Positions 1 through 64,000 of a stretch of 64,000 bases of DNA are shown here, piece by piece; positions within the stretch are counted from its first letter, which is position 1; each line of letters opens with the position of its first letter. The translations under genes were made by a program, and so were the position numbers. The DNA is from Bdellovibrio sp. ZAP7 (GTDB lineage Bacteria > Bdellovibrionota > Bdellovibrionia > Bdellovibrionales > Bdellovibrionaceae): positions 3,348,001 to 3,412,000 of the forward strand of contig NZ_CP030082.1 of assembly GCF_006874645.1 (NCBI RefSeq), given 5' to 3'. Below the pieces are notes generated by a model that did no database searches, was not told the origin of the DNA, and saw only the letters and a program-made list of their open reading frames with translations.

Positions 1-189
1 CGTGTTGAAAAAGATCTTAAAGACGAAAAAATCACTAAAATCATCGAAGCTGACATGGAAGAAGCTAAAAAATTCAACTTCTCCGGAACTCCAGGCTTCT
101 TGATCAACGGCGTTTCCCTTCGTGGTGCGTATCCGTTCTCTGAGTTCAAAGACATTATCGACCGTCACTTGAAAACTGCGGCTAAATAA
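1..189 (+). CDS. DsbA-like thiol oxidoreductase, C-terminal fragment
   Basis: The reading frame is open from base 1 and ends at TAA 187-189, so only the last 62 residues are present. They contain a GTPGFLING segment, which matches the cis-proline loop of DsbA/thioredoxin_4 proteins, followed by a helix ending in DIIDRHLKTAAK. The family forms or isomerises disulfides in periplasmic proteins. The CxxC active site would lie upstream of the window, so oxidase or isomerase type cannot be judged. A strong hairpin terminator follows 26 bases after the stop, so this is the last gene of its transcript. Confidence 0.75.
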   Translation, partial: RVEKDLKDEKITKIIEADMEEAKKFNFSGTPGFLINGVSLRGAYPFSEFKDIIDRHLKTAAK

Positions 190-213
190 TCTCTTTGCAC
201 AGGGTGCACTGAA

Positions 214-247
214 GAACCCACAGCTCTCAAGGCTGTGGGTTTTTTTA
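214..247 (+). terminator. Rho-independent terminator after the DsbA-like gene
   Basis: A 9-bp perfect stem (ACCCACAGC at 216-224, GCTGTGGGT at 232-240) with a 7-base loop is followed directly by a T tract at 240-246. It separates the DsbA-like gene from the phosphatase gene downstream. Confidence 0.9.
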
Positions 248-319
248 TTTGCAAAAGCGCAACGATCTTTCATGATTAATTTGCGTTTGCTCAATGATGA
301 GCCCGCAGAGGAATCTGCA

Positions 320-2083
320 ATGTCTTTAAAAGTAAAATTTCTGCTGATTGTTTCGGTTCTTTTAATCGCTTCTTCCGCGACTATCTTTTTCTTAAATCGT
401 GAGACTTTTCTCTCTGACAAACGCTCTTATGTCTATGCCAATGCCCTCGAGAGAATCGATGGAATCAGTCAAAATTTTGATCAGGATTTCAATACCAGTT
501 TCGAAAGAATTCGCTCCGCACTTCAGCTTTTTGATGCCTCTACTCAACAGTTCCCTCCCCAGGTCAAAGCCCTCGCCAACAACCAAAAATGGGGTGATAT
601 TTCGATTTATGTCGCTCAAGAAGGTTTCCCACTGCGTCTTATGGACGTTCTCGGAACACAAATTTCCACCTCGGAAGCAATCACCAGCCGACTAACTTCC
701 TTGAAGGAAAATGAGCTCATCGTCGAAAGCGACATTCAATTTCCTGACAAGCTCACCGTCATGTTTCGCCAGGGTCCTTACCGAGTTTACGCAAACTTGA
801 ACTTCCCTTTTTTTAAAAATCTTCAAAGCCGCAATGAAGTCGCCCTCTACCTGGCTAAAACCAATCAATGGTGGTTTCCCGCCTCTACCAATGATGGTTT
901 CAACTCCATCACGCCCCGCCTGAATGAATTTTTTCAGCAAAGCTCCAGTGGCGTGAAGGACATCGACTTAAATAACCGACGTTATCTGATGTCTTTCAAA
1001 AAACTATCACAGCTGGATATATATGTTTTTGAAGTTTTCGATAAGAAAAGTATTTTCTCAGTCGTCGATTCCATCATGAACAAAACCTTGGCTGCGAGCT
1101 TGATCATACTGGTGATCGGCTTGGTTGCCGTCTTCCTTTCCATCGATAGTCTTACGCAAAACCTGCTTCGCCTGGCAAATGCCATGAGTGAGTTTTCAAA
1201 ACACGGGACTGCGAAGCCTTTGAAAATCACCAATAAAGATGAAGTTGGGCAAATGGCGGAAGTTTTTAATTCCATGCAGAGCAAGATCGAAGGACTGCTG
1301 CAACAGACTCAGGAGAAAGCACGAATGCAGGCGGAACTTGAGACCGCCAAAGAGGTTCAGACGACTCTGCTTCCGAAAATGAAAATGGAAACAGAGGCGT
1401 ATTCCCTGAAAGGATATTATCACCCCGCTTCGGAGTGCGGCGGCGATTTGTGGTTTCATAACTGCGCCGATGATAAAATTTTTGTATTTATTGGCGATGC
1501 AACCGGACACGGAGTTCCGGCTGCTTTGATCACGGCGGCGACTCGCTCCATCTTGTCCTTGACGGTAGATGAAAAAATCTGGAGCCCGGGAAGAACGTTG
1601 GGTCGGATCAATCAAGTTCTGTGTGACGTCGCCAAGGGAGAGAAAATGATGACCGCCTTTGCCGCCACAATCGATTTGAAGGCAGAGACAATCACTTACG
1701 CCAATGCTAGCCACGAACAACCGCTTTTACTTCCTTTAAGTGAAGAAGGACGCAAGTTCAAAAAATCAGATATCACATTGCTGGGCGAAGTAAACGGAAA
1801 ACGACTGGGACACGAGAAAGACACCGTATACGAGGAGATTTCAACCGATTTCAAATTAGGGCAAACTCTTTTTGCCTACACCGATGGTTTGACTGATGCC
1901 GAGAACACTAAGAAAGAACAATTCGGAGAGCGCACCGTATTTAAGTTGGCAGCGGATGCTTGTACAAAAGGATCTCAGCGAAGTCTTCACGATCAAATAG
2001 CCAAACGGATTGCTGAGTTCACTCAGGAAATCGAACAACCCGATGACATCACTTTCCTTAGCCTTCATTTGCGCGAATCTTAG
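320..2083 (+). CDS. HAMP-domain SpoIIE-type (PP2C) serine phosphatase, membrane bound
   Basis: Start chosen at ATG 320 because AGAGGA at 307-312 sits 7 bases upstream; an in-frame ATG at 272 has no such site. The 588-residue product has an N-terminal membrane segment (about 6-26), a roughly 230-residue extracytoplasmic sensor region, a second membrane segment (about 256-278), a HAMP linker, a coiled coil, and a SpoIIE/PP2C catalytic domain from about 350. Diagnostic motifs are GGDLW, IGDATGHGVPAAL (metal-binding Asp) and FAYTDGLTDAEN. Such proteins dephosphorylate STAS-type anti-sigma antagonists or similar partners in response to an external signal; the ligand here is unknown. Its 3' end overlaps the FliF-FliG-like gene on the other strand by 26 bp, so the two are convergent. 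Confidence 0.88.
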   Translation: MSLKVKFLLIVSVLLIASSATIFFLNRETFLSDKRSYVYANALERIDGISQNFDQDFNTSFERIRSALQLFDASTQQFPPQVKALANNQKWGDISIYVAQEGFPLRLMDVLGTQISTSEAITSRLTSLKENELIVESDIQFPDKLTVMFRQGPYRVYANLNFPFFKNLQSRNEVALYLAKTNQWWFPASTNDGFNSITPRLNEFFQQSSSGVKDIDLNNRRYLMSFKKLSQLDIYVFEVFDKKSIFSVVDSIMNKTLAASLIILVIGLVAVFLSIDSLTQNLLRLANAMSEFSKHGTAKPLKITNKDEVGQMAEVFNSMQSKIEGLLQQTQEKARMQAELETAKEVQTTLLPKMKMETEAYSLKGYYHPASECGGDLWFHNCADDKIFVFIGDATGHGVPAALITAATRSILSLTVDEKIWSPGRTLGRINQVLCDVAKGEKMMTAFAATIDLKAETITYANASHEQPLLLPLSEEGRKFKKSDITLLGEVNGKRLGHEKDTVYEEISTDFKLGQTLFAYTDGLTDAENTKKEQFGERTVFKLAADACTKGSQRSLHDQIAKRIAEFTQEIEQPDDITFLSLHLRES

Positions 2084-3812
2084 TCACTTTGACGGCTCCA
2101 TCAATCAGATCCGTCATGGTGATGGAGCGATACTCCAAGATCGTTTCAATTTGCAGGCAAATTTTTCTGCGCGTCTCGGCCGTGATTTTTTGTGAAGGAA
2201 TCAGGGCCATATCACTAAGCTCTCTCTCTAAAATCATCGCTTTTTTCTCTGGCAATGCCGACAAAGCGGCGTTGATAACGGGGCGTTGAGAACGGAAAAA
2301 TGCTCCGTAAAGCATTTCCACTTCAAACAGCCCCAGTACCTCAGACAGAATGTCTCCTGGTACCAATGCGACGTCTTCAAAAATCAAAATCGAACGACGA
2401 ACACGCTCCAACTCCGCAGGATTTTCCGCCGCAAATAGTGTCAGAATATTCATTTCTTCCTCTGGTGACATACCACGGATGACCTTTGACAAGACTGTGG
2501 CACCATCCACCTTCGGTTCCGGCTTCAGACGGATTTCGTGGACACGTTGTTTGAATGCTTGAATCACAGACTGCAAAACGTCGTGAGGGATCTTTTCAAT
2601 GCGAGAGAGCTCGCCCATCACTCGGATTTTCTTATCTCCCTCCAGAGTTGCCAATATACCGGCTGTAACTTCTGAAGGTGCATGCAGACACAGTATCGCA
2701 ATATTCTTGGCACTTTCTTTCTCCAGGATTTGGGTTCGTTGCTCATCACGCAATTTTAAAACGAAATTGAACGGACCGGCTTCGTCTTCGGCCATTTCGT
2801 GTTCGATGTAAGATCCAAGCAAGGATCGATAAGTTTCTCGCACGCCTTTTTCAATTTGTGCTGGCAACGGATCACCAGAGCGCTCTTTGACCGAACGCCC
2901 CATCCGAGCCCAAGCCATTGCTGGAATTTCTGTAAAAAGATGCTTTGCTGTATCCCAACCGATAAAGTCCATCAGGTAAGTTGTATTTTCTTCGGCTCCT
3001 TGCAAGCAATACTCAGCAATGGCTCGAGATGCCATTTGCGGATACTGAGTTCCAATTTGAATGACGTGCTGGCGCACACTTTCCAAATCCATATCCCAAA
3101 CCATATCGTCTGATTTGACTGCGACCACTGCATCAGCGATTGCACTTGCCACGGGCGGAACAACGTCAGGTGCTGAATTTGGTTTGTCATCAGGCTCATG
3201 AACGTATTCATGGTTTTCTTTGATGTCTTTCTTCGGATCTGCACTTTTACTGCGTCTCCAAACTGCAAACATCAATCCGGCAACAGCTAACAGAGACAAA
3301 ATTACCACCAGCATCCACGTTTTCCACGTCAACTCTGGCAACTGTTTCGGTGGTTCTTGAACTTTGGGATCCATGGGCAATTCGATGCGACGGATATTTA
3401 CGGCGTCACCGGCTGTGGAATCCAAATGGAGCTTAGAGACCAAAAGATCACGGATCACCTTCTCCACTTCCGGAGAAACATTGCGCGACAAAACCACGCT
3501 GATGTCGGTCTTGGCTTTCATTTCGTGAAGCTTATTTGCAGCCATGGGAGCCACGGGCACATCACCCATCATCGGCATACCTGGAAGATATTGAAGCTCT
3601 GCTTCCTCGTGAAACTCTTTCAGCTTTTTTTCATCTCGATCCAGTTCGACTGAAACAACCAGGGTATACTCTGTGGGACGAAGAATTGTATTCAGCACCG
3701 AGCGGGCTCTGACCTCGTACAGACTTTCCAAGGAACCAATTTCTTCGATGTACTGTGCTTTCGCAACCAGGGACGAAAGCACAAGTGTCAGAACTAAAAT
3801 AATGTGCTTCAT
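2058..3812 (-). CDS. FliF-FliG-like fusion protein (rotor-like, inner membrane)
   Basis: The 584-residue product starts with a signal-like segment (1-19). Residues 28-150 resemble the third ring-building domain of FliF: a VLNTILRPTEYTLVVSVELD stretch, then an SVVLSR strand and a GDAVNIRRIELP strand. One membrane segment lies at about 165-185 (WMLVVILSLLAVAGLMFAVW). Residues 242-272 recall the FliG-binding tail of FliF. Residues 350-425 and 436-562 resemble FliG middle and C-terminal domains, with ILIFEDV at 475-481 and a charged torque-helix equivalent near 519-532 (EKKAMILEREL). In flagella FliF and FliG are separate proteins and FliF is longer; here the first ring domains are missing. ATG overlaps the upstream stop by 4 bp, with GGAGG inside the upstream gene. 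A motA/motB pair lies about 3 kb away. Assignment is by eye. Confidence 0.72.
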   Translation of the reverse strand: MKHIILVLTLVLSSLVAKAQYIEEIGSLESLYEVRARSVLNTILRPTEYTLVVSVELDRDEKKLKEFHEEAELQYLPGMPMMGDVPVAPMAANKLHEMKAKTDISVVLSRNVSPEVEKVIRDLLVSKLHLDSTAGDAVNIRRIELPMDPKVQEPPKQLPELTWKTWMLVVILSLLAVAGLMFAVWRRSKSADPKKDIKENHEYVHEPDDKPNSAPDVVPPVASAIADAVVAVKSDDMVWDMDLESVRQHVIQIGTQYPQMASRAIAEYCLQGAEENTTYLMDFIGWDTAKHLFTEIPAMAWARMGRSVKERSGDPLPAQIEKGVRETYRSLLGSYIEHEMAEDEAGPFNFVLKLRDEQRTQILEKESAKNIAILCLHAPSEVTAGILATLEGDKKIRVMGELSRIEKIPHDVLQSVIQAFKQRVHEIRLKPEPKVDGATVLSKVIRGMSPEEEMNILTLFAAENPAELERVRRSILIFEDVALVPGDILSEVLGLFEVEMLYGAFFRSQRPVINAALSALPEKKAMILERELSDMALIPSQKITAETRRKICLQIETILEYRSITMTDLIDGAVKVTKIRANEG

Positions 3813-4801
3813 TTAGCGCCTCCTGAAATAGTCAATAAAGAAAGAGCCATACTTTTGGTCTCGGGATAACGCGATTGATTGGCAATGCGCTGGACATCGG
3901 AGCGATACTTATCGACGAAGTTCAATTCGCGAACCCCCACTAAGAAAGCATCTTCCGCGTTTTCATTATCGTCCGAATTTTTTGCCAAGGATTCCAAATG
4001 ACCACTCAAATCTTCCTTAATCAGTTGATGACGAATCACCAATTGTTTAAAAATCATTGCCCGATATTGTTGCGGATAAGATTTAAAGTTCTTAGCCACT
4101 TCATTCCATAACTCGGCCGCTGCTTTTGCATCTCGCATTTGAGCAATCAACACAACGCCTTGATAGGGATCTTGTTTGGAGGTGATTTTGTCGCGAATGA
4201 TCTTTCGACCTTTTTCAGGCAAGGGATTCAGACGCAACAACGTCTCACCCACAATATCTTTCTGATTTCTTTGACCTTCGGCAGTCGCCACGCCATAGAA
4301 ATGCGACAGCGATTTTATCGTCTCCTCCGGTAAGGAACTAAACTTCAATAGAACTTTAGACGCATAACTAAGAGCCTGAGCCTCCGGTCCCAATACCGGC
4401 TTTTCACGCTTGCCTATCATGTATTCTGCAATAGCGTCCTGTAGGCCCTGCAAAGACTGTTTTTCTTCGGGTTTCCACTCAGGTTTGGTCACATCAAGAA
4501 TATAAATACTCGCCTGAAAAAAAGAGATATTGTCCTGGACATTCTTGTTCAGGCCAAACATCGCACGCAGTTGTGCAAAGTCTTTTGCTTTCCAGGCTTT
4601 TCCAACAGGAGAATCCAAGTGGGTTTTTAACGCCATTCCCGCGTTAAGCTGTGCCGCTTTTAGGACTTCAATGCCACCTTCATGAGAAACTCCTGTCGTT
4701 TTCACAACCACGCGATCTTTACGAAGCAAATAGCCCGCTGTTACGGCAAGTCCAATCAAAACAATTCCCGACACTACAACATTTGTCTTTTTCATACTCA
4801 C
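3809..4801 (-). CDS. Membrane-anchored helical periplasmic protein, operon partner of FliF-FliG-like protein
   Basis: The 330-residue product has one N-terminal membrane segment (about 7-25) followed by RKDR, which fits an uncleaved anchor with the remainder in the periplasm. The remainder is almost all helical, with repeated helix pairs that suggest a TPR- or HEAT-like solenoid, but no family is recognised. It overlaps the genes on both sides by 4 bp (ATGA), so its synthesis is coupled to the outer-membrane barrel upstream and to the FliF-FliG-like protein downstream. From this position it could bridge the inner-membrane ring to the outer-membrane partners; that role is inferred. Confidence 0.7.
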   Translation of the reverse strand: MSMKKTNVVVSGIVLIGLAVTAGYLLRKDRVVVKTTGVSHEGGIEVLKAAQLNAGMALKTHLDSPVGKAWKAKDFAQLRAMFGLNKNVQDNISFFQASIYILDVTKPEWKPEEKQSLQGLQDAIAEYMIGKREKPVLGPEAQALSYASKVLLKFSSLPEETIKSLSHFYGVATAEGQRNQKDIVGETLLRLNPLPEKGRKIIRDKITSKQDPYQGVVLIAQMRDAKAAAELWNEVAKNFKSYPQQYRAMIFKQLVIRHQLIKEDLSGHLESLAKNSDDNENAEDAFLVGVRELNFVDKYRSDVQRIANQSRYPETKSMALSLLTISGGAK

Positions 4802-5385
4802 TCAAAGCCTACAAAGCGCAGGCCAGCAAAAAGAGTCATAAATTGATAACTGACACTGTCTTCTTCACTCGAGGAGGCCAAACTGCTTCCCAAAGCCACT
4901 TGTCCAACCAAAAGCATGTTGGACATTACCGGGATCTCGACCCCGCCCCGCACACTCAAATCCAGCAACGAAGCATTTAATTTATCCACGGCCAAATTAC
5001 TTAAACCTAAATTCATAGCGACGAAAGGAGTCGAACGCCACACCTTCGCCTGTGTGCGACTGTCCAATACGGTGCGCATTCCGTTCACGCCCATTAAATA
5101 ATAGCGAGCACCAACCGCAATTCGCGTGAAGGGCAATTGCAATCCCCCGGCATCGGTGATTTCCATAAATGACAATGTCATCGCCGTATTAATAGAGGGA
5201 TTGTTGATGCTGTAGTTTACTTCCACCGTCGTAGAAGATTCCAATGACTTAGAAGTCTCCAAACGAGAAAAGTCGTACTGCAGGCTGGTGATCCCCAGAC
5301 TGGCATCCCAATCTGATGTCATATACGCCCACGCTGGACTCGAAACAAAAAGTACAACAAGAATCCCCCACAGTTTATACATCAT
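4798..5385 (-). CDS. Small outer-membrane beta-barrel protein
   Basis: The 195-residue product has a clear signal peptide (cleavage expected after AWA, about residue 20). Then come alternating polar/hydrophobic strands and an aromatic-rich C-terminus (FMTLFAGLRFVGFE), typical of an 8-10 strand outer-membrane barrel. No named family is recognised. Two ATGs are in tandem at 5385 and 5382; the first overlaps the upstream TGA. It is similar in size and strand pattern to the plus-strand barrel at 6358-6972, so they may be distant paralogues. It is third from the end of a four-gene overlapping operon that ends in the FliF-FliG-like gene. Confidence 0.72.
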   Translation of the reverse strand: MMYKLWGILVVLFVSSPAWAYMTSDWDASLGITSLQYDFSRLETSKSLESSTTVEVNYSINNPSINTAMTLSFMEITDAGGLQLPFTRIAVGARYYLMGVNGMRTVLDSRTQAKVWRSTPFVAMNLGLSNLAVDKLNASLLDLSVRGGVEIPVMSNMLLVGQVALGSSLASSSEEDSVSYQFMTLFAGLRFVGFE

Positions 5386-6272
5386 CGGACCTGTATATCT
5401 CGGCGACGCTTTTCTATCTCAACATTCGAAGCAGGATATCTCATCTCCGCTCCCGTTTGCGGAAGAGGTGCCATTCCTAAACGTTTATAAACATCAGACA
5501 AATATTGATAAGCTACTTTATTATAGGGATCAATCTTCAGGCAGCGCTCCCAAGCGCTCTTGGCTCCTTCAAAGTCCTTCTGCAGATATTTGATGGAACC
5601 TTTCAATAACCACGCATTGTTGGAGTACTCATCCATTGTGAGAGCTTTGTCTACTTCCGCCAGGGCCTGCTTATAGTCACCCTTCATGATAGATTTCTGA
5701 CCTTGAAAAATAAGTCCCACCACCCGTTCACTGCGATCACGATCTTGAGTGGGCATGCCGCCGGACAAGCGCGGCGAGAACAACGCATCTTTATAAAATG
5801 ACGATGTATTTTCCAACAGAGCCACGCGCAATTTTACCTCGGCAAGTTCGGCTAAAAGATCTTCCATCTTTTTGTCTTCGGGCTTTTTCTTATCGTCTGG
5901 TTTTGGCGGCTGTTGATCCTGTTTCTTGTCGTCGTTCTTAGCTAGCTCTTCGGCCTTCTTTTCCTCGTCAGACAAGGGATCCAGACGTGCTTGTACGGCA
6001 ATGCTTTCGCCTTCATTGACCTTCACCATGACTTCTTTGGTACGATAGTTTTGTTTTTCAAAGATCAGGAAGAACACATCACCCAGTTTTGATTCCTCCT
6101 GAATATTCAGCGGAGAAATTCCCAGTAGTTTTTTTTCATTGGTCTGCATATCCTTAACGTATACCTTTGAACCTTGAGGATAAGATTTAATGGAATACTT
6201 TCCCGCGCAGGCCGAAACCAACACTGACGAAAGAATAAGGAACAACATTTTCAGTTGTTGTCTCAGAAACAT
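5382..6272 (-). CDS. PEGA-domain and TPR lipoprotein
   Basis: Start placed at ATG 6272, 8 bases after GGAGG; ATGs at 6287 and 6278 lie before or too close to that site. The product (296 residues) has a type II signal with lipobox LVSAC (lipidated Cys22). A PEGA-like beta domain follows (YSIKSYPQGSKVYV ... LLGISPL), then a Lys/Asp/Pro-rich linker, a short coiled coil, and at least two TPR units (GDYKQALAEVDKAL; DFEGAKSAWERCLKIDPYNK). PEGA domains are common in surface-layer and envelope proteins, and TPRs bind partner proteins. It is the first gene of the overlapping operon PEGA/TPR - barrel - periplasmic protein - FliF-FliG. Architecture recalls envelope lipoproteins of gliding machines such as GltE, but homology is not shown. 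Confidence 0.78.
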   Translation of the reverse strand: MFLRQQLKMLFLILSSVLVSACAGKYSIKSYPQGSKVYVKDMQTNEKKLLGISPLNIQEESKLGDVFFLIFEKQNYRTKEVMVKVNEGESIAVQARLDPLSDEEKKAEELAKNDDKKQDQQPPKPDDKKKPEDKKMEDLLAELAEVKLRVALLENTSSFYKDALFSPRLSGGMPTQDRDRSERVVGLIFQGQKSIMKGDYKQALAEVDKALTMDEYSNNAWLLKGSIKYLQKDFEGAKSAWERCLKIDPYNKVAYQYLSDVYKRLGMAPLPQTGAEMRYPASNVEIEKRRRDIQVR

Positions 6273-6357
6273 TTCCATATCCTCCATGACATGTGAAACT
6301 GATTGAAGCGGCTCGCTGATTTCATTCTCCTAACCAGAGAGGAAAAAAACATATTCT

Positions 6358-6972
6358 ATGAAACCATTCTTCACTTTGGTCCTAATCTTACTGTTCGGTG
6401 ATGTTTCGGGTGCTAGTATTCAGGCGCCGATGCTGAGAGCAAAGCTCTCCATGTACAATACAACTGTATCTGCCGGAGAGTTGGTGCATGATGAAACCTT
6501 GGGCAGCATGATGACAATTCAACCAACGCTGTTGTGGGATATACCCTCCATGAATTCTCGCGTGGGTGTCCACTATATCCTTGATATCAATAGTAAATAC
6601 GGAGCCACTCCGATCTCAGGTATCGGACTCAGTGGCTACTACTATTTTAAAGGATTGTCTTCGGCTTATGAAATCAGTCCAGACGAAGTATTACTGCAGA
6701 AATCTCGTCCAGGAATATTTACCTTTGCAAGCTTTACTCCGGTGAACTTCAATCTGAATAAACTGGATAAAAGTGATCCAAATCAATCGTTCTCTTTCAG
6801 TGCCCTGGTGTATGAATTTATTCTGGGTGCTGGTTTTGAATACCCTTTAAAACCAAACTCCTTGCTTTCATTCGAGCTTTCAATGAGAGAGGGCTCCTCA
6901 GCCTCGAATGACCTTACGGTCAAGTATTCGGGGTTTGGAGCCTCCTTGGTATTCTCGACTTCGTATTACTGA
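6358..6972 (+). CDS. Outer-membrane beta-barrel protein
   Basis: The 204-residue product has a signal peptide (cleavage near GASIQ), amphipathic strands throughout and a C-terminal strand ending in SYY, which fits an outer-membrane barrel. It is transcribed away from the PEGA/TPR lipoprotein gene and runs into motB, overlapping its 3' end by 7 bp. Size and strand rhythm resemble the barrel at 4798-5385. It is the only plus-strand gene between motAB and the rotor-like operon, so it may have its own control. Confidence 0.7.
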   Translation: MKPFFTLVLILLFGDVSGASIQAPMLRAKLSMYNTTVSAGELVHDETLGSMMTIQPTLLWDIPSMNSRVGVHYILDINSKYGATPISGIGLSGYYYFKGLSSAYEISPDEVLLQKSRPGIFTFASFTPVNFNLNKLDKSDPNQSFSFSALVYEFILGAGFEYPLKPNSLLSFELSMREGSSASNDLTVKYSGFGASLVFSTSYY

Positions 6973-7919
6973 GCTTTTTGCTCGTAACTCTTAGTTTTTG
7001 TTTCGAGAGCCTCGATTTGCTTCTCGAGCTTTTGTAACTGTTGTTCTTTACGCTTCTGCTCAGCCTGCTCGCGGTATTTGCGCTGAGCTTCTTCAAACCG
7101 AACCTTGGCGAGTTTCATCTTGTCCTGAAGCTCGTTTTCTTTCTTTTGACGTTCCACTTCTTCTTTAGTCAGCTGCTTCTTAAACTGTTGCTGCTGCAGG
7201 CGATAAGCCTCTTCCGGATCCAGCAATTTCACTTGCACCACCACCCGACGATTGGCAGCCTTGTTGATCTCAAGCGGATTTCCCTGAGCATCTTTTTCAG
7301 GAGCCACAGGATGAGACGAACCAAACCCCACGGCTGCCAGTACATTCGAACTCAGACCGCTTTCTTCAAAGTATCTGACCACTGAGCTAGCACGCATTGA
7401 TGAAAGCTCCCAGTTTGATTTAATCACGGAGCTCTGCATAGGATCGCCATCGGTATGACCTTCGACACTGATTTTCTCAACACTTGGAACCGTTCGCAAT
7501 GCCGCCACTACTTGGCGCAAAGCGGGTTTAGCAGCCTCTTTCAACTCGGTCGCACCCGATTCAAAAAGAACATTGCCTTCGAATTTAAGTTGCAAAGTAT
7601 TGTCAGAGCCTTTGGAGACCTCGACACCTTTCATTTCGCCTGAACCCAGTAAAGCCGTTTTTAGCTTTTGCTCGGCCTCGAGAACCGTGCTGATTTCCTT
7701 GATGTTACCGCCAAAGTATTTAGCGACTTCTTTACGAACCAAATCGAAACGTGTGTTATCAAAACGAGAAAGCGAATACATCAAAACGAAGAAACCAAAC
7801 AACAAAGTCATCATATCAGCGTAACTGACCAGCCAATTGGATTCGTCGTGAGCACTGTTGTGCTCCTGACCGTGTTCGTCATCATGGTGACGACGATAAT
7901 TGCGTTTATGCGCACCCAT
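6966..7919 (-). CDS. motB: Stator protein MotB with extended C-terminal coiled coil
   Basis: MotB anchors the stator to peptidoglycan and carries the ion-binding Asp. The N-terminus is charged, then NWLVSYADMMTLLFGFFVLM gives the single membrane helix with the expected Asp (D35). An OmpA-like peptidoglycan-binding domain follows at about 115-235, with VEGHTDGDP and NWELSSMRASSVV. Unusually, about 80 further residues follow, a Lys/Glu/Gln-rich coiled coil (about 236-317) not found in ordinary MotB proteins. Its ATG abuts the motA stop codon, so the two are one unit. Ion specificity cannot be set with certainty from sequence alone. Confidence 0.92.
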   Translation of the reverse strand: MGAHKRNYRRHHDDEHGQEHNSAHDESNWLVSYADMMTLLFGFFVLMYSLSRFDNTRFDLVRKEVAKYFGGNIKEISTVLEAEQKLKTALLGSGEMKGVEVSKGSDNTLQLKFEGNVLFESGATELKEAAKPALRQVVAALRTVPSVEKISVEGHTDGDPMQSSVIKSNWELSSMRASSVVRYFEESGLSSNVLAAVGFGSSHPVAPEKDAQGNPLEINKAANRRVVVQVKLLDPEEAYRLQQQQFKKQLTKEEVERQKKENELQDKMKLAKVRFEEAQRKYREQAEQKRKEQQLQKLEKQIEALETKTKSYEQKAQ

Positions 7920-8726
7920 CTAAGCCACCTTTTTCAACGAACCAACATCACCACCGTCTTGTCTTTGTTGCGGAGGCAGGAAAGACTTCAAATATTCTCG
8001 GATAAACATCGGGTGCTTCTTTTCATGAATCAGTAAGACACCTTCTTTAATAATCTCACGCAACGTCAAGTCCGCCTGAGAAACGCTGGAAAGTTTCTCT
8101 GCAATTGGAAGCAACACTAAGTTGGCTGTCAACAGACCATAGAAAGTTGCAACCAGAGCTGTAGCCATGGCCGGACCGATGCGATCCTGAGCACCCGGCT
8201 CTCCCAGTGTTTGCAAAAGAGAGATCATCCCCAACGTCGCACCCAACAAACCGAATGCAGGTGGGAATCTGGAGATCGTCTGCCATACTTTGATTTCATC
8301 AGCATCACGTTTCTTTTTACCACGAACGGCATTATGCAAAATCTCGTCTAGCTCTTCATGATTGAAACCATAATCTAACAAAAGATGGACACCGTCTTTG
8401 AGAAAAGGATGGTCCGTCGGCTTCATCATAGCTTGAAGAGACTTAGGATCCTTGCGATATGACTCTGACAGAGTCACGATTCTTTCAATCGATTCATTAT
8501 AGTTGATGGCCCGTTCGCGACCGAAGTACTTACGAGCGATAATTTTCAGCGCGCTCCATAGACTTTTGAAGTTGAAACTCATCAAAGCCACTGTGATCGT
8601 ACCACCGATGACCAGGGCGATCCCGTGTGGATCTGCAAAAACTTTTGGGTTCTTTGCACTGTCCATGATCGCAAAAGCTGAAATACCTACCGCAGCAATT
8701 AATCCCAGTAATCCTGCAAAGTTCAT
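7920..8726 (-). CDS. motA: Stator protein MotA
   Basis: The 268-residue product has the four-helix MotA/ExbB layout: an N-terminal helix pair (GLLGLIAAVGISAF; GIALVIGGTITVALMSF), a large cytoplasmic loop with the charged stretch RGKKKRDADE, and two C-terminal helices with PPAFGLLGATLGMISLL and GPAMATALVATFYGLL, including the conserved prolines. It conducts ions with MotB and pushes on a FliG-type rotor. GGAGG lies 5 bases before ATG. The nearest rotor-like gene is the FliF-FliG fusion at 2058-3812, not a normal flagellar gene. It may serve that rotor, the polar flagellum, or both. Confidence 0.93.
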   Translation of the reverse strand: MNFAGLLGLIAAVGISAFAIMDSAKNPKVFADPHGIALVIGGTITVALMSFNFKSLWSALKIIARKYFGRERAINYNESIERIVTLSESYRKDPKSLQAMMKPTDHPFLKDGVHLLLDYGFNHEELDEILHNAVRGKKKRDADEIKVWQTISRFPPAFGLLGATLGMISLLQTLGEPGAQDRIGPAMATALVATFYGLLTANLVLLPIAEKLSSVSQADLTLREIIKEGVLLIHEKKHPMFIREYLKSFLPPQQRQDGGDVGSLKKVA

Positions 8727-8885
8727 AGCGCCTCCAAATAGAGCTCGAAATATTTACATACTAAATCGTAAGAAGAATTGATTCGCTGAACTGTACCTAG
8801 GCTTAGATTTCCAAATTACCTCACGATTGCTTTTTCGAAAATGCACTTCGCATTTATACTAAGAGCACTAGCAAGGATGAAATTC

Positions 8886-9272
8886 ATGACCGTAGCTATC
8901 ACAATCGTTTTTATCGCTATTTGCCTCGTAGAAATCGTTCTTATAATCAAAGAAGTTCACCGAACAACAACGAACACTTTGTCGAAAATTGAATCTCCAG
9001 AGCTCATCAGTGAGACTCAAGTCCTCGCTGAAAAACTGGCAGTTACCACTCAAAAATTGGAAGAGGCGCAAAGAGAAATTCAAGGTATCAATGTGCTTTG
9101 GAATAAAAGTTTACAAGTAGAACAACGCCTACGGGCTGATCTAGAAATTGCAAAAGTGCAGCTGACATATCTGGCTCAAACGCTTTTAAAAGCTAAGTCG
9201 GGTAAAACACAAACAGCTTACTGGACTGAAAATGAAAAAGCATCCCATCTTATCCAAAAGGATTTCATGTAA
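8886..9272 (+). CDS. Small membrane protein with coiled coil, unknown function
   Basis: Start placed at ATG 8886, 8 bases after AAGGA; ATGs at 8841 and 8877 lack a good site. The 128-residue product has one N-terminal membrane helix (about 2-23) and then a long coiled coil (ETQVLAEKLAVTTQKLEEAQ and following). No family is recognised. It faces away from motA across a 159-bp divergent promoter region and ends 5 bp before the stop codon of the 413-residue gene on the other strand. Its position between motAB and the adhesin operon suggests, but does not prove, a role with them. Confidence 0.6.
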   Translation: MTVAITIVFIAICLVEIVLIIKEVHRTTTNTLSKIESPELISETQVLAEKLAVTTQKLEEAQREIQGINVLWNKSLQVEQRLRADLEIAKVQLTYLAQTLLKAKSGKTQTAYWTENEKASHLIQKDFM

Positions 9273-9277
9273 ATCGG

Positions 9278-10519
9278 TCATTTACATTCAATGACTGAAT
9301 ATCCCGCTCCGTCTTTGTTGTTCGCTGCTAACAGATGACGCTGTCCTGGCAATACCACCCACATCTGCTGATGCGCCAAAGAGTTTCTTAAAAATGGATC
9401 CTCAATCTCGTAACTTTGCTTGGTGCCTTCTGCAGTCACGTGTGTTAGGAGAAATCTATCAAAGAAATAGTAGCTTTTATAGCGCTCCGCCACCCAATAA
9501 CCATTTACTTTTTTGGATTCCTCTAACGAATAGTCACCACGAAATGCTAAAGGCTCCGCTGTCATGATGAAGGGAGCATCCGCCCGATTGTTCGCCAAAT
9601 CAGAGAGTTTAAAGAGCTTCCATTGTTCGGTGCGATCCAACCAGCCACTGACTTTAACGCCGAATACGTTTTCTTTGCTTACTACGAAATCAGCAAGACC
9701 GTCTTTTAGTGGAAATAATGGCAAGGGATCTAACTTGAATTTATCGACCGCCACATTATAGAGACTCAGCGTGCCTGACATTCCAGAAGAAAAGCCCATC
9801 AGACCGTCGTCCACGCGTAAGCGTGCATGACGATTTTCGGCGAGTTGATTACACTGCCCCACACCCAAACTGCTATCCGGGTCCACAACCATCAAAGTGT
9901 CAGGAGAACGCCCCACACCTTTGGGAACATAGTCCGACAGACGTCGTAATTCATAAAAACCAATTTGGCCCTTGGAGTTTGCAAAGACCACATTATCGCG
10001 ATTCACTCGGTGAATGCGAACATCCTCTGACCAGTTGCCAGTGCAAAGCCCTAAATTGGATTTTTCCAAAACTTTGTTCTTATTTAAGTTTACGGCAACG
10101 ATTTGTCCCAGATTGCTGCGAATAAAAGCCCAGTCTTTGTTTGTTTCCGCCAACTGAAACTCTTCTGCACCTGAATTCTTTAACAAACTAGCATGACGGG
10201 CATTAAGATCCCAATAAGGCTGTGCATCTTCGGCAAACCCCATTTTTCCAATGAGCCATCCATCTTTATTTTCAGTCAGACCCGCAATCATATACTGACC
10301 CTCTGGAGTGATATACAGATGGGTCAATAAACCCATCTTTTGATCTCCCACCTTGATTGGCCCGGAGTATTTAACCTGGCACTGTAAAGGCACGCCTGCA
10401 CTCTTAGGCAAGTTCTCAAACAAGATTACAAACAGCAGAACCAACGACAAAAATATCGCCGAGAACACCGGAAATTTAATCAACAAAGGAATCTTTTTTA
10501 CTTTATTCATCACAGTCAC
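9278..10519 (-). CDS. Membrane-anchored extracytoplasmic protein, last gene of adhesin operon
   Basis: The 413-residue product has a short basic N-terminus, one membrane helix (about residues 15-34), and a beta-rich region with repeated YITPEGQYMIAGL- and DNVVFANSKGQIGFYEL-like segments that suggest a beta-propeller outside the inner membrane. No family is recognised. The first codon is GTG (10517-10519), overlapping the upstream TGA; ATG 10508-10510 is an equally good start three codons later. The overlap ties it to the VWA gene, and it is the last gene of the operon that begins with the FG-GAP lipoproteins. Confidence 0.65.
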   Translation of the reverse strand: MTVMNKVKKIPLLIKFPVFSAIFLSLVLLFVILFENLPKSAGVPLQCQVKYSGPIKVGDQKMGLLTHLYITPEGQYMIAGLTENKDGWLIGKMGFAEDAQPYWDLNARHASLLKNSGAEEFQLAETNKDWAFIRSNLGQIVAVNLNKNKVLEKSNLGLCTGNWSEDVRIHRVNRDNVVFANSKGQIGFYELRRLSDYVPKGVGRSPDTLMVVDPDSSLGVGQCNQLAENRHARLRVDDGLMGFSSGMSGTLSLYNVAVDKFKLDPLPLFPLKDGLADFVVSKENVFGVKVSGWLDRTEQWKLFKLSDLANNRADAPFIMTAEPLAFRGDYSLEESKKVNGYWVAERYKSYYFFDRFLLTHVTAEGTKQSYEIEDPFLRNSLAHQQMWVVLPGQRHLLAANNKDGAGYSVIECK

Positions 10520-11877
10520 TTCTTAACCTTTGAGCACTGAAGCTTCACAACTTCCTTGTTTGAGCCCATAATGATGTCTTTAAAAATACATTTATCATCG
10601 ACACGAATTTCATAAACACCCTTACCCAGAACCAGCGGGAAATTCGTCACGTGATTTCCCATCATGATGCCCCGGTTACCGAAGACATAGATGCCCTTCA
10701 CCTGAGGATCCTCGACATAAGCGACACCGGCTTCCTCGATGGTATATTCGTATTCCGCATTCGGCACCACGAGGTAGTTATTCACGACTTTTTCATAAAA
10801 AGGATCTCGATAAAATCGGAAGTTCCATTTTCCTGGTGGCAATGACACAACGGTGTCACTATTAAAGCGTTTTACCACCTTACGGTTTTTATTCAGAAGT
10901 TCCACCTTCATCAGGCCGTCAATAAAGTTCGCTTTAAACTTGGCTTCACCCTTCACTTTCAAGGTAACCTTTTTATTTGGCGGGACTATAAATTCCTTAA
11001 AGCGATATTTTGGTTTCAAATTCACGACCGCATAATACCTGCCCGCAGGAACCTGAATCCCATAGGACGCCTGGAAACGACGATAGATTTCATTGGGAGT
11101 TTCAGCACGGAACAACATCACCGTGGCTTGCGGCTCCGGGCTGTCGACAAAAAGATTCTTATTGGGATTCAAGTCTTTATCTAGATCTTCGAACAATTTG
11201 TCCAATTGCTCTTCGTCGTCAGCCTGGTGAAGATCGCCGATACACTTTAGCTTTTGCAAAGTTTCCTGTTGTCCTTGCAGCCCAAATGCCACGACAAAGA
11301 ACTTCAAATCCACATTCTTCTTTTTGAGCTCTTCAGAAAGTTTGCAGGGATCTTTGCCACAGGTTTCCTCCCCATCTGTAAATATCACCACGCGCTTAGG
11401 GCCGTCGTACATTTCCAAATCCTTGTAAGCATCTTTCATAGAATCATAAAGAGGTGTCATGCCCACTGGATCCATAGACTTTACCATTCCTTCGATAAGA
11501 CCTAACTTGGCATTACCAGGTGGAATTGCCAAATAGTTATCCTTACAATCTTTTTTGCGACGTGAGCCAATGACTCGCATGCCACTGGAGGTTTTTTCTG
11601 TCCACTGAGATACTAGGTAGCGGGACAATAGTTTCTTCATCACAAAGATCTTGGTTTTCTTTGCCGTTAGAATTTGGCCCATCGATCCCGAGCTGTCGAT
11701 AATGTATTCCACCAAAGGGGTCGGTACGCCATCCAGCTGGCCCAGATCCGCAGTTCCCTGTTCACTGACGGGAATCTTTGTTGGATCAAAATCAAATTTG
11801 TCCAATTCTTCGGCACCAAATGCCGAAGCTACAGAAAATCCCAATAAAAGAGTCAAGCAAATGGCTTTAATCATCAT
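10516..11877 (-). CDS. Secreted von Willebrand factor A domain protein with intact MIDAS
   Basis: The 453-residue product has a signal peptide (cleavage expected after SAFGA). The VWA domain spans about 55-245 and shows a complete metal-ion-dependent adhesion site: D61-x-S63-x-S65 in DSSGSMG, T141 in GMTPLYDSM and D168 in IFTDGEE. Residues 250-453 are beta-rich, with sequences such as VPAGRYYAVVNL and LPPGKWNFRFYRD, suggesting several small sandwich domains. VWA domains bind protein ligands through the metal; in Myxococcus the VWA adhesin CglB acts in gliding. It overlaps the genes on both sides by 4 bp. Mature protein location (periplasm or surface) is not clear, as there is no lipobox. Confidence 0.85.
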   Translation of the reverse strand: MMIKAICLTLLLGFSVASAFGAEELDKFDFDPTKIPVSEQGTADLGQLDGVPTPLVEYIIDSSGSMGQILTAKKTKIFVMKKLLSRYLVSQWTEKTSSGMRVIGSRRKKDCKDNYLAIPPGNAKLGLIEGMVKSMDPVGMTPLYDSMKDAYKDLEMYDGPKRVVIFTDGEETCGKDPCKLSEELKKKNVDLKFFVVAFGLQGQQETLQKLKCIGDLHQADDEEQLDKLFEDLDKDLNPNKNLFVDSPEPQATVMLFRAETPNEIYRRFQASYGIQVPAGRYYAVVNLKPKYRFKEFIVPPNKKVTLKVKGEAKFKANFIDGLMKVELLNKNRKVVKRFNSDTVVSLPPGKWNFRFYRDPFYEKVVNNYLVVPNAEYEYTIEEAGVAYVEDPQVKGIYVFGNRGIMMGNHVTNFPLVLGKGVYEIRVDDKCIFKDIIMGSNKEVVKLQCSKVKK

Positions 11878-13067
11878 CTCGTCTTCATTAGTTTGCTAAC
11901 AAAATCATCCAAACGGAGACCTAACATCACTTTAAGATACGACTGACTTTCACTGTAGGATTGCCCCACGGGAATGACGTAAGCTCCGTCGGATGCACTC
12001 TTTGTATCACCAGAGAAACTCATTTCTGCCTGGGATAAAGCATAACTCACATCCAGCGAATAACGTTTTAACCACGGAATAAACGGAACATAGAACAAGG
12101 CCGTTGCACCCACTTTAATTTCCATCATAGTGCCCGAGGAGGTGGCGCCGCGACTTACGGAACCATCGGTCACGTTATAACTCGGGAAATAGTTCAAATC
12201 GCAATAGACACGATTGAATTTCCAACCCATCCCTTTTTCCGTCTTATATAAATTGTCCGAGAAGAGATAATGAAAGTTCACTCCCAATCCCAAGCCGGAA
12301 GACTGTGAAGATAAAACATACTCATCTTCGTTCGTCGTAATAAATTTATTCCCGACGGAGATCAGCTTTAAGGTGGGACGTAGCTCTTTCCAAATCGGCA
12401 GCATACGATAGTGCAACGACATGCGCGTTTCTTCTGCCGTCGTGGGACGATCTTCCCGGTAATAAGATTTTACCGGAATTCCAGCACTGGAGGATTGATA
12501 CTCGAACCCGTATCTCCACAGCATGTCGATATACCAAAGAAAATGCATCTCGGTAAATTTGAAGTCATAGACTTTGTATTGGTTCGCCTGATTGGGAGAC
12601 TGACTTTCAAAATGCCCCTGATAAATTCCCATTTCAAAAATCATATACCCTGGCTCATAGGGATCTGCTTGCTCAACGATGGGAATATCTGGTGGCTGAG
12701 GGAAAAGAGGATCATCTGGCGGCGGTTTCAGTTTCGACAAACTGACAACCCAATCGCGAGCTTTAGGAATTTTGGAAATCGAAGGGCCTTCCATCACGAC
12801 CAGAAGCTCATTGTTTTGAACGGTTTCAGCGCCTCCACGGGCTATCACCTCGACGTCATCGCCCTGAACACGCAGGACGACCACCAAATCACCCACGGCC
12901 ACGCGATTGCTGCGAGCCAAAAAGACCACGTCGTCCATCACGCGACGCACGGGAACTGCATTCTTTTTGATGAAGTCGATGTTGATCCAGCTACTGGCCA
13001 AGGCCGGTTCGCTTAGGCAAAAAGACATCCATGTTGCCATCATTAAGATGATAAAAATCCTTTTCAT
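11874..13067 (-). CDS. Probable outer-membrane barrel protein with N-terminal periplasmic domain
   Basis: The 397-residue product has a signal peptide (cleavage near ALASS). A small beta domain follows at about 26-105 (VAVGDLVVVLRVQGDDVEVIARG), reminiscent of FlgT/SH3-like modules, then a Pro/Asp-rich linker (KPPPDDPLFPQPPD). From about 135 onward long amphipathic strands suggest an outer-membrane barrel. ATG follows directly on the TAA of the 2063-residue lipoprotein gene, and the end overlaps the VWA gene by 4 bp. It may be the outer-membrane anchor or exit point for its large neighbours; that is inference. Confidence 0.62.
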   Translation of the reverse strand: MKRIFIILMMATWMSFCLSEPALASSWINIDFIKKNAVPVRRVMDDVVFLARSNRVAVGDLVVVLRVQGDDVEVIARGGAETVQNNELLVVMEGPSISKIPKARDWVVSLSKLKPPPDDPLFPQPPDIPIVEQADPYEPGYMIFEMGIYQGHFESQSPNQANQYKVYDFKFTEMHFLWYIDMLWRYGFEYQSSSAGIPVKSYYREDRPTTAEETRMSLHYRMLPIWKELRPTLKLISVGNKFITTNEDEYVLSSQSSGLGLGVNFHYLFSDNLYKTEKGMGWKFNRVYCDLNYFPSYNVTDGSVSRGATSSGTMMEIKVGATALFYVPFIPWLKRYSLDVSYALSQAEMSFSGDTKSASDGAYVIPVGQSYSESQSYLKVMLGLRLDDFVSKLMKTR

Positions 13068-16000
13068 TTATTTTGCTCTGAAAACCTTTCCTTTGCTTCG
13101 GCTGATCAATAAGATCTGCCCTGAATCGTAACTCGCAATACTTGAGATCGGCGCCTGTGCGGCACTGACGTAAACGTGATTGTCGTTAAGATCAATTGTG
13201 AAAACTTGGTTGGCGCCTTCCATCGTTCCGATCAACAGACGATCTGCCGCCCTTAAAACCAAACGTCGACCGGCACCAGGGACGTCAAATGCCGAAGCAT
13301 TCAACTCGTTTACCCCGATATACTGCATACTACCCGTCGTAGGTGTTGAAGAACTGCCATCAGGGAATGTTACGACTCCGCCTGTACCACTTAACAGTGC
13401 ATAGACGCGGTTGGTGATGGAATCATACACCACATCTGTCGGCTTACAGTCTTCATGCCCTACCACGCCATCAAATACAGGCAACGTTGCGACCAATGAA
13501 GGAGTTCCTCCACTGCGGGCTGCCGTCACACTGAAGACATAAATTTTGTGAGCAATAGACGGACTCGTCTGTTGGGTGGTCACATACAGGCGATCAATGG
13601 CCCGATTCAACGTCATACCTGTGATCTTTGAAGTTCCAAAACTGTACACCGTCTTAGGATTGTCTGGCGTCAAATAATCGTAATACAAAACATTCTGCGA
13701 ATCGGAGGCATAGAAAGTATATGCCGAGTCCATCGAAGCCGTGATACGCGAATCTGAATAATAAGGACTTGTATAAAGCTGAGTGGGACAGTCACCGGAA
13801 CATTTGTTGCTACCGCTCAGTGTGAGTGCGGTTAGATCTCCATTCAGGATATGCAAAGCTTCGGTCGTCAACCCAAAAGGCCCACCGCGTGCTACCTGCG
13901 ATGTCATCAACATATCATAACCCGTCCCAACAGGGTTGATCGCCACGCGACGAGTGGAAGCACCTGTCAACCATGGCAATGACTCCGTAAAGTTCCATGG
14001 GGGGATCGTCACGGTACCATTTGGTTTAGCGACCACTCCATTCACACTCAACAAATCCCACAGAAAGTGCCTTGTAAAAGAACCCGATAGATAACTTCCG
14101 TAAATGATCAAATGATCCTGATAGCTCGTACCTTGTGAGATGCCATAAGGGATTTCACCACTCCACGTGACATTCAAAGGGGTCGTGGCTGGCAAACTCT
14201 CTGCTCGAGCTGCCGTTAAATCAAAAATCGATTCCCCCAGCAGATAAGTATTTTTAACTTTCACACTCCATGTGCGTGAAACGGTATAGTTACCATCTGT
14301 CACGTCCACTCGAACGGAGAATTCTCCTGCAGTTTTAGGTCCACTGCCGTCCACGTCAACTGAACCGTCCGTATCCAGTGGTTTGAAAATGTACGAAGGC
14401 CCTTCGTCGTATTTCAGTACATCATTCACATACCAACGATAGAACAAAGAATCATTGGTATTAGGATCCGTCGCATTCACCAAGAAGTTCAATGAAGCTT
14501 TTTCGGAAATCAAAACTGAATCTGAGGATGGAATGACAGAATTAATAACTGGCGGCTCCTCAAGAGGAGAGATCGCACTTTGAACCTTCAAATAAAAGTG
14601 CGCGGCATCCGTTTCCCCCGTAACAGAGTCACGAACCTGAACACGGACCAGGCTGCCCGCGCCGTTAGTCGACGTCAAATCTGTCGTATAGTTTGGAACC
14701 CAAGAAATAACTCCCGTTGTTGGATCAATACACATGCCATTTATTTCGCCACAGGCGCGAGGAGAATTTAAAAGTGAATACTCCAGTGGATTTTTCTGCG
14801 AGTTGTTCACCAGTACTTCATATCTAAATGGATATGACCCCATACTTGCTGCAGTCTGGGGCATGAAATGAACTGGAATATTGCTGACATCGACACGAGG
14901 ACTGATCAAGAATACCGGCGCAACAACTGTGATTTGCAATGGGGCCGAACTGATCGCCCGACTCAAAATAGTTCCGTCACGATCTACATCCCCGTTGTCA
15001 CTCACATTCAGCTCGGCAGAATAAATACCTATGTGACCACGTTGCGGACACCATTCCATTTGATATTTCTGACGAAGGACACCCGATACCAGCTCCGGTG
15101 CACCCACGGGACTGAATTTAGGAACCGCAAGATCGGTATTCAGAACACTACTGCTGTAACATGGACTCACTGTGCGATTTTTATCGTAGGAGCTATCAAA
15201 TGCTACTAATTCAGAAGCAAATGTTGTCGTCGTAGCATGACAGATATAAGGATCAGAAGAACCCGAATCCAAAACTGCATTTTGCAATGGATTGCCATTA
15301 CTATCACGGCAAATGGATAGCAACGTCGAGAATGTCCCTCCCTGAGGAATATAGGCGTCATTATCGTAAAGATAGAATTCCTTTTTCACATAAGTATCGG
15401 CAAAAACTCGAACCTGGTTGTCCGTCGCCATTTGGCCGATGGAAGGAATCTGATTTTTATTGATCACACGAATTTTGTAATAGCCATAAATCGTTTGCGT
15501 CAAATCGGGTGAGGACTTGGCGTCATAGATCTTCATCTTGACGACAAATCCCGCCGAACCAGAAAACTTTTTAGATTCCTGATCCGTAGGCGTCCAAGAA
15601 ATTCTCGCCGTCGTCTTGCTGCCTGCCGTTGCTGTCAGGTCTACGACCTTATCCACGCTCACACTCAGCCCCGGAGGTCGCGTCACCCAGGTATTGGTTT
15701 TCAAATCATAAACCTGAGGATCCAATTCAAAATTGGTCGTCTTAAGTTCAATCCCTTTATTGGTATCTTTCGTATAAAGATTGTAGTAGCCCGCAACGCC
15801 TTCTTCGTAATCTCCCAGATAGACTGGATTCGAAGTGGATGCCCCCAAGCCGGCACTCAAGGTCGTAAAAGAGCTGTCTGTCAAAATAGACGGATGATTA
15901 ATCTCATTTACCACAAGAGTAATATTAGTCGTCCACGAGGTGGCCGACGTCCACGTATCAGGGTTTCCTTTATTCATGATTTCATTGACTGTCAGTTTGA

Positions 16001-19000
16001 ATGAAAATGTGCCTGACAAATCGGCCGTTACCGGGTGATAGCGCAAATAACATTTATTGGTGTTAAAATACTTACGCCCCGAAGATGGATGTGTCGATAG
16101 CAGATTCGAAGCGGAAGTCGGCACACACTTATTAGCGCAAGTGGTTCCCGCATTTCCCGCATCACGGCAAAGATCCCAAGTCCCCGTCGGTGCCGCTCCC
16201 GAGGCGGTGATGCTATAGGAATAAGTGTCGCGGCGATCATAGGGATACCAATAGTTGGTAATTCCATAAAGTGGACTCGGAACCTCAGAATAGTTATCTG
16301 AAACCTCGATTGCTCCGTTGGTCAACTCGACACCCTCGTAGGCTTGTATGACTGGATCAGTGATCAATTTAGACGGCACATTCAAATGAGTGTAGTTATA
16401 GGTCATGGTCCTATAGGCAGGATAACCAATATTATTGGTTCGACGAACCCAAACCCCCGTAACGGATGCGGTACCGGCATTCATAGTCACCACACTCATT
16501 GTCTCGTATAGGGTGCGATTGGCCGTCATGATTTTCGTGCCCACCGGTAAAGTAAAGGAGGTCGTTGTACTGGTGCGGGTAAAATTCACCAAGCCCTCCA
16601 TATCAAAGGACGTAGGATTCGTAACTTTCAAGGTCGCGGCGGCGGCGGGCAAAGTGTCATAGAAGACATTGATCGTATTTGCTGCTGGCTTTTCACCATC
16701 CAATGCACGCACTGTAAACTTACGCGCCGTTGGCGTCACAAAATTCGGTTCAACAAATATGGATGTCAGATCATAGTTTGTAAGCTTGGAAACCGATTTT
16801 GCCGTGAAAGAAAATCCTGCCGGTTCACTGGGAGCCGGAGACACATAAGAAATGGCTAAAGCCGTGCCCGCTGGGAGCTCCGTATAAATTCGCCAAACTG
16901 GGACCGTCACAGACAGAGTTCCAATAGGCATCACAACGGCAGCGGGCACTTCAAACTTAACACTGTTCACAAATGTCGATCCCGAAGACTCCGCGGTCTT
17001 CACGATCGTACCGGCCGGGATGGTTAATGCCACCGTCGCCGTTGCGCGAGAGAATGTCACTGTCCCTTTCAGGTCTATGGCGGCGGAATTCGTAACGCTC
17101 AGGCCGGCAATAGGACTTTCGAATACCGTAATTTTCCCAGCAGGAACATCTGTGGTATCGGGCACGACCGGAACATAAAGCAACCAATCTTGGGGTTGCA
17201 CAACAACGTCGTAATATGTTTTGAATTTCTGAATATATCCTGCGGTCGTCGAGGTTAGGACAGTTCCTTTTTTTATTGTCGTTGCAGCCGTCGGTCTGCC
17301 CGTCAATGCGCTGGAACGTTCGAATGTAACATAGCCAGCCCCTCCCCACCATTCGGTATCCCAACGACCACGAACACACAAAGTTCCTGAATTTTTACGA
17401 TAGGTGGGCTCTGTCTGAGTGACATTTTGCTTTAACAACAGAGGCTGTGATGTTCCGCAATCGGCAAGAAGCTTTAAAAAGTCATAACTGGAGTTTGCGG
17501 CAAAACCAAAAGCTTCGACCCACAAAGATCCACCATCTTTGTCTGAACTTGTGAAATTTGTATTCGATCCTGCGGATACATAAGTCAAAGCAGCAGAGAC
17601 GTCAGAGCCACCCAAACAAGGCTTGGTATTACGATCTTGAGATGTAAAATTCAAAGTGATCGCTGAAGCCACTCCCCCATGATTGTCTTTTGCGACAATG
17701 ATGAAAGTGCCAGTTTTCACGGAGTGGGTTGGCTTCCAATCATAGATATAACGAAGACCGCCAGCAATGGGTGTCTCGGAAACCTTAGTCATATAGGACG
17801 CCAAAGTCCCCGAGGTCGCAATGGAGACAACATCTTCAGGGTTGGGCGTCGGTGTCACCAAATTATCTGGATCGACGATATCAAAATAGAAACGATACGG
17901 AGGCACACCGTCTGGAACTTCAAGAGCACAATAGTCGTACTCGTAGGGATCATTATAAACGACTTTTGCACCAGCCGTACCATCCACCAAATAGGGAGCT
18001 CGATTACTATCACCCACATTGAGGTTCAAAGTTGCAATTGTAATTCCTGAAGACTCATCCGTAAATGCCAAGGCCACCGTTGCTGATTTTTTTAAAGCAT
18101 CTCTGTTTGTCGGCGTCCAACGCAACTCAATTTCATTAGCACCATCGATCTGGGCGGGGGCCGCAACTCCGTTAATAGTAATGGTGCTTGAATCAACTAT
18201 GGGTTCTAAAGAGACTGAGACTTTCTCTTTATCTGGGTCCTGGTATCCTATTTTACAAACCCATTCCTTATTCTCGGCGGCATCTAAGGAGCAGGTATGG
18301 GAATACTCAGGACGACGATTCACATTAGTTACGAAAACATTCCAATTGATGCGTGTGACTTTACCACCGTCGGAAAAAATCACCGACATTTGATAGGGAT
18401 CCACTCGCCCCTGCTCAAAATCAGGGATCCATTTTACGACACCGTCTTCACTGGCAACCGGTTTATTTTCAAAAGTCCAGGCATAGAATACTTCATCACC
18501 ATCGGGATCGCGAGCGGCCGCTCTCATGAGCAACGTCGCCATTTCATTCACGCTTTGATCAACCAGTTTAGTCGTGGCCTTGTCGTCGACAAGAGGAGGA
18601 CGATTGTCGATATTGAACGGAAACGGTTCGAAGGCAATATCACCATTGCTGTCAAAGTCGAACTTGATATTAAAATTTTTTAGAAATGTTAAGAACTGGG
18701 GATCACTCGACAAACCATTGCGCACAAAACGATATAAAAGGTCAGGACTAAAATCTGCGGCAATGCCGAACAAAGCCATGCGCTCTTTACGAAAGGCAAT
18801 GACAGCATCAGTAATTTGCTTCACTTCTTCGTATCTATAGGAACTCAACGCGCGATCTGGATACGAGGACAAAAGTGAAAACACCAATGTCGAATCCATA
18901 TCCACTTTATTTACCACATCTGGGAAAACAATCGCGTACCAAGGTGTGGAACGATACTCCATGACCACTTTAGCCACGGCGGATGACGTTAGGGTCAGAT

Positions 19001-19259
19001 TTTTTGGCAAGATCTGACGAACCAATTCAGGCTTTATATCCGTCGTCATATCCATCAAATTGCGGGTCTTTTTCTCCGCTGGTAGATACTCTGCCAAATA
19101 CAACGAATAGTGGTTTTCACCGACAACATTCACCGTACTCATATCCAGCTGAACCAATCCACCAGGTGGAATGATAATAGCGGATGACGAGCTTGTCTCT
19201 TCAAGACAGCCCCCCAGCGAAAGCACGGCAAGGAATATCAGCAAGTAACGTCCTATCAC
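13068..19259 (-). CDS. Giant surface lipoprotein with Ig/cadherin-like repeats and C-terminal propeller-like domain
   Basis: The 2063-residue product starts at GTG 19257-19259, preceded by AAGGGGAAGGG. The signal ends in lipobox LSLGGC (Cys18). Several Ig/cadherin-like modules carry the pattern ARDPDGDEVFYAWTF ... WIPDFEQG ... FSDGG ... NRRP and repeat with NRAP, NTKP and NQIP junctions. The region around 680-1000 is Thr/Val rich with shorter repeats. The last 350 residues or so (from about 1700) read like a beta-propeller of weak blades (LYTSPYYSDSRITASMDS; DRLYVTTQQ; NRVYALLSG). These features fit a long adhesive stalk on the cell surface. It lies 23 bp after the 1743-residue FG-GAP lipoprotein gene and abuts the barrel gene. 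Confidence 0.8.
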   Translation of the reverse strand: MIGRYLLIFLAVLSLGGCLEETSSSSAIIIPPGGLVQLDMSTVNVVGENHYSLYLAEYLPAEKKTRNLMDMTTDIKPELVRQILPKNLTLTSSAVAKVVMEYRSTPWYAIVFPDVVNKVDMDSTLVFSLLSSYPDRALSSYRYEEVKQITDAVIAFRKERMALFGIAADFSPDLLYRFVRNGLSSDPQFLTFLKNFNIKFDFDSNGDIAFEPFPFNIDNRPPLVDDKATTKLVDQSVNEMATLLMRAAARDPDGDEVFYAWTFENKPVASEDGVVKWIPDFEQGRVDPYQMSVIFSDGGKVTRINWNVFVTNVNRRPEYSHTCSLDAAENKEWVCKIGYQDPDKEKVSVSLEPIVDSSTITINGVAAPAQIDGANEIELRWTPTNRDALKKSATVALAFTDESSGITIATLNLNVGDSNRAPYLVDGTAGAKVVYNDPYEYDYCALEVPDGVPPYRFYFDIVDPDNLVTPTPNPEDVVSIATSGTLASYMTKVSETPIAGGLRYIYDWKPTHSVKTGTFIIVAKDNHGGVASAITLNFTSQDRNTKPCLGGSDVSAALTYVSAGSNTNFTSSDKDGGSLWVEAFGFAANSSYDFLKLLADCGTSQPLLLKQNVTQTEPTYRKNSGTLCVRGRWDTEWWGGAGYVTFERSSALTGRPTAATTIKKGTVLTSTTAGYIQKFKTYYDVVVQPQDWLLYVPVVPDTTDVPAGKITVFESPIAGLSVTNSAAIDLKGTVTFSRATATVALTIPAGTIVKTAESSGSTFVNSVKFEVPAAVVMPIGTLSVTVPVWRIYTELPAGTALAISYVSPAPSEPAGFSFTAKSVSKLTNYDLTSIFVEPNFVTPTARKFTVRALDGEKPAANTINVFYDTLPAAAATLKVTNPTSFDMEGLVNFTRTSTTTSFTLPVGTKIMTANRTLYETMSVVTMNAGTASVTGVWVRRTNNIGYPAYRTMTYNYTHLNVPSKLITDPVIQAYEGVELTNGAIEVSDNYSEVPSPLYGITNYWYPYDRRDTYSYSITASGAAPTGTWDLCRDAGNAGTTCANKCVPTSASNLLSTHPSSGRKYFNTNKCYLRYHPVTADLSGTFSFKLTVNEIMNKGNPDTWTSATSWTTNITLVVNEINHPSILTDSSFTTLSAGLGASTSNPVYLGDYEEGVAGYYNLYTKDTNKGIELKTTNFELDPQVYDLKTNTWVTRPPGLSVSVDKVVDLTATAGSKTTARISWTPTDQESKKFSGSAGFVVKMKIYDAKSSPDLTQTIYGYYKIRVINKNQIPSIGQMATDNQVRVFADTYVKKEFYLYDNDAYIPQGGTFSTLLSICRDSNGNPLQNAVLDSGSSDPYICHATTTTFASELVAFDSSYDKNRTVSPCYSSSVLNTDLAVPKFSPVGAPELVSGVLRQKYQMEWCPQRGHIGIYSAELNVSDNGDVDRDGTILSRAISSAPLQITVVAPVFLISPRVDVSNIPVHFMPQTAASMGSYPFRYEVLVNNSQKNPLEYSLLNSPRACGEINGMCIDPTTGVISWVPNYTTDLTSTNGAGSLVRVQVRDSVTGETDAAHFYLKVQSAISPLEEPPVINSVIPSSDSVLISEKASLNFLVNATDPNTNDSLFYRWYVNDVLKYDEGPSYIFKPLDTDGSVDVDGSGPKTAGEFSVRVDVTDGNYTVSRTWSVKVKNTYLLGESIFDLTAARAESLPATTPLNVTWSGEIPYGISQGTSYQDHLIIYGSYLSGSFTRHFLWDLLSVNGVVAKPNGTVTIPPWNFTESLPWLTGASTRRVAINPVGTGYDMLMTSQVARGGPFGLTTEALHILNGDLTALTLSGSNKCSGDCPTQLYTSPYYSDSRITASMDSAYTFYASDSQNVLYYDYLTPDNPKTVYSFGTSKITGMTLNRAIDRLYVTTQQTSPSIAHKIYVFSVTAARSGGTPSLVATLPVFDGVVGHEDCKPTDVVYDSITNRVYALLSGTGGVVTFPDGSSSTPTTGSMQYIGVNELNASAFDVPGAGRRLVLRAADRLLIGTMEGANQVFTIDLNDNHVYVSAAQAPISSIASYDSGQILLISRSKGKVFRAK

Positions 19260-19282
19260 AAGACCCTTCCCCTTAAAAACTT

Positions 19283-22200
19283 TTAGAACAATAAGAAATA
19301 CGTTCCGATGCGAACCCCCTGAACACTGCCCGCACCATTATAAAACTCTGTCGGCACCATCAAATCCATTGTGCCATCCCCGTTCACATCCCCTGTGGAC
19401 GTATTAGAATAGAAATAACGTGGAGCTTGCGTGCTTGTATCTGCACGTTGAACGATATAAGGCTTCAAGTGCCCCGAGCTGTCGGCTACAACTGATGTAT
19501 CCGGATAGTCCATCGTATGCAGACCTGTGGCTGATCCAAAGAACACTACACCGCGACCGAAGTTCGAGATTGAATTGACTTGATCGTCCCAGAAAGGAGC
19601 ACCCAATACGACATCGTCGTAGCCGTCACCATTGAAGTCGCCTTTCTTTTTTCTGCCTGACATAATTTCATAGCCACTGAGATCACCCGAATTGGAGTCC
19701 CAGATATAGAAAGGCATGGGAGCTGGTTTCATATTCCCGGATGCTTGCGCACACTCTGCCATCGGCACGACACCACTAGCAACGATCACGTTGTCCGAAA
19801 ATTTATATTGGGTGTTTAAATTTGAACCTAATGTTGTCCACATATCCGTTGCATTGTCGTTACCGCAAAGGGGACCATAAAAAATATAGCCCATGCCAGC
19901 AGAATCCAACCCACTCTTAGGAGATTCCGCCGAAGAAACGATCAGATCTTCATAACCATCATTGTTGACATCACCAGCGGAAGCCACCATCCATCCGAAT
20001 TTGCGGTTCGTGCGATTGGATCCCAAATCGCCATTAATAATGGGCGGCATCAGTGAACGCACTTTACCAGCTCCATTTAAATTCAGACTGGTCACATTCA
20101 AACTTTGGAACAGATCATCACTTTGGCAAGCCCCACTCGTTGCCGTGCTGTTGTAATAAGATCTTTGATCTGCTGCCAGGATACCGCTCGCACTGCCCCG
20201 GAATAAGAAAATGCGACCAAATGTATTGCGCGGATCGGAGTCATAATAACAAGAAGCCTCTTCCCAATCTGGAGCCGACACCACAAGGTCGTCTATACCG
20301 TCATGGTCAAAGTCCATCACCGCAACACTTTTACCAAAGTGATGTAACAATCGGTCATATCCATGCGGCACGTTATCAATGAATGGATCATACAAAAACT
20401 GCATTTTACAGTTTTTCGTGGTCGTACCCGTGCAGGCTTTATTAGTGCCGGACTCCGAACCATAAGCATCCACCATGTAAGAGGTATTTGCCGACGCAAG
20501 ATTATTGCCGACAGCAGGCTCCAGATCAGAAGCAGAATAGCCCTTCACTTTTGGGGTTTGCACACCGTTCGTCGATCCATAATAGATCCACATGCGACCA
20601 CTTTCATAGGTCGGAGTACCACCCGTACATCCCGAGTCTGTCGCATCTGAACATTGCCAACCAGTTCCTGAAGTCCATCCCCCACTGGCATTACCGTCTG
20701 GAGGTTGAACACCAATATTATATCCGCCAGATTTATTCTGAATAAAGAAACCGTTCGCGTAAGGACTGCTGATCACCAAATCCGACAATCCGTCTCCGTT
20801 GAAATCACCGTGATAGATTAACTCACGACGGCTGACAGCCCCGTTCGTACCGCTCGCTGTGTTGGTTGGACTTTCTTGGAAAGCCCAGCGCTTCGTTACA
20901 ATCTGAGGATCGCCGTACGCAGGCACCCACTGAGGATTGTTAACCGCTTGCAAGCCTGAACGCGAGCCATAATATACAACAACCTGACCGCCGCTTTGGA
21001 TGGTTGCATCCACGAAAACAACGTCCGCGAATCCGTCACCATTTACATCGCCCGCATCAAAGGCACGATGAGCCCAAGTACTGCTCAAATTCGTAGGCTG
21101 AGAAATCAGCTGTGGCAAGGCGATATCGTCCATGGTGATCCCTTGTGCCGGCGTCGTCGCTGGATAACAAGAATCATCGTTCGTGCTGGAGTCTTTAAAA
21201 ATCTTCGTCTTATTTGCCAAGCAATAGTCAGTTGTAACCAAACCAATCTTTGAGCCAAAGAAAATCACCGCTTCTGTCGTATAAGCCGTCGTATTTTTCG
21301 ATGGACGAGTGATCTTGGCAACCGCATCGGCATAACCATCACGATTAATGTCGCCAACGATACGAATACTGTCATACCCAAATAGCTGCGGACTCCCCAA
21401 AGTATCGTAAATCGCAAATGAGGGTACGGAGTTTACTGATGGCAATGCTTGGCCACTACTGTTGAAGCCGTAAATACCTCCACCACCATTTTTGGATGTT
21501 TTGTCTAAGTAAGTTCCAGCCGCGACGTCATTCAACGGACGAACGCCGGTGAAATCGCCATCAAAGTTCCCCACAGCAACTGAGCGGCCCATATAATCAA
21601 AAGCCTGCGCTCCGGAATTATAGAATTTCAAAAAGTTCGTCGTAAGACCTGCTCCCGCCAAACTTGTAAAAGCGTATACCGCACCAGAGTTCGCACCTTT
21701 GGTATTATCGCCGACGGCACCCACGATAATGTCCTTCAGACCGTCACCCGTCACATCGCCGACGGCAATACCCTCTGGATGCATTCCCAGATTATAGTAG
21801 GCTCCAATTGAATTACTGCGAATCAACGTCGGTGCACACTGCTCACGAACCACAGCATTGTCCGTTGTGAACGCCGCACACTGAGCAAGTCCATCATTCC
21901 AATCCAAATCTTTATTGGTAGGAGACACCGGATCGATTTGATAGAAGTCATTGTATTCATAGCGTCTGTAGGGATTTCCGTAGTACACCCACAAAGCGCC
22001 CGTGTTTGTATTGGCGTAATTCGAGAAATAACCTGTTCCTACGACAGCTTCAGCATACCCGTCCCCATTTGTATCGGAAGGACTGGTGATCACTGCATTA
22101 TTGCTATCATAGTGTGATGGATCTCCGACCAACGCAACGGAAGTACCGAAGCCCAAGTTCTTCAATTTATTCCCACCACTTGTTTTATATCCACTGCGCG

Positions 22201-24514
22201 GAAATAAAATTCTGACACTGGCTGAATTCACCAGGCAAGAATAGTGTTCGCCAGGGTTACTCATCTTTCGGCCACTGCAGCCCCAGAAAGCATTGCGCGA
22301 TGGGCTTTCCTGAACGCCGGGCGCCGGTGGTGTATCTGCCCCACGACCGAAATACAAGAAAGCGGCCCCAACTCCATCACCCACATTGGCCGTGGTAGCT
22401 GCATTTGTTGGTAAGCCATAATAATGGGCTGATCCATCCGCGTTGCTCGTAAATCCTCCCCAACCACCGTTGGTGAAACCAAAAGAAGCACATTCGCCAC
22501 TACCGGGATTGCAGGCCCCAATAAGTTTTAGTTTTGATAAACTGGTAATTTGCGGATAACGATCGCCAGGAGCTCCGACAATCATGTCAGAGCCACCCAC
22601 CAATTTATCCAAGGTATTGCGAATGCGGTACTTACCGTCGACATCAGCACCACCCGCAACAGAGTATCCGAACAACTGACCTTCATGCGGAGTTGGCGAG
22701 AAAATCTTTAAGAAACGGAATTTTACGGATGAATCTGAGGTTGGAGTCTCGTATCCCAAGCCACTCTTAGATCCAAAGAACATAGCAACGTAACCCGTTT
22801 TTATAACCATCTTTGCTGTACCGGATGCATTCGAATCAGCAACACCATCCCAAGGCGCCGTTGGTGCCCCCACCGCAATGTCATCGTATCCGTCAGCATT
22901 AAAGTCTCCGACAAAAGAAACTGAAAAACCAAACTGTGGATCATCGGCATTCATCATAGAACTTGGATTTATGTAGGCACTTGGCAAGATTGCCATGTTC
23001 GGCCATAGCATCACTGCGGAGCACGTCGCATTTTCGACCAAGCCATTACAAGTTTCGACGTTTTGCTGCATATCTTTGATACGTGAAGGAGCCGTCAAAC
23101 CTTTGGAGCTTCCGAAAAAGACAAAAGCAGCCCCGTCGTAAGTTTTATCCCCTGATGATGTTTTCGGAGTATTATAACCAGGGGCACCCACCAACAAATC
23201 TTGGCAGGCATTCCCAAGCAATGTATCACCATTTAAATTTCCGCTGCCGGAAAGGGACTTACCAAAGCGCGAATAATCGGTCAGATCTTCGAAGGTCAAT
23301 AGTTGTGGATCAGAACCTGGATTCGCCGGATTGCGACTTGGAGCACCCGTGGTATTCAATTTGTAAACACCCGTCGCAGGGTTTCTTACAGAATAATAAA
23401 TATAAACTGCGCCCGCTTTTGGCGTTGTCACACCAGCAGAAGTCACCGACACACTTGGCAATCCGATCGCCAGATCAGGATAACCATCGCAGTTGAAATC
23501 GCCTGTCGTCATGGCTTCACCCATAAAGGCCACACCCGAATCCACTGCTTTGATAGGAGGGATCGCATTCAATCCCAAAATGCCTTTAATATATGTACTG
23601 AGCTTATCGAAAATCAGAGTTTCAGTTTTGCCAGCGGCAGTATAGCTGACTTGCAAAGAGAGGTTTTCAACTTTGCCATTCGTCACACCTGAACCCGGAG
23701 AAAAGACAATCGTCCCAACGCCCGTTAAGGGATCTGAAATCGGTAATGAACCCAAATACATACGGGACACATAGTTTTCATTTTTATAAGTCGAGTTAAC
23801 CACCGGTGACACTTTGACGAAGGGAAGTGAACCGATAGAAATCGGACTGAGTTCATACGTGGGCGTCGGGAATGAGGAATTTGTGCTGATATTTACGGAT
23901 TTGGTTGGACGCTCGTATGTTTCATCCAAGTACTTCACCTGTACGACAAAGTGATAGCGCGTGGAACCTTCCATACCCCGGAATGTGTATTTAGTATCGT
24001 AAGCCGTGTAATCGACCGCAGTCCAATTGCTCGTATTGCTCGCCGTTGGATCTTCATATTTTTTCAGATAGATCTGATAAGATGCAACCTTGGGAGCATA
24101 AGTCCAAGACAAAACCAAATTCCCGTCAGAGTCTTTGATGACTTTATCAACGCCACCGAATGGTTTGAGCGTGGTCACCGCAATTTCTTTATTTCCACCA
24201 ATACTCAAAGTCCCATCGGTTGCAACGACTTTGAAAGTGTAAGCTGTATTAGGGTTCAAATTGCGAATGATCGCCTCGGACCGAGGAGTTTCCGCAACGG
24301 CGGTACTGGAGGTGTTATTATAAACTTGATAATTTTTATAACGATCGTGCAAATTCCAATAGACACGCACAGCTGTCGGAGACAACGGTTCAACGCCTGC
24401 GATACCGGAGAAGTCTTTTAAAACACTGCCCGTTTCAACTTTTTCTGTGCAGGACAGTGTCGTGAATAAAACAGATCCCAACAGGGCCCATTTGATCAAC
24501 TTAGTAAAGGACAT
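19283..24514 (-). CDS. Giant Fn3 and FG-GAP repeat lipoprotein (integrin-alpha-like), copy 2
   Basis: Start placed at ATG 24514 because GGGAG lies 8 bases upstream; the codon six residues earlier lacks a site. The 1743-residue product has lipobox TTLSC (Cys22), two N-terminal fibronectin type III domains (about 30-210), then about 13 FG-GAP repeats with calcium-binding loops such as GDFNCDGYPD, GDFNADGYDD, GDVNGDGFAD, GDVNNDGYED and GDFNGDGYDD, each followed by a short hydrophobic IAVGAP-like strand. FG-GAP repeats form beta-propellers like integrin alpha heads, so about two propellers are expected. Its start lies 14 bp inside the end of the 1567-residue paralogue, which has the same layout, so the pair arose by duplication. 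Confidence 0.87.
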   Translation of the reverse strand: MSFTKLIKWALLGSVLFTTLSCTEKVETGSVLKDFSGIAGVEPLSPTAVRVYWNLHDRYKNYQVYNNTSSTAVAETPRSEAIIRNLNPNTAYTFKVVATDGTLSIGGNKEIAVTTLKPFGGVDKVIKDSDGNLVLSWTYAPKVASYQIYLKKYEDPTASNTSNWTAVDYTAYDTKYTFRGMEGSTRYHFVVQVKYLDETYERPTKSVNISTNSSFPTPTYELSPISIGSLPFVKVSPVVNSTYKNENYVSRMYLGSLPISDPLTGVGTIVFSPGSGVTNGKVENLSLQVSYTAAGKTETLIFDKLSTYIKGILGLNAIPPIKAVDSGVAFMGEAMTTGDFNCDGYPDLAIGLPSVSVTSAGVTTPKAGAVYIYYSVRNPATGVYKLNTTGAPSRNPANPGSDPQLLTFEDLTDYSRFGKSLSGSGNLNGDTLLGNACQDLLVGAPGYNTPKTSSGDKTYDGAAFVFFGSSKGLTAPSRIKDMQQNVETCNGLVENATCSAVMLWPNMAILPSAYINPSSMMNADDPQFGFSVSFVGDFNADGYDDIAVGAPTAPWDGVADSNASGTAKMVIKTGYVAMFFGSKSGLGYETPTSDSSVKFRFLKIFSPTPHEGQLFGYSVAGGADVDGKYRIRNTLDKLVGGSDMIVGAPGDRYPQITSLSKLKLIGACNPGSGECASFGFTNGGWGGFTSNADGSAHYYGLPTNAATTANVGDGVGAAFLYFGRGADTPPAPGVQESPSRNAFWGCSGRKMSNPGEHYSCLVNSASVRILFPRSGYKTSGGNKLKNLGFGTSVALVGDPSHYDSNNAVITSPSDTNGDGYAEAVVGTGYFSNYANTNTGALWVYYGNPYRRYEYNDFYQIDPVSPTNKDLDWNDGLAQCAAFTTDNAVVREQCAPTLIRSNSIGAYYNLGMHPEGIAVGDVTGDGLKDIIVGAVGDNTKGANSGAVYAFTSLAGAGLTTNFLKFYNSGAQAFDYMGRSVAVGNFDGDFTGVRPLNDVAAGTYLDKTSKNGGGGIYGFNSSGQALPSVNSVPSFAIYDTLGSPQLFGYDSIRIVGDINRDGYADAVAKITRPSKNTTAYTTEAVIFFGSKIGLVTTDYCLANKTKIFKDSSTNDDSCYPATTPAQGITMDDIALPQLISQPTNLSSTWAHRAFDAGDVNGDGFADVVFVDATIQSGGQVVVYYGSRSGLQAVNNPQWVPAYGDPQIVTKRWAFQESPTNTASGTNGAVSRRELIYHGDFNGDGLSDLVISSPYANGFFIQNKSGGYNIGVQPPDGNASGGWTSGTGWQCSDATDSGCTGGTPTYESGRMWIYYGSTNGVQTPKVKGYSASDLEPAVGNNLASANTSYMVDAYGSESGTNKACTGTTTKNCKMQFLYDPFIDNVPHGYDRLLHHFGKSVAVMDFDHDGIDDLVVSAPDWEEASCYYDSDPRNTFGRIFLFRGSASGILAADQRSYYNSTATSGACQSDDLFQSLNVTSLNLNGAGKVRSLMPPIINGDLGSNRTNRKFGWMVASAGDVNNDGYEDLIVSSAESPKSGLDSAGMGYIFYGPLCGNDNATDMWTTLGSNLNTQYKFSDNVIVASGVVPMAECAQASGNMKPAPMPFYIWDSNSGDLSGYEIMSGRKKKGDFNGDGYDDVVLGAPFWDDQVNSISNFGRGVVFFGSATGLHTMDYPDTSVVADSSGHLKPYIVQRADTSTQAPRYFYSNTSTGDVNGDGTMDLMVPTEFYNGAGSVQGVRIGTYFLLF

Positions 24515-27500
24515 ACACGACTCCCGTTGCAAATGCTTTTCCAGAGGGATGACTGCGGCCCGGAGCCCCTAACAAAACATCAGGAATTCCATCACCGTTG
24601 ATATCACCTGCCGGTGAACTCGAAATATATGTAAACTCAGAGGCCTCACGATTTGGCAGATACAAAAGCGTCGGCTCGCAGACTGGTGTCGTTCCACCGT
24701 AACAACGAGGTGTTGTCGTCGGAGCTGAATCAATTTTCAGACCATATTCGCCGCCATAGAAAACAACGAAAGCTCCCGTGTTCGCTAAGACAGTATCCAG
24801 ATCATAGTTTCGGCCCGGAACATTGACGATGATGTCAGCATAACCGTCGGCATTGATATCGCCGACGGCCGCAATCCCCGCCCCAAAATGATCTGTTGTA
24901 GAACCTTGGAATAATGTCGGAGAAGAACGTTGTGGTTTTAGATCCATATTTCCGACATTCACAGTGTTGATCGGCAAAGCACCCGTGCCGAAATAAGTTG
25001 TCGAGTTGATATCCGTCGCACCCTTGAAGGCCATGACCGTACCTACCGCACCACCAAAGAAAGTGTAAACTGTTGCATTCACCGAGGCCGTCGGAGTGCG
25101 AGGTGCCGAGACAACCAGATCGCTCACGCCATCTTTATTAATGTCACCCGGAGCGATCACACTGTAACCAAAGCCTTCACCGGTTGTAGAACCTTGAAGT
25201 TTTTGAACAGGAGTATAAGCCAATCCTCGGTTTGTGCCTTTGTACAAGTACGCGCGGCCCGTATAGGTCGAATACCCCGGATCGCCGACCACAAGCTCGT
25301 CATAAATTTCTCCAGACTGCGTTTCCAAAGATTTGATGGCGGCCGTGCTCCAACCAAAGCGAACCCCACCCACACCTTCGTTCGATAACAACATCTGAAC
25401 TTTACAAACAGCGGGGACCGTTACGGTGCATGGATTTTCAATCACGATGTCTGCCGCATTGCCGTTGGAATCGCTTAACAGAGTTTTACCATTCGTACGA
25501 TTTGTTTGCGGACCATCTTTTGAGCCATAAAAAACAAAGACACGACCGTAGTTCGCAGTCGTATAGAGCAATGAACCCACACGAACATCCGTCGATGGAA
25601 GATCTGCAGAGTCAGTGGCTACCGTAAAATCACCATAACCGTCGCCATTAAAGTCACCATATGTCACCGCCCGATTTCTAGGATTGAAATCAGAGAATCC
25701 CAATTCACTAGGCACAATATTAGCCGCGGTACGTTTCGTCCCCCCCGAATAGTGAAAATAGACAGCACTGGAATCCGCCAGGGCAAAGCTCATTGGATTC
25801 TGTCCTACAGGGGAAACTGAAGGCGTCGAGCTTGCAACCAAACCACTCGATGAACCATAGTAAATGTATGAAGATCTGTTACCGATCACCATCAAGTCAT
25901 CGTAGCCATCACCATTCACACTGCCTATACGATAGAACTCCCCACCCAAGCCTGAATCTAAATCCACAACTAATTTCAACGGGGCCAAATCCGTCGCCGG
26001 ATTTCTCGACGGCTCAGGGGTTAGAACCAATCCCGCGGCGCTGCCGTAATAAATCACAACTTCAACCGTATTGCCGACAGAGATTTGGGTAACGACATCC
26101 TGATATCCATCACCATTAAAGTCCCCAGCCACCTTCGCACGCTCATAGTGATAGTTTAGCTCTTTACTGAAGTTCACATTGATCGTTTGATCAGCCTTCG
26201 TCACAGAAGATGCGAAGTTACCGGTGGAATTAAAAATAAATGCGCCGCCATTATAATAGACGGGCGAAGACATAAATGGAGCGCCCACGATTAAATCACC
26301 TGAGCCATCACCATTAAAATCAGCTCCGGCAGCCCCACCCAAACCGAAGTTTGAGTTTGCGGTGAGGTCCCGCGGATAAATAACAGAGGCACCAAATGGA
26401 TTCACGCCACCGCTGTACCAAGTACAGTTGGTCGAACAAACCGTGTTGTCATTATCTGACAAGCGAGGTGTATCTATACGGGTAGTGCCTTCATAACCCA
26501 GAGTGGAAACATCCGGCTTATATAAATATATTACACCACTGCCAGCGATTGTTGAACTGCCCGTCGAAGCTGTCGTGGAACGATATGGAGCTGAAATCGC
26601 TAGCGATGGCATCGCGCGTGAAATGGTCTCGATATCGGCAACAGTCCCCATCGAATAGCCGAATTGAACATAGGACTCAGGAGGATTCGTATGCAACACC
26701 TGATTTTCACAATGCTTCAAAGCTCCCGTGGTTACATTCGTATTGCGGGAATCGCAAGCCACACGATTGATAGCAGTAATACTTTGTTGAGGATCCAAAA
26801 TCCCCACGATGCCGCCCGTAGCATAGTCATTCGATCGCGGTGTCACGTAGTATCCGAACACCACCCCGGCATTGGTCATGCCGCTTACGGTGGAGGTAGG
26901 AGCGCCGACAAAGACAGCCCCATTTAAATTCGGAACATTGTTGGTCGCACCAATAATGTTAGTCAGAGGATAACCATTCTGATTCGGAACACCGAGAATG
27001 CTGGAACCATAGCCTTGCACAGTGATATAGTTAGCTTCTGAATTTGCACTCAGATCTGGATAAGATTCCTGACACGTCCATGACAAGATCTTTTGTAGAT
27101 CCGCAGCGCCACTCGCAATCGTAGGCATCACACCTTTACAAGCAAGGATCGATCCTCGCCCGGAAGAACGACCTGGTACACCGATCACCAAGTCATCACA
27201 CTTGGTGAAGTCATAGCCTTTATTTTTAGGAGCTGGAGACGTTTCTCCCGCATAATTCGTTTGTCTGAATTTATAGGTAGCATTGTTTTCACAGACACGG
27301 GAATTATAAGCCGTCCCCAAAGCTTTGGCGAAGTCTTCGGTGAAACTTTTCCCGGCGAAGGTTCCATCCGCTGCGATCAAAGAAGTTAGACCAATACTTT
27401 CCGCATCAATGACGGGGAAGGACTTTGTCGATGTAACCGGAAAAAGTCCCATGCGATCGCCACGGAGAACCGTTACCTGGCGTTTATAATTTGGAGTAAC

Positions 27501-29204
27501 GTAAGTCGTCACGCCAATCGCCAAATCATCAAAGCCATCATTATTAAAATCACCGAATGAAATAGACGTAGTCGCAACTGTCGTGTCGTCATAGATTTTT
27601 ACTGGACGGCATTTAAATGAGGTCGGATCACAAGTCGTTTCATTCACTCCGTACGAAATACCACCCGAACCCGTCACCAAACCTCGAGTCGGATCACCGA
27701 AGGCGACAAATACTTGACCCTGGCTGGTCATCATTGCCAAGTCATCACAGCGATAGATCTTTTTAACCTTAGAAATATCTGAAACACCCGAGGCCGGAGT
27801 AAATAAATTGTCACAAAGGCCCACCTTGTTTGCCTTCGAGTCACTTAAATCGGTGTAGCGACTGAAACAGTCACCATTGATATTTCCAACTGCAAGGGCC
27901 TGCCCCAAGCGTGTTCCAGTTGGCAATCCCGGATAATAAACAAGTTGCGGATCAGGATAAGCGGCATCTGCACTTGGCGCTGGTGTTGTCTTGAGTGTCG
28001 GGCCAGGATCGATCAGATTTCCCTGAGCATCATAGTACGGGGGAGCATCGTATCCATAATATATGACAACGGCACCGGTGGAGTCCTCGTGCTTGTCCCC
28101 GACGTATGCCGTTGCCCGGGGTGCACTTACGGCGACATCCATCAAGCCGTCACAGTTAAAATCGCCAACAGCCACTTGAGATCCCAGCTCCTGCATGCCA
28201 AGACCACCATTCACCAGGCGTGGATACAGCGGAACAGGTGCCGACACTCCCTCAAGTGAGCGAATCAAAGGCTTTTTAATTTTTCCAGCACCTTCAATTA
28301 AAACGCTGACAATCGTACTAGCTCCAGTGGTGGAAGTTACTTTCGCATACATGTCTTTTTGCCCGGGAGAGATCGGCACGATCGAACGAAAATAGTCATT
28401 TCCGTTAACGATCGCCCAGCGAATATCTGTCGCCCGTTCAAAAATTTCTGTTGTATAAGTCGAATCACCACCCTCGGTCCAAAACCAAGGAAAATTTCCA
28501 ACGACTGCCATTTGCATTTTAACTGTTGGTAGATTTGCTAATTGAGATTGCACCAAAACACAGGGGGCTTTCGAATTGATATAGGTCTCTGACATATTGG
28601 CAGGCTCGAAAGTGCCGTCTTGATAGTAAGCCATCACCCAAAAACAATACTTGGTTCCGCTTGGCAAATTAGTCACGGATCCCACACTTTTATTGATGAT
28701 CGTTGCTGCTGGATTTGTTAAATCCCAGACTTCGCTCTCTTTTTTGGTATATATTTTATAGGTGACTCCTTCGCCATTTTTGACCCAGCTGACCTCCACC
28801 GACCCATTGGTTTGTGCCGTCAAACCTGAAGCTGGAACGCCACCGAAAGAGCTCATTGTTTTCACTGAAAGGGACTTATCGTACCCAATTTCAGTTCCAT
28901 CCGTAGCACTCACTCCGGTAACGGAGAAATCATAGAACGTATCCATAGCCAAAGGAGAAATTGTCGTCGTCGCAAATGTTTCAACTTTATCCGGGGCATT
29001 AAATCCTTTGCGATAGACACGATATTCCCTGAAACGTGCTTGGAGAGACCATGACAGCTTCACGGACGTTGGCGAGATCGCGACAGCTTCCTGCACACCT
29101 TCAAACTTTGAAGGAATGGATGTCCCCTGTAATCCAGCGTTGTTGCAAGAAGACAAGATGAAGCCAAATATGATTAGCGACGAACAAGAAAGGAGGTGTC
29201 TCAT
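24501..29204 (-). CDS. Giant Fn3 and FG-GAP repeat lipoprotein (integrin-alpha-like), copy 1
   Basis: The 1567-residue product has lipobox LSSC (Cys20) and two N-terminal Fn3 domains with SPTSVKLSWSLQARFREYRVY, closely matching the second copy. About ten FG-GAP repeats follow (GDFNCDGLMD, GDFNNDGFDD, GADFNGDGSGD, GDFNGDGYQD, GDINKDGVSD, GDINADGYAD, GDINGDGIPD). Many paired Cys residues lie in loops, which fits an exported, disulfide-bonded protein. It is the first gene of the adhesin operon. The divergent region 29205-29490 separates it from the FecR/Fn3-like gene. The ribosome site before ATG is weak. Confidence 0.87.
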   Translation of the reverse strand: MRHLLSCSSLIIFGFILSSCNNAGLQGTSIPSKFEGVQEAVAISPTSVKLSWSLQARFREYRVYRKGFNAPDKVETFATTTISPLAMDTFYDFSVTGVSATDGTEIGYDKSLSVKTMSSFGGVPASGLTAQTNGSVEVSWVKNGEGVTYKIYTKKESEVWDLTNPAATIINKSVGSVTNLPSGTKYCFWVMAYYQDGTFEPANMSETYINSKAPCVLVQSQLANLPTVKMQMAVVGNFPWFWTEGGDSTYTTEIFERATDIRWAIVNGNDYFRSIVPISPGQKDMYAKVTSTTGASTIVSVLIEGAGKIKKPLIRSLEGVSAPVPLYPRLVNGGLGMQELGSQVAVGDFNCDGLMDVAVSAPRATAYVGDKHEDSTGAVVIYYGYDAPPYYDAQGNLIDPGPTLKTTPAPSADAAYPDPQLVYYPGLPTGTRLGQALAVGNINGDCFSRYTDLSDSKANKVGLCDNLFTPASGVSDISKVKKIYRCDDLAMMTSQGQVFVAFGDPTRGLVTGSGGISYGVNETTCDPTSFKCRPVKIYDDTTVATTSISFGDFNNDGFDDLAIGVTTYVTPNYKRQVTVLRGDRMGLFPVTSTKSFPVIDAESIGLTSLIAADGTFAGKSFTEDFAKALGTAYNSRVCENNATYKFRQTNYAGETSPAPKNKGYDFTKCDDLVIGVPGRSSGRGSILACKGVMPTIASGAADLQKILSWTCQESYPDLSANSEANYITVQGYGSSILGVPNQNGYPLTNIIGATNNVPNLNGAVFVGAPTSTVSGMTNAGVVFGYYVTPRSNDYATGGIVGILDPQQSITAINRVACDSRNTNVTTGALKHCENQVLHTNPPESYVQFGYSMGTVADIETISRAMPSLAISAPYRSTTASTGSSTIAGSGVIYLYKPDVSTLGYEGTTRIDTPRLSDNDNTVCSTNCTWYSGGVNPFGASVIYPRDLTANSNFGLGGAAGADFNGDGSGDLIVGAPFMSSPVYYNGGAFIFNSTGNFASSVTKADQTINVNFSKELNYHYERAKVAGDFNGDGYQDVVTQISVGNTVEVVIYYGSAAGLVLTPEPSRNPATDLAPLKLVVDLDSGLGGEFYRIGSVNGDGYDDLMVIGNRSSYIYYGSSSGLVASSTPSVSPVGQNPMSFALADSSAVYFHYSGGTKRTAANIVPSELGFSDFNPRNRAVTYGDFNGDGYGDFTVATDSADLPSTDVRVGSLLYTTANYGRVFVFYGSKDGPQTNRTNGKTLLSDSNGNAADIVIENPCTVTVPAVCKVQMLLSNEGVGGVRFGWSTAAIKSLETQSGEIYDELVVGDPGYSTYTGRAYLYKGTNRGLAYTPVQKLQGSTTGEGFGYSVIAPGDINKDGVSDLVVSAPRTPTASVNATVYTFFGGAVGTVMAFKGATDINSTTYFGTGALPINTVNVGNMDLKPQRSSPTLFQGSTTDHFGAGIAAVGDINADGYADIIVNVPGRNYDLDTVLANTGAFVVFYGGEYGLKIDSAPTTTPRCYGGTTPVCEPTLLYLPNREASEFTYISSSPAGDINGDGIPDVLLGAPGRSHPSGKAFATGVVYVLY

Positions 29205-29490
29205 GACATTCAGTTTATAATTGCGAGAAAATTATTGGAAATCTTGAGACTTGAGAGCCCTCTATTGGTACAGGTGGCTTGATTCGAACATAAATTCGGC
29301 CGAAAACAGCGCGAGCTTGATTGTATTGAATATCAGCCGCGATTTTGCACGTTGCACGTGCAAAAAATAATGCATTCGCCAAACTCCACCGAACAATACC
29401 GAACACTTTCAAATGTCGCCGTACCTCGATGGGGTCGTAACGTGATCGCAATGAAGTGAAATCACCGCCACAAAATGAAATTATATGTGC

Positions 29491-32487
29491 ATGAAAAAAA
29501 ACATTCTCTTGGCTATTGCCTCGCTTGTTGTATTGGGAATTGCTGGAGTCCTTCTGACTCAATCAACCGACACCGCCGAAGAAAATCTGGGACGTCCTCT
29601 GGGAGTACTGCGCGAATTAAAAAAAGAAGTTCGCTATAAATACACTCGCACCTTTTTCTGGAAAGATGCTCACGAGGGACGTAAGGTTTACGATGGTTCG
29701 CAGATCTTCGTCGGTCCCAAATCATCTGCGCTCCTGGTTTTCGCCGAAAATCGTAAAATTCGTCTGAACGAAGAAACTCTGCTGCGCCTTTCGCAAGTGG
29801 AACAAAACCCTGCACTGATTGCTTTGCAAATCAATGACGGCGGATTCAATCTGAAAAGCGGCAAAGGCCCCATGGATCCTTTGGTTCTTAACTTGGATGA
29901 CGGCCAATTCAAAATCATCTCCAAAGACGCCTATGATATATATGTTAAAAAATCTGACAAAAAATTGGCCCTCTCTGTCGCAATTGGAAATCTAACTTTG
30001 CAAAACGTAAGTGGAAAAACTGAGGTTGCAACCGGAACATCCATCACCATTGAAACAGGGACGAGCACAGAGAATGGAACTTCCAGCAAACAAATCATAG
30101 CAAAAGAAGTTTCCCCGATAGCGTTCAATTTACTCGCACCCTATGATGGTGAGATCGTCCGCGAACAAACTCAGCCCGTATTTTTTAAATGGGAAGCCGA
30201 CGGCGCGACAGCACTTCACCTTCAATATTGTTCACAGCCTGATTTTGCGGAAAACATTGTTGATATCGACGTGACTTCCCAGCAGTTTTTTCCAATTCCT
30301 TTAAATACACTTAAAGGAGATGTCTTTTGGCGCCTGGTTGCTCATAAAGACGGAGTGCCGGTCTATTCGCGGTCCTCATTTTTTAAAGTAGGTCAAGTGG
30401 ACACAATTCACCTGCAGCTCTCGGCACCGAATTACGTTCGCAAAGGAGTTTGGAAAGTTCAGGCCATGATCGCAGAGGACGACAGCTCAAATTTCGATTT
30501 TCAAGTCAGTAAATCTGAAAACTATGCAACTTTGCAGGATGCATTTTTAGGTAAGTCCCCCTTCACGTCCCTGCTGGATTCTCCAGGAGACTATTTTATC
30601 AGAGCCCGCAAGAATTTCGGCAATGGCCTGTTCTCTGCGTGGTCTGCCTCAAAAAAAGTGACCATTCGTGAATCCCTAAAATCTCCAGTGATTGAGTTCA
30701 CTGACAGAACCGAAGATCGCGTCGGCAATGTGATTTCAGAAATCAAATGGTCGGAAGTTCCCGCAGCGAAACAATATATAGTTCAAGCTTCAAATGCAGC
30801 GTCGTTCAATGCCGTTCTTTCTCAAAAAACTGTGACGACCATTGAATCCGCTGTTCAACACAGCAGTCCCCGCAAGGTTTACTACCGGGTTATAGCCGTT
30901 TCCGAAGAAGGAGAAAATTCCGCACCTTCGAACTTGCTGGTTTCGGAGGGTTCCTCTCGCCTGCAGGAAGAAGAACAAAAACACCTAGCTATGGAGCAGT
31001 CTGAAAAAGGCAAAAACAAACAAACACCAAAGCCGGTCATAAAATCACCCAATGAATTCAATTCGATGCTTTTACTTCCGTTTGATGGTTCCGTCTTTTA
31101 TACAAACGACAGCATACGCTTTGAGTGGGAACCCTTCTTTAAAAAACCCACCGTCGAGATATCTTATGTTTCAGATTTCTCTCAAGATGTGATCAGAATT
31201 ATAGCGGAAAAAGAAAACTTCACCAAAATCAGACCCATGGAGCGTGTGGGAAAATATTATTGGCGCTTATCGTTTGAACACGCTCCAGGACAAACCGAAT
31301 ACAGTAAAACTCAATCTTTTACCGTCAGCGCCGCCCTTTCCACTCAAATCGAAAAGCTAGCTCTAAAGTTCATAGAAAGAAATAAATGGAACTTAAGCCT
31401 GCAAATCAAAGACGCAAAGCCAGAAGAAACATTTGTTATGCAGGCAAGCTTGGATTCAACCTTTGCCAAGGTTGAGCACGAACAAACGGGCCGTGTCAGG
31501 GATGTTATCGCCCTTTCAAAACCGGGAACGTATTATGTGCGAGCTCGTCGTGCGAAGGGAGTTTCACAAATTCAAGGGTGGTCGAATGTGATGACTCAGA
31601 TTCTGCGACCACCATTGACCGCTCCTTTACTTAAGGCTCCTCAAGAAGCCTTGGCCGGTGCGGACCTTGCCAAAGTTCATCTGGGCTGGAGTGACGTAAA
31701 GTACGCGGCTCAATATATCGTGGAATTGAATAACACCAACACTTTTGGTTCCGTTTTAAGGAGCTACCGAGTTCCCGAAAACAACTACGACCTTCTGCAC
31801 TCCCAGCGGGATGCTTCCTATATTCGTATCCTCGCTCAATCTGCGGAGGGTGAACTTTCACCCCCATCGAATATCGTCAAAGTTAAGGGCCTCCTCCCGG
31901 GGCCCAATATCGAAAAATACGAAATTATGTATGCTAACCTGGATTCGAAAGACAGTATCGATCAGTTGCATATTTTATGGACTCACCGAAAGAATGCATT
32001 GAAATATGTCATCGAGGTGTCCAGAACCGAAAAATTCGAACAGGTTCAACGATTCGAAACCAAAAATATCGAGTTCTTCACTCCGGTCAAAGAGATCGGC
32101 TGGTATTACTTCAAAGTAACCCCGATTTCTGCCATGACCGACTACTTTTTTGCTCCCACAACGGTTTTTGCAGTCGAATACAAAAAAGTTGAAAGCCTGC
32201 AATTAGTAACGGTGGAAGAGCCCGTAAATGGAGCAAAGTTTCCATACAACAATGGCAAATACTCTGTGAGCTTCAAGTGGGGACAAACTCTGGGAGCAGG
32301 TTGGTATGACTTCGAGATATCACAGAATTCTGATTTCAAAGAAAGTAAACTATTTAAGGTCGAAGCCCGACAATATAGATTGCCTCTGCAGCTAAAAGAT
32401 GGCACTTGGTATTATAGGCTTCGTGGAAGAAACCCTAATCAAGCATCTCCATGGAGTCCGACAAAGACTTTTACTTTGCTAAAATAA
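29491..32487 (+). CDS. FecR-domain protein with tandem Fn3-like modules
   Basis: Two ATGs lie at 29485 and 29491; the second leads straight into KKNILLAI and is used. The 998-residue product has an N-terminal membrane or signal segment (about 4-22). A FecR-like domain follows (about 45-165; EGRKVYDGSQIFVGPKSSALLVF ... IRLNEETLLRL). At least six Fn3-like units then repeat the pattern FKWEADGATALHLQY, IKWSEVPAAKQYIVQ, FEWEPF, LGWSDVKYAAQYIVEL, ILWTHRKNALKYVIEV. FecR modules occur in periplasmic sensors and in peptidoglycan-associated scaffold proteins. It is divergent from the FG-GAP operon and likely shares its control. A signal peptide and a single anchor cannot be told apart with certainty. 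Confidence 0.78.
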   Translation: MKKNILLAIASLVVLGIAGVLLTQSTDTAEENLGRPLGVLRELKKEVRYKYTRTFFWKDAHEGRKVYDGSQIFVGPKSSALLVFAENRKIRLNEETLLRLSQVEQNPALIALQINDGGFNLKSGKGPMDPLVLNLDDGQFKIISKDAYDIYVKKSDKKLALSVAIGNLTLQNVSGKTEVATGTSITIETGTSTENGTSSKQIIAKEVSPIAFNLLAPYDGEIVREQTQPVFFKWEADGATALHLQYCSQPDFAENIVDIDVTSQQFFPIPLNTLKGDVFWRLVAHKDGVPVYSRSSFFKVGQVDTIHLQLSAPNYVRKGVWKVQAMIAEDDSSNFDFQVSKSENYATLQDAFLGKSPFTSLLDSPGDYFIRARKNFGNGLFSAWSASKKVTIRESLKSPVIEFTDRTEDRVGNVISEIKWSEVPAAKQYIVQASNAASFNAVLSQKTVTTIESAVQHSSPRKVYYRVIAVSEEGENSAPSNLLVSEGSSRLQEEEQKHLAMEQSEKGKNKQTPKPVIKSPNEFNSMLLLPFDGSVFYTNDSIRFEWEPFFKKPTVEISYVSDFSQDVIRIIAEKENFTKIRPMERVGKYYWRLSFEHAPGQTEYSKTQSFTVSAALSTQIEKLALKFIERNKWNLSLQIKDAKPEETFVMQASLDSTFAKVEHEQTGRVRDVIALSKPGTYYVRARRAKGVSQIQGWSNVMTQILRPPLTAPLLKAPQEALAGADLAKVHLGWSDVKYAAQYIVELNNTNTFGSVLRSYRVPENNYDLLHSQRDASYIRILAQSAEGELSPPSNIVKVKGLLPGPNIEKYEIMYANLDSKDSIDQLHILWTHRKNALKYVIEVSRTEKFEQVQRFETKNIEFFTPVKEIGWYYFKVTPISAMTDYFFAPTTVFAVEYKKVESLQLVTVEEPVNGAKFPYNNGKYSVSFKWGQTLGAGWYDFEISQNSDFKESKLFKVEARQYRLPLQLKDGTWYYRLRGRNPNQASPWSPTKTFTLLK

Positions 32488-32508
32488 TAAGCAGAGAATG
32501 GAGCCAGC

Positions 32509-32895
32509 ATGAGCGTATCAACAGCGAAGTCTATGATTCTAAAAGCACAGGACAACATCGATATCGCCCAAAAAAGCATGGGTGACGAAAGCCAACACGA
32601 CATCGTCGGCTACAACTTGGCTCAAGCTTGTGAATTGTACCTAAAAGCCATGATGTCTTTGCGTGAACTTGATTTCCCAGAAGGTGACGACAGTCATGAC
32701 CTGGATTTCTTGATGACGACTTTAGAAGAAGAAGGGTTCGCTGAGATTTCTTCCCACGCTGACGTAATTGAATTAACTCAATACAACAACCCGAGCGCCC
32801 ATGTCCGTAAAGACGAGCGCTTGGATCTAGATGAATATTTGGGTTACGTTAATGACCTGAAGAAACTTGTGGGCGAGCAGTTGAAGCTTTATTAG
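32509..32895 (+). CDS. HEPN-domain-like protein
   Basis: The 128-residue helical protein resembles HEPN (PF05168-type) domains: an N-terminal AKSMILKAQDNIDIAQKSM helix, the YNLAQACELYLKAMM helix, then HDLDFLMTTLEEEG and a late helix with AHVRKDERL. HEPN proteins are often RNases or nucleotide-binding partners of MNT nucleotidyltransferases; no MNT gene lies nearby, and the RxxxxH catalytic motif is not clearly present. GGAG lies just before ATG. It starts 21 bp after the FecR/Fn3-like gene, so they may be co-transcribed. Its 3' end overlaps the opposite-strand lipoprotein gene by 47 bp. Confidence 0.7.
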   Translation: MSVSTAKSMILKAQDNIDIAQKSMGDESQHDIVGYNLAQACELYLKAMMSLRELDFPEGDDSHDLDFLMTTLEEEGFAEISSHADVIELTQYNNPSAHVRKDERLDLDEYLGYVNDLKKLVGEQLKLY

Positions 32896-35206
32896 CAAAC
32901 GGATTGCCAATTGGTTTTGCAACAGACTTCTCGATGACAGTGCTCGTGTAAGGCAAACGCTCCAATGTCCCCAGGAAAGGCATCTTAGGATCGATGCCTG
33001 CACGTTCGATTTTTTCTTTTACCTTCCAGTGAACGGCAGCAACATCAAAAGCCTCATTTGATCTTCTGAAGAAAACTCTCGCGATATATTTTCGTTTTAG
33101 ATTTTTAAAGTCAAAAACACTGCAAATTCCGTATAAGCCGCCACTGTCATAGGCGGATGCCGCATCCCCAGTTACCTCGCTACATGTCCTAAGTTGAATT
33201 GATTTTTCCTTTTTCAGATCGGCTAAGAACTCCAAAGCTGGAAGACAACTCTCCTCGGACTCCCCGCCCTTTACAAAACACTCTTTATCAGCGAACGCAA
33301 AGAAGCTCTCTCTAAAAAAAGAATCACGTAATGAACCATTTGTAAGCACTGACTTAAGCAAGTCAGCATGCATTGCCTCAGTGGATGTCGTCACCGTCTC
33401 GCCAGTTCTATTAACAACATCGGCAGAAACTTGGTTATCCAATCCTTGTTCTGAAAACTCCAAATCTGGTGCTTGAGTTATTTTTCTATAAACATCGGAA
33501 TAGGTTTCGCAATCCAAACCGTAATCAAGCTTGTTCTCATCAACCGAAAGACTGAATTGAACTATTTTGCGCACCTGATTGTTCATTTTCTTATAGGCAT
33601 TCGAACTCATCACACGGATCATTTCACTTTCCGAATAAGTGCCCTGTTTAATTCGATAAAGAACTAAAGGCAGCTCTGTATATAAATCCGTATGTCGGGC
33701 CACCGAGAAGGATGTGGCAGCACCTGCAGCCGATGCACGCATACGCTGCTCCATCTTATCCAACTCCGCCTTCCATCTTGGGAAACCATTCGGGAAACTT
33801 CCCGCTTTCAAAGCCTGATCTATTTCTGCGTTCAGGGCTGCAATGGCTCCAAGCACATCTTCCTTTGAAGCTCCTACAAGGCCTACTGCTTTTAATAGCC
33901 GCTCTTCCAACTCATAATTCATCTGTAAAGCAAGTTCGGCAGCGGATTTCAACTCATCCTTGCCTCGGGCAACTTCATCTGCCATGGGGTTTAAAATCGC
34001 CAGTTTCACAGTTCTATTTTTGGTGGGAATGTTCAGAGCGACGATCTCACGAGACAGATTTTCCAGCCCACGATGAGAGGCGCTCGTTTTGCCCGTAATA
34101 GAGTTTTGATTAAAATCCATAGGAACTGGATCCAAAGTATCCACAATAAACTGATCTGTAATTAAACCCAATATATCACCAGGTTCCGGCTTAAAAGATG
34201 TCGTGACACTTTGGAACGGGGGCAATGAATAGTTGGAGGATTTCAAAGAAGGAATAACAATTCGCTGAATTCCCTTATCATCTTTATATTGATATAGCTT
34301 TATAAACGAGCCGCGAACACCAGCGGAGCCGTTGCAATTCTTATAACCTTTTGGCGATTCAGGCAATGCATACGCCAATTGAGGGTCTTTCGAAGGAACC
34401 CAACCTGGAAACAAAGGTGGCATTCCTTCGGCTGATAGCAATTGGCCCACTTTATATCGAGCATAATCAGAATTTGTGAAGCCAGCCTCGCGGGCTCTTT
34501 TGAAAAAATATTCGTGAGCTAATAATGCCGCTTTATTAAATTGATCAAGTTTCAACCAAAGACTTTTATCTACATACAAAGTTCCATCTTCGACGATACC
34601 CGCTGATTCATCCCAATAGGCGATTTGCACAATATGGCAACCTTTTGGCAACGCCAATGGGGAGTTGGCATCTTTGCTTGGATAGAGTGATGCTTGATCC
34701 GGCACAAATGAAATTTTTTGCGAAAAATCCGTCCAATACTTCGCATACCCAATTTCGATGTCACGTAAAGCGGGCCCATAGTAACGCTTCAATGCCGCAA
34801 GGATAAAGTTTACTGTCGCCTCATCTACCTTTTCAGTTCCTGCAGGACCAAGCCCTTGAGTTACCATCGTACGACGGTAATTGTATTGCGCTTCATACAC
34901 ATCACGAACCATCAATTTCCCGCGGAGATTTGTATCCGCCGTCTCGGCCGAGCACAGCACACCCTGTCCGCCACCACCGTCGCCAGTACCGCCCCCACCC
35001 CAACCGTCTGGGTCTGAGGTTCGTGTATTGCCACTGGCCTGGGAAGAAGGAGGCGGAGCTTGATTGATGGTTGTACTGCTGCCACCAGTGCAGGCTGTCT
35101 GAATCAAAAGCATTGCTGCGATGAAAAGGCGCAAAATGTCGCCCAAGTGTTTAGGGATTAACACTAAATAGGAATTAATACGACTTGGGAAACTTTTTGT
35201 ATCCAT
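32849..35206 (-). CDS. Large lipoprotein of unknown function
   Basis: The 785-residue product has a long N-terminus ending in lipobox IQTAC (Cys39), followed by a Pro/Ser/Gly-rich segment with a run of glycines (GWGGGGTGDGGGGQG). The rest is mixed alpha/beta with scattered Cys pairs and contains AALLAHEYFFKRAREAGF. HEYFF has only part of an HExxH site and is not taken as a protease motif. No domain is recognised. It follows the L,D-transpeptidase-like gene on the same strand, but a terminator lies between, so it is probably transcribed separately. Confidence 0.65.
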   Translation of the reverse strand: MDTKSFPSRINSYLVLIPKHLGDILRLFIAAMLLIQTACTGGSSTTINQAPPPSSQASGNTRTSDPDGWGGGGTGDGGGGQGVLCSAETADTNLRGKLMVRDVYEAQYNYRRTMVTQGLGPAGTEKVDEATVNFILAALKRYYGPALRDIEIGYAKYWTDFSQKISFVPDQASLYPSKDANSPLALPKGCHIVQIAYWDESAGIVEDGTLYVDKSLWLKLDQFNKAALLAHEYFFKRAREAGFTNSDYARYKVGQLLSAEGMPPLFPGWVPSKDPQLAYALPESPKGYKNCNGSAGVRGSFIKLYQYKDDKGIQRIVIPSLKSSNYSLPPFQSVTTSFKPEPGDILGLITDQFIVDTLDPVPMDFNQNSITGKTSASHRGLENLSREIVALNIPTKNRTVKLAILNPMADEVARGKDELKSAAELALQMNYELEERLLKAVGLVGASKEDVLGAIAALNAEIDQALKAGSFPNGFPRWKAELDKMEQRMRASAAGAATSFSVARHTDLYTELPLVLYRIKQGTYSESEMIRVMSSNAYKKMNNQVRKIVQFSLSVDENKLDYGLDCETYSDVYRKITQAPDLEFSEQGLDNQVSADVVNRTGETVTTSTEAMHADLLKSVLTNGSLRDSFFRESFFAFADKECFVKGGESEESCLPALEFLADLKKEKSIQLRTCSEVTGDAASAYDSGGLYGICSVFDFKNLKRKYIARVFFRRSNEAFDVAAVHWKVKEKIERAGIDPKMPFLGTLERLPYTSTVIEKSVAKPIGNPFANKASTARPQVSSGH

Positions 35207-35236
35207 ACCCAGAGGTATTACAAAGTCTGTTCCAGC

Positions 35237-35277
35237 AAAAACAAAAAAGGCCGTCTCATTATGAGACAGCCTTTAAA
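35237..35277 (-). terminator. Rho-independent terminator after the L,D-transpeptidase-like gene
   Basis: Read on the minus strand, a stem of AAGGCTGTCTCAT paired with ATGAGACGGCCTT (one mismatch) is followed by TTTTTTGTTTTT. It lies 18 bases after the stop of the gene at 35295. Confidence 0.85.
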
Positions 35278-35294
35278 TGTAACCAGATATTTAA

Positions 35295-36074
35295 TTAGTT
35301 CGTTGCAGATGCGTAGATAATAGAGCCACCTTTAATAGTGTCGATCACCTTAGTTCTGATGCTCATGGATACTGCCGGGCAGCCCCAGCTACGGCCTTGA
35401 GTAACATTGGCTTCAGACACATAGTCTGCGCCATGCACAACTACGGCTCTGGCGCGGGCATTGCTGTTTGATGAAGACAAGCCGTCCAAGCGCAAAGAGT
35501 ATCCGTGAGAGCCCGAGTAAGTTTCAGCTGTTTTATAGATCCCTACCGAGCTGGCGTTAGATCCAGAAACGTTACTGAAAGAATTCGCGTAACCGTCATG
35601 ATCAGGGTCAGAGCCTTTACCATGAGCCACTCGTACACTCCATACCTCACCCGTTTTCATATTGATAATATGAAAACGTTGTTTTCCCGAATATTTGCTG
35701 AAATCTAGTACAGACAAAACGTCGGTGTTTTTGACTTTGGCTAAATTCTTGTGGTAATAAAGGATCGCATTTTTCAACATCGTCTGATTGATCGTTTTAC
35801 CAGTATCAACATATGAGTACTTTGCGATGATTTGAGCATCTGTCAACGTGCCGCTAGAAGTGCCACCCGATGAAGAATCAGTGCCTGAGCCTGTACTTGG
35901 TGCTTCCACCTCTGCTGGGGGAACTGCCTGAGCTGTGTCGCCGGCTGATTGTTCTGTGTCTGGATCGTCAGGTAAAACTGTAGAAGAGCTTTCGAAACCG
36001 CCTTTTGCACAGGCTGCCATTAGGAAAGTGACGGATAGTAATGCCAGAACATTCTTTGTTTTTTTGAATGTCAT
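35295..36074 (-). CDS. Murein L,D-transpeptidase catalytic domain lipoprotein (YkuD-like)
   Basis: The 259-residue product has lipobox MAAC (Cys22) and a Ser/Thr/Gly-rich linker to about residue 75. The catalytic-like domain shows VVVHGADYV (His214) and GRSWGCPAVS (Cys232), which match the His and Cys of YkuD_2-type murein L,D-transpeptidases. These enzymes cross-link or edit peptidoglycan or attach lipoproteins to it. Predatory bacteria use many of them to remodel their own or the prey wall, but the target here is not known. GGAGG precedes ATG by a short gap; a terminator follows. Confidence 0.82.
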   Translation of the reverse strand: MTFKKTKNVLALLSVTFLMAACAKGGFESSSTVLPDDPDTEQSAGDTAQAVPPAEVEAPSTGSGTDSSSGGTSSGTLTDAQIIAKYSYVDTGKTINQTMLKNAILYYHKNLAKVKNTDVLSVLDFSKYSGKQRFHIINMKTGEVWSVRVAHGKGSDPDHDGYANSFSNVSGSNASSVGIYKTAETYSGSHGYSLRLDGLSSSNSNARARAVVVHGADYVSEANVTQGRSWGCPAVSMSIRTKVIDTIKGGSIIYASATN

Positions 36075-36194
36075 TTAAACCTCCGTGTTGGTTACACAGA
36101 GGTCTTCGGTGCGCTCATATTAGGACTTTAAAGATTTTTTTTGTGTCGCTATTTTCTACACGAGACTTTAGGGAAGTGTCGGAGTGATTTTCAT

Positions 36195-37520
36195 TTAATC
36201 ACAAACTGAAGTGCTGCCGGAAGGCGTGCATCCGAGTGCTTTTTGCATCTCAGGCTGCGCGAACAAAATTTTGTCAACACGACGGGAAATCTTAGGGTGT
36301 GGAACTTTCGTAGTATCCGCATAATCATCAGGATGCAGGAGTTGTTCTTTATAATCCGCGAACTGAGGGCAGTCATTTTTTAACGCCGCTTCGATACGGT
36401 TGATCGCAGCGACTTTGACGCTTTCACACTCAGAAGCTGCCGATGTGAGCTGCGCTTCAAACGCATAGGTCTTTGCCGCCGCAGGATCTTTAATTTCAGC
36501 AACTTTCTGAGCTAAAACTTTGGCAGACACCCAGTCAGCAAAGCCCTCTTGCATGTCTGCATTTCGTGAGAAATTTCGGCAGTAACGATACTTATCGAAA
36601 TTCTGATCAACGACTTTGCGACGCTTGTCGTACTCTGCCTTTACCTCTGCTGACAAAGGGCCCAGGGATTTAGCATAATCTTTTTCTTCTTTGGTAATTG
36701 CATCTTTGATTTGCTGTTTAGAGTAATTCTTTGCACCCATGGAATCAGGTTTACTTAAGCAGCTTATAACTTCGGTAAAAGGATTTTTGCCGACCGCTAC
36801 GGAATCGCCGGCAATTTCAGAATAAGCGTTGCACGGGTCAACGGCATGACCAATCTCATGCGAGAAAACTGAAAATATAGAAGCGTCTGGCATTCCCAGC
36901 ATTTGCGGGCAGACCACGACAGTATTAGTGGTGGAATCATAACTGGCGCCCGGATAACCACATTCTCTTTCCAGCTCTCGCTTATCCGTAAACACGGGGC
37001 TTATCATCTTGATCGCTTTAATGCGTTTGATTTCCTGATCGATCTCTTTGGAGTTGCCGGCATTCTTTCTTGATTCCAGAAGATTTACGACCCGTGCCTG
37101 GGCATCCGCGAAAACTTTCTGCGTGCGTGCCAGCTCTGATTTATAGCGAGGATCCGATTTTTTAAGCTTAAGCGGATTTGCAAAAACATCCTGCGTGTCC
37201 ACTTCGGGTAACGGCTGATCCAGACAAGCTCGCACCTGATCTACCAGGCGAATGAAAAAAGAGTTCGGAACAGTTTTGCCTTCGCTGTTTTTATAAAGAT
37301 AAAAATTCTGACTTTGGTTGCGAAGGCTTTGGCAGTAGTCACCGTACTTGCAGCTCTTCACTTGTGAGGCCTCGCAGGCCACCGCCGACTTTTCACTTTG
37401 TTTTAAATCTTGTTGCAGCTTTTGCAGATTTTTGAAAAGCGCCTGATAGTCCGGCTCTGCCTGAGCAAACAAAGCTAAGGGTGTAAAAAACGTGACTGCA
37501 ATAAGAGCGATAAACTTCAT
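36195..37520 (-). CDS. Secreted zinc metalloprotease (HExxH)
   Basis: The 441-residue product has a signal peptide (cleavage after LFAQA) and a helical N-terminal region with several Cys. The zinc site HEIGH is at 221-225, followed by AVDPC and downstream EIAGDSVAVG, whose Glu could be the third ligand. Family is uncertain. Cys-rich segments (CKYGDYC, CRNF) suggest disulfides outside the cytoplasm. It could digest prey or envelope proteins. It lies head-to-head with the toxin operon across 224 bp, so control might be shared. Confidence 0.72.
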   Translation of the reverse strand: MKFIALIAVTFFTPLALFAQAEPDYQALFKNLQKLQQDLKQSEKSAVACEASQVKSCKYGDYCQSLRNQSQNFYLYKNSEGKTVPNSFFIRLVDQVRACLDQPLPEVDTQDVFANPLKLKKSDPRYKSELARTQKVFADAQARVVNLLESRKNAGNSKEIDQEIKRIKAIKMISPVFTDKRELERECGYPGASYDSTTNTVVVCPQMLGMPDASIFSVFSHEIGHAVDPCNAYSEIAGDSVAVGKNPFTEVISCLSKPDSMGAKNYSKQQIKDAITKEEKDYAKSLGPLSAEVKAEYDKRRKVVDQNFDKYRYCRNFSRNADMQEGFADWVSAKVLAQKVAEIKDPAAAKTYAFEAQLTSAASECESVKVAAINRIEAALKNDCPQFADYKEQLLHPDDYADTTKVPHPKISRRVDKILFAQPEMQKALGCTPSGSTSVCD

Positions 37521-37744
37521 ATTAAAAGCTTACCGCCATCTGGCGATCGGGTCTCGGCTAATCCCAAAATAAAGGTCTTAGGTCGAATCCAACTTCCGAT
37601 TTTTTAGAATAATTCTCCTCAGATTTCCGAGAATCCGGAATCCGTCCACCCACGGACGCCTGTAACTGTCTGTTTTTACTTATTTTTGGGTTTTCCCTTC
37701 TCTGGTACGGAGATTGGAATATCGACCCAGCATTAGGAGAAATC

Positions 37745-38386
37745 ATGAACAATCTAAAACTTATTACTGTTACTTCAGCCCTTTTGTTTTCAGCAAATAG
37801 CATTGCCTTCACGATACAACTTCCAACCCCTCCACCCATTCCAGGTGCTTCGGGACCGTGCTTTCCTCATGAGAAACCTCTCCCACTTCCAAAGTTTGAA
37901 TTTCCGAAACTGAAACAAGATCAGTGCATCGGAATTTTATGCTCGACTCTATTGGAACAAATTGTTGCTCCAGGCAGAGCCCTATCCAGCACAGAGGTTG
38001 CAACTCAAATCCAATTGATCGAAAAAAACATCGCCGCCATCGAGATGCTGGAACAGGCCATGTCATACAGTGCGATCTTCGACTCTATTCAGGATTTACG
38101 CCTGCAAATTTCCTATCCACCAGAAGATCAAGCCATGCAGGAAGCTATGTCACGATTCAAACAAACTTATGCTGGAGACTACGAGAAAGCATTCACAGAT
38201 CTAAATTTGGAGATCAAACAGATTAGCTCCGATTTTGAAATTTCGCGCGATGTTCTTTTCCGCAGTTTCATCCGAATGCTGACTCAAGGAGAAGTTTCCG
38301 TGCACAAATCAGTCAAAGAATACAAAAGCGAAAATGTACAACTACTAATCACATATCAAGAAATTTTAAACACACTTTCAAAATAA
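37745..38386 (+). CDS. Secreted helical protein, first gene of toxin operon
   Basis: The 213-residue product has a signal peptide (cleavage after SIAF), a Pro-rich segment (LPTPPPIPGASGPC) and a Cys pair (DQCIGILCSTLL). The C-terminal 150 residues are helical. No family is recognised. AGGAG lies before ATG. A spacing of 14 bp to the next gene points to one operon with the polymorphic toxin downstream. It may take part in export, folding or pore formation; that is only inference. Confidence 0.6.
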   Translation: MNNLKLITVTSALLFSANSIAFTIQLPTPPPIPGASGPCFPHEKPLPLPKFEFPKLKQDQCIGILCSTLLEQIVAPGRALSSTEVATQIQLIEKNIAAIEMLEQAMSYSAIFDSIQDLRLQISYPPEDQAMQEAMSRFKQTYAGDYEKAFTDLNLEIKQISSDFEISRDVLFRSFIRMLTQGEVSVHKSVKEYKSENVQLLITYQEILNTLSK

Positions 38387-38400
38387 AAAGGAAAACTCTT

Positions 38401-39297
38401 ATGAAAAAAAATATCATGACCCTATCAATTGCCACACTTCTTTCAACTCAAGCCTTCGCATTTGACATTAGTATTGGACCCATCCGTATCAAGGGTGATG
38501 ATCCCCAAATCATCAAAGACGTCACCGAAGGGGCGAAACATCTTGGCGGTCAGATCTCCAATGGCGTTCGCGATACGATTGCAGCCGTGGGTAATGCGAC
38601 AGGCATCACGAATATTATTGATAGCAATCGCGACACATTCTCTAAAATCGGCTCGGGCTATGCGTGCATCGTGACTTTATGCTACAGCGAAAAAATTAAA
38701 AAAGATCAGTTGGAGGAAGCTGAACGTGAAGCCAAGGCAAGTTGTGATGCCAAAGTAGCTGAAGCTACAAAAAATTACGCAAAAATGGGCAGTGAAGACC
38801 GCATTCAGGAACTGAAAGAACAGATGGAGCTTTATAAAAAACAAATCTCTATCATCAATCAACAAAAGACTCTTGTGGCCAACAGATTGAATGTGTTGAA
38901 TGCAACCACCTCGGCAATCGCAACTCAGATGAAATGGCGCCAATCGATGGCAGAACATGGCGTTAGCACGCCACCGCCTTTGGCTGACCAGTTGATGAGA
39001 AATCCAACTGATAAATTTGAAATCACTTTTGCTCAAAACCAACAACAAGCTTTGGATCAGGTAAATGCAGATATCGATGCGCTTTCTAACGCTTCCAAGC
39101 GCACTCGTGCGGATTTGATGGCTGACTTTCTTTACATGTTAAGAACGGAATCATTGGTAAAATTGACGGAGATCATTGCTGCGGAAAAAGCCAGCACCAA
39201 CCAGGAGCTTGCAACTCTTGATCTGAAATACACTGAAGCACAAACAGGTCTTGCAAGTGCAAGCGCATACTACGCACAGGAAACTCAAAACAAATGA
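38401..39297 (+). CDS. Secreted coiled-coil protein of toxin operon
   Basis: The 298-residue product has a signal peptide (cleavage after AFAF), a short beta-like start (DISIGPIRIKG), a possible amphipathic stretch (GGQISNGVRDTIAAVGNATGI) and two Cys in YACIVTLCYSEK. About 200 residues of coiled coil follow. No family is recognised. The stop overlaps the next start by 4 bp. Long helices with one weakly hydrophobic section are also seen in ClyA/Hbl-type pore formers, but no sequence signature supports that here. Confidence 0.6.
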   Translation: MKKNIMTLSIATLLSTQAFAFDISIGPIRIKGDDPQIIKDVTEGAKHLGGQISNGVRDTIAAVGNATGITNIIDSNRDTFSKIGSGYACIVTLCYSEKIKKDQLEEAEREAKASCDAKVAEATKNYAKMGSEDRIQELKEQMELYKKQISIINQQKTLVANRLNVLNATTSAIATQMKWRQSMAEHGVSTPPPLADQLMRNPTDKFEITFAQNQQQALDQVNADIDALSNASKRTRADLMADFLYMLRTESLVKLTEIIAAEKASTNQELATLDLKYTEAQTGLASASAYYAQETQNK

Positions 39298-39923
39298 AAA
39301 AACTAATATTTCCACTAATATTTCCACTGACACTTTTGATCTCGTCCCGCTCTCTGGCCATGAGTGATATCGATCGGGCCATTCTTTTCGGTGCCAATGC
39401 AGCTTCGATGGGAACATTCATCGCGCAAATGGAAGGCGAGATCGCCATGATCAAACTCGATTACGAAAAAAGGTTTGCGCAGTTCGAATCGGACCTGGAA
39501 ACAAATCGCAGGGATCTTTTAAAACAGACTTGGCAGAGAGAAATCGACCTGTACCGCAAGCAACAAGTGACTTACACAGATCTTCTACAGAAAGCGCAGT
39601 TACGGTCAAAATCTTACGATGAAGTGGTAAAAATTGTTGAAGGCCTTTACAAAGGCCTTCTTAAAAAAGAATTGATCGTCTCTGAAATTGCCAAGCTCAA
39701 CGAAGAGTTCCCGGTCGCCGGAAAAGATCTGGAAGAAATTTTGAACTCGCATCAAGGCACAGATATCGCAAGCCTGAGCTCTGACCAATTTGAACAAGTA
39801 TTGCTTTTGGCTTTGAATATCCGCGCTCGCTCCTCTGGGGCTGAACAAGATCTTCAGAATGAAATCGAATCTCTTAATACAAAAATTAAAACTTTGGAAA
39901 ATGGATTGGCAGAACTAAAATGA
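39294..39923 (+). CDS. Secreted coiled-coil protein of toxin operon
   Basis: The 209-residue product has a signal peptide (cleavage near SLAMS), a short hydrophobic stretch (AILFGANAASMGTFIAQM) and extended coiled coil (IAMIKLDYEKRFAQFESDLE and the final LQNEIESLNTKIKTLENGLAEL). No family is recognised. It overlaps the genes on both sides by 4 bp (ATGA), so its synthesis is tightly coupled to the previous coiled-coil protein and to the toxin that follows. Confidence 0.6.
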   Translation: MKKLIFPLIFPLTLLISSRSLAMSDIDRAILFGANAASMGTFIAQMEGEIAMIKLDYEKRFAQFESDLETNRRDLLKQTWQREIDLYRKQQVTYTDLLQKAQLRSKSYDEVVKIVEGLYKGLLKKELIVSEIAKLNEEFPVAGKDLEEILNSHQGTDIASLSSDQFEQVLLLALNIRARSSGAEQDLQNEIESLNTKIKTLENGLAELK

Positions 39924-41326
39924 AAACTCTTTTAACCTTCCTTATCTCCTGCTTTTATTCTGTAAATACTTTTGCGGCTTATTGGAATCCTGCTGTTACT
40001 TTGCCGGTGACGATCGTCGACATTAGCGCGAATCAATACCAATTCTATTTGGACGCTCCAAAAACGACACAGTTCCAGGTAGGTCAGATGTATTACTTCT
40101 TCGACGCTGCTCAAGGAAAATGGATCAGCGCCGTTTACAATGGAACGGTCGATGGTGTCACTCGGTGGTCCAATCTAAGTGATATTTCCAGTGATGCACC
40201 CCCGGTAGGAACTTCGGACTCTCCATTGCCACCTCCAGGATATTTTGATAGCGAAACCCATGAACGCGCCATGGGTGCCGCAGTCACCATCGGGATGGCG
40301 CATGCTATTTACCGTGAATTGCTTTGGAATGATGGCGTTACAGATCAAATGAACGGGTACAACAAAAGAATCGAAGAGGGTAACAAAGCCATACAAGAAA
40401 ATTACAAGAAGATTACGGATGGAATTGAAAGCAATGCCAATGCAGCCGTTCGCGCTTTAGCAACAGCCACAAGTTCTTTAAAAATGGCAATCGCACAAGG
40501 CGGCGGCAATGAAGGAACAGAGTTCATCAGCAAAGATGAAGACTTTGTTCGCGACCTTCAGGAGATTGACACGATTTTGCGCACTCAACGTTCGACGATT
40601 CCAAAGCGTGACGATGCTAGACGTTGGGGTCACAGAATGGTGCGAGCCGCTGACGAAATGCACGCAGCTGGTGATATTCAGTCTGCAAATGGTTTTAAAA
40701 AGTATGCGGAAGCATTTGCCGATATTGCCGTTGGGTTAGATCCGGTCACAGGACCTATCCGCGATACCTATGAAGCCTTCACTGGAAAAAATCTGGTGAC
40801 CGGTGAACAGCTCAACGACTGGGAGCGAGGCTTTGCGATTCTAGGTGCAGTGACATTTGGATTTGGTTCAAAAATCGCTCGCGGCATCAGCGCCATCAGA
40901 AAAATCGAAAAAATTGGTCACATTGAGCTCGCTATCAAGCGCGCAGTTACTATCGATTCGCATGTTGCATCGAAAATGAGCCATGAGTTGTCCCCCAAAA
41001 ACCGTGCACTTTACGAAAAGTATTTAGCTGATCTTCGCAAGACAATGGATAAGCCCCAAAACATCATCGATCCGAACGTGCGTAAAAATATCGACGAATA
41101 CTGGAGAGCGGAATCCGAATATGGCAACGGAAGCACCGCCGCCGCATTTCGTTGGGAAAGAATGACAGGAGAACCTGTGAAAGGAACATTCCATGAAAAT
41201 AAAATGCGACAACGCCTGAATAATTTTATGGATATTTTAAAAAATCGCAAAGACCTGGCGCCTAGTGATAGAATTGCACTTGAACATATCGTGAAAGATA
41301 TTCTTGAAGCAATAAAAGGAAACTAA
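39920..41326 (+). CDS. Polymorphic toxin with Sec signal, pretoxin TG module and C-terminal toxin-like domain
   Basis: The 468-residue product has a signal peptide (1-19, cleavage after FAA), then a small beta domain (about 20-90). A Pro-rich hinge and a helical region follow. The pretoxin TG-like core is at about 274-325 (LDPVTGPIRDTYEAFTGK, NLVTGEQLNDWERGFAILG). The C-terminal 130 residues carry GNGSTAAAFRWE at 402-413 and GTFHENK at 422-428, a combination that recurs at the ends of polymorphic toxins. TG modules sit just before the toxin domain in contact-dependent and other bacterial toxins. The toxin activity is unknown; H425, E426, R411 and E413 are possible active residues. The candidate immunity gene starts 2 bp later. 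Confidence 0.78.
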   Translation: MKTLLTFLISCFYSVNTFAAYWNPAVTLPVTIVDISANQYQFYLDAPKTTQFQVGQMYYFFDAAQGKWISAVYNGTVDGVTRWSNLSDISSDAPPVGTSDSPLPPPGYFDSETHERAMGAAVTIGMAHAIYRELLWNDGVTDQMNGYNKRIEEGNKAIQENYKKITDGIESNANAAVRALATATSSLKMAIAQGGGNEGTEFISKDEDFVRDLQEIDTILRTQRSTIPKRDDARRWGHRMVRAADEMHAAGDIQSANGFKKYAEAFADIAVGLDPVTGPIRDTYEAFTGKNLVTGEQLNDWERGFAILGAVTFGFGSKIARGISAIRKIEKIGHIELAIKRAVTIDSHVASKMSHELSPKNRALYEKYLADLRKTMDKPQNIIDPNVRKNIDEYWRAESEYGNGSTAAAFRWERMTGEPVKGTFHENKMRQRLNNFMDILKNRKDLAPSDRIALEHIVKDILEAIKGN

Positions 41327-41327
41327 T

Positions 41328-41717
41328 ATGAATCAGAACTTAAAAACCACCGAAGATCTTTTACAGGAACTGGCACATGGTCAGTCATGTTTAGAAAACG
41401 AGGTTGCCAAAATCCTTGATAAAGGTGCCTCTTTTTCAATCGACGGGATGGCTATTTTCTATTTTGGTATGGAACTAACGGAGCATATCGATCAAATGGA
41501 CTGGCCTCTTTTTTTTCAAATGATCGAAAAAGTCCTCTCAGACAATAGCTACCAACAATTCCGCGATGACATTCGCACGAATATTTTAGAAAGCCTATCC
41601 AACTTGGCTTCAAACGGAAGTATGCCCACGGCTTTATTGATTGCGCACGTAGGTCCCATTGCCCGTGAATATTTACGGGCGTACGAGCTTCAGGTATCTG
41701 GAAAGACGATCTTCTAG
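41328..41717 (+). CDS. Candidate immunity protein for the upstream toxin
   Basis: The 129-residue, mostly helical acidic protein has no signal peptide, unlike all its neighbours, so it should stay in the cytoplasm. ATG lies one base after the toxin stop codon. A small leaderless gene placed immediately after a polymorphic toxin is the usual position for an immunity protein. The sequence itself (IDQMDWPLFFQMIEKVL; ALLIAHVGPIAREYL) matches no immunity family I can name. Immunity function is inferred from position. Confidence 0.62.
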   Translation: MNQNLKTTEDLLQELAHGQSCLENEVAKILDKGASFSIDGMAIFYFGMELTEHIDQMDWPLFFQMIEKVLSDNSYQQFRDDIRTNILESLSNLASNGSMPTALLIAHVGPIAREYLRAYELQVSGKTIF

Positions 41718-41725
41718 TAGAGCGG

Positions 41726-41841
41726 TCCGGATTCTTGGAATCCGGATCGATTTCGAACGCGAAATCAAATATATAGCATCTGACATCCGTTTCTGTTGGC
41801 TCAGGGACTGCAATCCTCCCCGGCATAACCAATAGAAACGG
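41726..41841 (+). promoter_or_regulatory. Three consecutive hairpins between immunity and lipoprotein genes
   Basis: Three inverted repeats lie in this 133-bp gap. TCCGGATTC at 41726-41734 pairs with 41738-41746 (loop of 3). GATTTCG pairs with CGAAATC around a 4-base loop just after. CCGTTTCTGTTGG at 41787-41799 pairs with CCAATAGAAACGG at 41829-41841 (one G-T pair). The last arm reaches into the GGAGA ribosome site (41840-41844) of the next gene. No T tract follows, so these are not simple terminators; they could limit translation of, or process, the downstream part of the mRNA. Confidence 0.5.
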
Positions 41842-41850
41842 AGATATGAA

Positions 41851-42513
41851 ATGAAATTCCTAAAAACTTTGCCCCTTGTATTCCTTTTGGCAGCTTGCCA
41901 AGAACCCTCCAAAAAATCCGATGTCAATGTTTCCCCGACAGCCCCTAAAGAAAGCAAATGGCAAACCATCGACGGCTCTTCTGGTTCGGTGTGGATCGAG
42001 ATGATCACCTCCAATGACGAAGCTCAATTGCCTCCCCAAATAAAAGTCACTTTTGAAAAGCCAAATGCGACCAATACCAATTTAACTCTGCGAAACATCT
42101 CTCCCCTTTATGTCGATCTTCTTTATTCCAAAAATAACCATATTGTTTCTTACGGTTGTCCTGACAGCGAAACCAATCAGCTTCCTCAAAATATCGACGC
42201 TGAAAAAGTAGTTCTTTGCGGCGATCTACAAATTCCCGACGGAGATTTCTTGCTACGTGCAAGCGAACTTGAAATGCATGACGCCACCCTTCACACTGGC
42301 GGCGAGTCTAATGATGAAACCGAAATTTCCGGTCTAACACTTTATGCAGGTCGTTTAACTCTTCTTGGTCAAAACTTGATCGAGCTATCAGGAAAATCCA
42401 ACGCAGAACGCAGATTTTTTGCGCCGCCATTATTCTTTTACCTAAATCACACGTCCGGTGAAGGCACTTTGGATATTTTATCCAGAAAACAGTTCCAAAA
42501 AATGAGGCTCTAA
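41851..42513 (+). CDS. Lipoprotein of toxin operon, unknown function
   Basis: The 220-residue product has lipobox LLAAC (Cys16), a Ser/Pro linker and a beta-rich body (VTFEKPNATNTNLTLRNISPLYVDLLY) resembling an Ig-like sandwich, with two Cys (YGCPDSE; VVLCGDL) that could pair. No family is recognised. GGAGA lies 6 bases before ATG and partly inside a hairpin. The next gene starts one base after its stop, so these two are coupled. Confidence 0.62.
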   Translation: MKFLKTLPLVFLLAACQEPSKKSDVNVSPTAPKESKWQTIDGSSGSVWIEMITSNDEAQLPPQIKVTFEKPNATNTNLTLRNISPLYVDLLYSKNNHIVSYGCPDSETNQLPQNIDAEKVVLCGDLQIPDGDFLLRASELEMHDATLHTGGESNDETEISGLTLYAGRLTLLGQNLIELSGKSNAERRFFAPPLFFYLNHTSGEGTLDILSRKQFQKMRL

Positions 42514-42514
42514 T

Positions 42515-43615
42515 ATGAAACGTTTTAGTCTGATTTTTCTTGTCGCTGTTTTCAGCTTTACCTCTGTGGGACAGGCCGAAGAGCCTAAATCAAGTCTGGA
42601 GGTCATTATCGAAGAAATGGCAAAGCAATATGCCCTCACTGCGGCACAGGACTATGCGACCAAAAAAACTTTTGAGTTGGTAGCGCAAAAGTTTGGAGAA
42701 AAAATCGCCGAGCAAGCATCGAAATATTTATCCAACACACTGGCCGTCATTGGATTGATTGAAAATGTTCGCTCTTACGATGAGGCGAACTCAGAAAGTC
42801 AAAGGTATGCGGCAGCCTCGCATGCGGTCGCGAATGTTGTTTCGATGGCCTTTCCACCAGCAGGGCTGGTGGCTCAGTTCGGCGTCTTGGCTCAAGACCT
42901 CAGTGCGGCATTCGTGTCCCAAACTTATCAACTGAAAATGGCGGCGACACTTGCAGAAATCGTAGAGCTTAATAAAAAGACATCGGACCTGCAGTTGGCA
43001 GAATTCAATGCCGAGTCGAAAGAACTACAGGCCTTGGCTTTGCGAGCAGAAGCTATCAATGACCTGCTTAAGGATAACTCAGAAAGATACGAACGGGACT
43101 GCGCACGCGAGAATGACGACGTCAAAAATCCGCAGGCTTGTCTGCCAAGGCTCCTGGTCTTTACTCAGCTTTTGGTAAAACAAGGACAGACGGTCAAAAG
43201 TTTAATCGAATACCAAGGGCGTTTTTTGAGCTTAAGCTCGGTCATGAAACCGGAGGAGATCAACAATCTTAAAGATTTGTTCGTGGAGGCCAATAAAAAA
43301 TTGAAAAAGATGATGCTCTTTACAGAAGAAGTCTTGGCTCAATACGCATTTGATCAGGTGTCTGCGATTCGCAGTCAGGCGGAACTGGAAAAGATCACGG
43401 TTCAATGCAAAACATCGATCTTGATTGAACTGAAAGGTATCCTAGTTTTAAAAAAAGATATCTTAACTGCGCAAAAGAAAGAATGGTGGAAGGACTCGAT
43501 GCTTGAAGAGAAGAAAACAGATTTAATCACTCTGACTCAAGGTCTTTGCAAAAGCTACTATACCTCTTCAGTTTCCAATGACTTAAAATTACTGGTAACC
43601 CGCGCCCTTAAATAG
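42515..43615 (+). CDS. Secreted helical protein, last gene of toxin operon
   Basis: The 366-residue product has a signal peptide (cleavage after GQAE) and is almost wholly helical. A moderately hydrophobic stretch at about 105-132 (HAVANVVSMAFPPAGLVAQF) interrupts long amphipathic helices, and four Cys lie in the later half. A long-helix body with one hydrophobic hairpin-like section is a layout shared with ClyA/Hbl-type pore formers, but there is no clear motif. It may also be a chaperone or carrier for the toxin. Confidence 0.6.
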   Translation: MKRFSLIFLVAVFSFTSVGQAEEPKSSLEVIIEEMAKQYALTAAQDYATKKTFELVAQKFGEKIAEQASKYLSNTLAVIGLIENVRSYDEANSESQRYAAASHAVANVVSMAFPPAGLVAQFGVLAQDLSAAFVSQTYQLKMAATLAEIVELNKKTSDLQLAEFNAESKELQALALRAEAINDLLKDNSERYERDCARENDDVKNPQACLPRLLVFTQLLVKQGQTVKSLIEYQGRFLSLSSVMKPEEINNLKDLFVEANKKLKKMMLFTEEVLAQYAFDQVSAIRSQAELEKITVQCKTSILIELKGILVLKKDILTAQKKEWWKDSMLEEKKTDLITLTQGLCKSYYTSSVSNDLKLLVTRALK

Positions 43616-43702
43616 GGCCCACAAATCTCTGGCACCGCAAATGCAGTTAGTTTATGTGACCAATGCTAATAGTGGTCACTTTCAATAAACTGGGGTTGGA
43701 AA

Positions 43703-44086
43703 ATGGCAGTGAAAAAACGAGTGGAACCTTTGCGATACAAGGTTTCTTTGAAAACGAAAGATAAAATAGCACTTCCGGAAAAGCTGATTCCAGCAGATTT
43801 CGTGAGTGCCCTGAAAAGCTTTTTTAGTGACGAACTCATCGTTAGAAAAGCGGCCTACGTATTAATCGAACGAAATCATGAGTTTAGTTATCTGATTGCC
43901 GTGGATCTGAAAGTTTATCCGGACGAAGCCGAAGAACAGCTGCAAAATCTTAAGAAACGCTTGGGACAATTTGTAAAAATTCAATATCAAGGCAAATGGC
44001 CTTTAAATTTTGGAGTCTGGTCTGACGGAATTTTTGATTTTGCCGTCAGCCAGAAGCCAGAATTACTTTTGTACTCTAAAAAATAA
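43703..44086 (+). CDS. Small protein with SseB C-terminal-like fold, tentative
   Basis: The 127-residue cytoplasmic protein has a basic start, then AAYVLIERNHEFSYLIAVDLK and an amphipathic helix EAEEQLQNLKKRLGQF, a pattern that loosely recalls the C-terminal domain of SseB (enhanced serine sensitivity) proteins. The match is weak and the function is unknown. A GG-rich site (TGGGGTTGG) lies before ATG. It is 87 bp beyond the toxin operon and is not obviously part of it. Confidence 0.5.
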   Translation: MAVKKRVEPLRYKVSLKTKDKIALPEKLIPADFVSALKSFFSDELIVRKAAYVLIERNHEFSYLIAVDLKVYPDEAEEQLQNLKKRLGQFVKIQYQGKWPLNFGVWSDGIFDFAVSQKPELLLYSKK

Positions 44087-44136
44087 CAATTCACGGCTCG
44101 TTTCTGGAATTTAATTCAAAAACAGCCCTGCGACCC

Positions 44137-44868
44137 TTAGAGGACAACGGCAAGTTTGTTTTCAGATAAAACCGCTTCGGTCGGTGTTAGATCAATAATA
44201 TGCGGGGAAATTTTAAGTCCCTTTGTTGAAGCCTCACGCAATAAGCGGCCGTACTCGGGATCGATATCATCAGCTGGTGAGAAAGTCGCACAGTCCTGAC
44301 GTTGCACTGTGAATACCAACTCTGCCGTGTGTCCTGGCTCCATCAATGCCATCAACTCGCGCAAGTGTTTTTGTCCACGTTCGGTCACGGCATCTGGAAA
44401 CTTCGCAACACCATCTTCACCCAACGTCACGTTTTTCACTTCAATGAAATGCATTTTGTCGGTGTCTTTTTTCTTAAGCGCGAAATCCAAACGTGTTTCG
44501 GCAGAAATTTTGTATTCTGGTTTTGCTTCATCAAAAGCAGCCCAGTGAGCAAACCCTGGAACTTCATGCTGAGGCTTGCCAATAGTGTTTAAGACGGCTT
44601 CTTTAACCACTGTATTTGGAGTTGCAGTGTTCACCCCCACCCATGACCCCGTTGGCGACTGAATCATCTCCAGAGTGAATTTCAATTTACGCTCTGGATT
44701 GTCGGATTCTGAAAACAGGCATAATTGACCGGGGTTATTGACGCTTTTCATGCTCCCCGTGTTGGGTACGTGCGCCACAATGGTCTGACCCTCGAACTCG
44801 ATGTCGGCAAAGAAGCGTTTATAGCGTTTTAGGAAGGTACCTTCCTTCAGTTTACGAGAATATTTCAC
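44137..44868 (-). CDS. sfsA: Sugar fermentation stimulation protein SfsA
   Basis: The product matches SfsA along its length: GTFLKRYKRFFADIEFEG, VAHVPNTGSMKSV, VGVNTATPN, RLDFALKK, FIEVKNVTLGEDG and DAVTERGQKHLREL. The ExK (EVKNV) with the upstream Asp fits the restriction-nuclease-like fold of the family, which binds nucleic acid; the true role is unsettled. GTG at 44866-44868 gives 243 residues, close to family length, and GGGGG precedes it by 4 bases; an ATG at 44919 would add 17 residues that match nothing in the family. Confidence 0.9.
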   Translation of the reverse strand: MKYSRKLKEGTFLKRYKRFFADIEFEGQTIVAHVPNTGSMKSVNNPGQLCLFSESDNPERKLKFTLEMIQSPTGSWVGVNTATPNTVVKEAVLNTIGKPQHEVPGFAHWAAFDEAKPEYKISAETRLDFALKKKDTDKMHFIEVKNVTLGEDGVAKFPDAVTERGQKHLRELMALMEPGHTAELVFTVQRQDCATFSPADDIDPEYGRLLREASTKGLKISPHIIDLTPTEAVLSENKLAVVL

Positions 44869-45050
44869 GGGACCCCCAAAGTGAGTTGTTAAATAACAAC
44901 GCCAGAGCCTGAAATTCAACCCTCAAACCGCTATGTTGCAGAGGGAAAAACAATTTATTTATGCATGGCATTAATCGGTGCAAATGAGCCCCCATCGCAA
45001 TAGAAGGGAGTGTTTGATTTTAAAGGCTCATATTGAAAGGAACTCCCTGT

Positions 45051-46676
45051 ATGGCAACTGATGTAAAACTGCCTGAACTTGGCGAAGGCGTCACTGAAGG
45101 TGAATTGGTTAAATGGTTGGTTCAACCTGGTGATTCTGTAAAAGCAGATCAACCTATCGCTGAAGTATTGACTGACAAAGCAACTGTAGAGGTTCCATCT
45201 CCAGTAGCTGGCACTGTAAAAGATTTGAAATTCAAACCGGGCCAAGTTGTTAAAGTTGGTTCGACGATGATCGCTCTTGATGCTGGCGGCGCAGCTAAAG
45301 CGGCGGCTCCTGCTCCGGCAGCAGCGGCTCCAAAAGCAGCAGCTCCTCAAGCTTCGACTCCAGCTCCTGCAGCTGGCGGTAAAGCACAAGACGTAAAACT
45401 TCCTGAACTAGGTGAAGGCGTTACAGAAGGCGAACTAGTAAAATGGTTGGTTAAATCTGGTGACTCTGTAAAAGCAGATCAAGCGATCGCTGAAGTTCTA
45501 ACTGACAAAGCCACTGTTGAAGTACCGACTCCAGTAGCGGGCGTTGTTGGCGAATTGAAATTCAAAGCTGGCGACGTTGTTAAAGTTGGATCGACTATGA
45601 TCACTTTGACTGGCGCAGGTGGTGCAGCAGCGGCTCCGGCAGCTCCAGCTCCTCAAGCTTCTGCTCCGGTAGCAGCGGCCCCAGCAGCAAAAGCAGCAGC
45701 TCCAGTTGCTACTTCTTCTGCATCTACAGCAAACGGCATTTTCCCGCCGGTTGCTGACTCTAAAGTTCTTGCGACTCCGGCGACTCGCCGTCTTGCTCGC
45801 GAAACGGGTGTTGATATCAACGGTCTTTCTGGTTCTGGTCTTGCTGGCCGCGTAACTCGTGAAGACGTTTTGGCAGCAGGTGGCGGCGCGGTTGCGACGA
45901 CCTCTTCTGCAAAAGCTCCAGCAGCTGGTGGCATGACTATTCCGAGACCTGCTTACCAAGGCCAGGCTGGTGCAGCTGAAGAGCGCGTAGCTCTTATCGG
46001 TATCCGCAAACGTATCGCTGAAAACATGCAGCGTTCAAAACAAATCATCCCTCACTTCACTATCATGGACGAAGCTAAGGTTGATGCATTGGTTGCACTT
46101 CGTGAGTCTTTGAAAGACTTCGCTGAGAAAAACGGAACTAAGATCACTTATCTTCCAATCGTGATGAAAGCCATGATTGCGACGATCCGTGAATTCCCAA
46201 TGTTCAACGCTTCTATCGACGATGCTGCTGGTGAAATCGTTTACAAAAAATATTTCAATATCGGTTTCGCAGCTGACACTCCAACAGGTTTGGTTGTTCC
46301 AGTTATCAAAAACGCGGATCAAAAAACTATCTTAGAGATCTCCAAAGAAATCATCGACCTTTCTAAACGTGCCCGTGATGGCAAGTTGAAACCAGATGAA
46401 ATGAAGGGCGCTTGCATCACTGTGACGAACATCGGTTCTATCGGTGGTACTTACGCGACTCCAGTGATCAACCACCCTGAAGTGGCGATCCTTGGTATGT
46501 ACAAAATCGACGAAAAACCGGTTATCAAAGATGGCCAGTTGAAAGCGATCAAAACAATGAATTACACAATGACTGCCGATCACCGTTTGATCGATGGCGC
46601 ATTGGCTGCAAGATTCTTGGCTGCGTTCATCGGTCGTATCGAGAACCCAGGTAAACTTTTGGTGGAGATGCTTTAG
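45051..46676 (+). CDS. 2-oxoacid dehydrogenase E2 (dihydrolipoamide acyltransferase) with two lipoyl domains
   Basis: Start set at ATG 45051, 9 bases after GAAAGGA. The 541-residue product has two lipoyl domains in tandem, with lipoylated lysines expected at K43 and K153 (both TDKATVEV), exactly 110 residues apart. Ala/Pro-rich linkers follow, then an E3/E1-binding domain (ATPATRRLARETGVDINGL) and the acyltransferase domain with DHRLIDGALAA at the end. It transfers the acyl group from E1 to CoA in the pyruvate or branched-chain dehydrogenase complex. E3 lies 27 bp downstream; no E1 gene is in the window, so the substrate is not fixed, though pyruvate is most likely. Confidence 0.9.
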   Translation: MATDVKLPELGEGVTEGELVKWLVQPGDSVKADQPIAEVLTDKATVEVPSPVAGTVKDLKFKPGQVVKVGSTMIALDAGGAAKAAAPAPAAAAPKAAAPQASTPAPAAGGKAQDVKLPELGEGVTEGELVKWLVKSGDSVKADQAIAEVLTDKATVEVPTPVAGVVGELKFKAGDVVKVGSTMITLTGAGGAAAAPAAPAPQASAPVAAAPAAKAAAPVATSSASTANGIFPPVADSKVLATPATRRLARETGVDINGLSGSGLAGRVTREDVLAAGGGAVATTSSAKAPAAGGMTIPRPAYQGQAGAAEERVALIGIRKRIAENMQRSKQIIPHFTIMDEAKVDALVALRESLKDFAEKNGTKITYLPIVMKAMIATIREFPMFNASIDDAAGEIVYKKYFNIGFAADTPTGLVVPVIKNADQKTILEISKEIIDLSKRARDGKLKPDEMKGACITVTNIGSIGGTYATPVINHPEVAILGMYKIDEKPVIKDGQLKAIKTMNYTMTADHRLIDGALAARFLAAFIGRIENPGKLLVEML

Positions 46677-46703
46677 TCCAAAGGACTAAGCAGGAGACAA
46701 ATC

Positions 46704-48128
46704 ATGGCTCAAACTTTTGACGTAGTAGTAATTGGAGCAGGTCCCGGCGGTTATGTTGCCGCTATCCGCTCTGCTCAACTTGGTTTTAAAACAGCAGTTA
46801 TCGAACGTGAGTTCTTGGGTGGCGTGTGCTTGAACGTGGGTTGTATCCCATCTAAAGCGATGATCACTGCGACTCACCTTTTGCACAAAGCTCAACATAA
46901 CTTCAAAGATATGGGCTTGATGATCAAAGGCGATATCAACGTTGATATGAAACAACTTGTGAAGTGGAAACAATCCGTTTCAGACAAAATGTCTAGCGGT
47001 GTTGGTCAACTTCTTAAAGGTTACGGCGTAACTCACATCAAGGGCGACGCTGAATTCAAATCTTCTAAAGAAATCTCTGTAAAATCATCTGCAGGTACTG
47101 AAGCGATCACTGCTAAGTACTTCATCGTGGCAACAGGTTCTCGTCCAATTGAAATCCCTGGTTTCAAATTCGACGAAAAAGATATTTGTTCATCAACTGG
47201 CGCATTGGCATTCGACGAAATTCCAAAACGCGTGGCAGTTATCGGTGGTGGTTACATCGGTCTTGAGATCTCTTCATACCTACGTAAATTGGGAACTGAA
47301 GTGACTGTGATCGAAGCGATGCCTTCATTGCTTGCTGGCGTTGTTGATCCAGATTGCGCAAACATCGTTGTACGCAAGCTTGATAAAGCGGGCGTAAAAA
47401 TCATGTACGGCGCAAAAGCTAAATCTCAGAAAAAAGCGAAAGACGGCTACGAAGTAACTGTTGAGATCAACGGTAAAGACGAAGTTGTTAAATGCGATAA
47501 GATCCTGGTAACTGTTGGACGTCGTCCAAACGGTGACCAAGCGAACTTGAAAGCTGCAGGTATCGCAGTTGACGAGCGTGGTTTCGTAAAAGTAGACGCT
47601 CAACGCAGAACAAACGTTCAAAACATCTTTGCGATCGGTGATATCTGTGGTCAGCCAATGCTGGCTCACAAAGCTTCACACGAAGGTGTGTTGGTTGCTG
47701 AAGTGATCTCTGGTGCAAACCGCGTTTACGACGCGAAAACAGTTCCAGCAGTGGTCTTTACAGATCCAGAAATTGCATCTGCAGGTATGACTGAAGCTGA
47801 AGCAAAAGCTAAAGGTCACACTGAGCTTAAGATCGGCAAATTCCCATTCGGTGCTAACGGCCGCGCTGTCAGCATGATGGAAACTGAAGGCTTTGTAAAA
47901 ATGATCGCTGATGCGAAAACTCACGTTTTGTTGGGTGTTCACATTGTTGGTCCTGAAGCTTCTAACTTGATCTCTGAAGCGGTTCTTGCGATCGAAATGG
48001 GTGCACGCATTGAAGACTTGGCTCTTTCTATCCACCCTCACCCAACATTGGGCGAGACGATTATGGAATGTGCTGAGGCGACTTTGGGTCACGCGATCCA
48101 TATCATCCAAAAGCCTTTGAAAAAATAG
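46704..48128 (+). CDS. lpdA: Dihydrolipoyl dehydrogenase (E3)
   Basis: The 474-residue flavoprotein has an N-terminal FAD motif (VVVIGAGPGGYVAA), the redox disulfide GGVCLNVGCIPSKA (C42, C47), an NAD motif (VAVIGGGYIGLEISSYL), a second FAD motif (NIFAIGDICGQPMLAHKAS) and the dimerisation active-site His in HPHPTLGE. It re-oxidises the lipoyl groups of the E2 protein encoded just upstream; GGAGA precedes ATG. A terminator closes the two-gene operon. Confidence 0.96.
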   Translation: MAQTFDVVVIGAGPGGYVAAIRSAQLGFKTAVIEREFLGGVCLNVGCIPSKAMITATHLLHKAQHNFKDMGLMIKGDINVDMKQLVKWKQSVSDKMSSGVGQLLKGYGVTHIKGDAEFKSSKEISVKSSAGTEAITAKYFIVATGSRPIEIPGFKFDEKDICSSTGALAFDEIPKRVAVIGGGYIGLEISSYLRKLGTEVTVIEAMPSLLAGVVDPDCANIVVRKLDKAGVKIMYGAKAKSQKKAKDGYEVTVEINGKDEVVKCDKILVTVGRRPNGDQANLKAAGIAVDERGFVKVDAQRRTNVQNIFAIGDICGQPMLAHKASHEGVLVAEVISGANRVYDAKTVPAVVFTDPEIASAGMTEAEAKAKGHTELKIGKFPFGANGRAVSMMETEGFVKMIADAKTHVLLGVHIVGPEASNLISEAVLAIEMGARIEDLALSIHPHPTLGETIMECAEATLGHAIHIIQKPLKK

Positions 48129-48182
48129 GCTTAAGCTCTGACTGCGTCGGAGTACTTGCTGATTAAAAGCTAAAACTAAAAA

Positions 48183-48212
48183 GGGAGTTCTTCGGAACTC
48201 CCTTTTTTTTTA
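48183..48212. terminator. Bidirectional terminator between lpdA and the outer-membrane gene
   Basis: GGGAGTTC at 48183-48190 pairs with GAACTCCC at 48195-48202 across a TTCG loop, followed by a run of eight or more T. On the minus strand the same stem is followed by TTTTTAG, so it can also end the convergent gene at 48228. Confidence 0.92.
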
Positions 48213-48227
48213 CCTTTTCAGACCGAT

Positions 48228-49292
48228 CTACATATCCAGTGGATTGTCGGATTTTGGCTTCGCGGTTTTTTCTTTACCGAACAAGATGTCCAAGCTCAGA
48301 TTGATCGTTGTTGTGGGGGCAAATCCGTCGTCATATTTCCACGCGCAAAGTGGAGAGATCTCCACAAAGATCCAATTCACCTTTTTGAAACCCGTACGAT
48401 AAGTGAAACCCACCGTATAAGCGTCCGTATACATCTCAAGCTTAATTGAACGCATGTTGAATCTTAAATCAAACGAGAAAAGGCTTTTATCCTGAAAGCT
48501 GTAAATCCATGATGGCCCTTGCGTTGTGCCAAATACAGACGGCTCACTCATGTACCAATTCGCCTCGTTCACGAAACGCAAAAGGAAATAACGACTGTAA
48601 GCATAGTCCGAGGCTAAAGAGACTTTACTTGCCCAATAGGTTTGCGAATCCCAACCGATCTCGTCGAGTAAGTGATGGACCACGTTTCCAGTCAGATAAT
48701 TTCGACTGGCGCGCAATTTCCCGTAATAACCAACCGGCCATGTCCAGCGGATCCCCGTCTCGGTTGCGAAATCCCAGGGATTTTGCTCTTTAAATTCTTC
48801 AGGAGTGATGAAATCCTCGTCAAACATGGGAGCGGGTGCCTCGCCAGGCTTACGATTCCAATAATCGTTGAAGGCGCGTTCTTTCGCTTTTAAGTTCGGC
48901 AAACTGAGAATGAGAGAAGTTGAAACCGTATTTTCGTGTTCGCCCGTATTCGCATTATATAAAACTCCGGTCGTGAGTTTTAAGCTGCTGGAATAATACT
49001 CATCCAAGGCACGCGAGTTCCCGAACAAACCGTCGACTTTATTTGCAAGCAAGATCACTCGATCTGAAACAACTTTGCGCGAATCAGAAATGAACCCACG
49101 ACTTTGATTATCGGACTTTCGTTTTTTTCGAGTTTTCTTCGGGGGAACAGAGGCTGCTGGTGTCACTTGGTTTTGCGCAACTTGAGTACCAGGAACTTCA
49201 GAGACTGCTTTTGCGTCAGAAGGTATCGTCGCAGTTTGCGAATACGCTGAAGAAGATAGCAGTGATAAAGCAAAGACGAACTTAAGCGACAA
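48228..49292 (-). CDS. Probable outer-membrane protein, unknown function
   Basis: The frame opens at GTG 49307, but TTG 49292 has AGAGG 5 bases upstream and gives a clean signal peptide (SLKFVFALSLLSSSAYSQ), so it is preferred; no ATG is available. The mature protein has a disordered Lys/Arg-rich part (KKTRKKRKSDNQ) and then aromatic-rich amphipathic strands (IRWTWPVGYYGKLRASRNYL; FSFDLRFNMRSIKLEMYTDAYTVGFTYRTG), as in an outer-membrane barrel. A 12-bp perfect inverted repeat lies just upstream of the start. Confidence 0.65.
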   Translation of the reverse strand: MSLKFVFALSLLSSSAYSQTATIPSDAKAVSEVPGTQVAQNQVTPAASVPPKKTRKKRKSDNQSRGFISDSRKVVSDRVILLANKVDGLFGNSRALDEYYSSSLKLTTGVLYNANTGEHENTVSTSLILSLPNLKAKERAFNDYWNRKPGEAPAPMFDEDFITPEEFKEQNPWDFATETGIRWTWPVGYYGKLRASRNYLTGNVVHHLLDEIGWDSQTYWASKVSLASDYAYSRYFLLRFVNEANWYMSEPSVFGTTQGPSWIYSFQDKSLFSFDLRFNMRSIKLEMYTDAYTVGFTYRTGFKKVNWIFVEISPLCAWKYDDGFAPTTTINLSLDILFGKEKTAKPKSDNPLDM

Positions 49293-49300
49293 ATAAACCT

Positions 49301-49330
49301 CTGACACTGATCATATAAGATCAGTGTCAG
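49301..49330. promoter_or_regulatory. Perfect 12-bp inverted repeat between thiolase and outer-membrane genes
   Basis: CTGACACTGATC at 49301-49312 and its exact complement at 49319-49330 flank a 6-base AT spacer. It starts 9 bases upstream of the TTG start and lies 17 bases after the thiolase stop, both on the minus strand. No T run follows, so it may be an operator, or an mRNA hairpin that separates the two genes. Confidence 0.55.
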
Positions 49331-49347
49331 TTGTCACTCATTCATGT

Positions 49348-50628
49348 TTATCTTTCAACGATTGCTGTTACACCCATACCGCCAGCGGTACAGATGGAAA
49401 TCAATCCTCGACCGCTGCCTTTTTGTGAAAGCATTTTTGCTAGAGAAACCAGGATACGACCACCTGTTGCCGCAAAAGGATGCCCCAATGCCAAGGATCC
49501 ACCATTCACATTCAGTTTACTGCGATCGATGGATCCCAGTGCTTTTGTCAGACCCAATTTCGTGCGGCAATACTCTTCGGATTCCCACGCTTTCAAAGTG
49601 CAAAGAACCTGACCTGCGAAAGCTTCATGAATTTCATAAAAATCAAAGTCCTGCAAAGTCAGTCCGTTACGTTCGAGCATGCGAGCCACAGCATAAGTGG
49701 GAGCCATCAACAGACCTTCACCACCCACATAATCCACCGCTGCCACTTCGGCATCAGTCAGATACGCCAGCACGGGCAAATTATGTTTTTGAGCGAAGTC
49801 CTCACTGCCCAACAAAACTGCCGAAGCACCGTCTGTCAAAGCGGTACTGTTCCCAGCCGTTAATGTTCCCGTTCCGGTTTTATCAAACGCCGGTTTAAGT
49901 TTCGCTAATTTTTCCAGCGTTGTATCCCCTCGAACCAAAGAGTCTTTTTTCAAACCTTTGAATTCAAATACCAGGTCCTTAAAGAACCCCGCATCCCAGG
50001 CTTTTGCTGCATTTTGATGGCTGGCTAAAGCAAGTTTATCCTGCTCTTCTTGAGAGATGTGCCACTCTTTCACCATCAGCTCTGTATGCTGACCCATCGA
50101 AAGACCTGTGCGCGGCTCTACCACCACCGGAAATTTTGGTTTGATATCATCAATCGATAACTTGGCGAATTTACTCAAGCGGCCCATCAACGTTTTTTCT
50201 TTTTGCGCATCCATTAACTTCCAAGTGAATTCATGAGGCAAAACACCTTGAATATCACTGTTCGTATCAGTCCCGCCGGCAATACCCGATTCAATTTGCC
50301 CGGCAGCGATTTTCAAACCGATATGCCAAGCGGTTTCCAATCCTGTACCGCAAGCTCTTTGCACATCATAACCAGGGGTATGAGGATCAAGACCGGAACT
50401 AAGCACGCTCTCACGAGTCATATTCCAGTCAGCAGCATTTTTCATCACAGCACCAGTAGAAACGTCACCTAAGCGAGCGCCTCTAATATTGGTTTTATTG
50501 ACAAGGTCTTGCAAAACAGCCGTCATCAATTCTTGATTAGACGTACGGACATAATTTGTCTGAGATTTTGTAAATGGAGTTCTGGAACCTGCTAGAATCG
50601 CGATGGGACGCATTTGTTTCGTTTTCAT
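49348..50628 (-). CDS. fadI: Acetyl-CoA C-acyltransferase (FadI-type thiolase)
   Basis: The 426-residue thiolase has the acylation Cys in DVQRACGTGLE, the EIHEAFAGQV loop, the His of NVNGGSLALGHPFAATGGR and the second catalytic Cys in ISICTAGGMG. SMGQHTELMVKEWHIS and overall length fit FadI, the beta subunit of fatty-acid oxidation. No FadJ/FadB-type partner is next to it, so a stand-alone biosynthetic thiolase is possible. AAAGGA precedes ATG. A TetR regulator is transcribed divergently and a palindrome lies between. Confidence 0.87.
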   Translation of the reverse strand: MKTKQMRPIAILAGSRTPFTKSQTNYVRTSNQELMTAVLQDLVNKTNIRGARLGDVSTGAVMKNAADWNMTRESVLSSGLDPHTPGYDVQRACGTGLETAWHIGLKIAAGQIESGIAGGTDTNSDIQGVLPHEFTWKLMDAQKEKTLMGRLSKFAKLSIDDIKPKFPVVVEPRTGLSMGQHTELMVKEWHISQEEQDKLALASHQNAAKAWDAGFFKDLVFEFKGLKKDSLVRGDTTLEKLAKLKPAFDKTGTGTLTAGNSTALTDGASAVLLGSEDFAQKHNLPVLAYLTDAEVAAVDYVGGEGLLMAPTYAVARMLERNGLTLQDFDFYEIHEAFAGQVLCTLKAWESEEYCRTKLGLTKALGSIDRSKLNVNGGSLALGHPFAATGGRILVSLAKMLSQKGSGRGLISICTAGGMGVTAIVER

Positions 50629-50656
50629 ACATAGTCCTTTACGAAGGCTTGATTTA

Positions 50657-50676
50657 TCTACCTATCGGTAGGTAGA
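50657..50676. promoter_or_regulatory. Palindromic operator in the fadI-tetR divergent region
   Basis: TCTACCTA at 50657-50664 is repeated inverted as TAGGTAGA at 50669-50676 around TCGG. The 20-bp palindrome lies in the 93-bp gap between the start codons of the thiolase and the TetR regulator, a typical place for a TetR-family operator controlling both genes. Binding is inferred. Confidence 0.75.
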
Positions 50677-50721
50677 ATATATCTAAACAGAAACCGAAGC
50701 AACCCCCAGAAGGAGGTAAAA

Positions 50722-51312
50722 ATGGAAACCAAAGCTCAAGCTCTTGAAGTTGCCAAAAACCACCTTCAATTGAGGGGTTATAACGGCTTTAGCTTTCAAG
50801 ACATCGCCGATGAGTTAGGCATCCGCAAAGCGAGTCTCCATTACTATTTCGCCTCTAAGGAAGACCTGGGCCTAGCTTTGCTCGAAGACTATACCCAGTC
50901 TTTTCAACAATGGGCCGAAAAGCACGCACAACGTGGTCCTTTGGAGAAAATCAAAAAGTTCATCGACATGTACCACTCTTTCTCCCAGGACAGCTTAAAA
51001 GTATGCCCTGGCGGAGTGTTATGCATCGACTACAACACTCTGCCCACAAAATTGCAGAAAGCCGTTTCTCACTTCCAAGTACAACAGCAAACGTGGCTGG
51101 AAATCCAAATCAAAGAAGCCCAAAAGCTTTCTGAAATCAAAAAAGACCTGAAACCTAAAGAAACAGCGACTCTATTAATAAGCACCTGCCAAGGCAGCCT
51201 TCAATTAGCGCGCATGCAAAATAACCCTAAGCTCATGAAATCAACCTGCTTAAACCTTTTATCCCTAGTTGAAAATAAAGCTCGTTTATGGAGCCAGGCA
51301 TATAACTTCTAG
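50722..51312 (+). CDS. TetR-family transcriptional regulator
   Basis: The 196-residue product has an N-terminal helix-turn-helix (GFSFQDIADELGIRKASLHYYFASKEDLGLALL) and a helical ligand-binding domain with a Cys (KVCPGGVLCIDYNTLP) that resembles the TetR_C group also seen in AcrR/QacR-like repressors. AAGGAGG precedes ATG. Position next to the FadI-type thiolase suggests control by fatty-acid derivatives; the ligand is unknown. Confidence 0.88.
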   Translation: METKAQALEVAKNHLQLRGYNGFSFQDIADELGIRKASLHYYFASKEDLGLALLEDYTQSFQQWAEKHAQRGPLEKIKKFIDMYHSFSQDSLKVCPGGVLCIDYNTLPTKLQKAVSHFQVQQQTWLEIQIKEAQKLSEIKKDLKPKETATLLISTCQGSLQLARMQNNPKLMKSTCLNLLSLVENKARLWSQAYNF

Positions 51313-51405
51313 CCTGAGCGAACGTCCTGAACATAAGTGAAGATTCGTGAGTGTGGTTCCACTTTGGTGCTATCCTACAGTCCAGACATTTTTCATGGAG
51401 GAAAA

Positions 51406-52584
51406 ATGAACCACTTTTCGCGCGTTCTTGTCGTGCTGGCACTATTGCTTGCATCTGCTTTCGCTTCTGCATCTCAACAAGTTAAAGAATGGAACATGTT
51501 GGTATTCCTGAACGGAAACAACAACCTTGATTCGTTCGGTCCGATGAATATCAATCAAATGGAACAAGTTGGCTCGAATGAGAACCTGAACATCCTGGTT
51601 CAGTGGGCCTCAGCTAAAAAAAGCAGTGTTTCTCGCTTATTGATTCAAAAAGACAATGACACGAATAAAGTCACTTCACCAGTAGTTCAAAACATGGGTG
51701 CGGTGGATATGGGTGACTGGAAAGAACTGGTTAAGTTCGTAGAATGGGCTAATCAAAACTACCCTGCGAAAAAATACTTTGTGGTTGTTTGGGATCACGG
51801 CGGTGGCTGGCACTTGGCTTCGATTCCTGGCATGAAACCAATGGATATTTCTTGGGATGACAACACAGGCAACAACATCACGACTGAACAATTGGGTCAG
51901 GCGATGGCGGAATCTGCAAAGATCCTAGGTCACAAAGTGGACATTTACTCTTCTGATGCGTGCTTGATGGGGATGATTGAAGTTGCCTCCGAAATGTCTG
52001 AATCCGTTCAGTACTATTTGGGTTCTCAGGATGTAGAACCAGGTGCTGGTTGGCCTTATGCAACTTTTCTGACGAAATGGGCACAAAACCCAATGATGAG
52101 CGCTGCAGACCTGGTTAAAGTTCATGCTGCAGACTATTTGGCAGCCTACAATGGTGGAGTTTACGGCAATCGCAAAGTGACGATGTCTGCCTATGATCTA
52201 TCTCACATTGATTCTTACGAGCAGTCATTGAAACAATTGAGTGCTGAATTTGCGGCATTGGACAACGCCTCTTTGGCAAAAGTGGCTCGATCGGCTAAGA
52301 ATGCAAAGCTTTTCACATACTGGGACTACCGTGACGTGATTGATTTCATCGATCTTGCGACCAAAAACGGAATCACAACTCCAGCGATGCAATCTGTTCG
52401 CGATGCTCAAAGCCAGTTCGTGATTGCTAACAGCCAAAATCAAGATACAAAAACTTGGGGTGTTTCAATCTGGCTTCCGTCCAACAGCTCGGACTATTCC
52501 GGATATATCGAACGCTATCATGGCTTAAAGTTCAACCAGAGGACAAACTGGGCAGATTTAGTCACAAAGATCCAAGGTAAATAA
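51406..52584 (+). CDS. Clostripain-family (C11) cysteine peptidase, secreted
   Basis: Start set at ATG 51406, after GGAGG (51398-51402); the frame extends upstream without a ribosome site. The 392-residue product has a signal peptide (cleavage after FASAS). WNMLVFLNGNNNLD opens the C11 fold, and the catalytic pair is His131 (VVWDHGGGW) and Cys186 (SSDACLMGM). The family cuts after Arg, usually outside the cell. A strong terminator follows, so it is transcribed alone. A role in prey protein digestion is plausible. Confidence 0.88.
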   Translation: MNHFSRVLVVLALLLASAFASASQQVKEWNMLVFLNGNNNLDSFGPMNINQMEQVGSNENLNILVQWASAKKSSVSRLLIQKDNDTNKVTSPVVQNMGAVDMGDWKELVKFVEWANQNYPAKKYFVVVWDHGGGWHLASIPGMKPMDISWDDNTGNNITTEQLGQAMAESAKILGHKVDIYSSDACLMGMIEVASEMSESVQYYLGSQDVEPGAGWPYATFLTKWAQNPMMSAADLVKVHAADYLAAYNGGVYGNRKVTMSAYDLSHIDSYEQSLKQLSAEFAALDNASLAKVARSAKNAKLFTYWDYRDVIDFIDLATKNGITTPAMQSVRDAQSQFVIANSQNQDTKTWGVSIWLPSNSSDYSGYIERYHGLKFNQRTNWADLVTKIQGK

Positions 52585-52590
52585 AAAAGC

Positions 52591-52620
52591 AAGGGGCCAA
52601 CAAGGCCCCTTTTCTTTTTT
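52591..52620 (+). terminator. Rho-independent terminator after the clostripain-like gene
   Basis: AAGGGGCC (52591-52598) pairs with GGCCCCTT (52604-52611) around AACAA, followed by a T-rich run to 52620. It starts 7 bases after the stop codon. Confidence 0.92.
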
Positions 52621-52691
52621 CACACACTCTTGCAGAGAAAACCAATTCCAGCTACTCGTCTCCTCCATCAACTTTTCATGAGGAGACTAAA

Positions 52692-53276
52692 ATGAAAAAA
52701 GCTATATTGATGGCAGCGCTCTTAACCACGACCGCCTTCATTCCAAAATCATTCGCTGACACCACACTTAAAAATATAACCGACACCACTTCCCGCGAGC
52801 GCACCATTCTGTCGCAACTTGTCCGCGTCCCTGCCGAAGACATTGAGGCTTTAGAAATTCAACTGACCGGCACATTTCCCACAATGACCAGCCACCATGG
52901 TTTTGATGAAGTCGTGAATGCTTTCACCGACAATCTTGCCTATGATGTCGCTCACAAATTCCTGAACCATCCTGAATCAGACGCACGATTAAATACTCCC
53001 CGCGCCAACAGCCAACCATGGTGGGCTTCAGATCAAACTTCAGCCCTGCCTCAACAGGTCAGCTTGCTAAATACATTCCTGCAAGCAAACCAGCTGAAAT
53101 CCGACGTGAGCCTCTATAACATCCTAGAAAAATCCATGACCGTAGACCCCGGCTTCTGCGACGGCGACACCCGCCGCCAACGCCCCCAAAACTGCGAATA
53201 CCACAAGACCCTTATCTTCCTACCCCTCACCAACGGCACCCGCCTAATCAAAGGCTACCGAGTTTATTGGTACTAG
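52692..53276 (+). CDS. Secreted protein of unknown function
   Basis: The 194-residue product has a signal peptide (cleavage after SFAD) and a globular body with NSQPWWASDQTSALP and a Cys pair (PGFCDGDTRRQRPQNCEYHK) that may form a disulfide. The C-terminus is beta-like (TLIFLPLTNGTRLIKGYRVYWY). No family is recognised. GAGGAG lies before ATG. Cytosine-rich codons are frequent near the 3' end (GCCCCC, ACCCGC), unlike its neighbours. Confidence 0.6.
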   Translation: MKKAILMAALLTTTAFIPKSFADTTLKNITDTTSRERTILSQLVRVPAEDIEALEIQLTGTFPTMTSHHGFDEVVNAFTDNLAYDVAHKFLNHPESDARLNTPRANSQPWWASDQTSALPQQVSLLNTFLQANQLKSDVSLYNILEKSMTVDPGFCDGDTRRQRPQNCEYHKTLIFLPLTNGTRLIKGYRVYWY

Positions 53277-53362
53277 AAAATTAAGCCAGCGACAGAATGA
53301 GAACATCACGCAATCATCCATCTCCAAAGTAAGGGCTATTCTTTAACGTCTGAGCATTGATC

Positions 53363-53516
53363 CCCTCGAGGCCCGGGGGCCTGCGGGCAGGGATGGAAAC
53401 GCAGCGACCTCCGTGGGCGCATGGATGCGCGCACCCGCCAAAGGCGGGCCACGGTGAGCCACGATGGCGTGTCGCGGAGTTACCATCCCTGCTCGCAGGA
53501 CACCGGGACTCGAGGG
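53363..53516. repeat. GC-rich 154-bp inverted-repeat element, possible structured RNA
   Basis: Two 38-bp arms (53363-53400 and 53479-53516) are inverted copies with five differences. Inside, GCGAC (53404-53408) pairs with GTCGC (53471-53475) and CCGTGG (53411-53416) with CCACGG (53449-53454), enclosing two perfect hairpins: GCGCAT/ATGCGC (53417-53430) and CCCGCC/GGCGGG (53434-53448). The nested helices form a three-way junction. GC content is far above the flanks. A terminator follows at 53544. The element makes up most of the 325-bp gene-free stretch 53277-53601. It may be a non-coding RNA or a palindromic mobile repeat; I cannot name its family. Confidence 0.7.
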
Positions 53517-53543
53517 CGAACGAAGCCGCCCAGAACGAAAAAG

Positions 53544-53577
53544 AAAAGCCCAGCTTAAACTGGGCTTTTCGATTTTT
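53544..53577. terminator. Bidirectional terminator after the GC-rich element
   Basis: AAAAGCCCAG (53544-53553) pairs with CTGGGCTTTT (53560-53569) around CTTAAA, followed by TTTTCGATTTTTT on the plus strand. On the minus strand TTTTCTTTTTC follows, so it also serves the lipoprotein gene that ends at 53602. Confidence 0.88.
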
Positions 53578-53601
53578 TGAGATTCTAAAACTCTCTAATA
53601 A

Positions 53602-55209
53602 TTATTTTACGCAAGAATAGTAAACTTGGTATTGGCCTTGTGGAAGATCTGCGCTGAATACCATGTTCACGCCAGACACTGTGTAAGCACCAGCATATGG
53701 TTGACCATCTTTAAGTACAGAGATGGATCTTACAGAGTCTACTACTGGAGCACATGACAGAGTGAAAGTTTTCAATGTTTTGCGAACACCGTCAGCGATA
53801 CCAGATACTTGAGCTGCGTAATCAGAGGCACACACGTCACCGATCACACCACCAGTTAATTTGGAGATCTGTTCGTAACGGTAACCGTAAGCATAACCAT
53901 TCGTAGACTTACAAGCTGTATCACCAGGGCGAGTGATGATGGAATGGAAGCTGAATGCTTTTTGACCACCATAAGTTTGACCGATGAAGTTCAACAATGA
54001 TTGTGGGTCATTTTTTGTACCGTTTTTAGATTCATCTTCGTCAGAGATCGTAAGAACTGCCAACTGTGCATCTGGGCGTACGAAGTTCACGTTACCACCG
54101 CTTTGAGACAATGATCTTTCGATCGCACGGTAAGTTGCATAAATTGCTTGTTCGTCACCGCTACCAACTTCAGATCTTTGCAAAGTCGCACCCAACAATG
54201 TTTGCGCTTCAGCGTCAGCCATTGCAGAAGTCAGGATGTACTGACCTTTTTTACCAGTTAATTGTACCAAGCGACCGTCACCCAAAGTGATATCACGTGG
54301 ATCTGTTGTTGTAACCGCGATCTGCCAGTCCAAACCTTTCATAACACTTAGAAGGTTTTTCACACGGCTCGCCATATTTTTTTGTTCGTATTCCATGGAG
54401 CCAGAGTTGTCGATCACAATTAGCAAATCCACTTTTTTGTTCGGTGTAACTTGGACGTTCTGAACAAGTGATTTGTATTTTGAAGACACATCAAAAGTAA
54501 TGGATTTTGCAGATGAATGAGCCAATTTATCTGTTGCTGTAACTGCAAGGGTGTATGTACCAGAAACCATGCTGGGAACCTTGATCGTGTTCGTACCTGC
54601 TGCACAAGTTTTAGAAACTCCTGCAAACGAGCAAGTTACTTTATCAACACCAGAACCCGCATCAGATACTGTGAATACGATTTCTACGTCAGAACCTTCT
54701 TCAACAGTTGAAGTTGGGTATTTCGCGAAAACGATTTCAGGGCCCGCTTCGTCAATCAGGATGCTGGCATTCAAACACTCAGAAGTACGACCGTCGTAGT
54801 CTTTATACATTACGCTCAAAGTAACATTCTGATTAGTCGATGTACTTTGATAGATTTTAGAATCAACGAACGGCTCGTAAGAACCATTCGAACAATCAGC
54901 ACCAGTGGAAAGCTTTAAGTAAGCTGCACTGAAAACAGAGATGAAGTTCAACTCAAGCTTTGCCGAATCTGTTAGTTTTGCGCCGTTATTGATTTGGAAT
55001 ACGGCTGCCTCACCTGATGGTGGAGCTGGCGTTGCCGAAGGGCTTGGTTCAACTGTAGGAGTTGGAGAAGGTTCAGTCACTACACTGAAATCACTGTTTG
55101 TATTGCTGCCGGAGCCAGCACTACCGAATTCGACGCTACCTTGGTTTTCTAAACATGCCGTCAGGTTGAAAGTCATTGCTAGTAGTAAGGCCCATCCTAG
55201 ATTCTTCAT
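53602..55209 (-). CDS. VWA-domain lipoprotein
   Basis: The 535-residue product has lipobox LTAC (Cys19) and a Ser/Pro/Thr-rich stalk to about residue 65. Two Ig-like modules follow (the second with GPEIVFAKYPTSTVEEGSDVEIVFTVSD), then a VWA domain from about 258 with the MIDAS start DNSGSM (267-272). The later SDEDES loop may supply the acidic MIDAS residue; the threonine position is not certain. Surface VWA lipoproteins of this layout are common in Bdellovibrio-like and myxobacterial genomes and may act in adhesion. It is not linked to the motor-adhesin operons. Confidence 0.8.
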   Translation of the reverse strand: MKNLGWALLLAMTFNLTACLENQGSVEFGSAGSGSNTNSDFSVVTEPSPTPTVEPSPSATPAPPSGEAAVFQINNGAKLTDSAKLELNFISVFSAAYLKLSTGADCSNGSYEPFVDSKIYQSTSTNQNVTLSVMYKDYDGRTSECLNASILIDEAGPEIVFAKYPTSTVEEGSDVEIVFTVSDAGSGVDKVTCSFAGVSKTCAAGTNTIKVPSMVSGTYTLAVTATDKLAHSSAKSITFDVSSKYKSLVQNVQVTPNKKVDLLIVIDNSGSMEYEQKNMASRVKNLLSVMKGLDWQIAVTTTDPRDITLGDGRLVQLTGKKGQYILTSAMADAEAQTLLGATLQRSEVGSGDEQAIYATYRAIERSLSQSGGNVNFVRPDAQLAVLTISDEDESKNGTKNDPQSLLNFIGQTYGGQKAFSFHSIITRPGDTACKSTNGYAYGYRYEQISKLTGGVIGDVCASDYAAQVSGIADGVRKTLKTFTLSCAPVVDSVRSISVLKDGQPYAGAYTVSGVNMVFSADLPQGQYQVYYSCVK

Positions 55210-55405
55210 AAAATCCGCTCCTCATGTGCGAGTACACATACATTGTTGCGATATCTTCAGATGATTTTCAAAGCAATCTCACTATGGGAATGTTTCGTAA
55301 ACTCCTTAGACAAAGGCAGAAAATTCGCCGTCTAAAAGTTCGCCACTCGCGAGAAAACTCAGTCAGAGCGCGGGTTTGCCGGCATACAGAGGTAAGAATG
55401 TCTTA

Positions 55406-55834
55406 TTACTGGAAAGGCGGAGCTGAAGCTCTGAACTTGCGAACCAAAGGCATGATCAGCGTCTTGGGATTGATACCGCTATCAAGGCACACATCGAAAA
55501 ACTCCAGCAAATCTTTGGTGGTATTTGATTCGATATCACCATCAAGAAAGGCCATTGACCAATCTCCGAAAAGACGTTTATCGCTTTGCTCTTCGATCAA
55601 GACTTTCAATGTATGATTACGGTTGTCGCGACGAATGACGTTCACCAGGGATTGAACCTTGTCTTTGTCACCCTCAAGAACCTGCAGAAAGTAACCTTCG
55701 CGCAAAATAAGAACGCCCGAGATATCATCTCGAGCGTTGTTTTTGCGTGAAGAATTAAGAATGTTACGGATATCAGTATAACTGAGACTCTCGGACGCGT
55801 AACTGACGTAAACGAGATGAAATACTGAGCTCAT
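55406..55834 (-). CDS. BLUF-domain blue-light sensor protein
   Basis: The 142-residue protein is a single BLUF domain with a short tail. The flavin-binding set is complete when spaced as in AppA: Tyr9 (LVYVSY), Asn33 (RKNNARDD), Gln51 (YFLQVLEG), Trp92 and Met94 (FGDWSMAF). BLUF domains bind FAD and change hydrogen bonding on blue light; short forms act through partner proteins. Its ATG overlaps the stop of the MaoC gene (TAATG), so the two are made together. No EAL or other output domain is fused. Confidence 0.92.
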   Translation of the reverse strand: MSSVFHLVYVSYASESLSYTDIRNILNSSRKNNARDDISGVLILREGYFLQVLEGDKDKVQSLVNVIRRDNRNHTLKVLIEEQSDKRLFGDWSMAFLDGDIESNTTKDLLEFFDVCLDSGINPKTLIMPLVRKFRASAPPFQ

Positions 55835-56256
55835 TACTTAGGAATCGCGAAATCTTTCGCCATCATGATAACAGCTTCACCTTTAACCACCATGTCGCCG
55901 TTTTCTTTAGTCACATTCGTCTCAACTGTCGCGATGCCTTTTTCTTTGCGCATAGCTGTGATTCTGATTGTGATTTTGATGGTGTCGTCGATGAAAACCG
56001 GATTAACGAATTTCATAGATTGACCAAGATAAATACCGCCCTCACCGATACACTCAACAAGAGCTCTGGAAATCAGAGCCCCGCAGATCATACCGTGAGC
56101 GATACGACGGCCAAAACGAGTTTTAGCCGCGTAAGCATCGTCCAAATGAATAGGATTATGATCTCCAGACAATTCAGCAAATTGACGAACCATTTTATCC
56201 GTCACAGTCACTGTCGCTGAGTTCGTGAAACCTACATCAATATTTGGAACCTGCAT
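55834..56256 (-). CDS. MaoC-like (R)-specific enoyl-CoA hydratase
   Basis: The 140-residue product is a short hotdog-fold protein with the hydratase 2 motif: catalytic Asp and His in SGDHNPIHLD, then FGRRIAHGMICGALISRAL. It adds water to trans-2-enoyl-CoA to give the (R)-3-hydroxyacyl-CoA, as in PhaJ; other MaoC-type substrates are possible. It is upstream of and coupled to the BLUF gene, an unusual pairing, and follows the PhoH gene by 9 bp on the same strand. Confidence 0.88.
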   Translation of the reverse strand: MQVPNIDVGFTNSATVTVTDKMVRQFAELSGDHNPIHLDDAYAAKTRFGRRIAHGMICGALISRALVECIGEGGIYLGQSMKFVNPVFIDDTIKITIRITAMRKEKGIATVETNVTKENGDMVVKGEAVIMMAKDFAIPK

Positions 56257-56265
56257 CTCTTACTC

Positions 56266-57582
56266 CTACAAAATATTCGCTGCCAATTCTGCAAGTGGCG
56301 AACGTTCACCCTTAGTCAGTGTTACGTGTGCCGCAATTGCATGGCCTTTAAATCTTTCAACCGCGTACGTTAGACCGCTGTTCGCTGAATCCACGTAAGG
56401 GTTATCAATCTGATAAACGTCCCCTGTCAGGACTACTTTTGTCCCCTGACCGGCACGCGTAACAATTGTCTTGATCTCGTGCGGAGTCAAGTTTTGAGCT
56501 TCATCGACGATCAGGTATTGTTTCGGAATGCTGCGACCGCGAATATAAGTCAGCGGTTCAATGTTTAGCATCCCCTGATTGATTAATTCCTGAGCACGAC
56601 CCGCTGCTTTTTTGTCCGCACCCATCAGAAACTCTACGTTATCGAAAATTGGCTGCATCCAAGGATTTAGTTTCTGCTCGATGTCACCAGGAAGGTAACC
56701 GATATCGCGACCCATTGGGAAGATCGGACGAGAAACCAGAAGTCTTTGGAATTGGCCTTGATCCAGAGTTTTATGAAGACCTGCGGCGATCGCCATCAAA
56801 GTTTTACCCGTCCCGGCTTTACCCACCAAAGAAACAAACATGATTTCATCGTTCAGCAAACAGTCCAATGCAAATGCCTGCTCTACGTTACGAGCATGGA
56901 TGCCCCAGATGGAATCTGCTGCCTGCATCAACGGAACAACAGCTTTTTCAGCCAGGCTGTAACGACCGATTGCGGAGTGATTTGGATTCGATGAATCCTT
57001 CATGATCACGTATTGGTTCGCCAAAAGTTTTACGTCTGTTTCAAAACGTTTTTCTTTATAGAAAGCATCAATCTGCGCTGGAGTGATAGCAATCTCCTGA
57101 TAACCTTCGTACAAGTCATCACGGTTGATATCGTTCGCATCGTAGTCCGTTGCGATCACACCATACACGTCAGCTTTAATACGAAGATTGATGTCCTTTG
57201 TGATCAATTCAACTTTATAGCGAGGATGTTGTTTTTGAAGTGCCAGCGCCGTATTCAAGATACGGTTGTCAGCTTTTTGCGCATCCATCTCTGCCGGCAT
57301 ACCTGCAAGCATGTAGTCCGTGTTGATGTAAACCATGGTTTCAGAGTTATCGATCTGAACACCACTGGCCAAAGAGCCTTTTCCACGAAGGACGTCGATA
57401 AAGCGGCTGAATTGACGGGCATTTCGACCGTTCTCACCTTGGTCTCTTTTAAATCTGTCTACTTCTTCGATAACGGAGATAGGAATATGAACGTCTGCTT
57501 CTCCAAAGCGCATGATGGCCTGGGCGTCGAACAGGATCACATTGGTATCGACAACAACTTTTCTGCGTTTAGCTTTGCTCAA
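56266..57582 (-). CDS. PIN-PhoH fusion ATPase/RNase
   Basis: The 438-residue product begins with a PIN domain (about 1-145; VVVDTNVIL with metal-binding Asp, later acidic residues in TKDINLRIKAD and ATDYDANDIN). A PhoH ATPase domain follows (about 230-438): Walker A VGKAGTGKT and Walker B YLIVDEAQNLTPHEIKT. PhoH2-type proteins act as RNA helicase/nuclease enzymes. The start codon is TTG (57580-57582) with GGAGGG 4 bases upstream; no ATG or GTG fits better. A hairpin (AAGCGCT at 57669-57675, inverted at 57683-57689) lies in the upstream region. Confidence 0.9.
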   Translation of the reverse strand: MSKAKRRKVVVDTNVILFDAQAIMRFGEADVHIPISVIEEVDRFKRDQGENGRNARQFSRFIDVLRGKGSLASGVQIDNSETMVYINTDYMLAGMPAEMDAQKADNRILNTALALQKQHPRYKVELITKDINLRIKADVYGVIATDYDANDINRDDLYEGYQEIAITPAQIDAFYKEKRFETDVKLLANQYVIMKDSSNPNHSAIGRYSLAEKAVVPLMQAADSIWGIHARNVEQAFALDCLLNDEIMFVSLVGKAGTGKTLMAIAAGLHKTLDQGQFQRLLVSRPIFPMGRDIGYLPGDIEQKLNPWMQPIFDNVEFLMGADKKAAGRAQELINQGMLNIEPLTYIRGRSIPKQYLIVDEAQNLTPHEIKTIVTRAGQGTKVVLTGDVYQIDNPYVDSANSGLTYAVERFKGHAIAAHVTLTKGERSPLAELAANIL

Positions 57583-57765
57583 ACAACCCTCCGTAGTTAG
57601 AGCCCGCGCGGGACTCTTAAAAAGACAAATGGGACTTGCGGCATCCTAGCCGGTGGTGAATCCCACATAAGCGCTCAGCAAGAGCGCTTACAATCCCACA
57701 GCTAAATTGCAACAAATCCCACGACTAAAGTCTACGGAAAAGGTTTCCTAACTGAAATTAAAGAA

Positions 57766-58275
57766 CTAAGAAATATTTGAAACTTGAACGTCGCCTGAGT
57801 CTGTTTTCAAAGACGCGCTGACGTTTTCGATGAACTTCACAAAATGATGAAGTGCAACATCGTTCAAAGTGCCTTTTACAAAGTTAGCACCATGACGAAC
57901 GGAACCTTCATCTTCGATCACACGCACATTCGAAACATTGATTGTGAATGGGAAGTAAGTTGAGTGATTAAGATAAACACGCATCGCCACTTCTTCATCC
58001 AATTGAAATGAACCTTCTTGAAGATCCATATCGAAGGCCAAACCATTTTCAGAAATATCGTACAAAGCCACTTTCATCAGGCCTTGTTCAGGAAGAACTA
58101 CGAACGCCCCGACGAACTCTGTCAAAATGGTGCGCTTCACATCACGACGCTCACGACTTAGCATTTCTTGGCGAGCTTCGGTCATATCTAGGACCTCACC
58201 CTTGCTGCCCTTGTGGCCAATTTCCAAAGAATTCTGAGTTCTTAGGCGTTCTGTAATGTCTAAAACTTTCCCCAT
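57766..58275 (-). CDS. PilZ-domain protein
   Basis: The 169-residue product has a PilZ domain with RRDVKR (the RxxxR part of the cyclic-di-GMP site) followed by LYDISENGLAFDM (the D/NxSxxG part). The N-terminal 45 residues hold two similar VLDxTExR segments (VLDITERLRTQ, VLDMTEARQEM), an internal repeat of unknown meaning. PilZ proteins bind cyclic-di-GMP and act on motility or envelope targets. It may be the first gene of the run PilZ - PhoH - MaoC - BLUF, though a 183-bp gap separates it from PhoH. Confidence 0.88.
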   Translation of the reverse strand: MGKVLDITERLRTQNSLEIGHKGSKGEVLDMTEARQEMLSRERRDVKRTILTEFVGAFVVLPEQGLMKVALYDISENGLAFDMDLQEGSFQLDEEVAMRVYLNHSTYFPFTINVSNVRVIEDEGSVRHGANFVKGTLNDVALHHFVKFIENVSASLKTDSGDVQVSNIS

Positions 58276-58368
58276 TTATCCCCCTGTATCGATAAAGACT
58301 TATCGGCAGAAAACGTTTCAACTTTAGCCACCTTGCACTTTGGTCCAGTTCCGGCTTAAAATGAGACA

Positions 58369-59277
58369 ATGAAGAGGATCCACGCCTTTATATTCGTAAC
58401 CATGGCGATCAGCTTACTGCTGCATCTGGGACTGATCACGGGAGTGATTGTCTGGGCTCCTCTATTCTCGCCTCCAAAACCAGAGGCGATCGAGATTACT
58501 TTGGATACGCCTCCACCAGCGGCTCCTTCGAAACAATCAAAAAACAATCAGCAGATTGTGCGTAAATCTTTGGTGCCCGATCAAATGAAGGCTCCAGATG
58601 ATGAGACTTTGGCGAGATTTCTTTCCGAACAACGCCAACGCGTAAAAAAAGAAATGCAGGCCTCTGATAACGGCATGACAGAGAACCGCACGAATACATC
58701 AACGCTTCCAAAAAAATCAGTCACGCCACCCAAGCAGGCACAAAAAGCTCAAGAGAAAACTCAGGTCGATAAAAACGACACCGACAAAGATGGCTATCGC
58801 ACGGTGGATATCACCAAAGAACTGGCCGAGATGAATGCCCTAAATCAGGGACAATCCACTGTGGGCGAATCACTGCCGACGGATGTGAAAATTGGTTCTT
58901 TCACGGCTTTGAATACCGATCGCTATTTGTTTTATTCTTTTTATGCACGTATCGAAGAGCTGGTTCGCTATCGCTGGGAAACCCGCGTGATGACGACGAT
59001 CAATGGCATGGATCCCGCTTTGGCAATGAATTTAAGCCGTCGCAACTGGAACACACAGGTGGAGTTCTTGTTAGACAAACGAGGCTTTTTGCAAAAAGCA
59101 ATGGTCATGAAAGAATCGGGAGTGAAAGGATTCGATGCTGCTGCAGTGAATGCCTTTAAGGAAGCCCGCGTCTTCCCAAATCCTCCTCAAGAAATGATCG
59201 AAGAGGATGGTTACATTCACTTGCGCTATACATTCACAGTCAACTATGCGCCACCAACATTGGTGAACAGCCGCTAG
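58369..59277 (+). CDS. TonB-like energy transducer
   Basis: The 302-residue product has one N-terminal membrane helix (about 6-30), a Pro/Lys/Gln-rich periplasmic span and a TonB-like C-terminal domain ([21 protein letters not shown] ... [19 protein letters not shown]). TonB passes energy from ExbB/ExbD to outer-membrane receptors; no exbB or exbD is in the window. The helix lacks a clear SxxxH motif but holds SLLLHLGL with a His. Its 3' end overlaps msrB by 4 bp on the other strand. Confidence 0.82.
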
Positions 59278-59696
59278 CCGTGGTGTTTTCTTGGAACAAA
59301 TCTTAAAGCTGCAGAATTAATGCAGTATCGAATTCCCAATGGTGGCGGACCGTCATCAAAGACATGTCCCAGATGCCCGTTGGAATCTTTCGCACGCACC
59401 TCGGTGCGAATCATACCATGAGAAAAATCGGGTTTTTCCACTATCACATCCGGTGAAATAGGCTTGGTAAAACTGGGCCAGCCACATTCGGAATCAAATT
59501 TATCTTCGCTGGAAAAAAGAGGCACGCCAGAAACCGCATCCACGTATACTCCCGGCTCCGTGTGATTCCAAAATTCATTTCCAAATGGTGATTCGGTGCC
59601 ATTCTCGACCATGATCCGATATTGTTCAGGGGTCAGGAGTTTTTTCAATTCAGCTTCATCTTCGGGCAATCCGCACTTTAATACTTTTTCATTCAT
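59274..59696 (-). CDS. msrB: Peptide methionine-R-sulfoxide reductase MsrB, zinc-free form
   Basis: The 140-residue product has the MsrB signature: [48 protein letters not shown] and [13 protein letters not shown]. Catalytic Cys is C125 and the resolving Cys is C71 (ECGWPSF). The two CxxC zinc-binding pairs of the common form are absent. It reduces methionine-R-sulfoxide in proteins. No signal peptide, so it is cytoplasmic. It stands alone, without msrA. Confidence 0.95.
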
Positions 59697-59786
59697 AGGA
59701 CCATAGTAGGACTTCTGCTTCCTTTAGTCCAGAGAACGGCGGATTTCATGTCACTCACCACTAAGCCTTGGTAATATCAAAGGAAT

Positions 59787-60365
59787 ATGAATAGATTTTT
59801 ATTCGCCTCGCTATGTGCTTTGATGTCTGTGACTGCTTTCTCTTTCTCTGCGCACGCTATCGCTATTGAGTTGGGCGCACAGTACGGTCACAAGACCCAA
59901 ACTTATGACACGAACAACTACAACGAAATGGAATCCATGACGGGCTCCATGTCGTTTTACTTATGGGAACGTATTGCTCTTGAACTGAGTTACACCGATG
60001 CACAATCTGTCGTTGTGTCGAAAGCATATGCCTCTGATCCAAAACGTACGACAATTCAAAGATCACAAATTTTGGGTTCTGATTTGATCCTGATTTTGGC
60101 AGACAAAAAAGCTTTGTTCCAACCCTACATCAAGGGGGGCTTGGCACAGATCAATCGTAAGCAAACTATCAAAATTGAAAATCAAGACACTTACGAAAAC
60201 GAACCCGACAGTGCGGTCGCTCCATCATACGGCGTCGGATTAAAAATTTCGTTCACAGAAACTTTCGGTATCAAACTTAGCTACGACGCTTGGGAAACTC
60301 CCATCGGCGGCGGCTCTAAAACCAACGACTCTGCAATCCGCGCCGGCGTCACATGGATGCTATAA
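59787..60365 (+). CDS. Outer-membrane beta-barrel protein
   Basis: The 192-residue product has a signal peptide (cleavage after AHAIA) and an eight-strand-like pattern (IELGAQYGHKTQTYD; MTGSMSFYLWERIALELSYT; FGIKLSYDAWETP; RAGVTWML). The start AIELGAQYG and aromatic girdles fit OmpW/OmpA-type small barrels. The stop lies 13 bp inside the next gene, so both are translated from one mRNA. Confidence 0.75.
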   Translation: MNRFLFASLCALMSVTAFSFSAHAIAIELGAQYGHKTQTYDTNNYNEMESMTGSMSFYLWERIALELSYTDAQSVVVSKAYASDPKRTTIQRSQILGSDLILILADKKALFQPYIKGGLAQINRKQTIKIENQDTYENEPDSAVAPSYGVGLKISFTETFGIKLSYDAWETPIGGGSKTNDSAIRAGVTWML

Positions 60366-61480
60366 AATATCTGCTTGTGTTGTTACCACTGCTCGCAGGT
60401 TGCCAGATTAATTACCTGGCCAGCTCGGGCTACAATCAGATGAAGCTCCTTAACGCCCGCGTCCCGATTGACGAAGCGTTGAAGGATCCAAAAATCACCG
60501 ATCAAGAAAAACGCAAACTGGAACTCGCCCAAAAAGCCCGTGCCTTCGCAGAAAATGATCTGCATCTAAAGCCTACGAAAAATTACACCAGTTACGTAAA
60601 GCTTGATCGCCCCTACGTCACCTACGTGGTCAGTGCCGCCTATAAATGGGAATTAAAACATTATCAGTGGTCCTATCCCTTCTTAGGTAAAATGCCGTAC
60701 AAAGGTTACTTCAACGAAGCAGACGCAAAAACCCAAGAACAAGAACTGCAAACCGAAGATCTCGACACTTACATGCGCGGCGTTTCCGCCTACAGCACAC
60801 TTGGCTGGTTTAACGATCCCCTGCTAAGTTCCATGTTAAGATATAAAGATTATGATCTGGTAAACACCATCATCCACGAAACCGTGCACGCTACTTTGTA
60901 CATCAAAGGCAACGCCGACTTTAACGAAAGCTTAGCCATGTTCCTGGGCAATAAAGGCGCCGAACAATACTATCTGAAAACCGAAGGCGACAACTCCCCG
61001 ACGCTCGCGCAAATCAAAAAAGACAACGAAGACGACAAGATCTTTTCCAAGTTCATCAGCGAAGAACTAAAAGACCTGGCAAGTTGGTATAAAGATCTGC
61101 CACCAGCAGAACACATCGAAGAAAAAAGAATGGCCCGCATCCAAGCCATCCAGGAAAAATTCAAAAAAGAAATTCTGCCAACCATGCACACCAAGAACTA
61201 CGAAAAGTTCACCTCAGCCAAACTAAATAACGCCCGTCTATTAGTGTACAAAACCTACATGCAAGACCTAGCCGACTTCGAAACCCTGTACCAACAAAGC
61301 GGCAAGAACATGCAAATCTTCATAGAAAAATGCAAAGCCCTCGAAGGCGAAAAAGACCCCGCAAAAAAACTAAAAGACCTGATTGGCACAAAATCTGAAT
61401 CCGAGCTTAACGCCAATATTCCATCAGCAGAAATCCAACAGGACCAAAAGAAAAAAGAAACCCAAATCCCCACGCACTAG
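60353..61480 (+). CDS. Predicted aminopeptidase lipoprotein (PF10023-like)
   Basis: The 375-residue product has lipobox LLAGC (Cys17) followed by QINYLASSGYNQMKLL, the typical start of the predicted-aminopeptidase family. The zinc site is His175-Glu176-x-x-His179 (IIHETVHATLYI) with Glu192 (NESLAMF) as third ligand. The C-terminal 80 residues are Lys/Glu-rich and disordered. Activity has been assigned from sequence only. It overlaps the barrel gene by 13 bp. Confidence 0.85.
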   Translation: MDAIKYLLVLLPLLAGCQINYLASSGYNQMKLLNARVPIDEALKDPKITDQEKRKLELAQKARAFAENDLHLKPTKNYTSYVKLDRPYVTYVVSAAYKWELKHYQWSYPFLGKMPYKGYFNEADAKTQEQELQTEDLDTYMRGVSAYSTLGWFNDPLLSSMLRYKDYDLVNTIIHETVHATLYIKGNADFNESLAMFLGNKGAEQYYLKTEGDNSPTLAQIKKDNEDDKIFSKFISEELKDLASWYKDLPPAEHIEEKRMARIQAIQEKFKKEILPTMHTKNYEKFTSAKLNNARLLVYKTYMQDLADFETLYQQSGKNMQIFIEKCKALEGEKDPAKKLKDLIGTKSESELNANIPSAEIQQDQKKKETQIPTH

Positions 61481-62133
61481 CGTGCGCGAAAATCGATTAA
61501 TCGAGAATCGAAAATAGAGTTGAACATCAACTCCACCTTCGCGCACCCATTGGGATCTCATGCGAAGCGGCTCCACCGGCGAAGGACAATTCGACACCGA
61601 ATATTTAGTCTAGCTTTCTAATACCGCACCACGCGCCCCGATGCGGAATCTTATGGCGACATATATATGATGAATTTCGTCTGCAGGAATTTGGATGAGC
61701 AGTATAATCGTTTATATCGAGAACGAGGCCTTCCGTGTTGGCTTTGGAGCGCCTCCGTCGAGTTCCGCAGTCCTCTGTAGTCAACGCGAAGCCCCCCAGA
61801 AAACCATCGAGCCACAAAACCCACAGAACCAATGCGCATATAATCGAGCGAGGACTGTCCGAGTAAGGAGGCGCTCCAAAGCCAACACGGAAAGCCGGCG
61901 CTGTCCCATAACAAACGCTTATACATCCCATAACAAATTCCGAAAAACATAAATTAAATCATATATTTAGAGCCACTTTGACTCTGATTTGTTGGCACTT
62001 GGATTGCTATAAAGAAAGGCGTAGGCACGTTGGTTTGGGGGAACGAATTTACGATGTGCCGGGGGGAGTTGCAAAGCTCTTCTGGGAAAAAAATTCAGGA
62101 AGTTAACCGAATTTATACAGAAGCGAGTCTTAT
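61481..62133. other. Gene-free stretch of 653 bp
   Basis: No convincing gene was found on either strand. Short frames on both strands read the same AFRVGFGAPP peptide because they lie in the palindromic element at 61731-61892. Before the element, CCTTCGC and GCGAAGG (about 61540-61590) form another weak inverted repeat. The last 150 bases should hold the promoter of the sigma-factor operon, but no clear -35/-10 pair could be fixed. Confidence 0.6.
61731..61892. repeat. 162-bp palindromic repeat element with perfect 26-bp ends
   Basis: Bases 61731-61756 are an exact inverted copy of 61867-61892. Farther in, CAGTCCTC and GAGGACTG also pair, so the arms extend to about 45 bases with small bulges. 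The centre is about 65 bases. There is no transposase. It may be a small non-autonomous element or a REP-like dispersed repeat. Recurrence in the genome cannot be tested from this window; no second copy lies within it. Confidence 0.72.
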
Positions 62134-62745
62134 ATGCAGAAAGATCTAATAGGGTTATCGGATCTTGAACTGGTTGAAAAAGTGAAGTCTGGCGACAGAA
62201 GATCTTTTTCCGAACTCGTGAAACGACATCAGAGAAGTGTACTGCGACTGAGTTTGAGATTCATGAAGGACACGGATGCCGCTGAGGATGTTACTCAGGA
62301 AGCTTTCATCAAAGCTTACGAGAAACTAAATTCCTTTGAAGGTCGTGCTTCTTTCAAGAGCTGGTTATTTCAGATCGCGGTAAATACTGCACGCAACAAA
62401 TTGCGCGAATTCAAAAGAGACACAGTTGATTTTGAAGACGCTAATTTGGCAGTAGATGCGGAGGCTGAAAACACTCTCGTTCACACGGCGGTTGCTGACA
62501 TCCTTCAGAAAGAAGTAGAAAAGCTGCCGATGAAACAGAAAACAGCTTTGGTTCTGCGCGTGTATGAGGATCTTAGCTTTAACGAAATTGCTGATATTAT
62601 GGAATGTCCATATGACACAGCTAAGGCGAACTACCGCCATGCCTTACTAAAACTACGTCAGACTTTTGAGGAACAAAATGACCTTAAAAGCTGGAGTGAA
62701 GAAGTTGGTGGCTTCTTCCAAACATACGCAGAAGCGGAAGGATAA
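62134..62745 (+). CDS. ECF RNA polymerase sigma factor (RpoE-like)
   Basis: The 203-residue product has sigma region 2 (FSELVKRHQRSVLRLSLRFM, DAAEDVTQEAFIKAYEKL, FKSWLFQIAVNTARNKL) and region 4 (LPMKQKTALVLRVYEDLSFNEIADIM ... YDTAKANYRHALLKLRQ). It directs transcription of envelope or other stress genes. A membrane protein likely to be its anti-sigma factor follows, then a small secreted protein. Confidence 0.92.
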   Translation: MQKDLIGLSDLELVEKVKSGDRRSFSELVKRHQRSVLRLSLRFMKDTDAAEDVTQEAFIKAYEKLNSFEGRASFKSWLFQIAVNTARNKLREFKRDTVDFEDANLAVDAEAENTLVHTAVADILQKEVEKLPMKQKTALVLRVYEDLSFNEIADIMECPYDTAKANYRHALLKLRQTFEEQNDLKSWSEEVGGFFQTYAEAEG

Positions 62746-62752
62746 AAAGCGA

Positions 62753-63235
62753 ATGGATCAAAGAGAGACCATGAATCGTTTAGATAAAGTCCGCAAAGGT
62801 CTTAAGGCGAATGACGACATTGAGATGACTATGAGTGATGATTTTTTTGACCGGCTCCATGATAAAATTATGATGGAAGTCGAACAAAAGGTGATCGAGC
62901 CAACTCCAATGCTGATGCGACCGCGAAATATGTTGCGCGCACATTGGCGTGGTTGGCTTTATCCTACGGGGGGACTTATGTCTGTCGTTCTAGCGGCGAC
63001 ACTCTTGGTTCCTCATATGGCAAAAGTAAATCAGGGTATGCAGCGTGCCGGCTTACTAAGCGATGGCCGCGAAAGAATTGTCACGGAAGCGATTTTATCA
63101 CCTGAAGACTTGTCCCAGACTTTAATCTCCAGTCAGACGGAATCTGACTTTTTTGTGGACGTAGCCAGCGAATCATCTCAAACTTTAACGATAGCTAAAC
63201 TCAATAAAATTGTGGGTGGTCGAGCAACACGCTGA
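62753..63235 (+). CDS. Putative anti-sigma factor, single-pass membrane protein
   Basis: Start set at ATG 62753, 9 bases after AAGGA (62739-62743), just past the sigma stop; ATG 62771 with AGAGAG upstream is an alternative, and the frame is open further back inside the sigma gene. The 160-residue product has a basic cytoplasmic N-terminus, one membrane segment (about 70-90; PTGGLMSVVLAATLLVPHM) and a short outer part. The zinc motif HxxxCxxC is absent, so it is not a ZAS-type anti-sigma. Function is inferred from gene order. Confidence 0.65.
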   Translation: MDQRETMNRLDKVRKGLKANDDIEMTMSDDFFDRLHDKIMMEVEQKVIEPTPMLMRPRNMLRAHWRGWLYPTGGLMSVVLAATLLVPHMAKVNQGMQRAGLLSDGRERIVTEAILSPEDLSQTLISSQTESDFFVDVASESSQTLTIAKLNKIVGGRATR

Positions 63236-63255
63236 TCCCCCCAAGGGTGAAGATC

Positions 63256-63750
63256 GTGCGCTGGATTTATTCTGCTTTCATTCTAACAACATTCTTGATG
63301 CAGCCTCTGGCTGTTTTCGCTCAAAGCGCACCGTCAGGGGCCAAGCGAAACCAGCTTGAGGAGCTCATGATTTGGAAAATGAGTGACGAACTGAAACTTT
63401 CAGCGAACGAAGAAAAAAAGTTCTCTGAGATCATCAAAGATCTCAACAAACGAAAATCAGAACTAAATAAATCTCTTCAATCATCTTTAGCATCACTGGG
63501 GAACATCAAAGATGCCAAGAAACTTGAAGCAGAGTTCTCTTCTTACAAAAAAAGCTTACAGGCATTTAATAAAATCAGTGAAGAAGAGCTGGATAAACTA
63601 AAACCACTCCTGGGGACTGAACGCACAGTTCAGTATCTACAAATTAAGCAAGACCTCGCGACCAGAATCAAAGCGACCTTGACCAACCCAGATGCTCCAT
63701 TGAAAGATGAGAAGAAGCCACTGCCGGCTCCCAAATTAATCATCGAGTAG
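63256..63750 (+). CDS. Secreted helical protein, Spy/CpxP-like in layout
   Basis: Start set at GTG 63256 (AAGGG 8 bases upstream); GTG 63247 is an alternative. The product (164 residues) has a signal peptide (cleavage after VFAQS) and long charged helices (LKLSANEEKKFSEIIKDLNKRKSEL; SSYKKSLQAFNKISEEELDKLKPLLG), as in Spy/CpxP-like periplasmic stress proteins. The LTxxQ motif is not clear. It lies in the sigma operon and could be the periplasmic arm of the stress response. Confidence 0.68.
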   Translation: MRWIYSAFILTTFLMQPLAVFAQSAPSGAKRNQLEELMIWKMSDELKLSANEEKKFSEIIKDLNKRKSELNKSLQSSLASLGNIKDAKKLEAEFSSYKKSLQAFNKISEEELDKLKPLLGTERTVQYLQIKQDLATRIKATLTNPDAPLKDEKKPLPAPKLIIE

Positions 63751-63757
63751 AATCCCT

Positions 63758-64000
63758 ATGTCCCTGCAATTGTCATTTTCTATCGCCGACAAAACGACGA
63801 CGATTTCGCTCAAAGGCGCTCTGAACGAATATTCCTCCGCGTTAAATGGTGTGGAAGTGAATCCGCAGTTCGATTTGACTTTAGATTTAAAAGATCTCAC
63901 TTCGATCAATTCATTAGGAATCAGAAATTTTCACTCGTGGATTTACAGCATTGAATGTCAGCGTTTGCGCCTTCTGCACTGTCCCCGTGTTTTCGTTCAT
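63758..64000 (+). CDS. STAS-like protein, N-terminal part (cut by window end)
   Basis: The frame starts at ATG 63758, 7 bp after the previous stop, and is open to base 64000 (81 codons). LTLDLKDLTSINSLGIRNFHSWI matches the STAS core DLxxVxxIDSxGxxxL, but Asn replaces Asp before the Ser that is normally phosphorylated. Such proteins are anti-sigma-factor antagonists or regulators. Its place after an ECF sigma operon suggests, but does not prove, a link. Confidence 0.6.
   Translation, partial: MSLQLSFSIADKTTTISLKGALNEYSSALNGVEVNPQFDLTLDLKDLTSINSLGIRNFHSWIYSIECQRLRLLHCPRVFVH

Follow-up and report, generated by a model that had tools for sequence, protein, structure and literature searches.

The window, that is, the whole stretch of 64,000 nucleotides of the ZAP7 genome analysed here, harbours a module of about 32 kb in which motor genes and genes for surface proteins lie together, and of which the FG-GAP/VWA operon forms one portion. 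The features of the module are (coordinates in the window, strand, description, basis):

272..2083, plus: HAMP-SpoIIE phosphatase, probable regulator (Pfam SpoIIE E=2e-34; SpoIIE relatives at L201, in the paralogous module, and at L238, beside the FliF-FliG gene of genome G003)
2058..3812, minus: natural FliF-FliG fusion (P0008), proposed rotor subunit (PDB FliG 1lkv E=9.4e-30; structural model; co-inheritance)
3809..4801, minus: mostly periplasmic protein of 330 aa that begins with a membrane helix (sequence; diverged relatives in modules)
4798..5385, minus: small outer-membrane-barrel-like protein, 195 aa (signal peptide, beta-rich sequence; in nearly all complete modules)
5382..6287, minus: PEGA/TPR lipoprotein with VSAC lipobox (Pfam TPR_2 6e-8, PEGA 0.0096; in nearly all complete modules)
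6358..6972, plus: small outer-membrane-barrel-like protein, 204 aa (in nearly all complete modules)
6966..7919, minus: MotB-type stator subunit, with an OmpA domain and an invariant channel aspartate in SYAD (Pfam MotB_plug 2.4e-16, OmpA 3.8e-18; alignment)
7920..8726, minus: MotA-type stator subunit (Pfam MotA_ExbB 4.5e-23; NCBIfam flagellar PomA 2.3e-44)
8841..9272, plus: 143 aa membrane-anchored coiled-coil-like protein (syntenic in Bdellovibrio modules)
9278..10519, minus: last gene of the operon, encoding a large periplasmic domain that follows an N-terminal membrane helix, 413 aa (syntenic in Bdellovibrio modules)
10516..11877, minus: VWA protein, 453 aa, with complete MIDAS, Sec signal, beta-sandwich C-terminal part and conserved cysteines (Pfam VWA PF00092 E=3.3e-7; model mean pLDDT 84)
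11874..13067, minus: outer-membrane-barrel-like protein, 397 aa (neighbour of VWA in relatives)
13068..19259, minus: Ig/cadherin-like lipoprotein, 2063 aa, LGGC lipobox (conserved in modules)
19283..24514, minus: lipoprotein with FG-GAP propeller and two fn3 domains, 1743 aa (PF01839 E=1.8e-57, fn3 2.1e-8)
24501..29204, minus: lipoprotein with FG-GAP propeller and two fn3 domains, 1567 aa, first gene of the operon (PF01839 E=9.7e-49; in 12/66 family genomes)
29485..32487, plus: FecR-type protein of 1000 aa, probably a periplasmic scaffold, its gene oriented divergently from the operon (FecR E=0.033; in most, not all, Bdellovibrio modules)

Re-reading of the open reading frames in the window yields an operon of six tightly packed genes, all on the minus strand, in the order (5' to 3') FG-GAP protein of 1567 aa, FG-GAP protein of 1743 aa, giant lipoprotein of 2063 aa, barrel-like protein of 397 aa, VWA protein of 453 aa and membrane-anchored protein of 413 aa. 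The successive junctions are a 14 nt overlap, a 23 nt gap, direct contact (0 nt) and two overlaps of 4 nt each. The 1743 aa gene was taken from its ATG, while its mechanical reading frame starts further out at TTG 24532. The sequence-only reading had placed two FG-GAP lipoproteins and a VWA protein in a single operon, and the five reading frames of its stretch (10516-11877, 11874-13067, 13068-19259, 19283-24514 and 24501-29204) were recovered. The complete MIDAS that it described (D61, S63, S65, T141, D168) was found at exactly these positions and is invariant in 12 of 12 orthologues. The VWA gene is separated from the FG-GAP genes by those for the giant lipoprotein and the barrel-like protein, and the unit reaches well beyond 10516-29204, to about 272-32487. 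A scan for promoters and terminators gave a result at chance level, and a plain Pfam search returned zero matches for P0002, P0003 and P0006.

FG-GAP repeats were matched by Pfam PF01839 in 10 stretches of the 1743 aa protein and 8 stretches of the 1567 aa protein, and calcium-type DxNxDGxxD motifs occur in 9 and 8 copies in the two. All three giant proteins possess a lipobox cysteine (LGGC, TLSC and LSSC). The VWA protein has a cleavable-type signal; a lipobox cysteine at the signal peptide and a membrane helix were looked for and not found in it. Its model aligns with integrin I domains at Z about 19, with the type V pilus tip protein Mfa5 at Z 21.4 and with a TFIIH subunit at Z 20.9. Judged by this model, the protein has a generic VWA domain, to which integrin I domains are no nearer than unrelated VWA proteins. 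The likeness to integrins proposed earlier holds at the level of folds, with FG-GAP propellers bearing calcium motifs and a MIDAS-bearing VWA domain, but fails by architecture, the VWA domain being on a separate protein without a membrane anchor. The locus shows neither an I domain placed within an alpha propeller chain nor one placed within a beta-subunit hybrid domain, and the stalk and membrane span that go with them were not found. Membership among the integrins was rejected because of this architecture and because the VWA model fits I domains no better than it fits other VWA proteins.

The VWA, barrel, fusion and 1567 aa FG-GAP (P0005) genes are distributed identically, in the same 12 of 66 family genomes. 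Across the phylum (369 genomes) the fusion is present in 26 genomes, the VWA gene likewise in 26 if three weaker, shorter matches are left out, and both in 25. The complete modules are rearranged, yet they retain MotA, MotB, the fusion, the TPR lipoprotein, both small barrels, P0002, VWA and FG-GAP, and each complete module that was read has motor genes together with surface genes. Conservation down to about 40% identity, together with co-inheritance, shows that the gene set is not assembled by chance. The module was found in 9 of the 24 Bdellovibrio species searched, and its role is accessory, since most of these species lack it. The barrel-like gene adjoins the VWA gene in all relatives in which both had intact flanks, with the exception of G024, where the two lie on opposite sides of the module. 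Elsewhere in the Bdellovibrionota, the VWA and barrel genes stay paired but are either oriented divergently from the FG-GAP genes or located away from them.

The suggested surface or adhesion complex of FG-GAP and MIDAS-VWA proteins is plausible, and its genes are strictly co-inherited, but the complex is not an integrin, and the constant partner of the VWA protein is the barrel-like protein. It is conceivable that the locus encodes an analogue of integrins for static adhesion, in which the VWA MIDAS and the FG-GAP propellers are in direct contact and MotAB and the fusion are unrelated neighbours. Fold content, the shared operon and the invariant MIDAS fit this explanation, as does Bd0875, a MIDAS protein of Bdellovibrio and proven invasion adhesin (PMC11003981). 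Nevertheless we regard it as unlikely, as the VWA protein is paired with a barrel instead of the propellers and lacks a lipobox, and as MotAB, the fusion, the TPR lipoprotein and the small barrels accompany the operon through the rearranged genomes of several families, for which chance proximity is no adequate explanation.

The main feature of the locus, missed by the sequence-only reading, is that MotA, MotB and a FliF-FliG fusion are encoded in the same conserved module. The fusion comprises a signal or N-terminal helix, an RBM3-like periplasmic domain (14-146), a membrane helix (163-190) and the FliG N, M and C domains (271-566). Its FliG identity is indicated by the sequence match to 1lkv as well as by the model (Z 13.6 against FliG; rmsd of the C domain 2.7). 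The FliF RBM3 identity is predicted from the model (Z 11-12.5 against FliF RBM3; best Z 12.5, rmsd 2.3 over 100 residues), because hhalign of the sequence against the genome's own FliF covered just 29 residues with a non-significant E of 0.025. This FliF is encoded about 300 kb from the module. Type III export apparatus genes were not recognised within the module by Pfam or NCBIfam models, nor was a FliM, FliN or rod candidate, and no published non-flagellar FliG/FliF fusion was found in the open-access literature.

The stator genes display features of the flagellar type, namely the MotA fold, MotB plug, channel aspartate and OmpA domain. The channel aspartate, the MotA proline motif and a lysine where FliG has R281 are kept across the alignments, while torque residues are partly lost, as the equivalents of MotA E98 and FliG D288 vary. 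For FliG, these statements are based on two true flagellar FliG rows and on positions that we take to follow the E. coli numbering. The best matches of MotA are the flagellar PomA/MotA families, and TolQ is far weaker (2.3e-44 vs 1.5e-5). This distance from TolQ weighs against a TonB- or Tol-like system for energised uptake or envelope maintenance, in which the FG-GAP lipoproteins would bind polymers and the motor would pull an outer-membrane transporter. Such a system could account for the TPR lipoprotein, the OmpA-type MotB and the outer-membrane barrels, and vWA force transducers beside TolQR-like motors have been proposed (PMC12204202). A FliG torque ring, however, has no role in Ton or Tol, and we consider this explanation less probable still than static adhesion.

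Genomes of the genus have one or two MotB genes without a module (mostly two), three with one module, and three or four with two modules; each module adds one MotB gene. An exception is G007 with five MotB genes, three of which lie inside modules of the same plan. The second MotAB pair of ZAP7 belongs to a paralogous module that also encodes VWA, SpoIIE, FecR and TPR proteins, a fusion (profile match 99.1%), a barrel and other giant lipoproteins, and up to three modules with differing surface proteins occur in one genome. Least probable of all is an auxiliary flagellar system, in which MotAB and the FliG variant would modify flagellar rotation and the giant lipoproteins would be separate or part of a flagellar sheath: MotAB2 of HD100 (Bd3021/Bd3020) has so far been treated as a flagellar stator, fliL mutants show changed motA2/motB2 expression (PMC11323537) and the FliG part is homologous, but the fusion carries its own FliF-like ring domain and therefore would be in competition with the flagellar MS ring, a two-hybrid test of FliL with MotB2 was negative (PMC11323537), and both the MotB numbers of genus members without a module and the multiple modules per genome speak against it.

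The best explanation, and in our opinion a probable one, is a flagellar-motor-derived, flagellum-less rotary machine that energises adhesin-like surface proteins. MotA and MotB would act as a proton-driven stator, anchored on the peptidoglycan via the OmpA domain of MotB. The fusion may assemble into an inner-membrane ring that MotA would turn, its RBM3 domains forming a ring on the periplasmic side and its FliG domains a torque ring on the cytoplasmic side. Motion or tension might then be transmitted by the TPR lipoprotein, the FecR-type and membrane-anchored proteins and the VWA protein on its barrel to the three giant outer-membrane lipoproteins (two FG-GAP/fn3, one Ig-like), presumably surface-exposed adhesin-like contact parts. 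The FG-GAP/VWA operon would form the outer portion of this envelope-spanning machine, with SpoIIE as its probable regulator. Dynamic adhesion, surface movement or gliding, and prey contact are possible roles. The gliding role is uncertain, because four gliding clusters of the Agl/Glt type are already present in HD100 (PMC12546842) and gliding needs no such machine.

Our findings suggest that predatory Bdellovibrio relatives possess a motor, not recognised before, by which giant adhesin-like surface proteins are moved or put under tension. Reportedly, Morehouse found in 2011 that all three MotAB pairs of HD100 contribute to flagellar motility, which counts against the machine, as do the varying torque residues, the lack of a recognised FliM, FliN or rod candidate and the restricted occurrence of the module. 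The case appears evenly balanced for a whole class of flagellum-less, flagellar-derived rotary machines in Bdellovibrionota, with a constant motor module (MotAB, FliF-FliG ring, TPR lipoprotein, small barrels, SpoIIE), interchangeable giant surface proteins and up to three copies per genome, to which MotAB2 of HD100 would belong rather than to the flagellum. The module provides a testable gene list joining motor and surface proteins. If the proposal is true, flagellar rotor and stator have been reused without a flagellum, which would bear on the construction and evolution of the flagellar motor, and one stator pair of HD100, a model predator in which it has been studied as flagellar, would be reassigned.

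With the flagellar motor the module shares MotA, MotB with plug and OmpA domain, the FliF RBM3 fold and FliG N/M/C. Here, in contrast, FliF and FliG form a single protein, RBM3 stands alone with a short insert replacing the collar, and the module, without recognised export apparatus, rod, hook, filament, FliM or FliN, is linked to giant lipoproteins, VWA and barrels. The Agl-Glt gliding machine of Myxococcus with its VWA adhesin CglB likewise combines a proton-driven inner-membrane motor with outer-membrane barrels, lipoproteins and a VWA surface protein, but the stator here is of the flagellar MotAB type with a FliG-type partner. CglB is a lipoprotein, whereas the VWA protein here has no lipobox. 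Gliding-named NCBIfam models had zero matches in the module, in a library that may not include every Agl/Glt model. Integrins share the FG-GAP propeller repeats with DxNxDGxxD and the MIDAS VWA/I domain, which here reside in separate proteins, with no alpha/beta pair, membrane-spanning stalks or inserted I domain. In the vWA force transducers with TolQR-like motors (PMC12204202) a VWA protein is likewise genetically linked to a 5:2 motor, but those proteins are membrane-tethered and a FliG-type rotor is not described, while the protein here has a cleavable-type signal. Bd0875 of B. bacteriovorus is also a MIDAS VWA protein of a predatory Bdellovibrio; it has a lipobox and was described alone, whereas the VWA protein reported here is predicted to be secreted and is encoded within a motor module.

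The sequence-only reading had placed two FG-GAP lipoproteins together with a VWA protein in an operon at 10516-29204 and had suggested that they form an integrin-like adhesion complex. The operon was confirmed at the level of its ORFs, and the complete MIDAS claimed for the VWA protein (D61, S63, S65, T141, D168) is invariant in 12 orthologues. Pfam matches comprise FG-GAP (1.8e-57 and 9.7e-49), fn3 and VWA. The operon junctions are overlaps of 14, 4 and 4 nt, with a spacing of 0-23 nt otherwise. Motor genes follow downstream in the source genome, a single contig of 4.12 Mb:

Operon genes, minus strand, in 5' to 3' order
Gene 1: FG-GAP/fn3 lipoprotein, 1567 aa
Gene 2: FG-GAP/fn3 lipoprotein, 1743 aa
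Gene 3: Ig/cadherin-like lipoprotein, 2063 aa
Gene 4: barrel-like protein, 397 aa
Gene 5: VWA protein, 453 aa
Gene 6: membrane-anchored protein, 413 aa
Just downstream of the operon
7920-8726: MotA
6966-7919: MotB with plug and OmpA domain
Two small barrel-like proteins
PEGA/TPR lipoprotein
2058-3812: 584 aa protein with FliG matches

A HEPN-domain protein (E=2.5e-6; 32509-32895), syntenic in the relatives G017 and G022, directly follows the FecR gene. In two other relatives a STAS-like protein, so assigned by eye, is encoded between FecR and the first of the FG-GAP genes (G003:C1:2940904-2941380 and G009:C1:3129220-3129699), which together with SpoIIE suggests partner-switching control.

The simplest reading of the 584 aa protein is a natural FliF-FliG fusion and self-contained rotor subunit. 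A profile of 12 orthologues picks up experimental FliG structures (9.4e-30, residues 345-554), and in a predicted model (mean pLDDT 73) residues 271-566 align with FliG at Z 13.6. Residues 14-146 of the model align with FliF RBM3 (Z 11-12.5, rmsd 2.3-2.6, about 100 residues), and a membrane helix is predicted from sequence at 163-190. The FliF match stands above background, as unrelated OsmC/Ohr chains reach only Z 8-9 in the same region; a direct alignment to the flagellar FliF of this genome, which is encoded elsewhere, gave no significant match. The FliF part of the assignment is model-based. In G315 (L203+L204), G305 (L205+L206) and G319 (L207+L208) an extra protein with an RBM-like domain, a membrane helix and little or no FliG precedes the fusion gene and may form a second ring subunit.

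All cluster MotAB rows in the alignment keep the MotB channel aspartate (SYAD) and the MotA FPPAFG motif unchanged. In E. coli numbering, the fusion has an invariant lysine (K524) at the FliG R281 position and usually an acidic residue at D289, but equivalents of FliG D288 and MotA E98 are not conserved. A stator-rotor torque contact is therefore plausible but diverged.

The VWA, barrel, FG-GAP and fusion proteins share an identical distribution in the family: each has close relatives in 12 of 66 genomes, the same 12 every time. Across 369 phylum genomes the full-length fusion and the VWA protein are each found in 26, with 25 in common (hypergeometric 1.6e-36, a value that ignores shared ancestry). 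Three further phylum genomes (G290, G291, G292) have weaker, shorter VWA matches (E ~1e-45, VWA half covered), with no full-length fusion detected. Beyond the main Bdellovibrio branch the gene set is retained in rearranged order (G024, G061, G058, G062, L124, L125, G315, G305, G238, G239); in all these modules except that of G024 the VWA gene adjoins a barrel-like gene, and in G315, G305 and several of the loci L116-L123 these two genes are oriented divergently from the FG-GAP genes. The arrangement looks like two sub-modules, one of VWA and barrel and the other of FG-GAP and giant lipoprotein.

A paralogous module in the source genome (L201, G000:C1:2728000-2747000), with its genes at 2728000-2745400, encodes large Ig/fn3 lipoproteins, a 361 aa protein, a MIDAS VWA, SpoIIE, FecR, TPR, a 201 aa protein, MotA, MotB and a fusion-type protein of 616 aa, which matches the first fusion at 99.1% in a profile comparison over 545 columns. 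Its plan is alike but its surface proteins differ, which argues that motor and surface proteins belong together. Among 24 genus genomes surveyed, MotB genes number two without either module type (one in two fragmented MAGs), three with one type and four with both (three in a fragmented MAG). G007 departs from this pattern with five; the three of these loci read (L233, L234, L235) each adjoin a TPR gene, a 200 aa protein and a ~580 aa protein whose profile matches the fusion family (94-96%). Each carries a different giant surface-type protein, and two also SpoIIE.

We propose a machine in which MotAB would turn or tension a FliF-FliG ring, periplasmic and outer-membrane parts would transmit motion or tension to the giant surface lipoproteins, and these would touch substrate or prey. 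The parts and their inheritance are observed; that they assemble, rotate, are coupled and reach the cell surface, and what the machine does, is inferred. G003, which we take to be B. bacteriovorus HD100, has three MotB genes, at 0.13, 2.92 and 3.17 Mb. These positions agree for two pairs with the HD100 locus numbers, MotB2 being Bd3020 and MotB3 Bd3253 (PMC11323537); judging from position, the module MotAB of HD100 is thus probably MotA2/MotB2 (Bd3021/Bd3020). Gliding does not have to be driven by this module, since HD100 carries four gliding clusters of Agl/Glt type (PMC12546842) and attachment is altered by a transposon insertion in aglS (PMC6561027); according to a 2026 review, the gliding engine has yet to be identified (PMC13104615). 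The HD100 MIDAS proteins already tested are Bd0875, Bd0767, Bd1483 and Bd3132 (PMC11003981), and by locus number the module VWA is not among them. No published FliF-FliG fusion or module of this type was found in the open-access papers searched. The module motor falls among the proton-driven envelope motors, as a variant, and the case for calling it a new class is evenly balanced.
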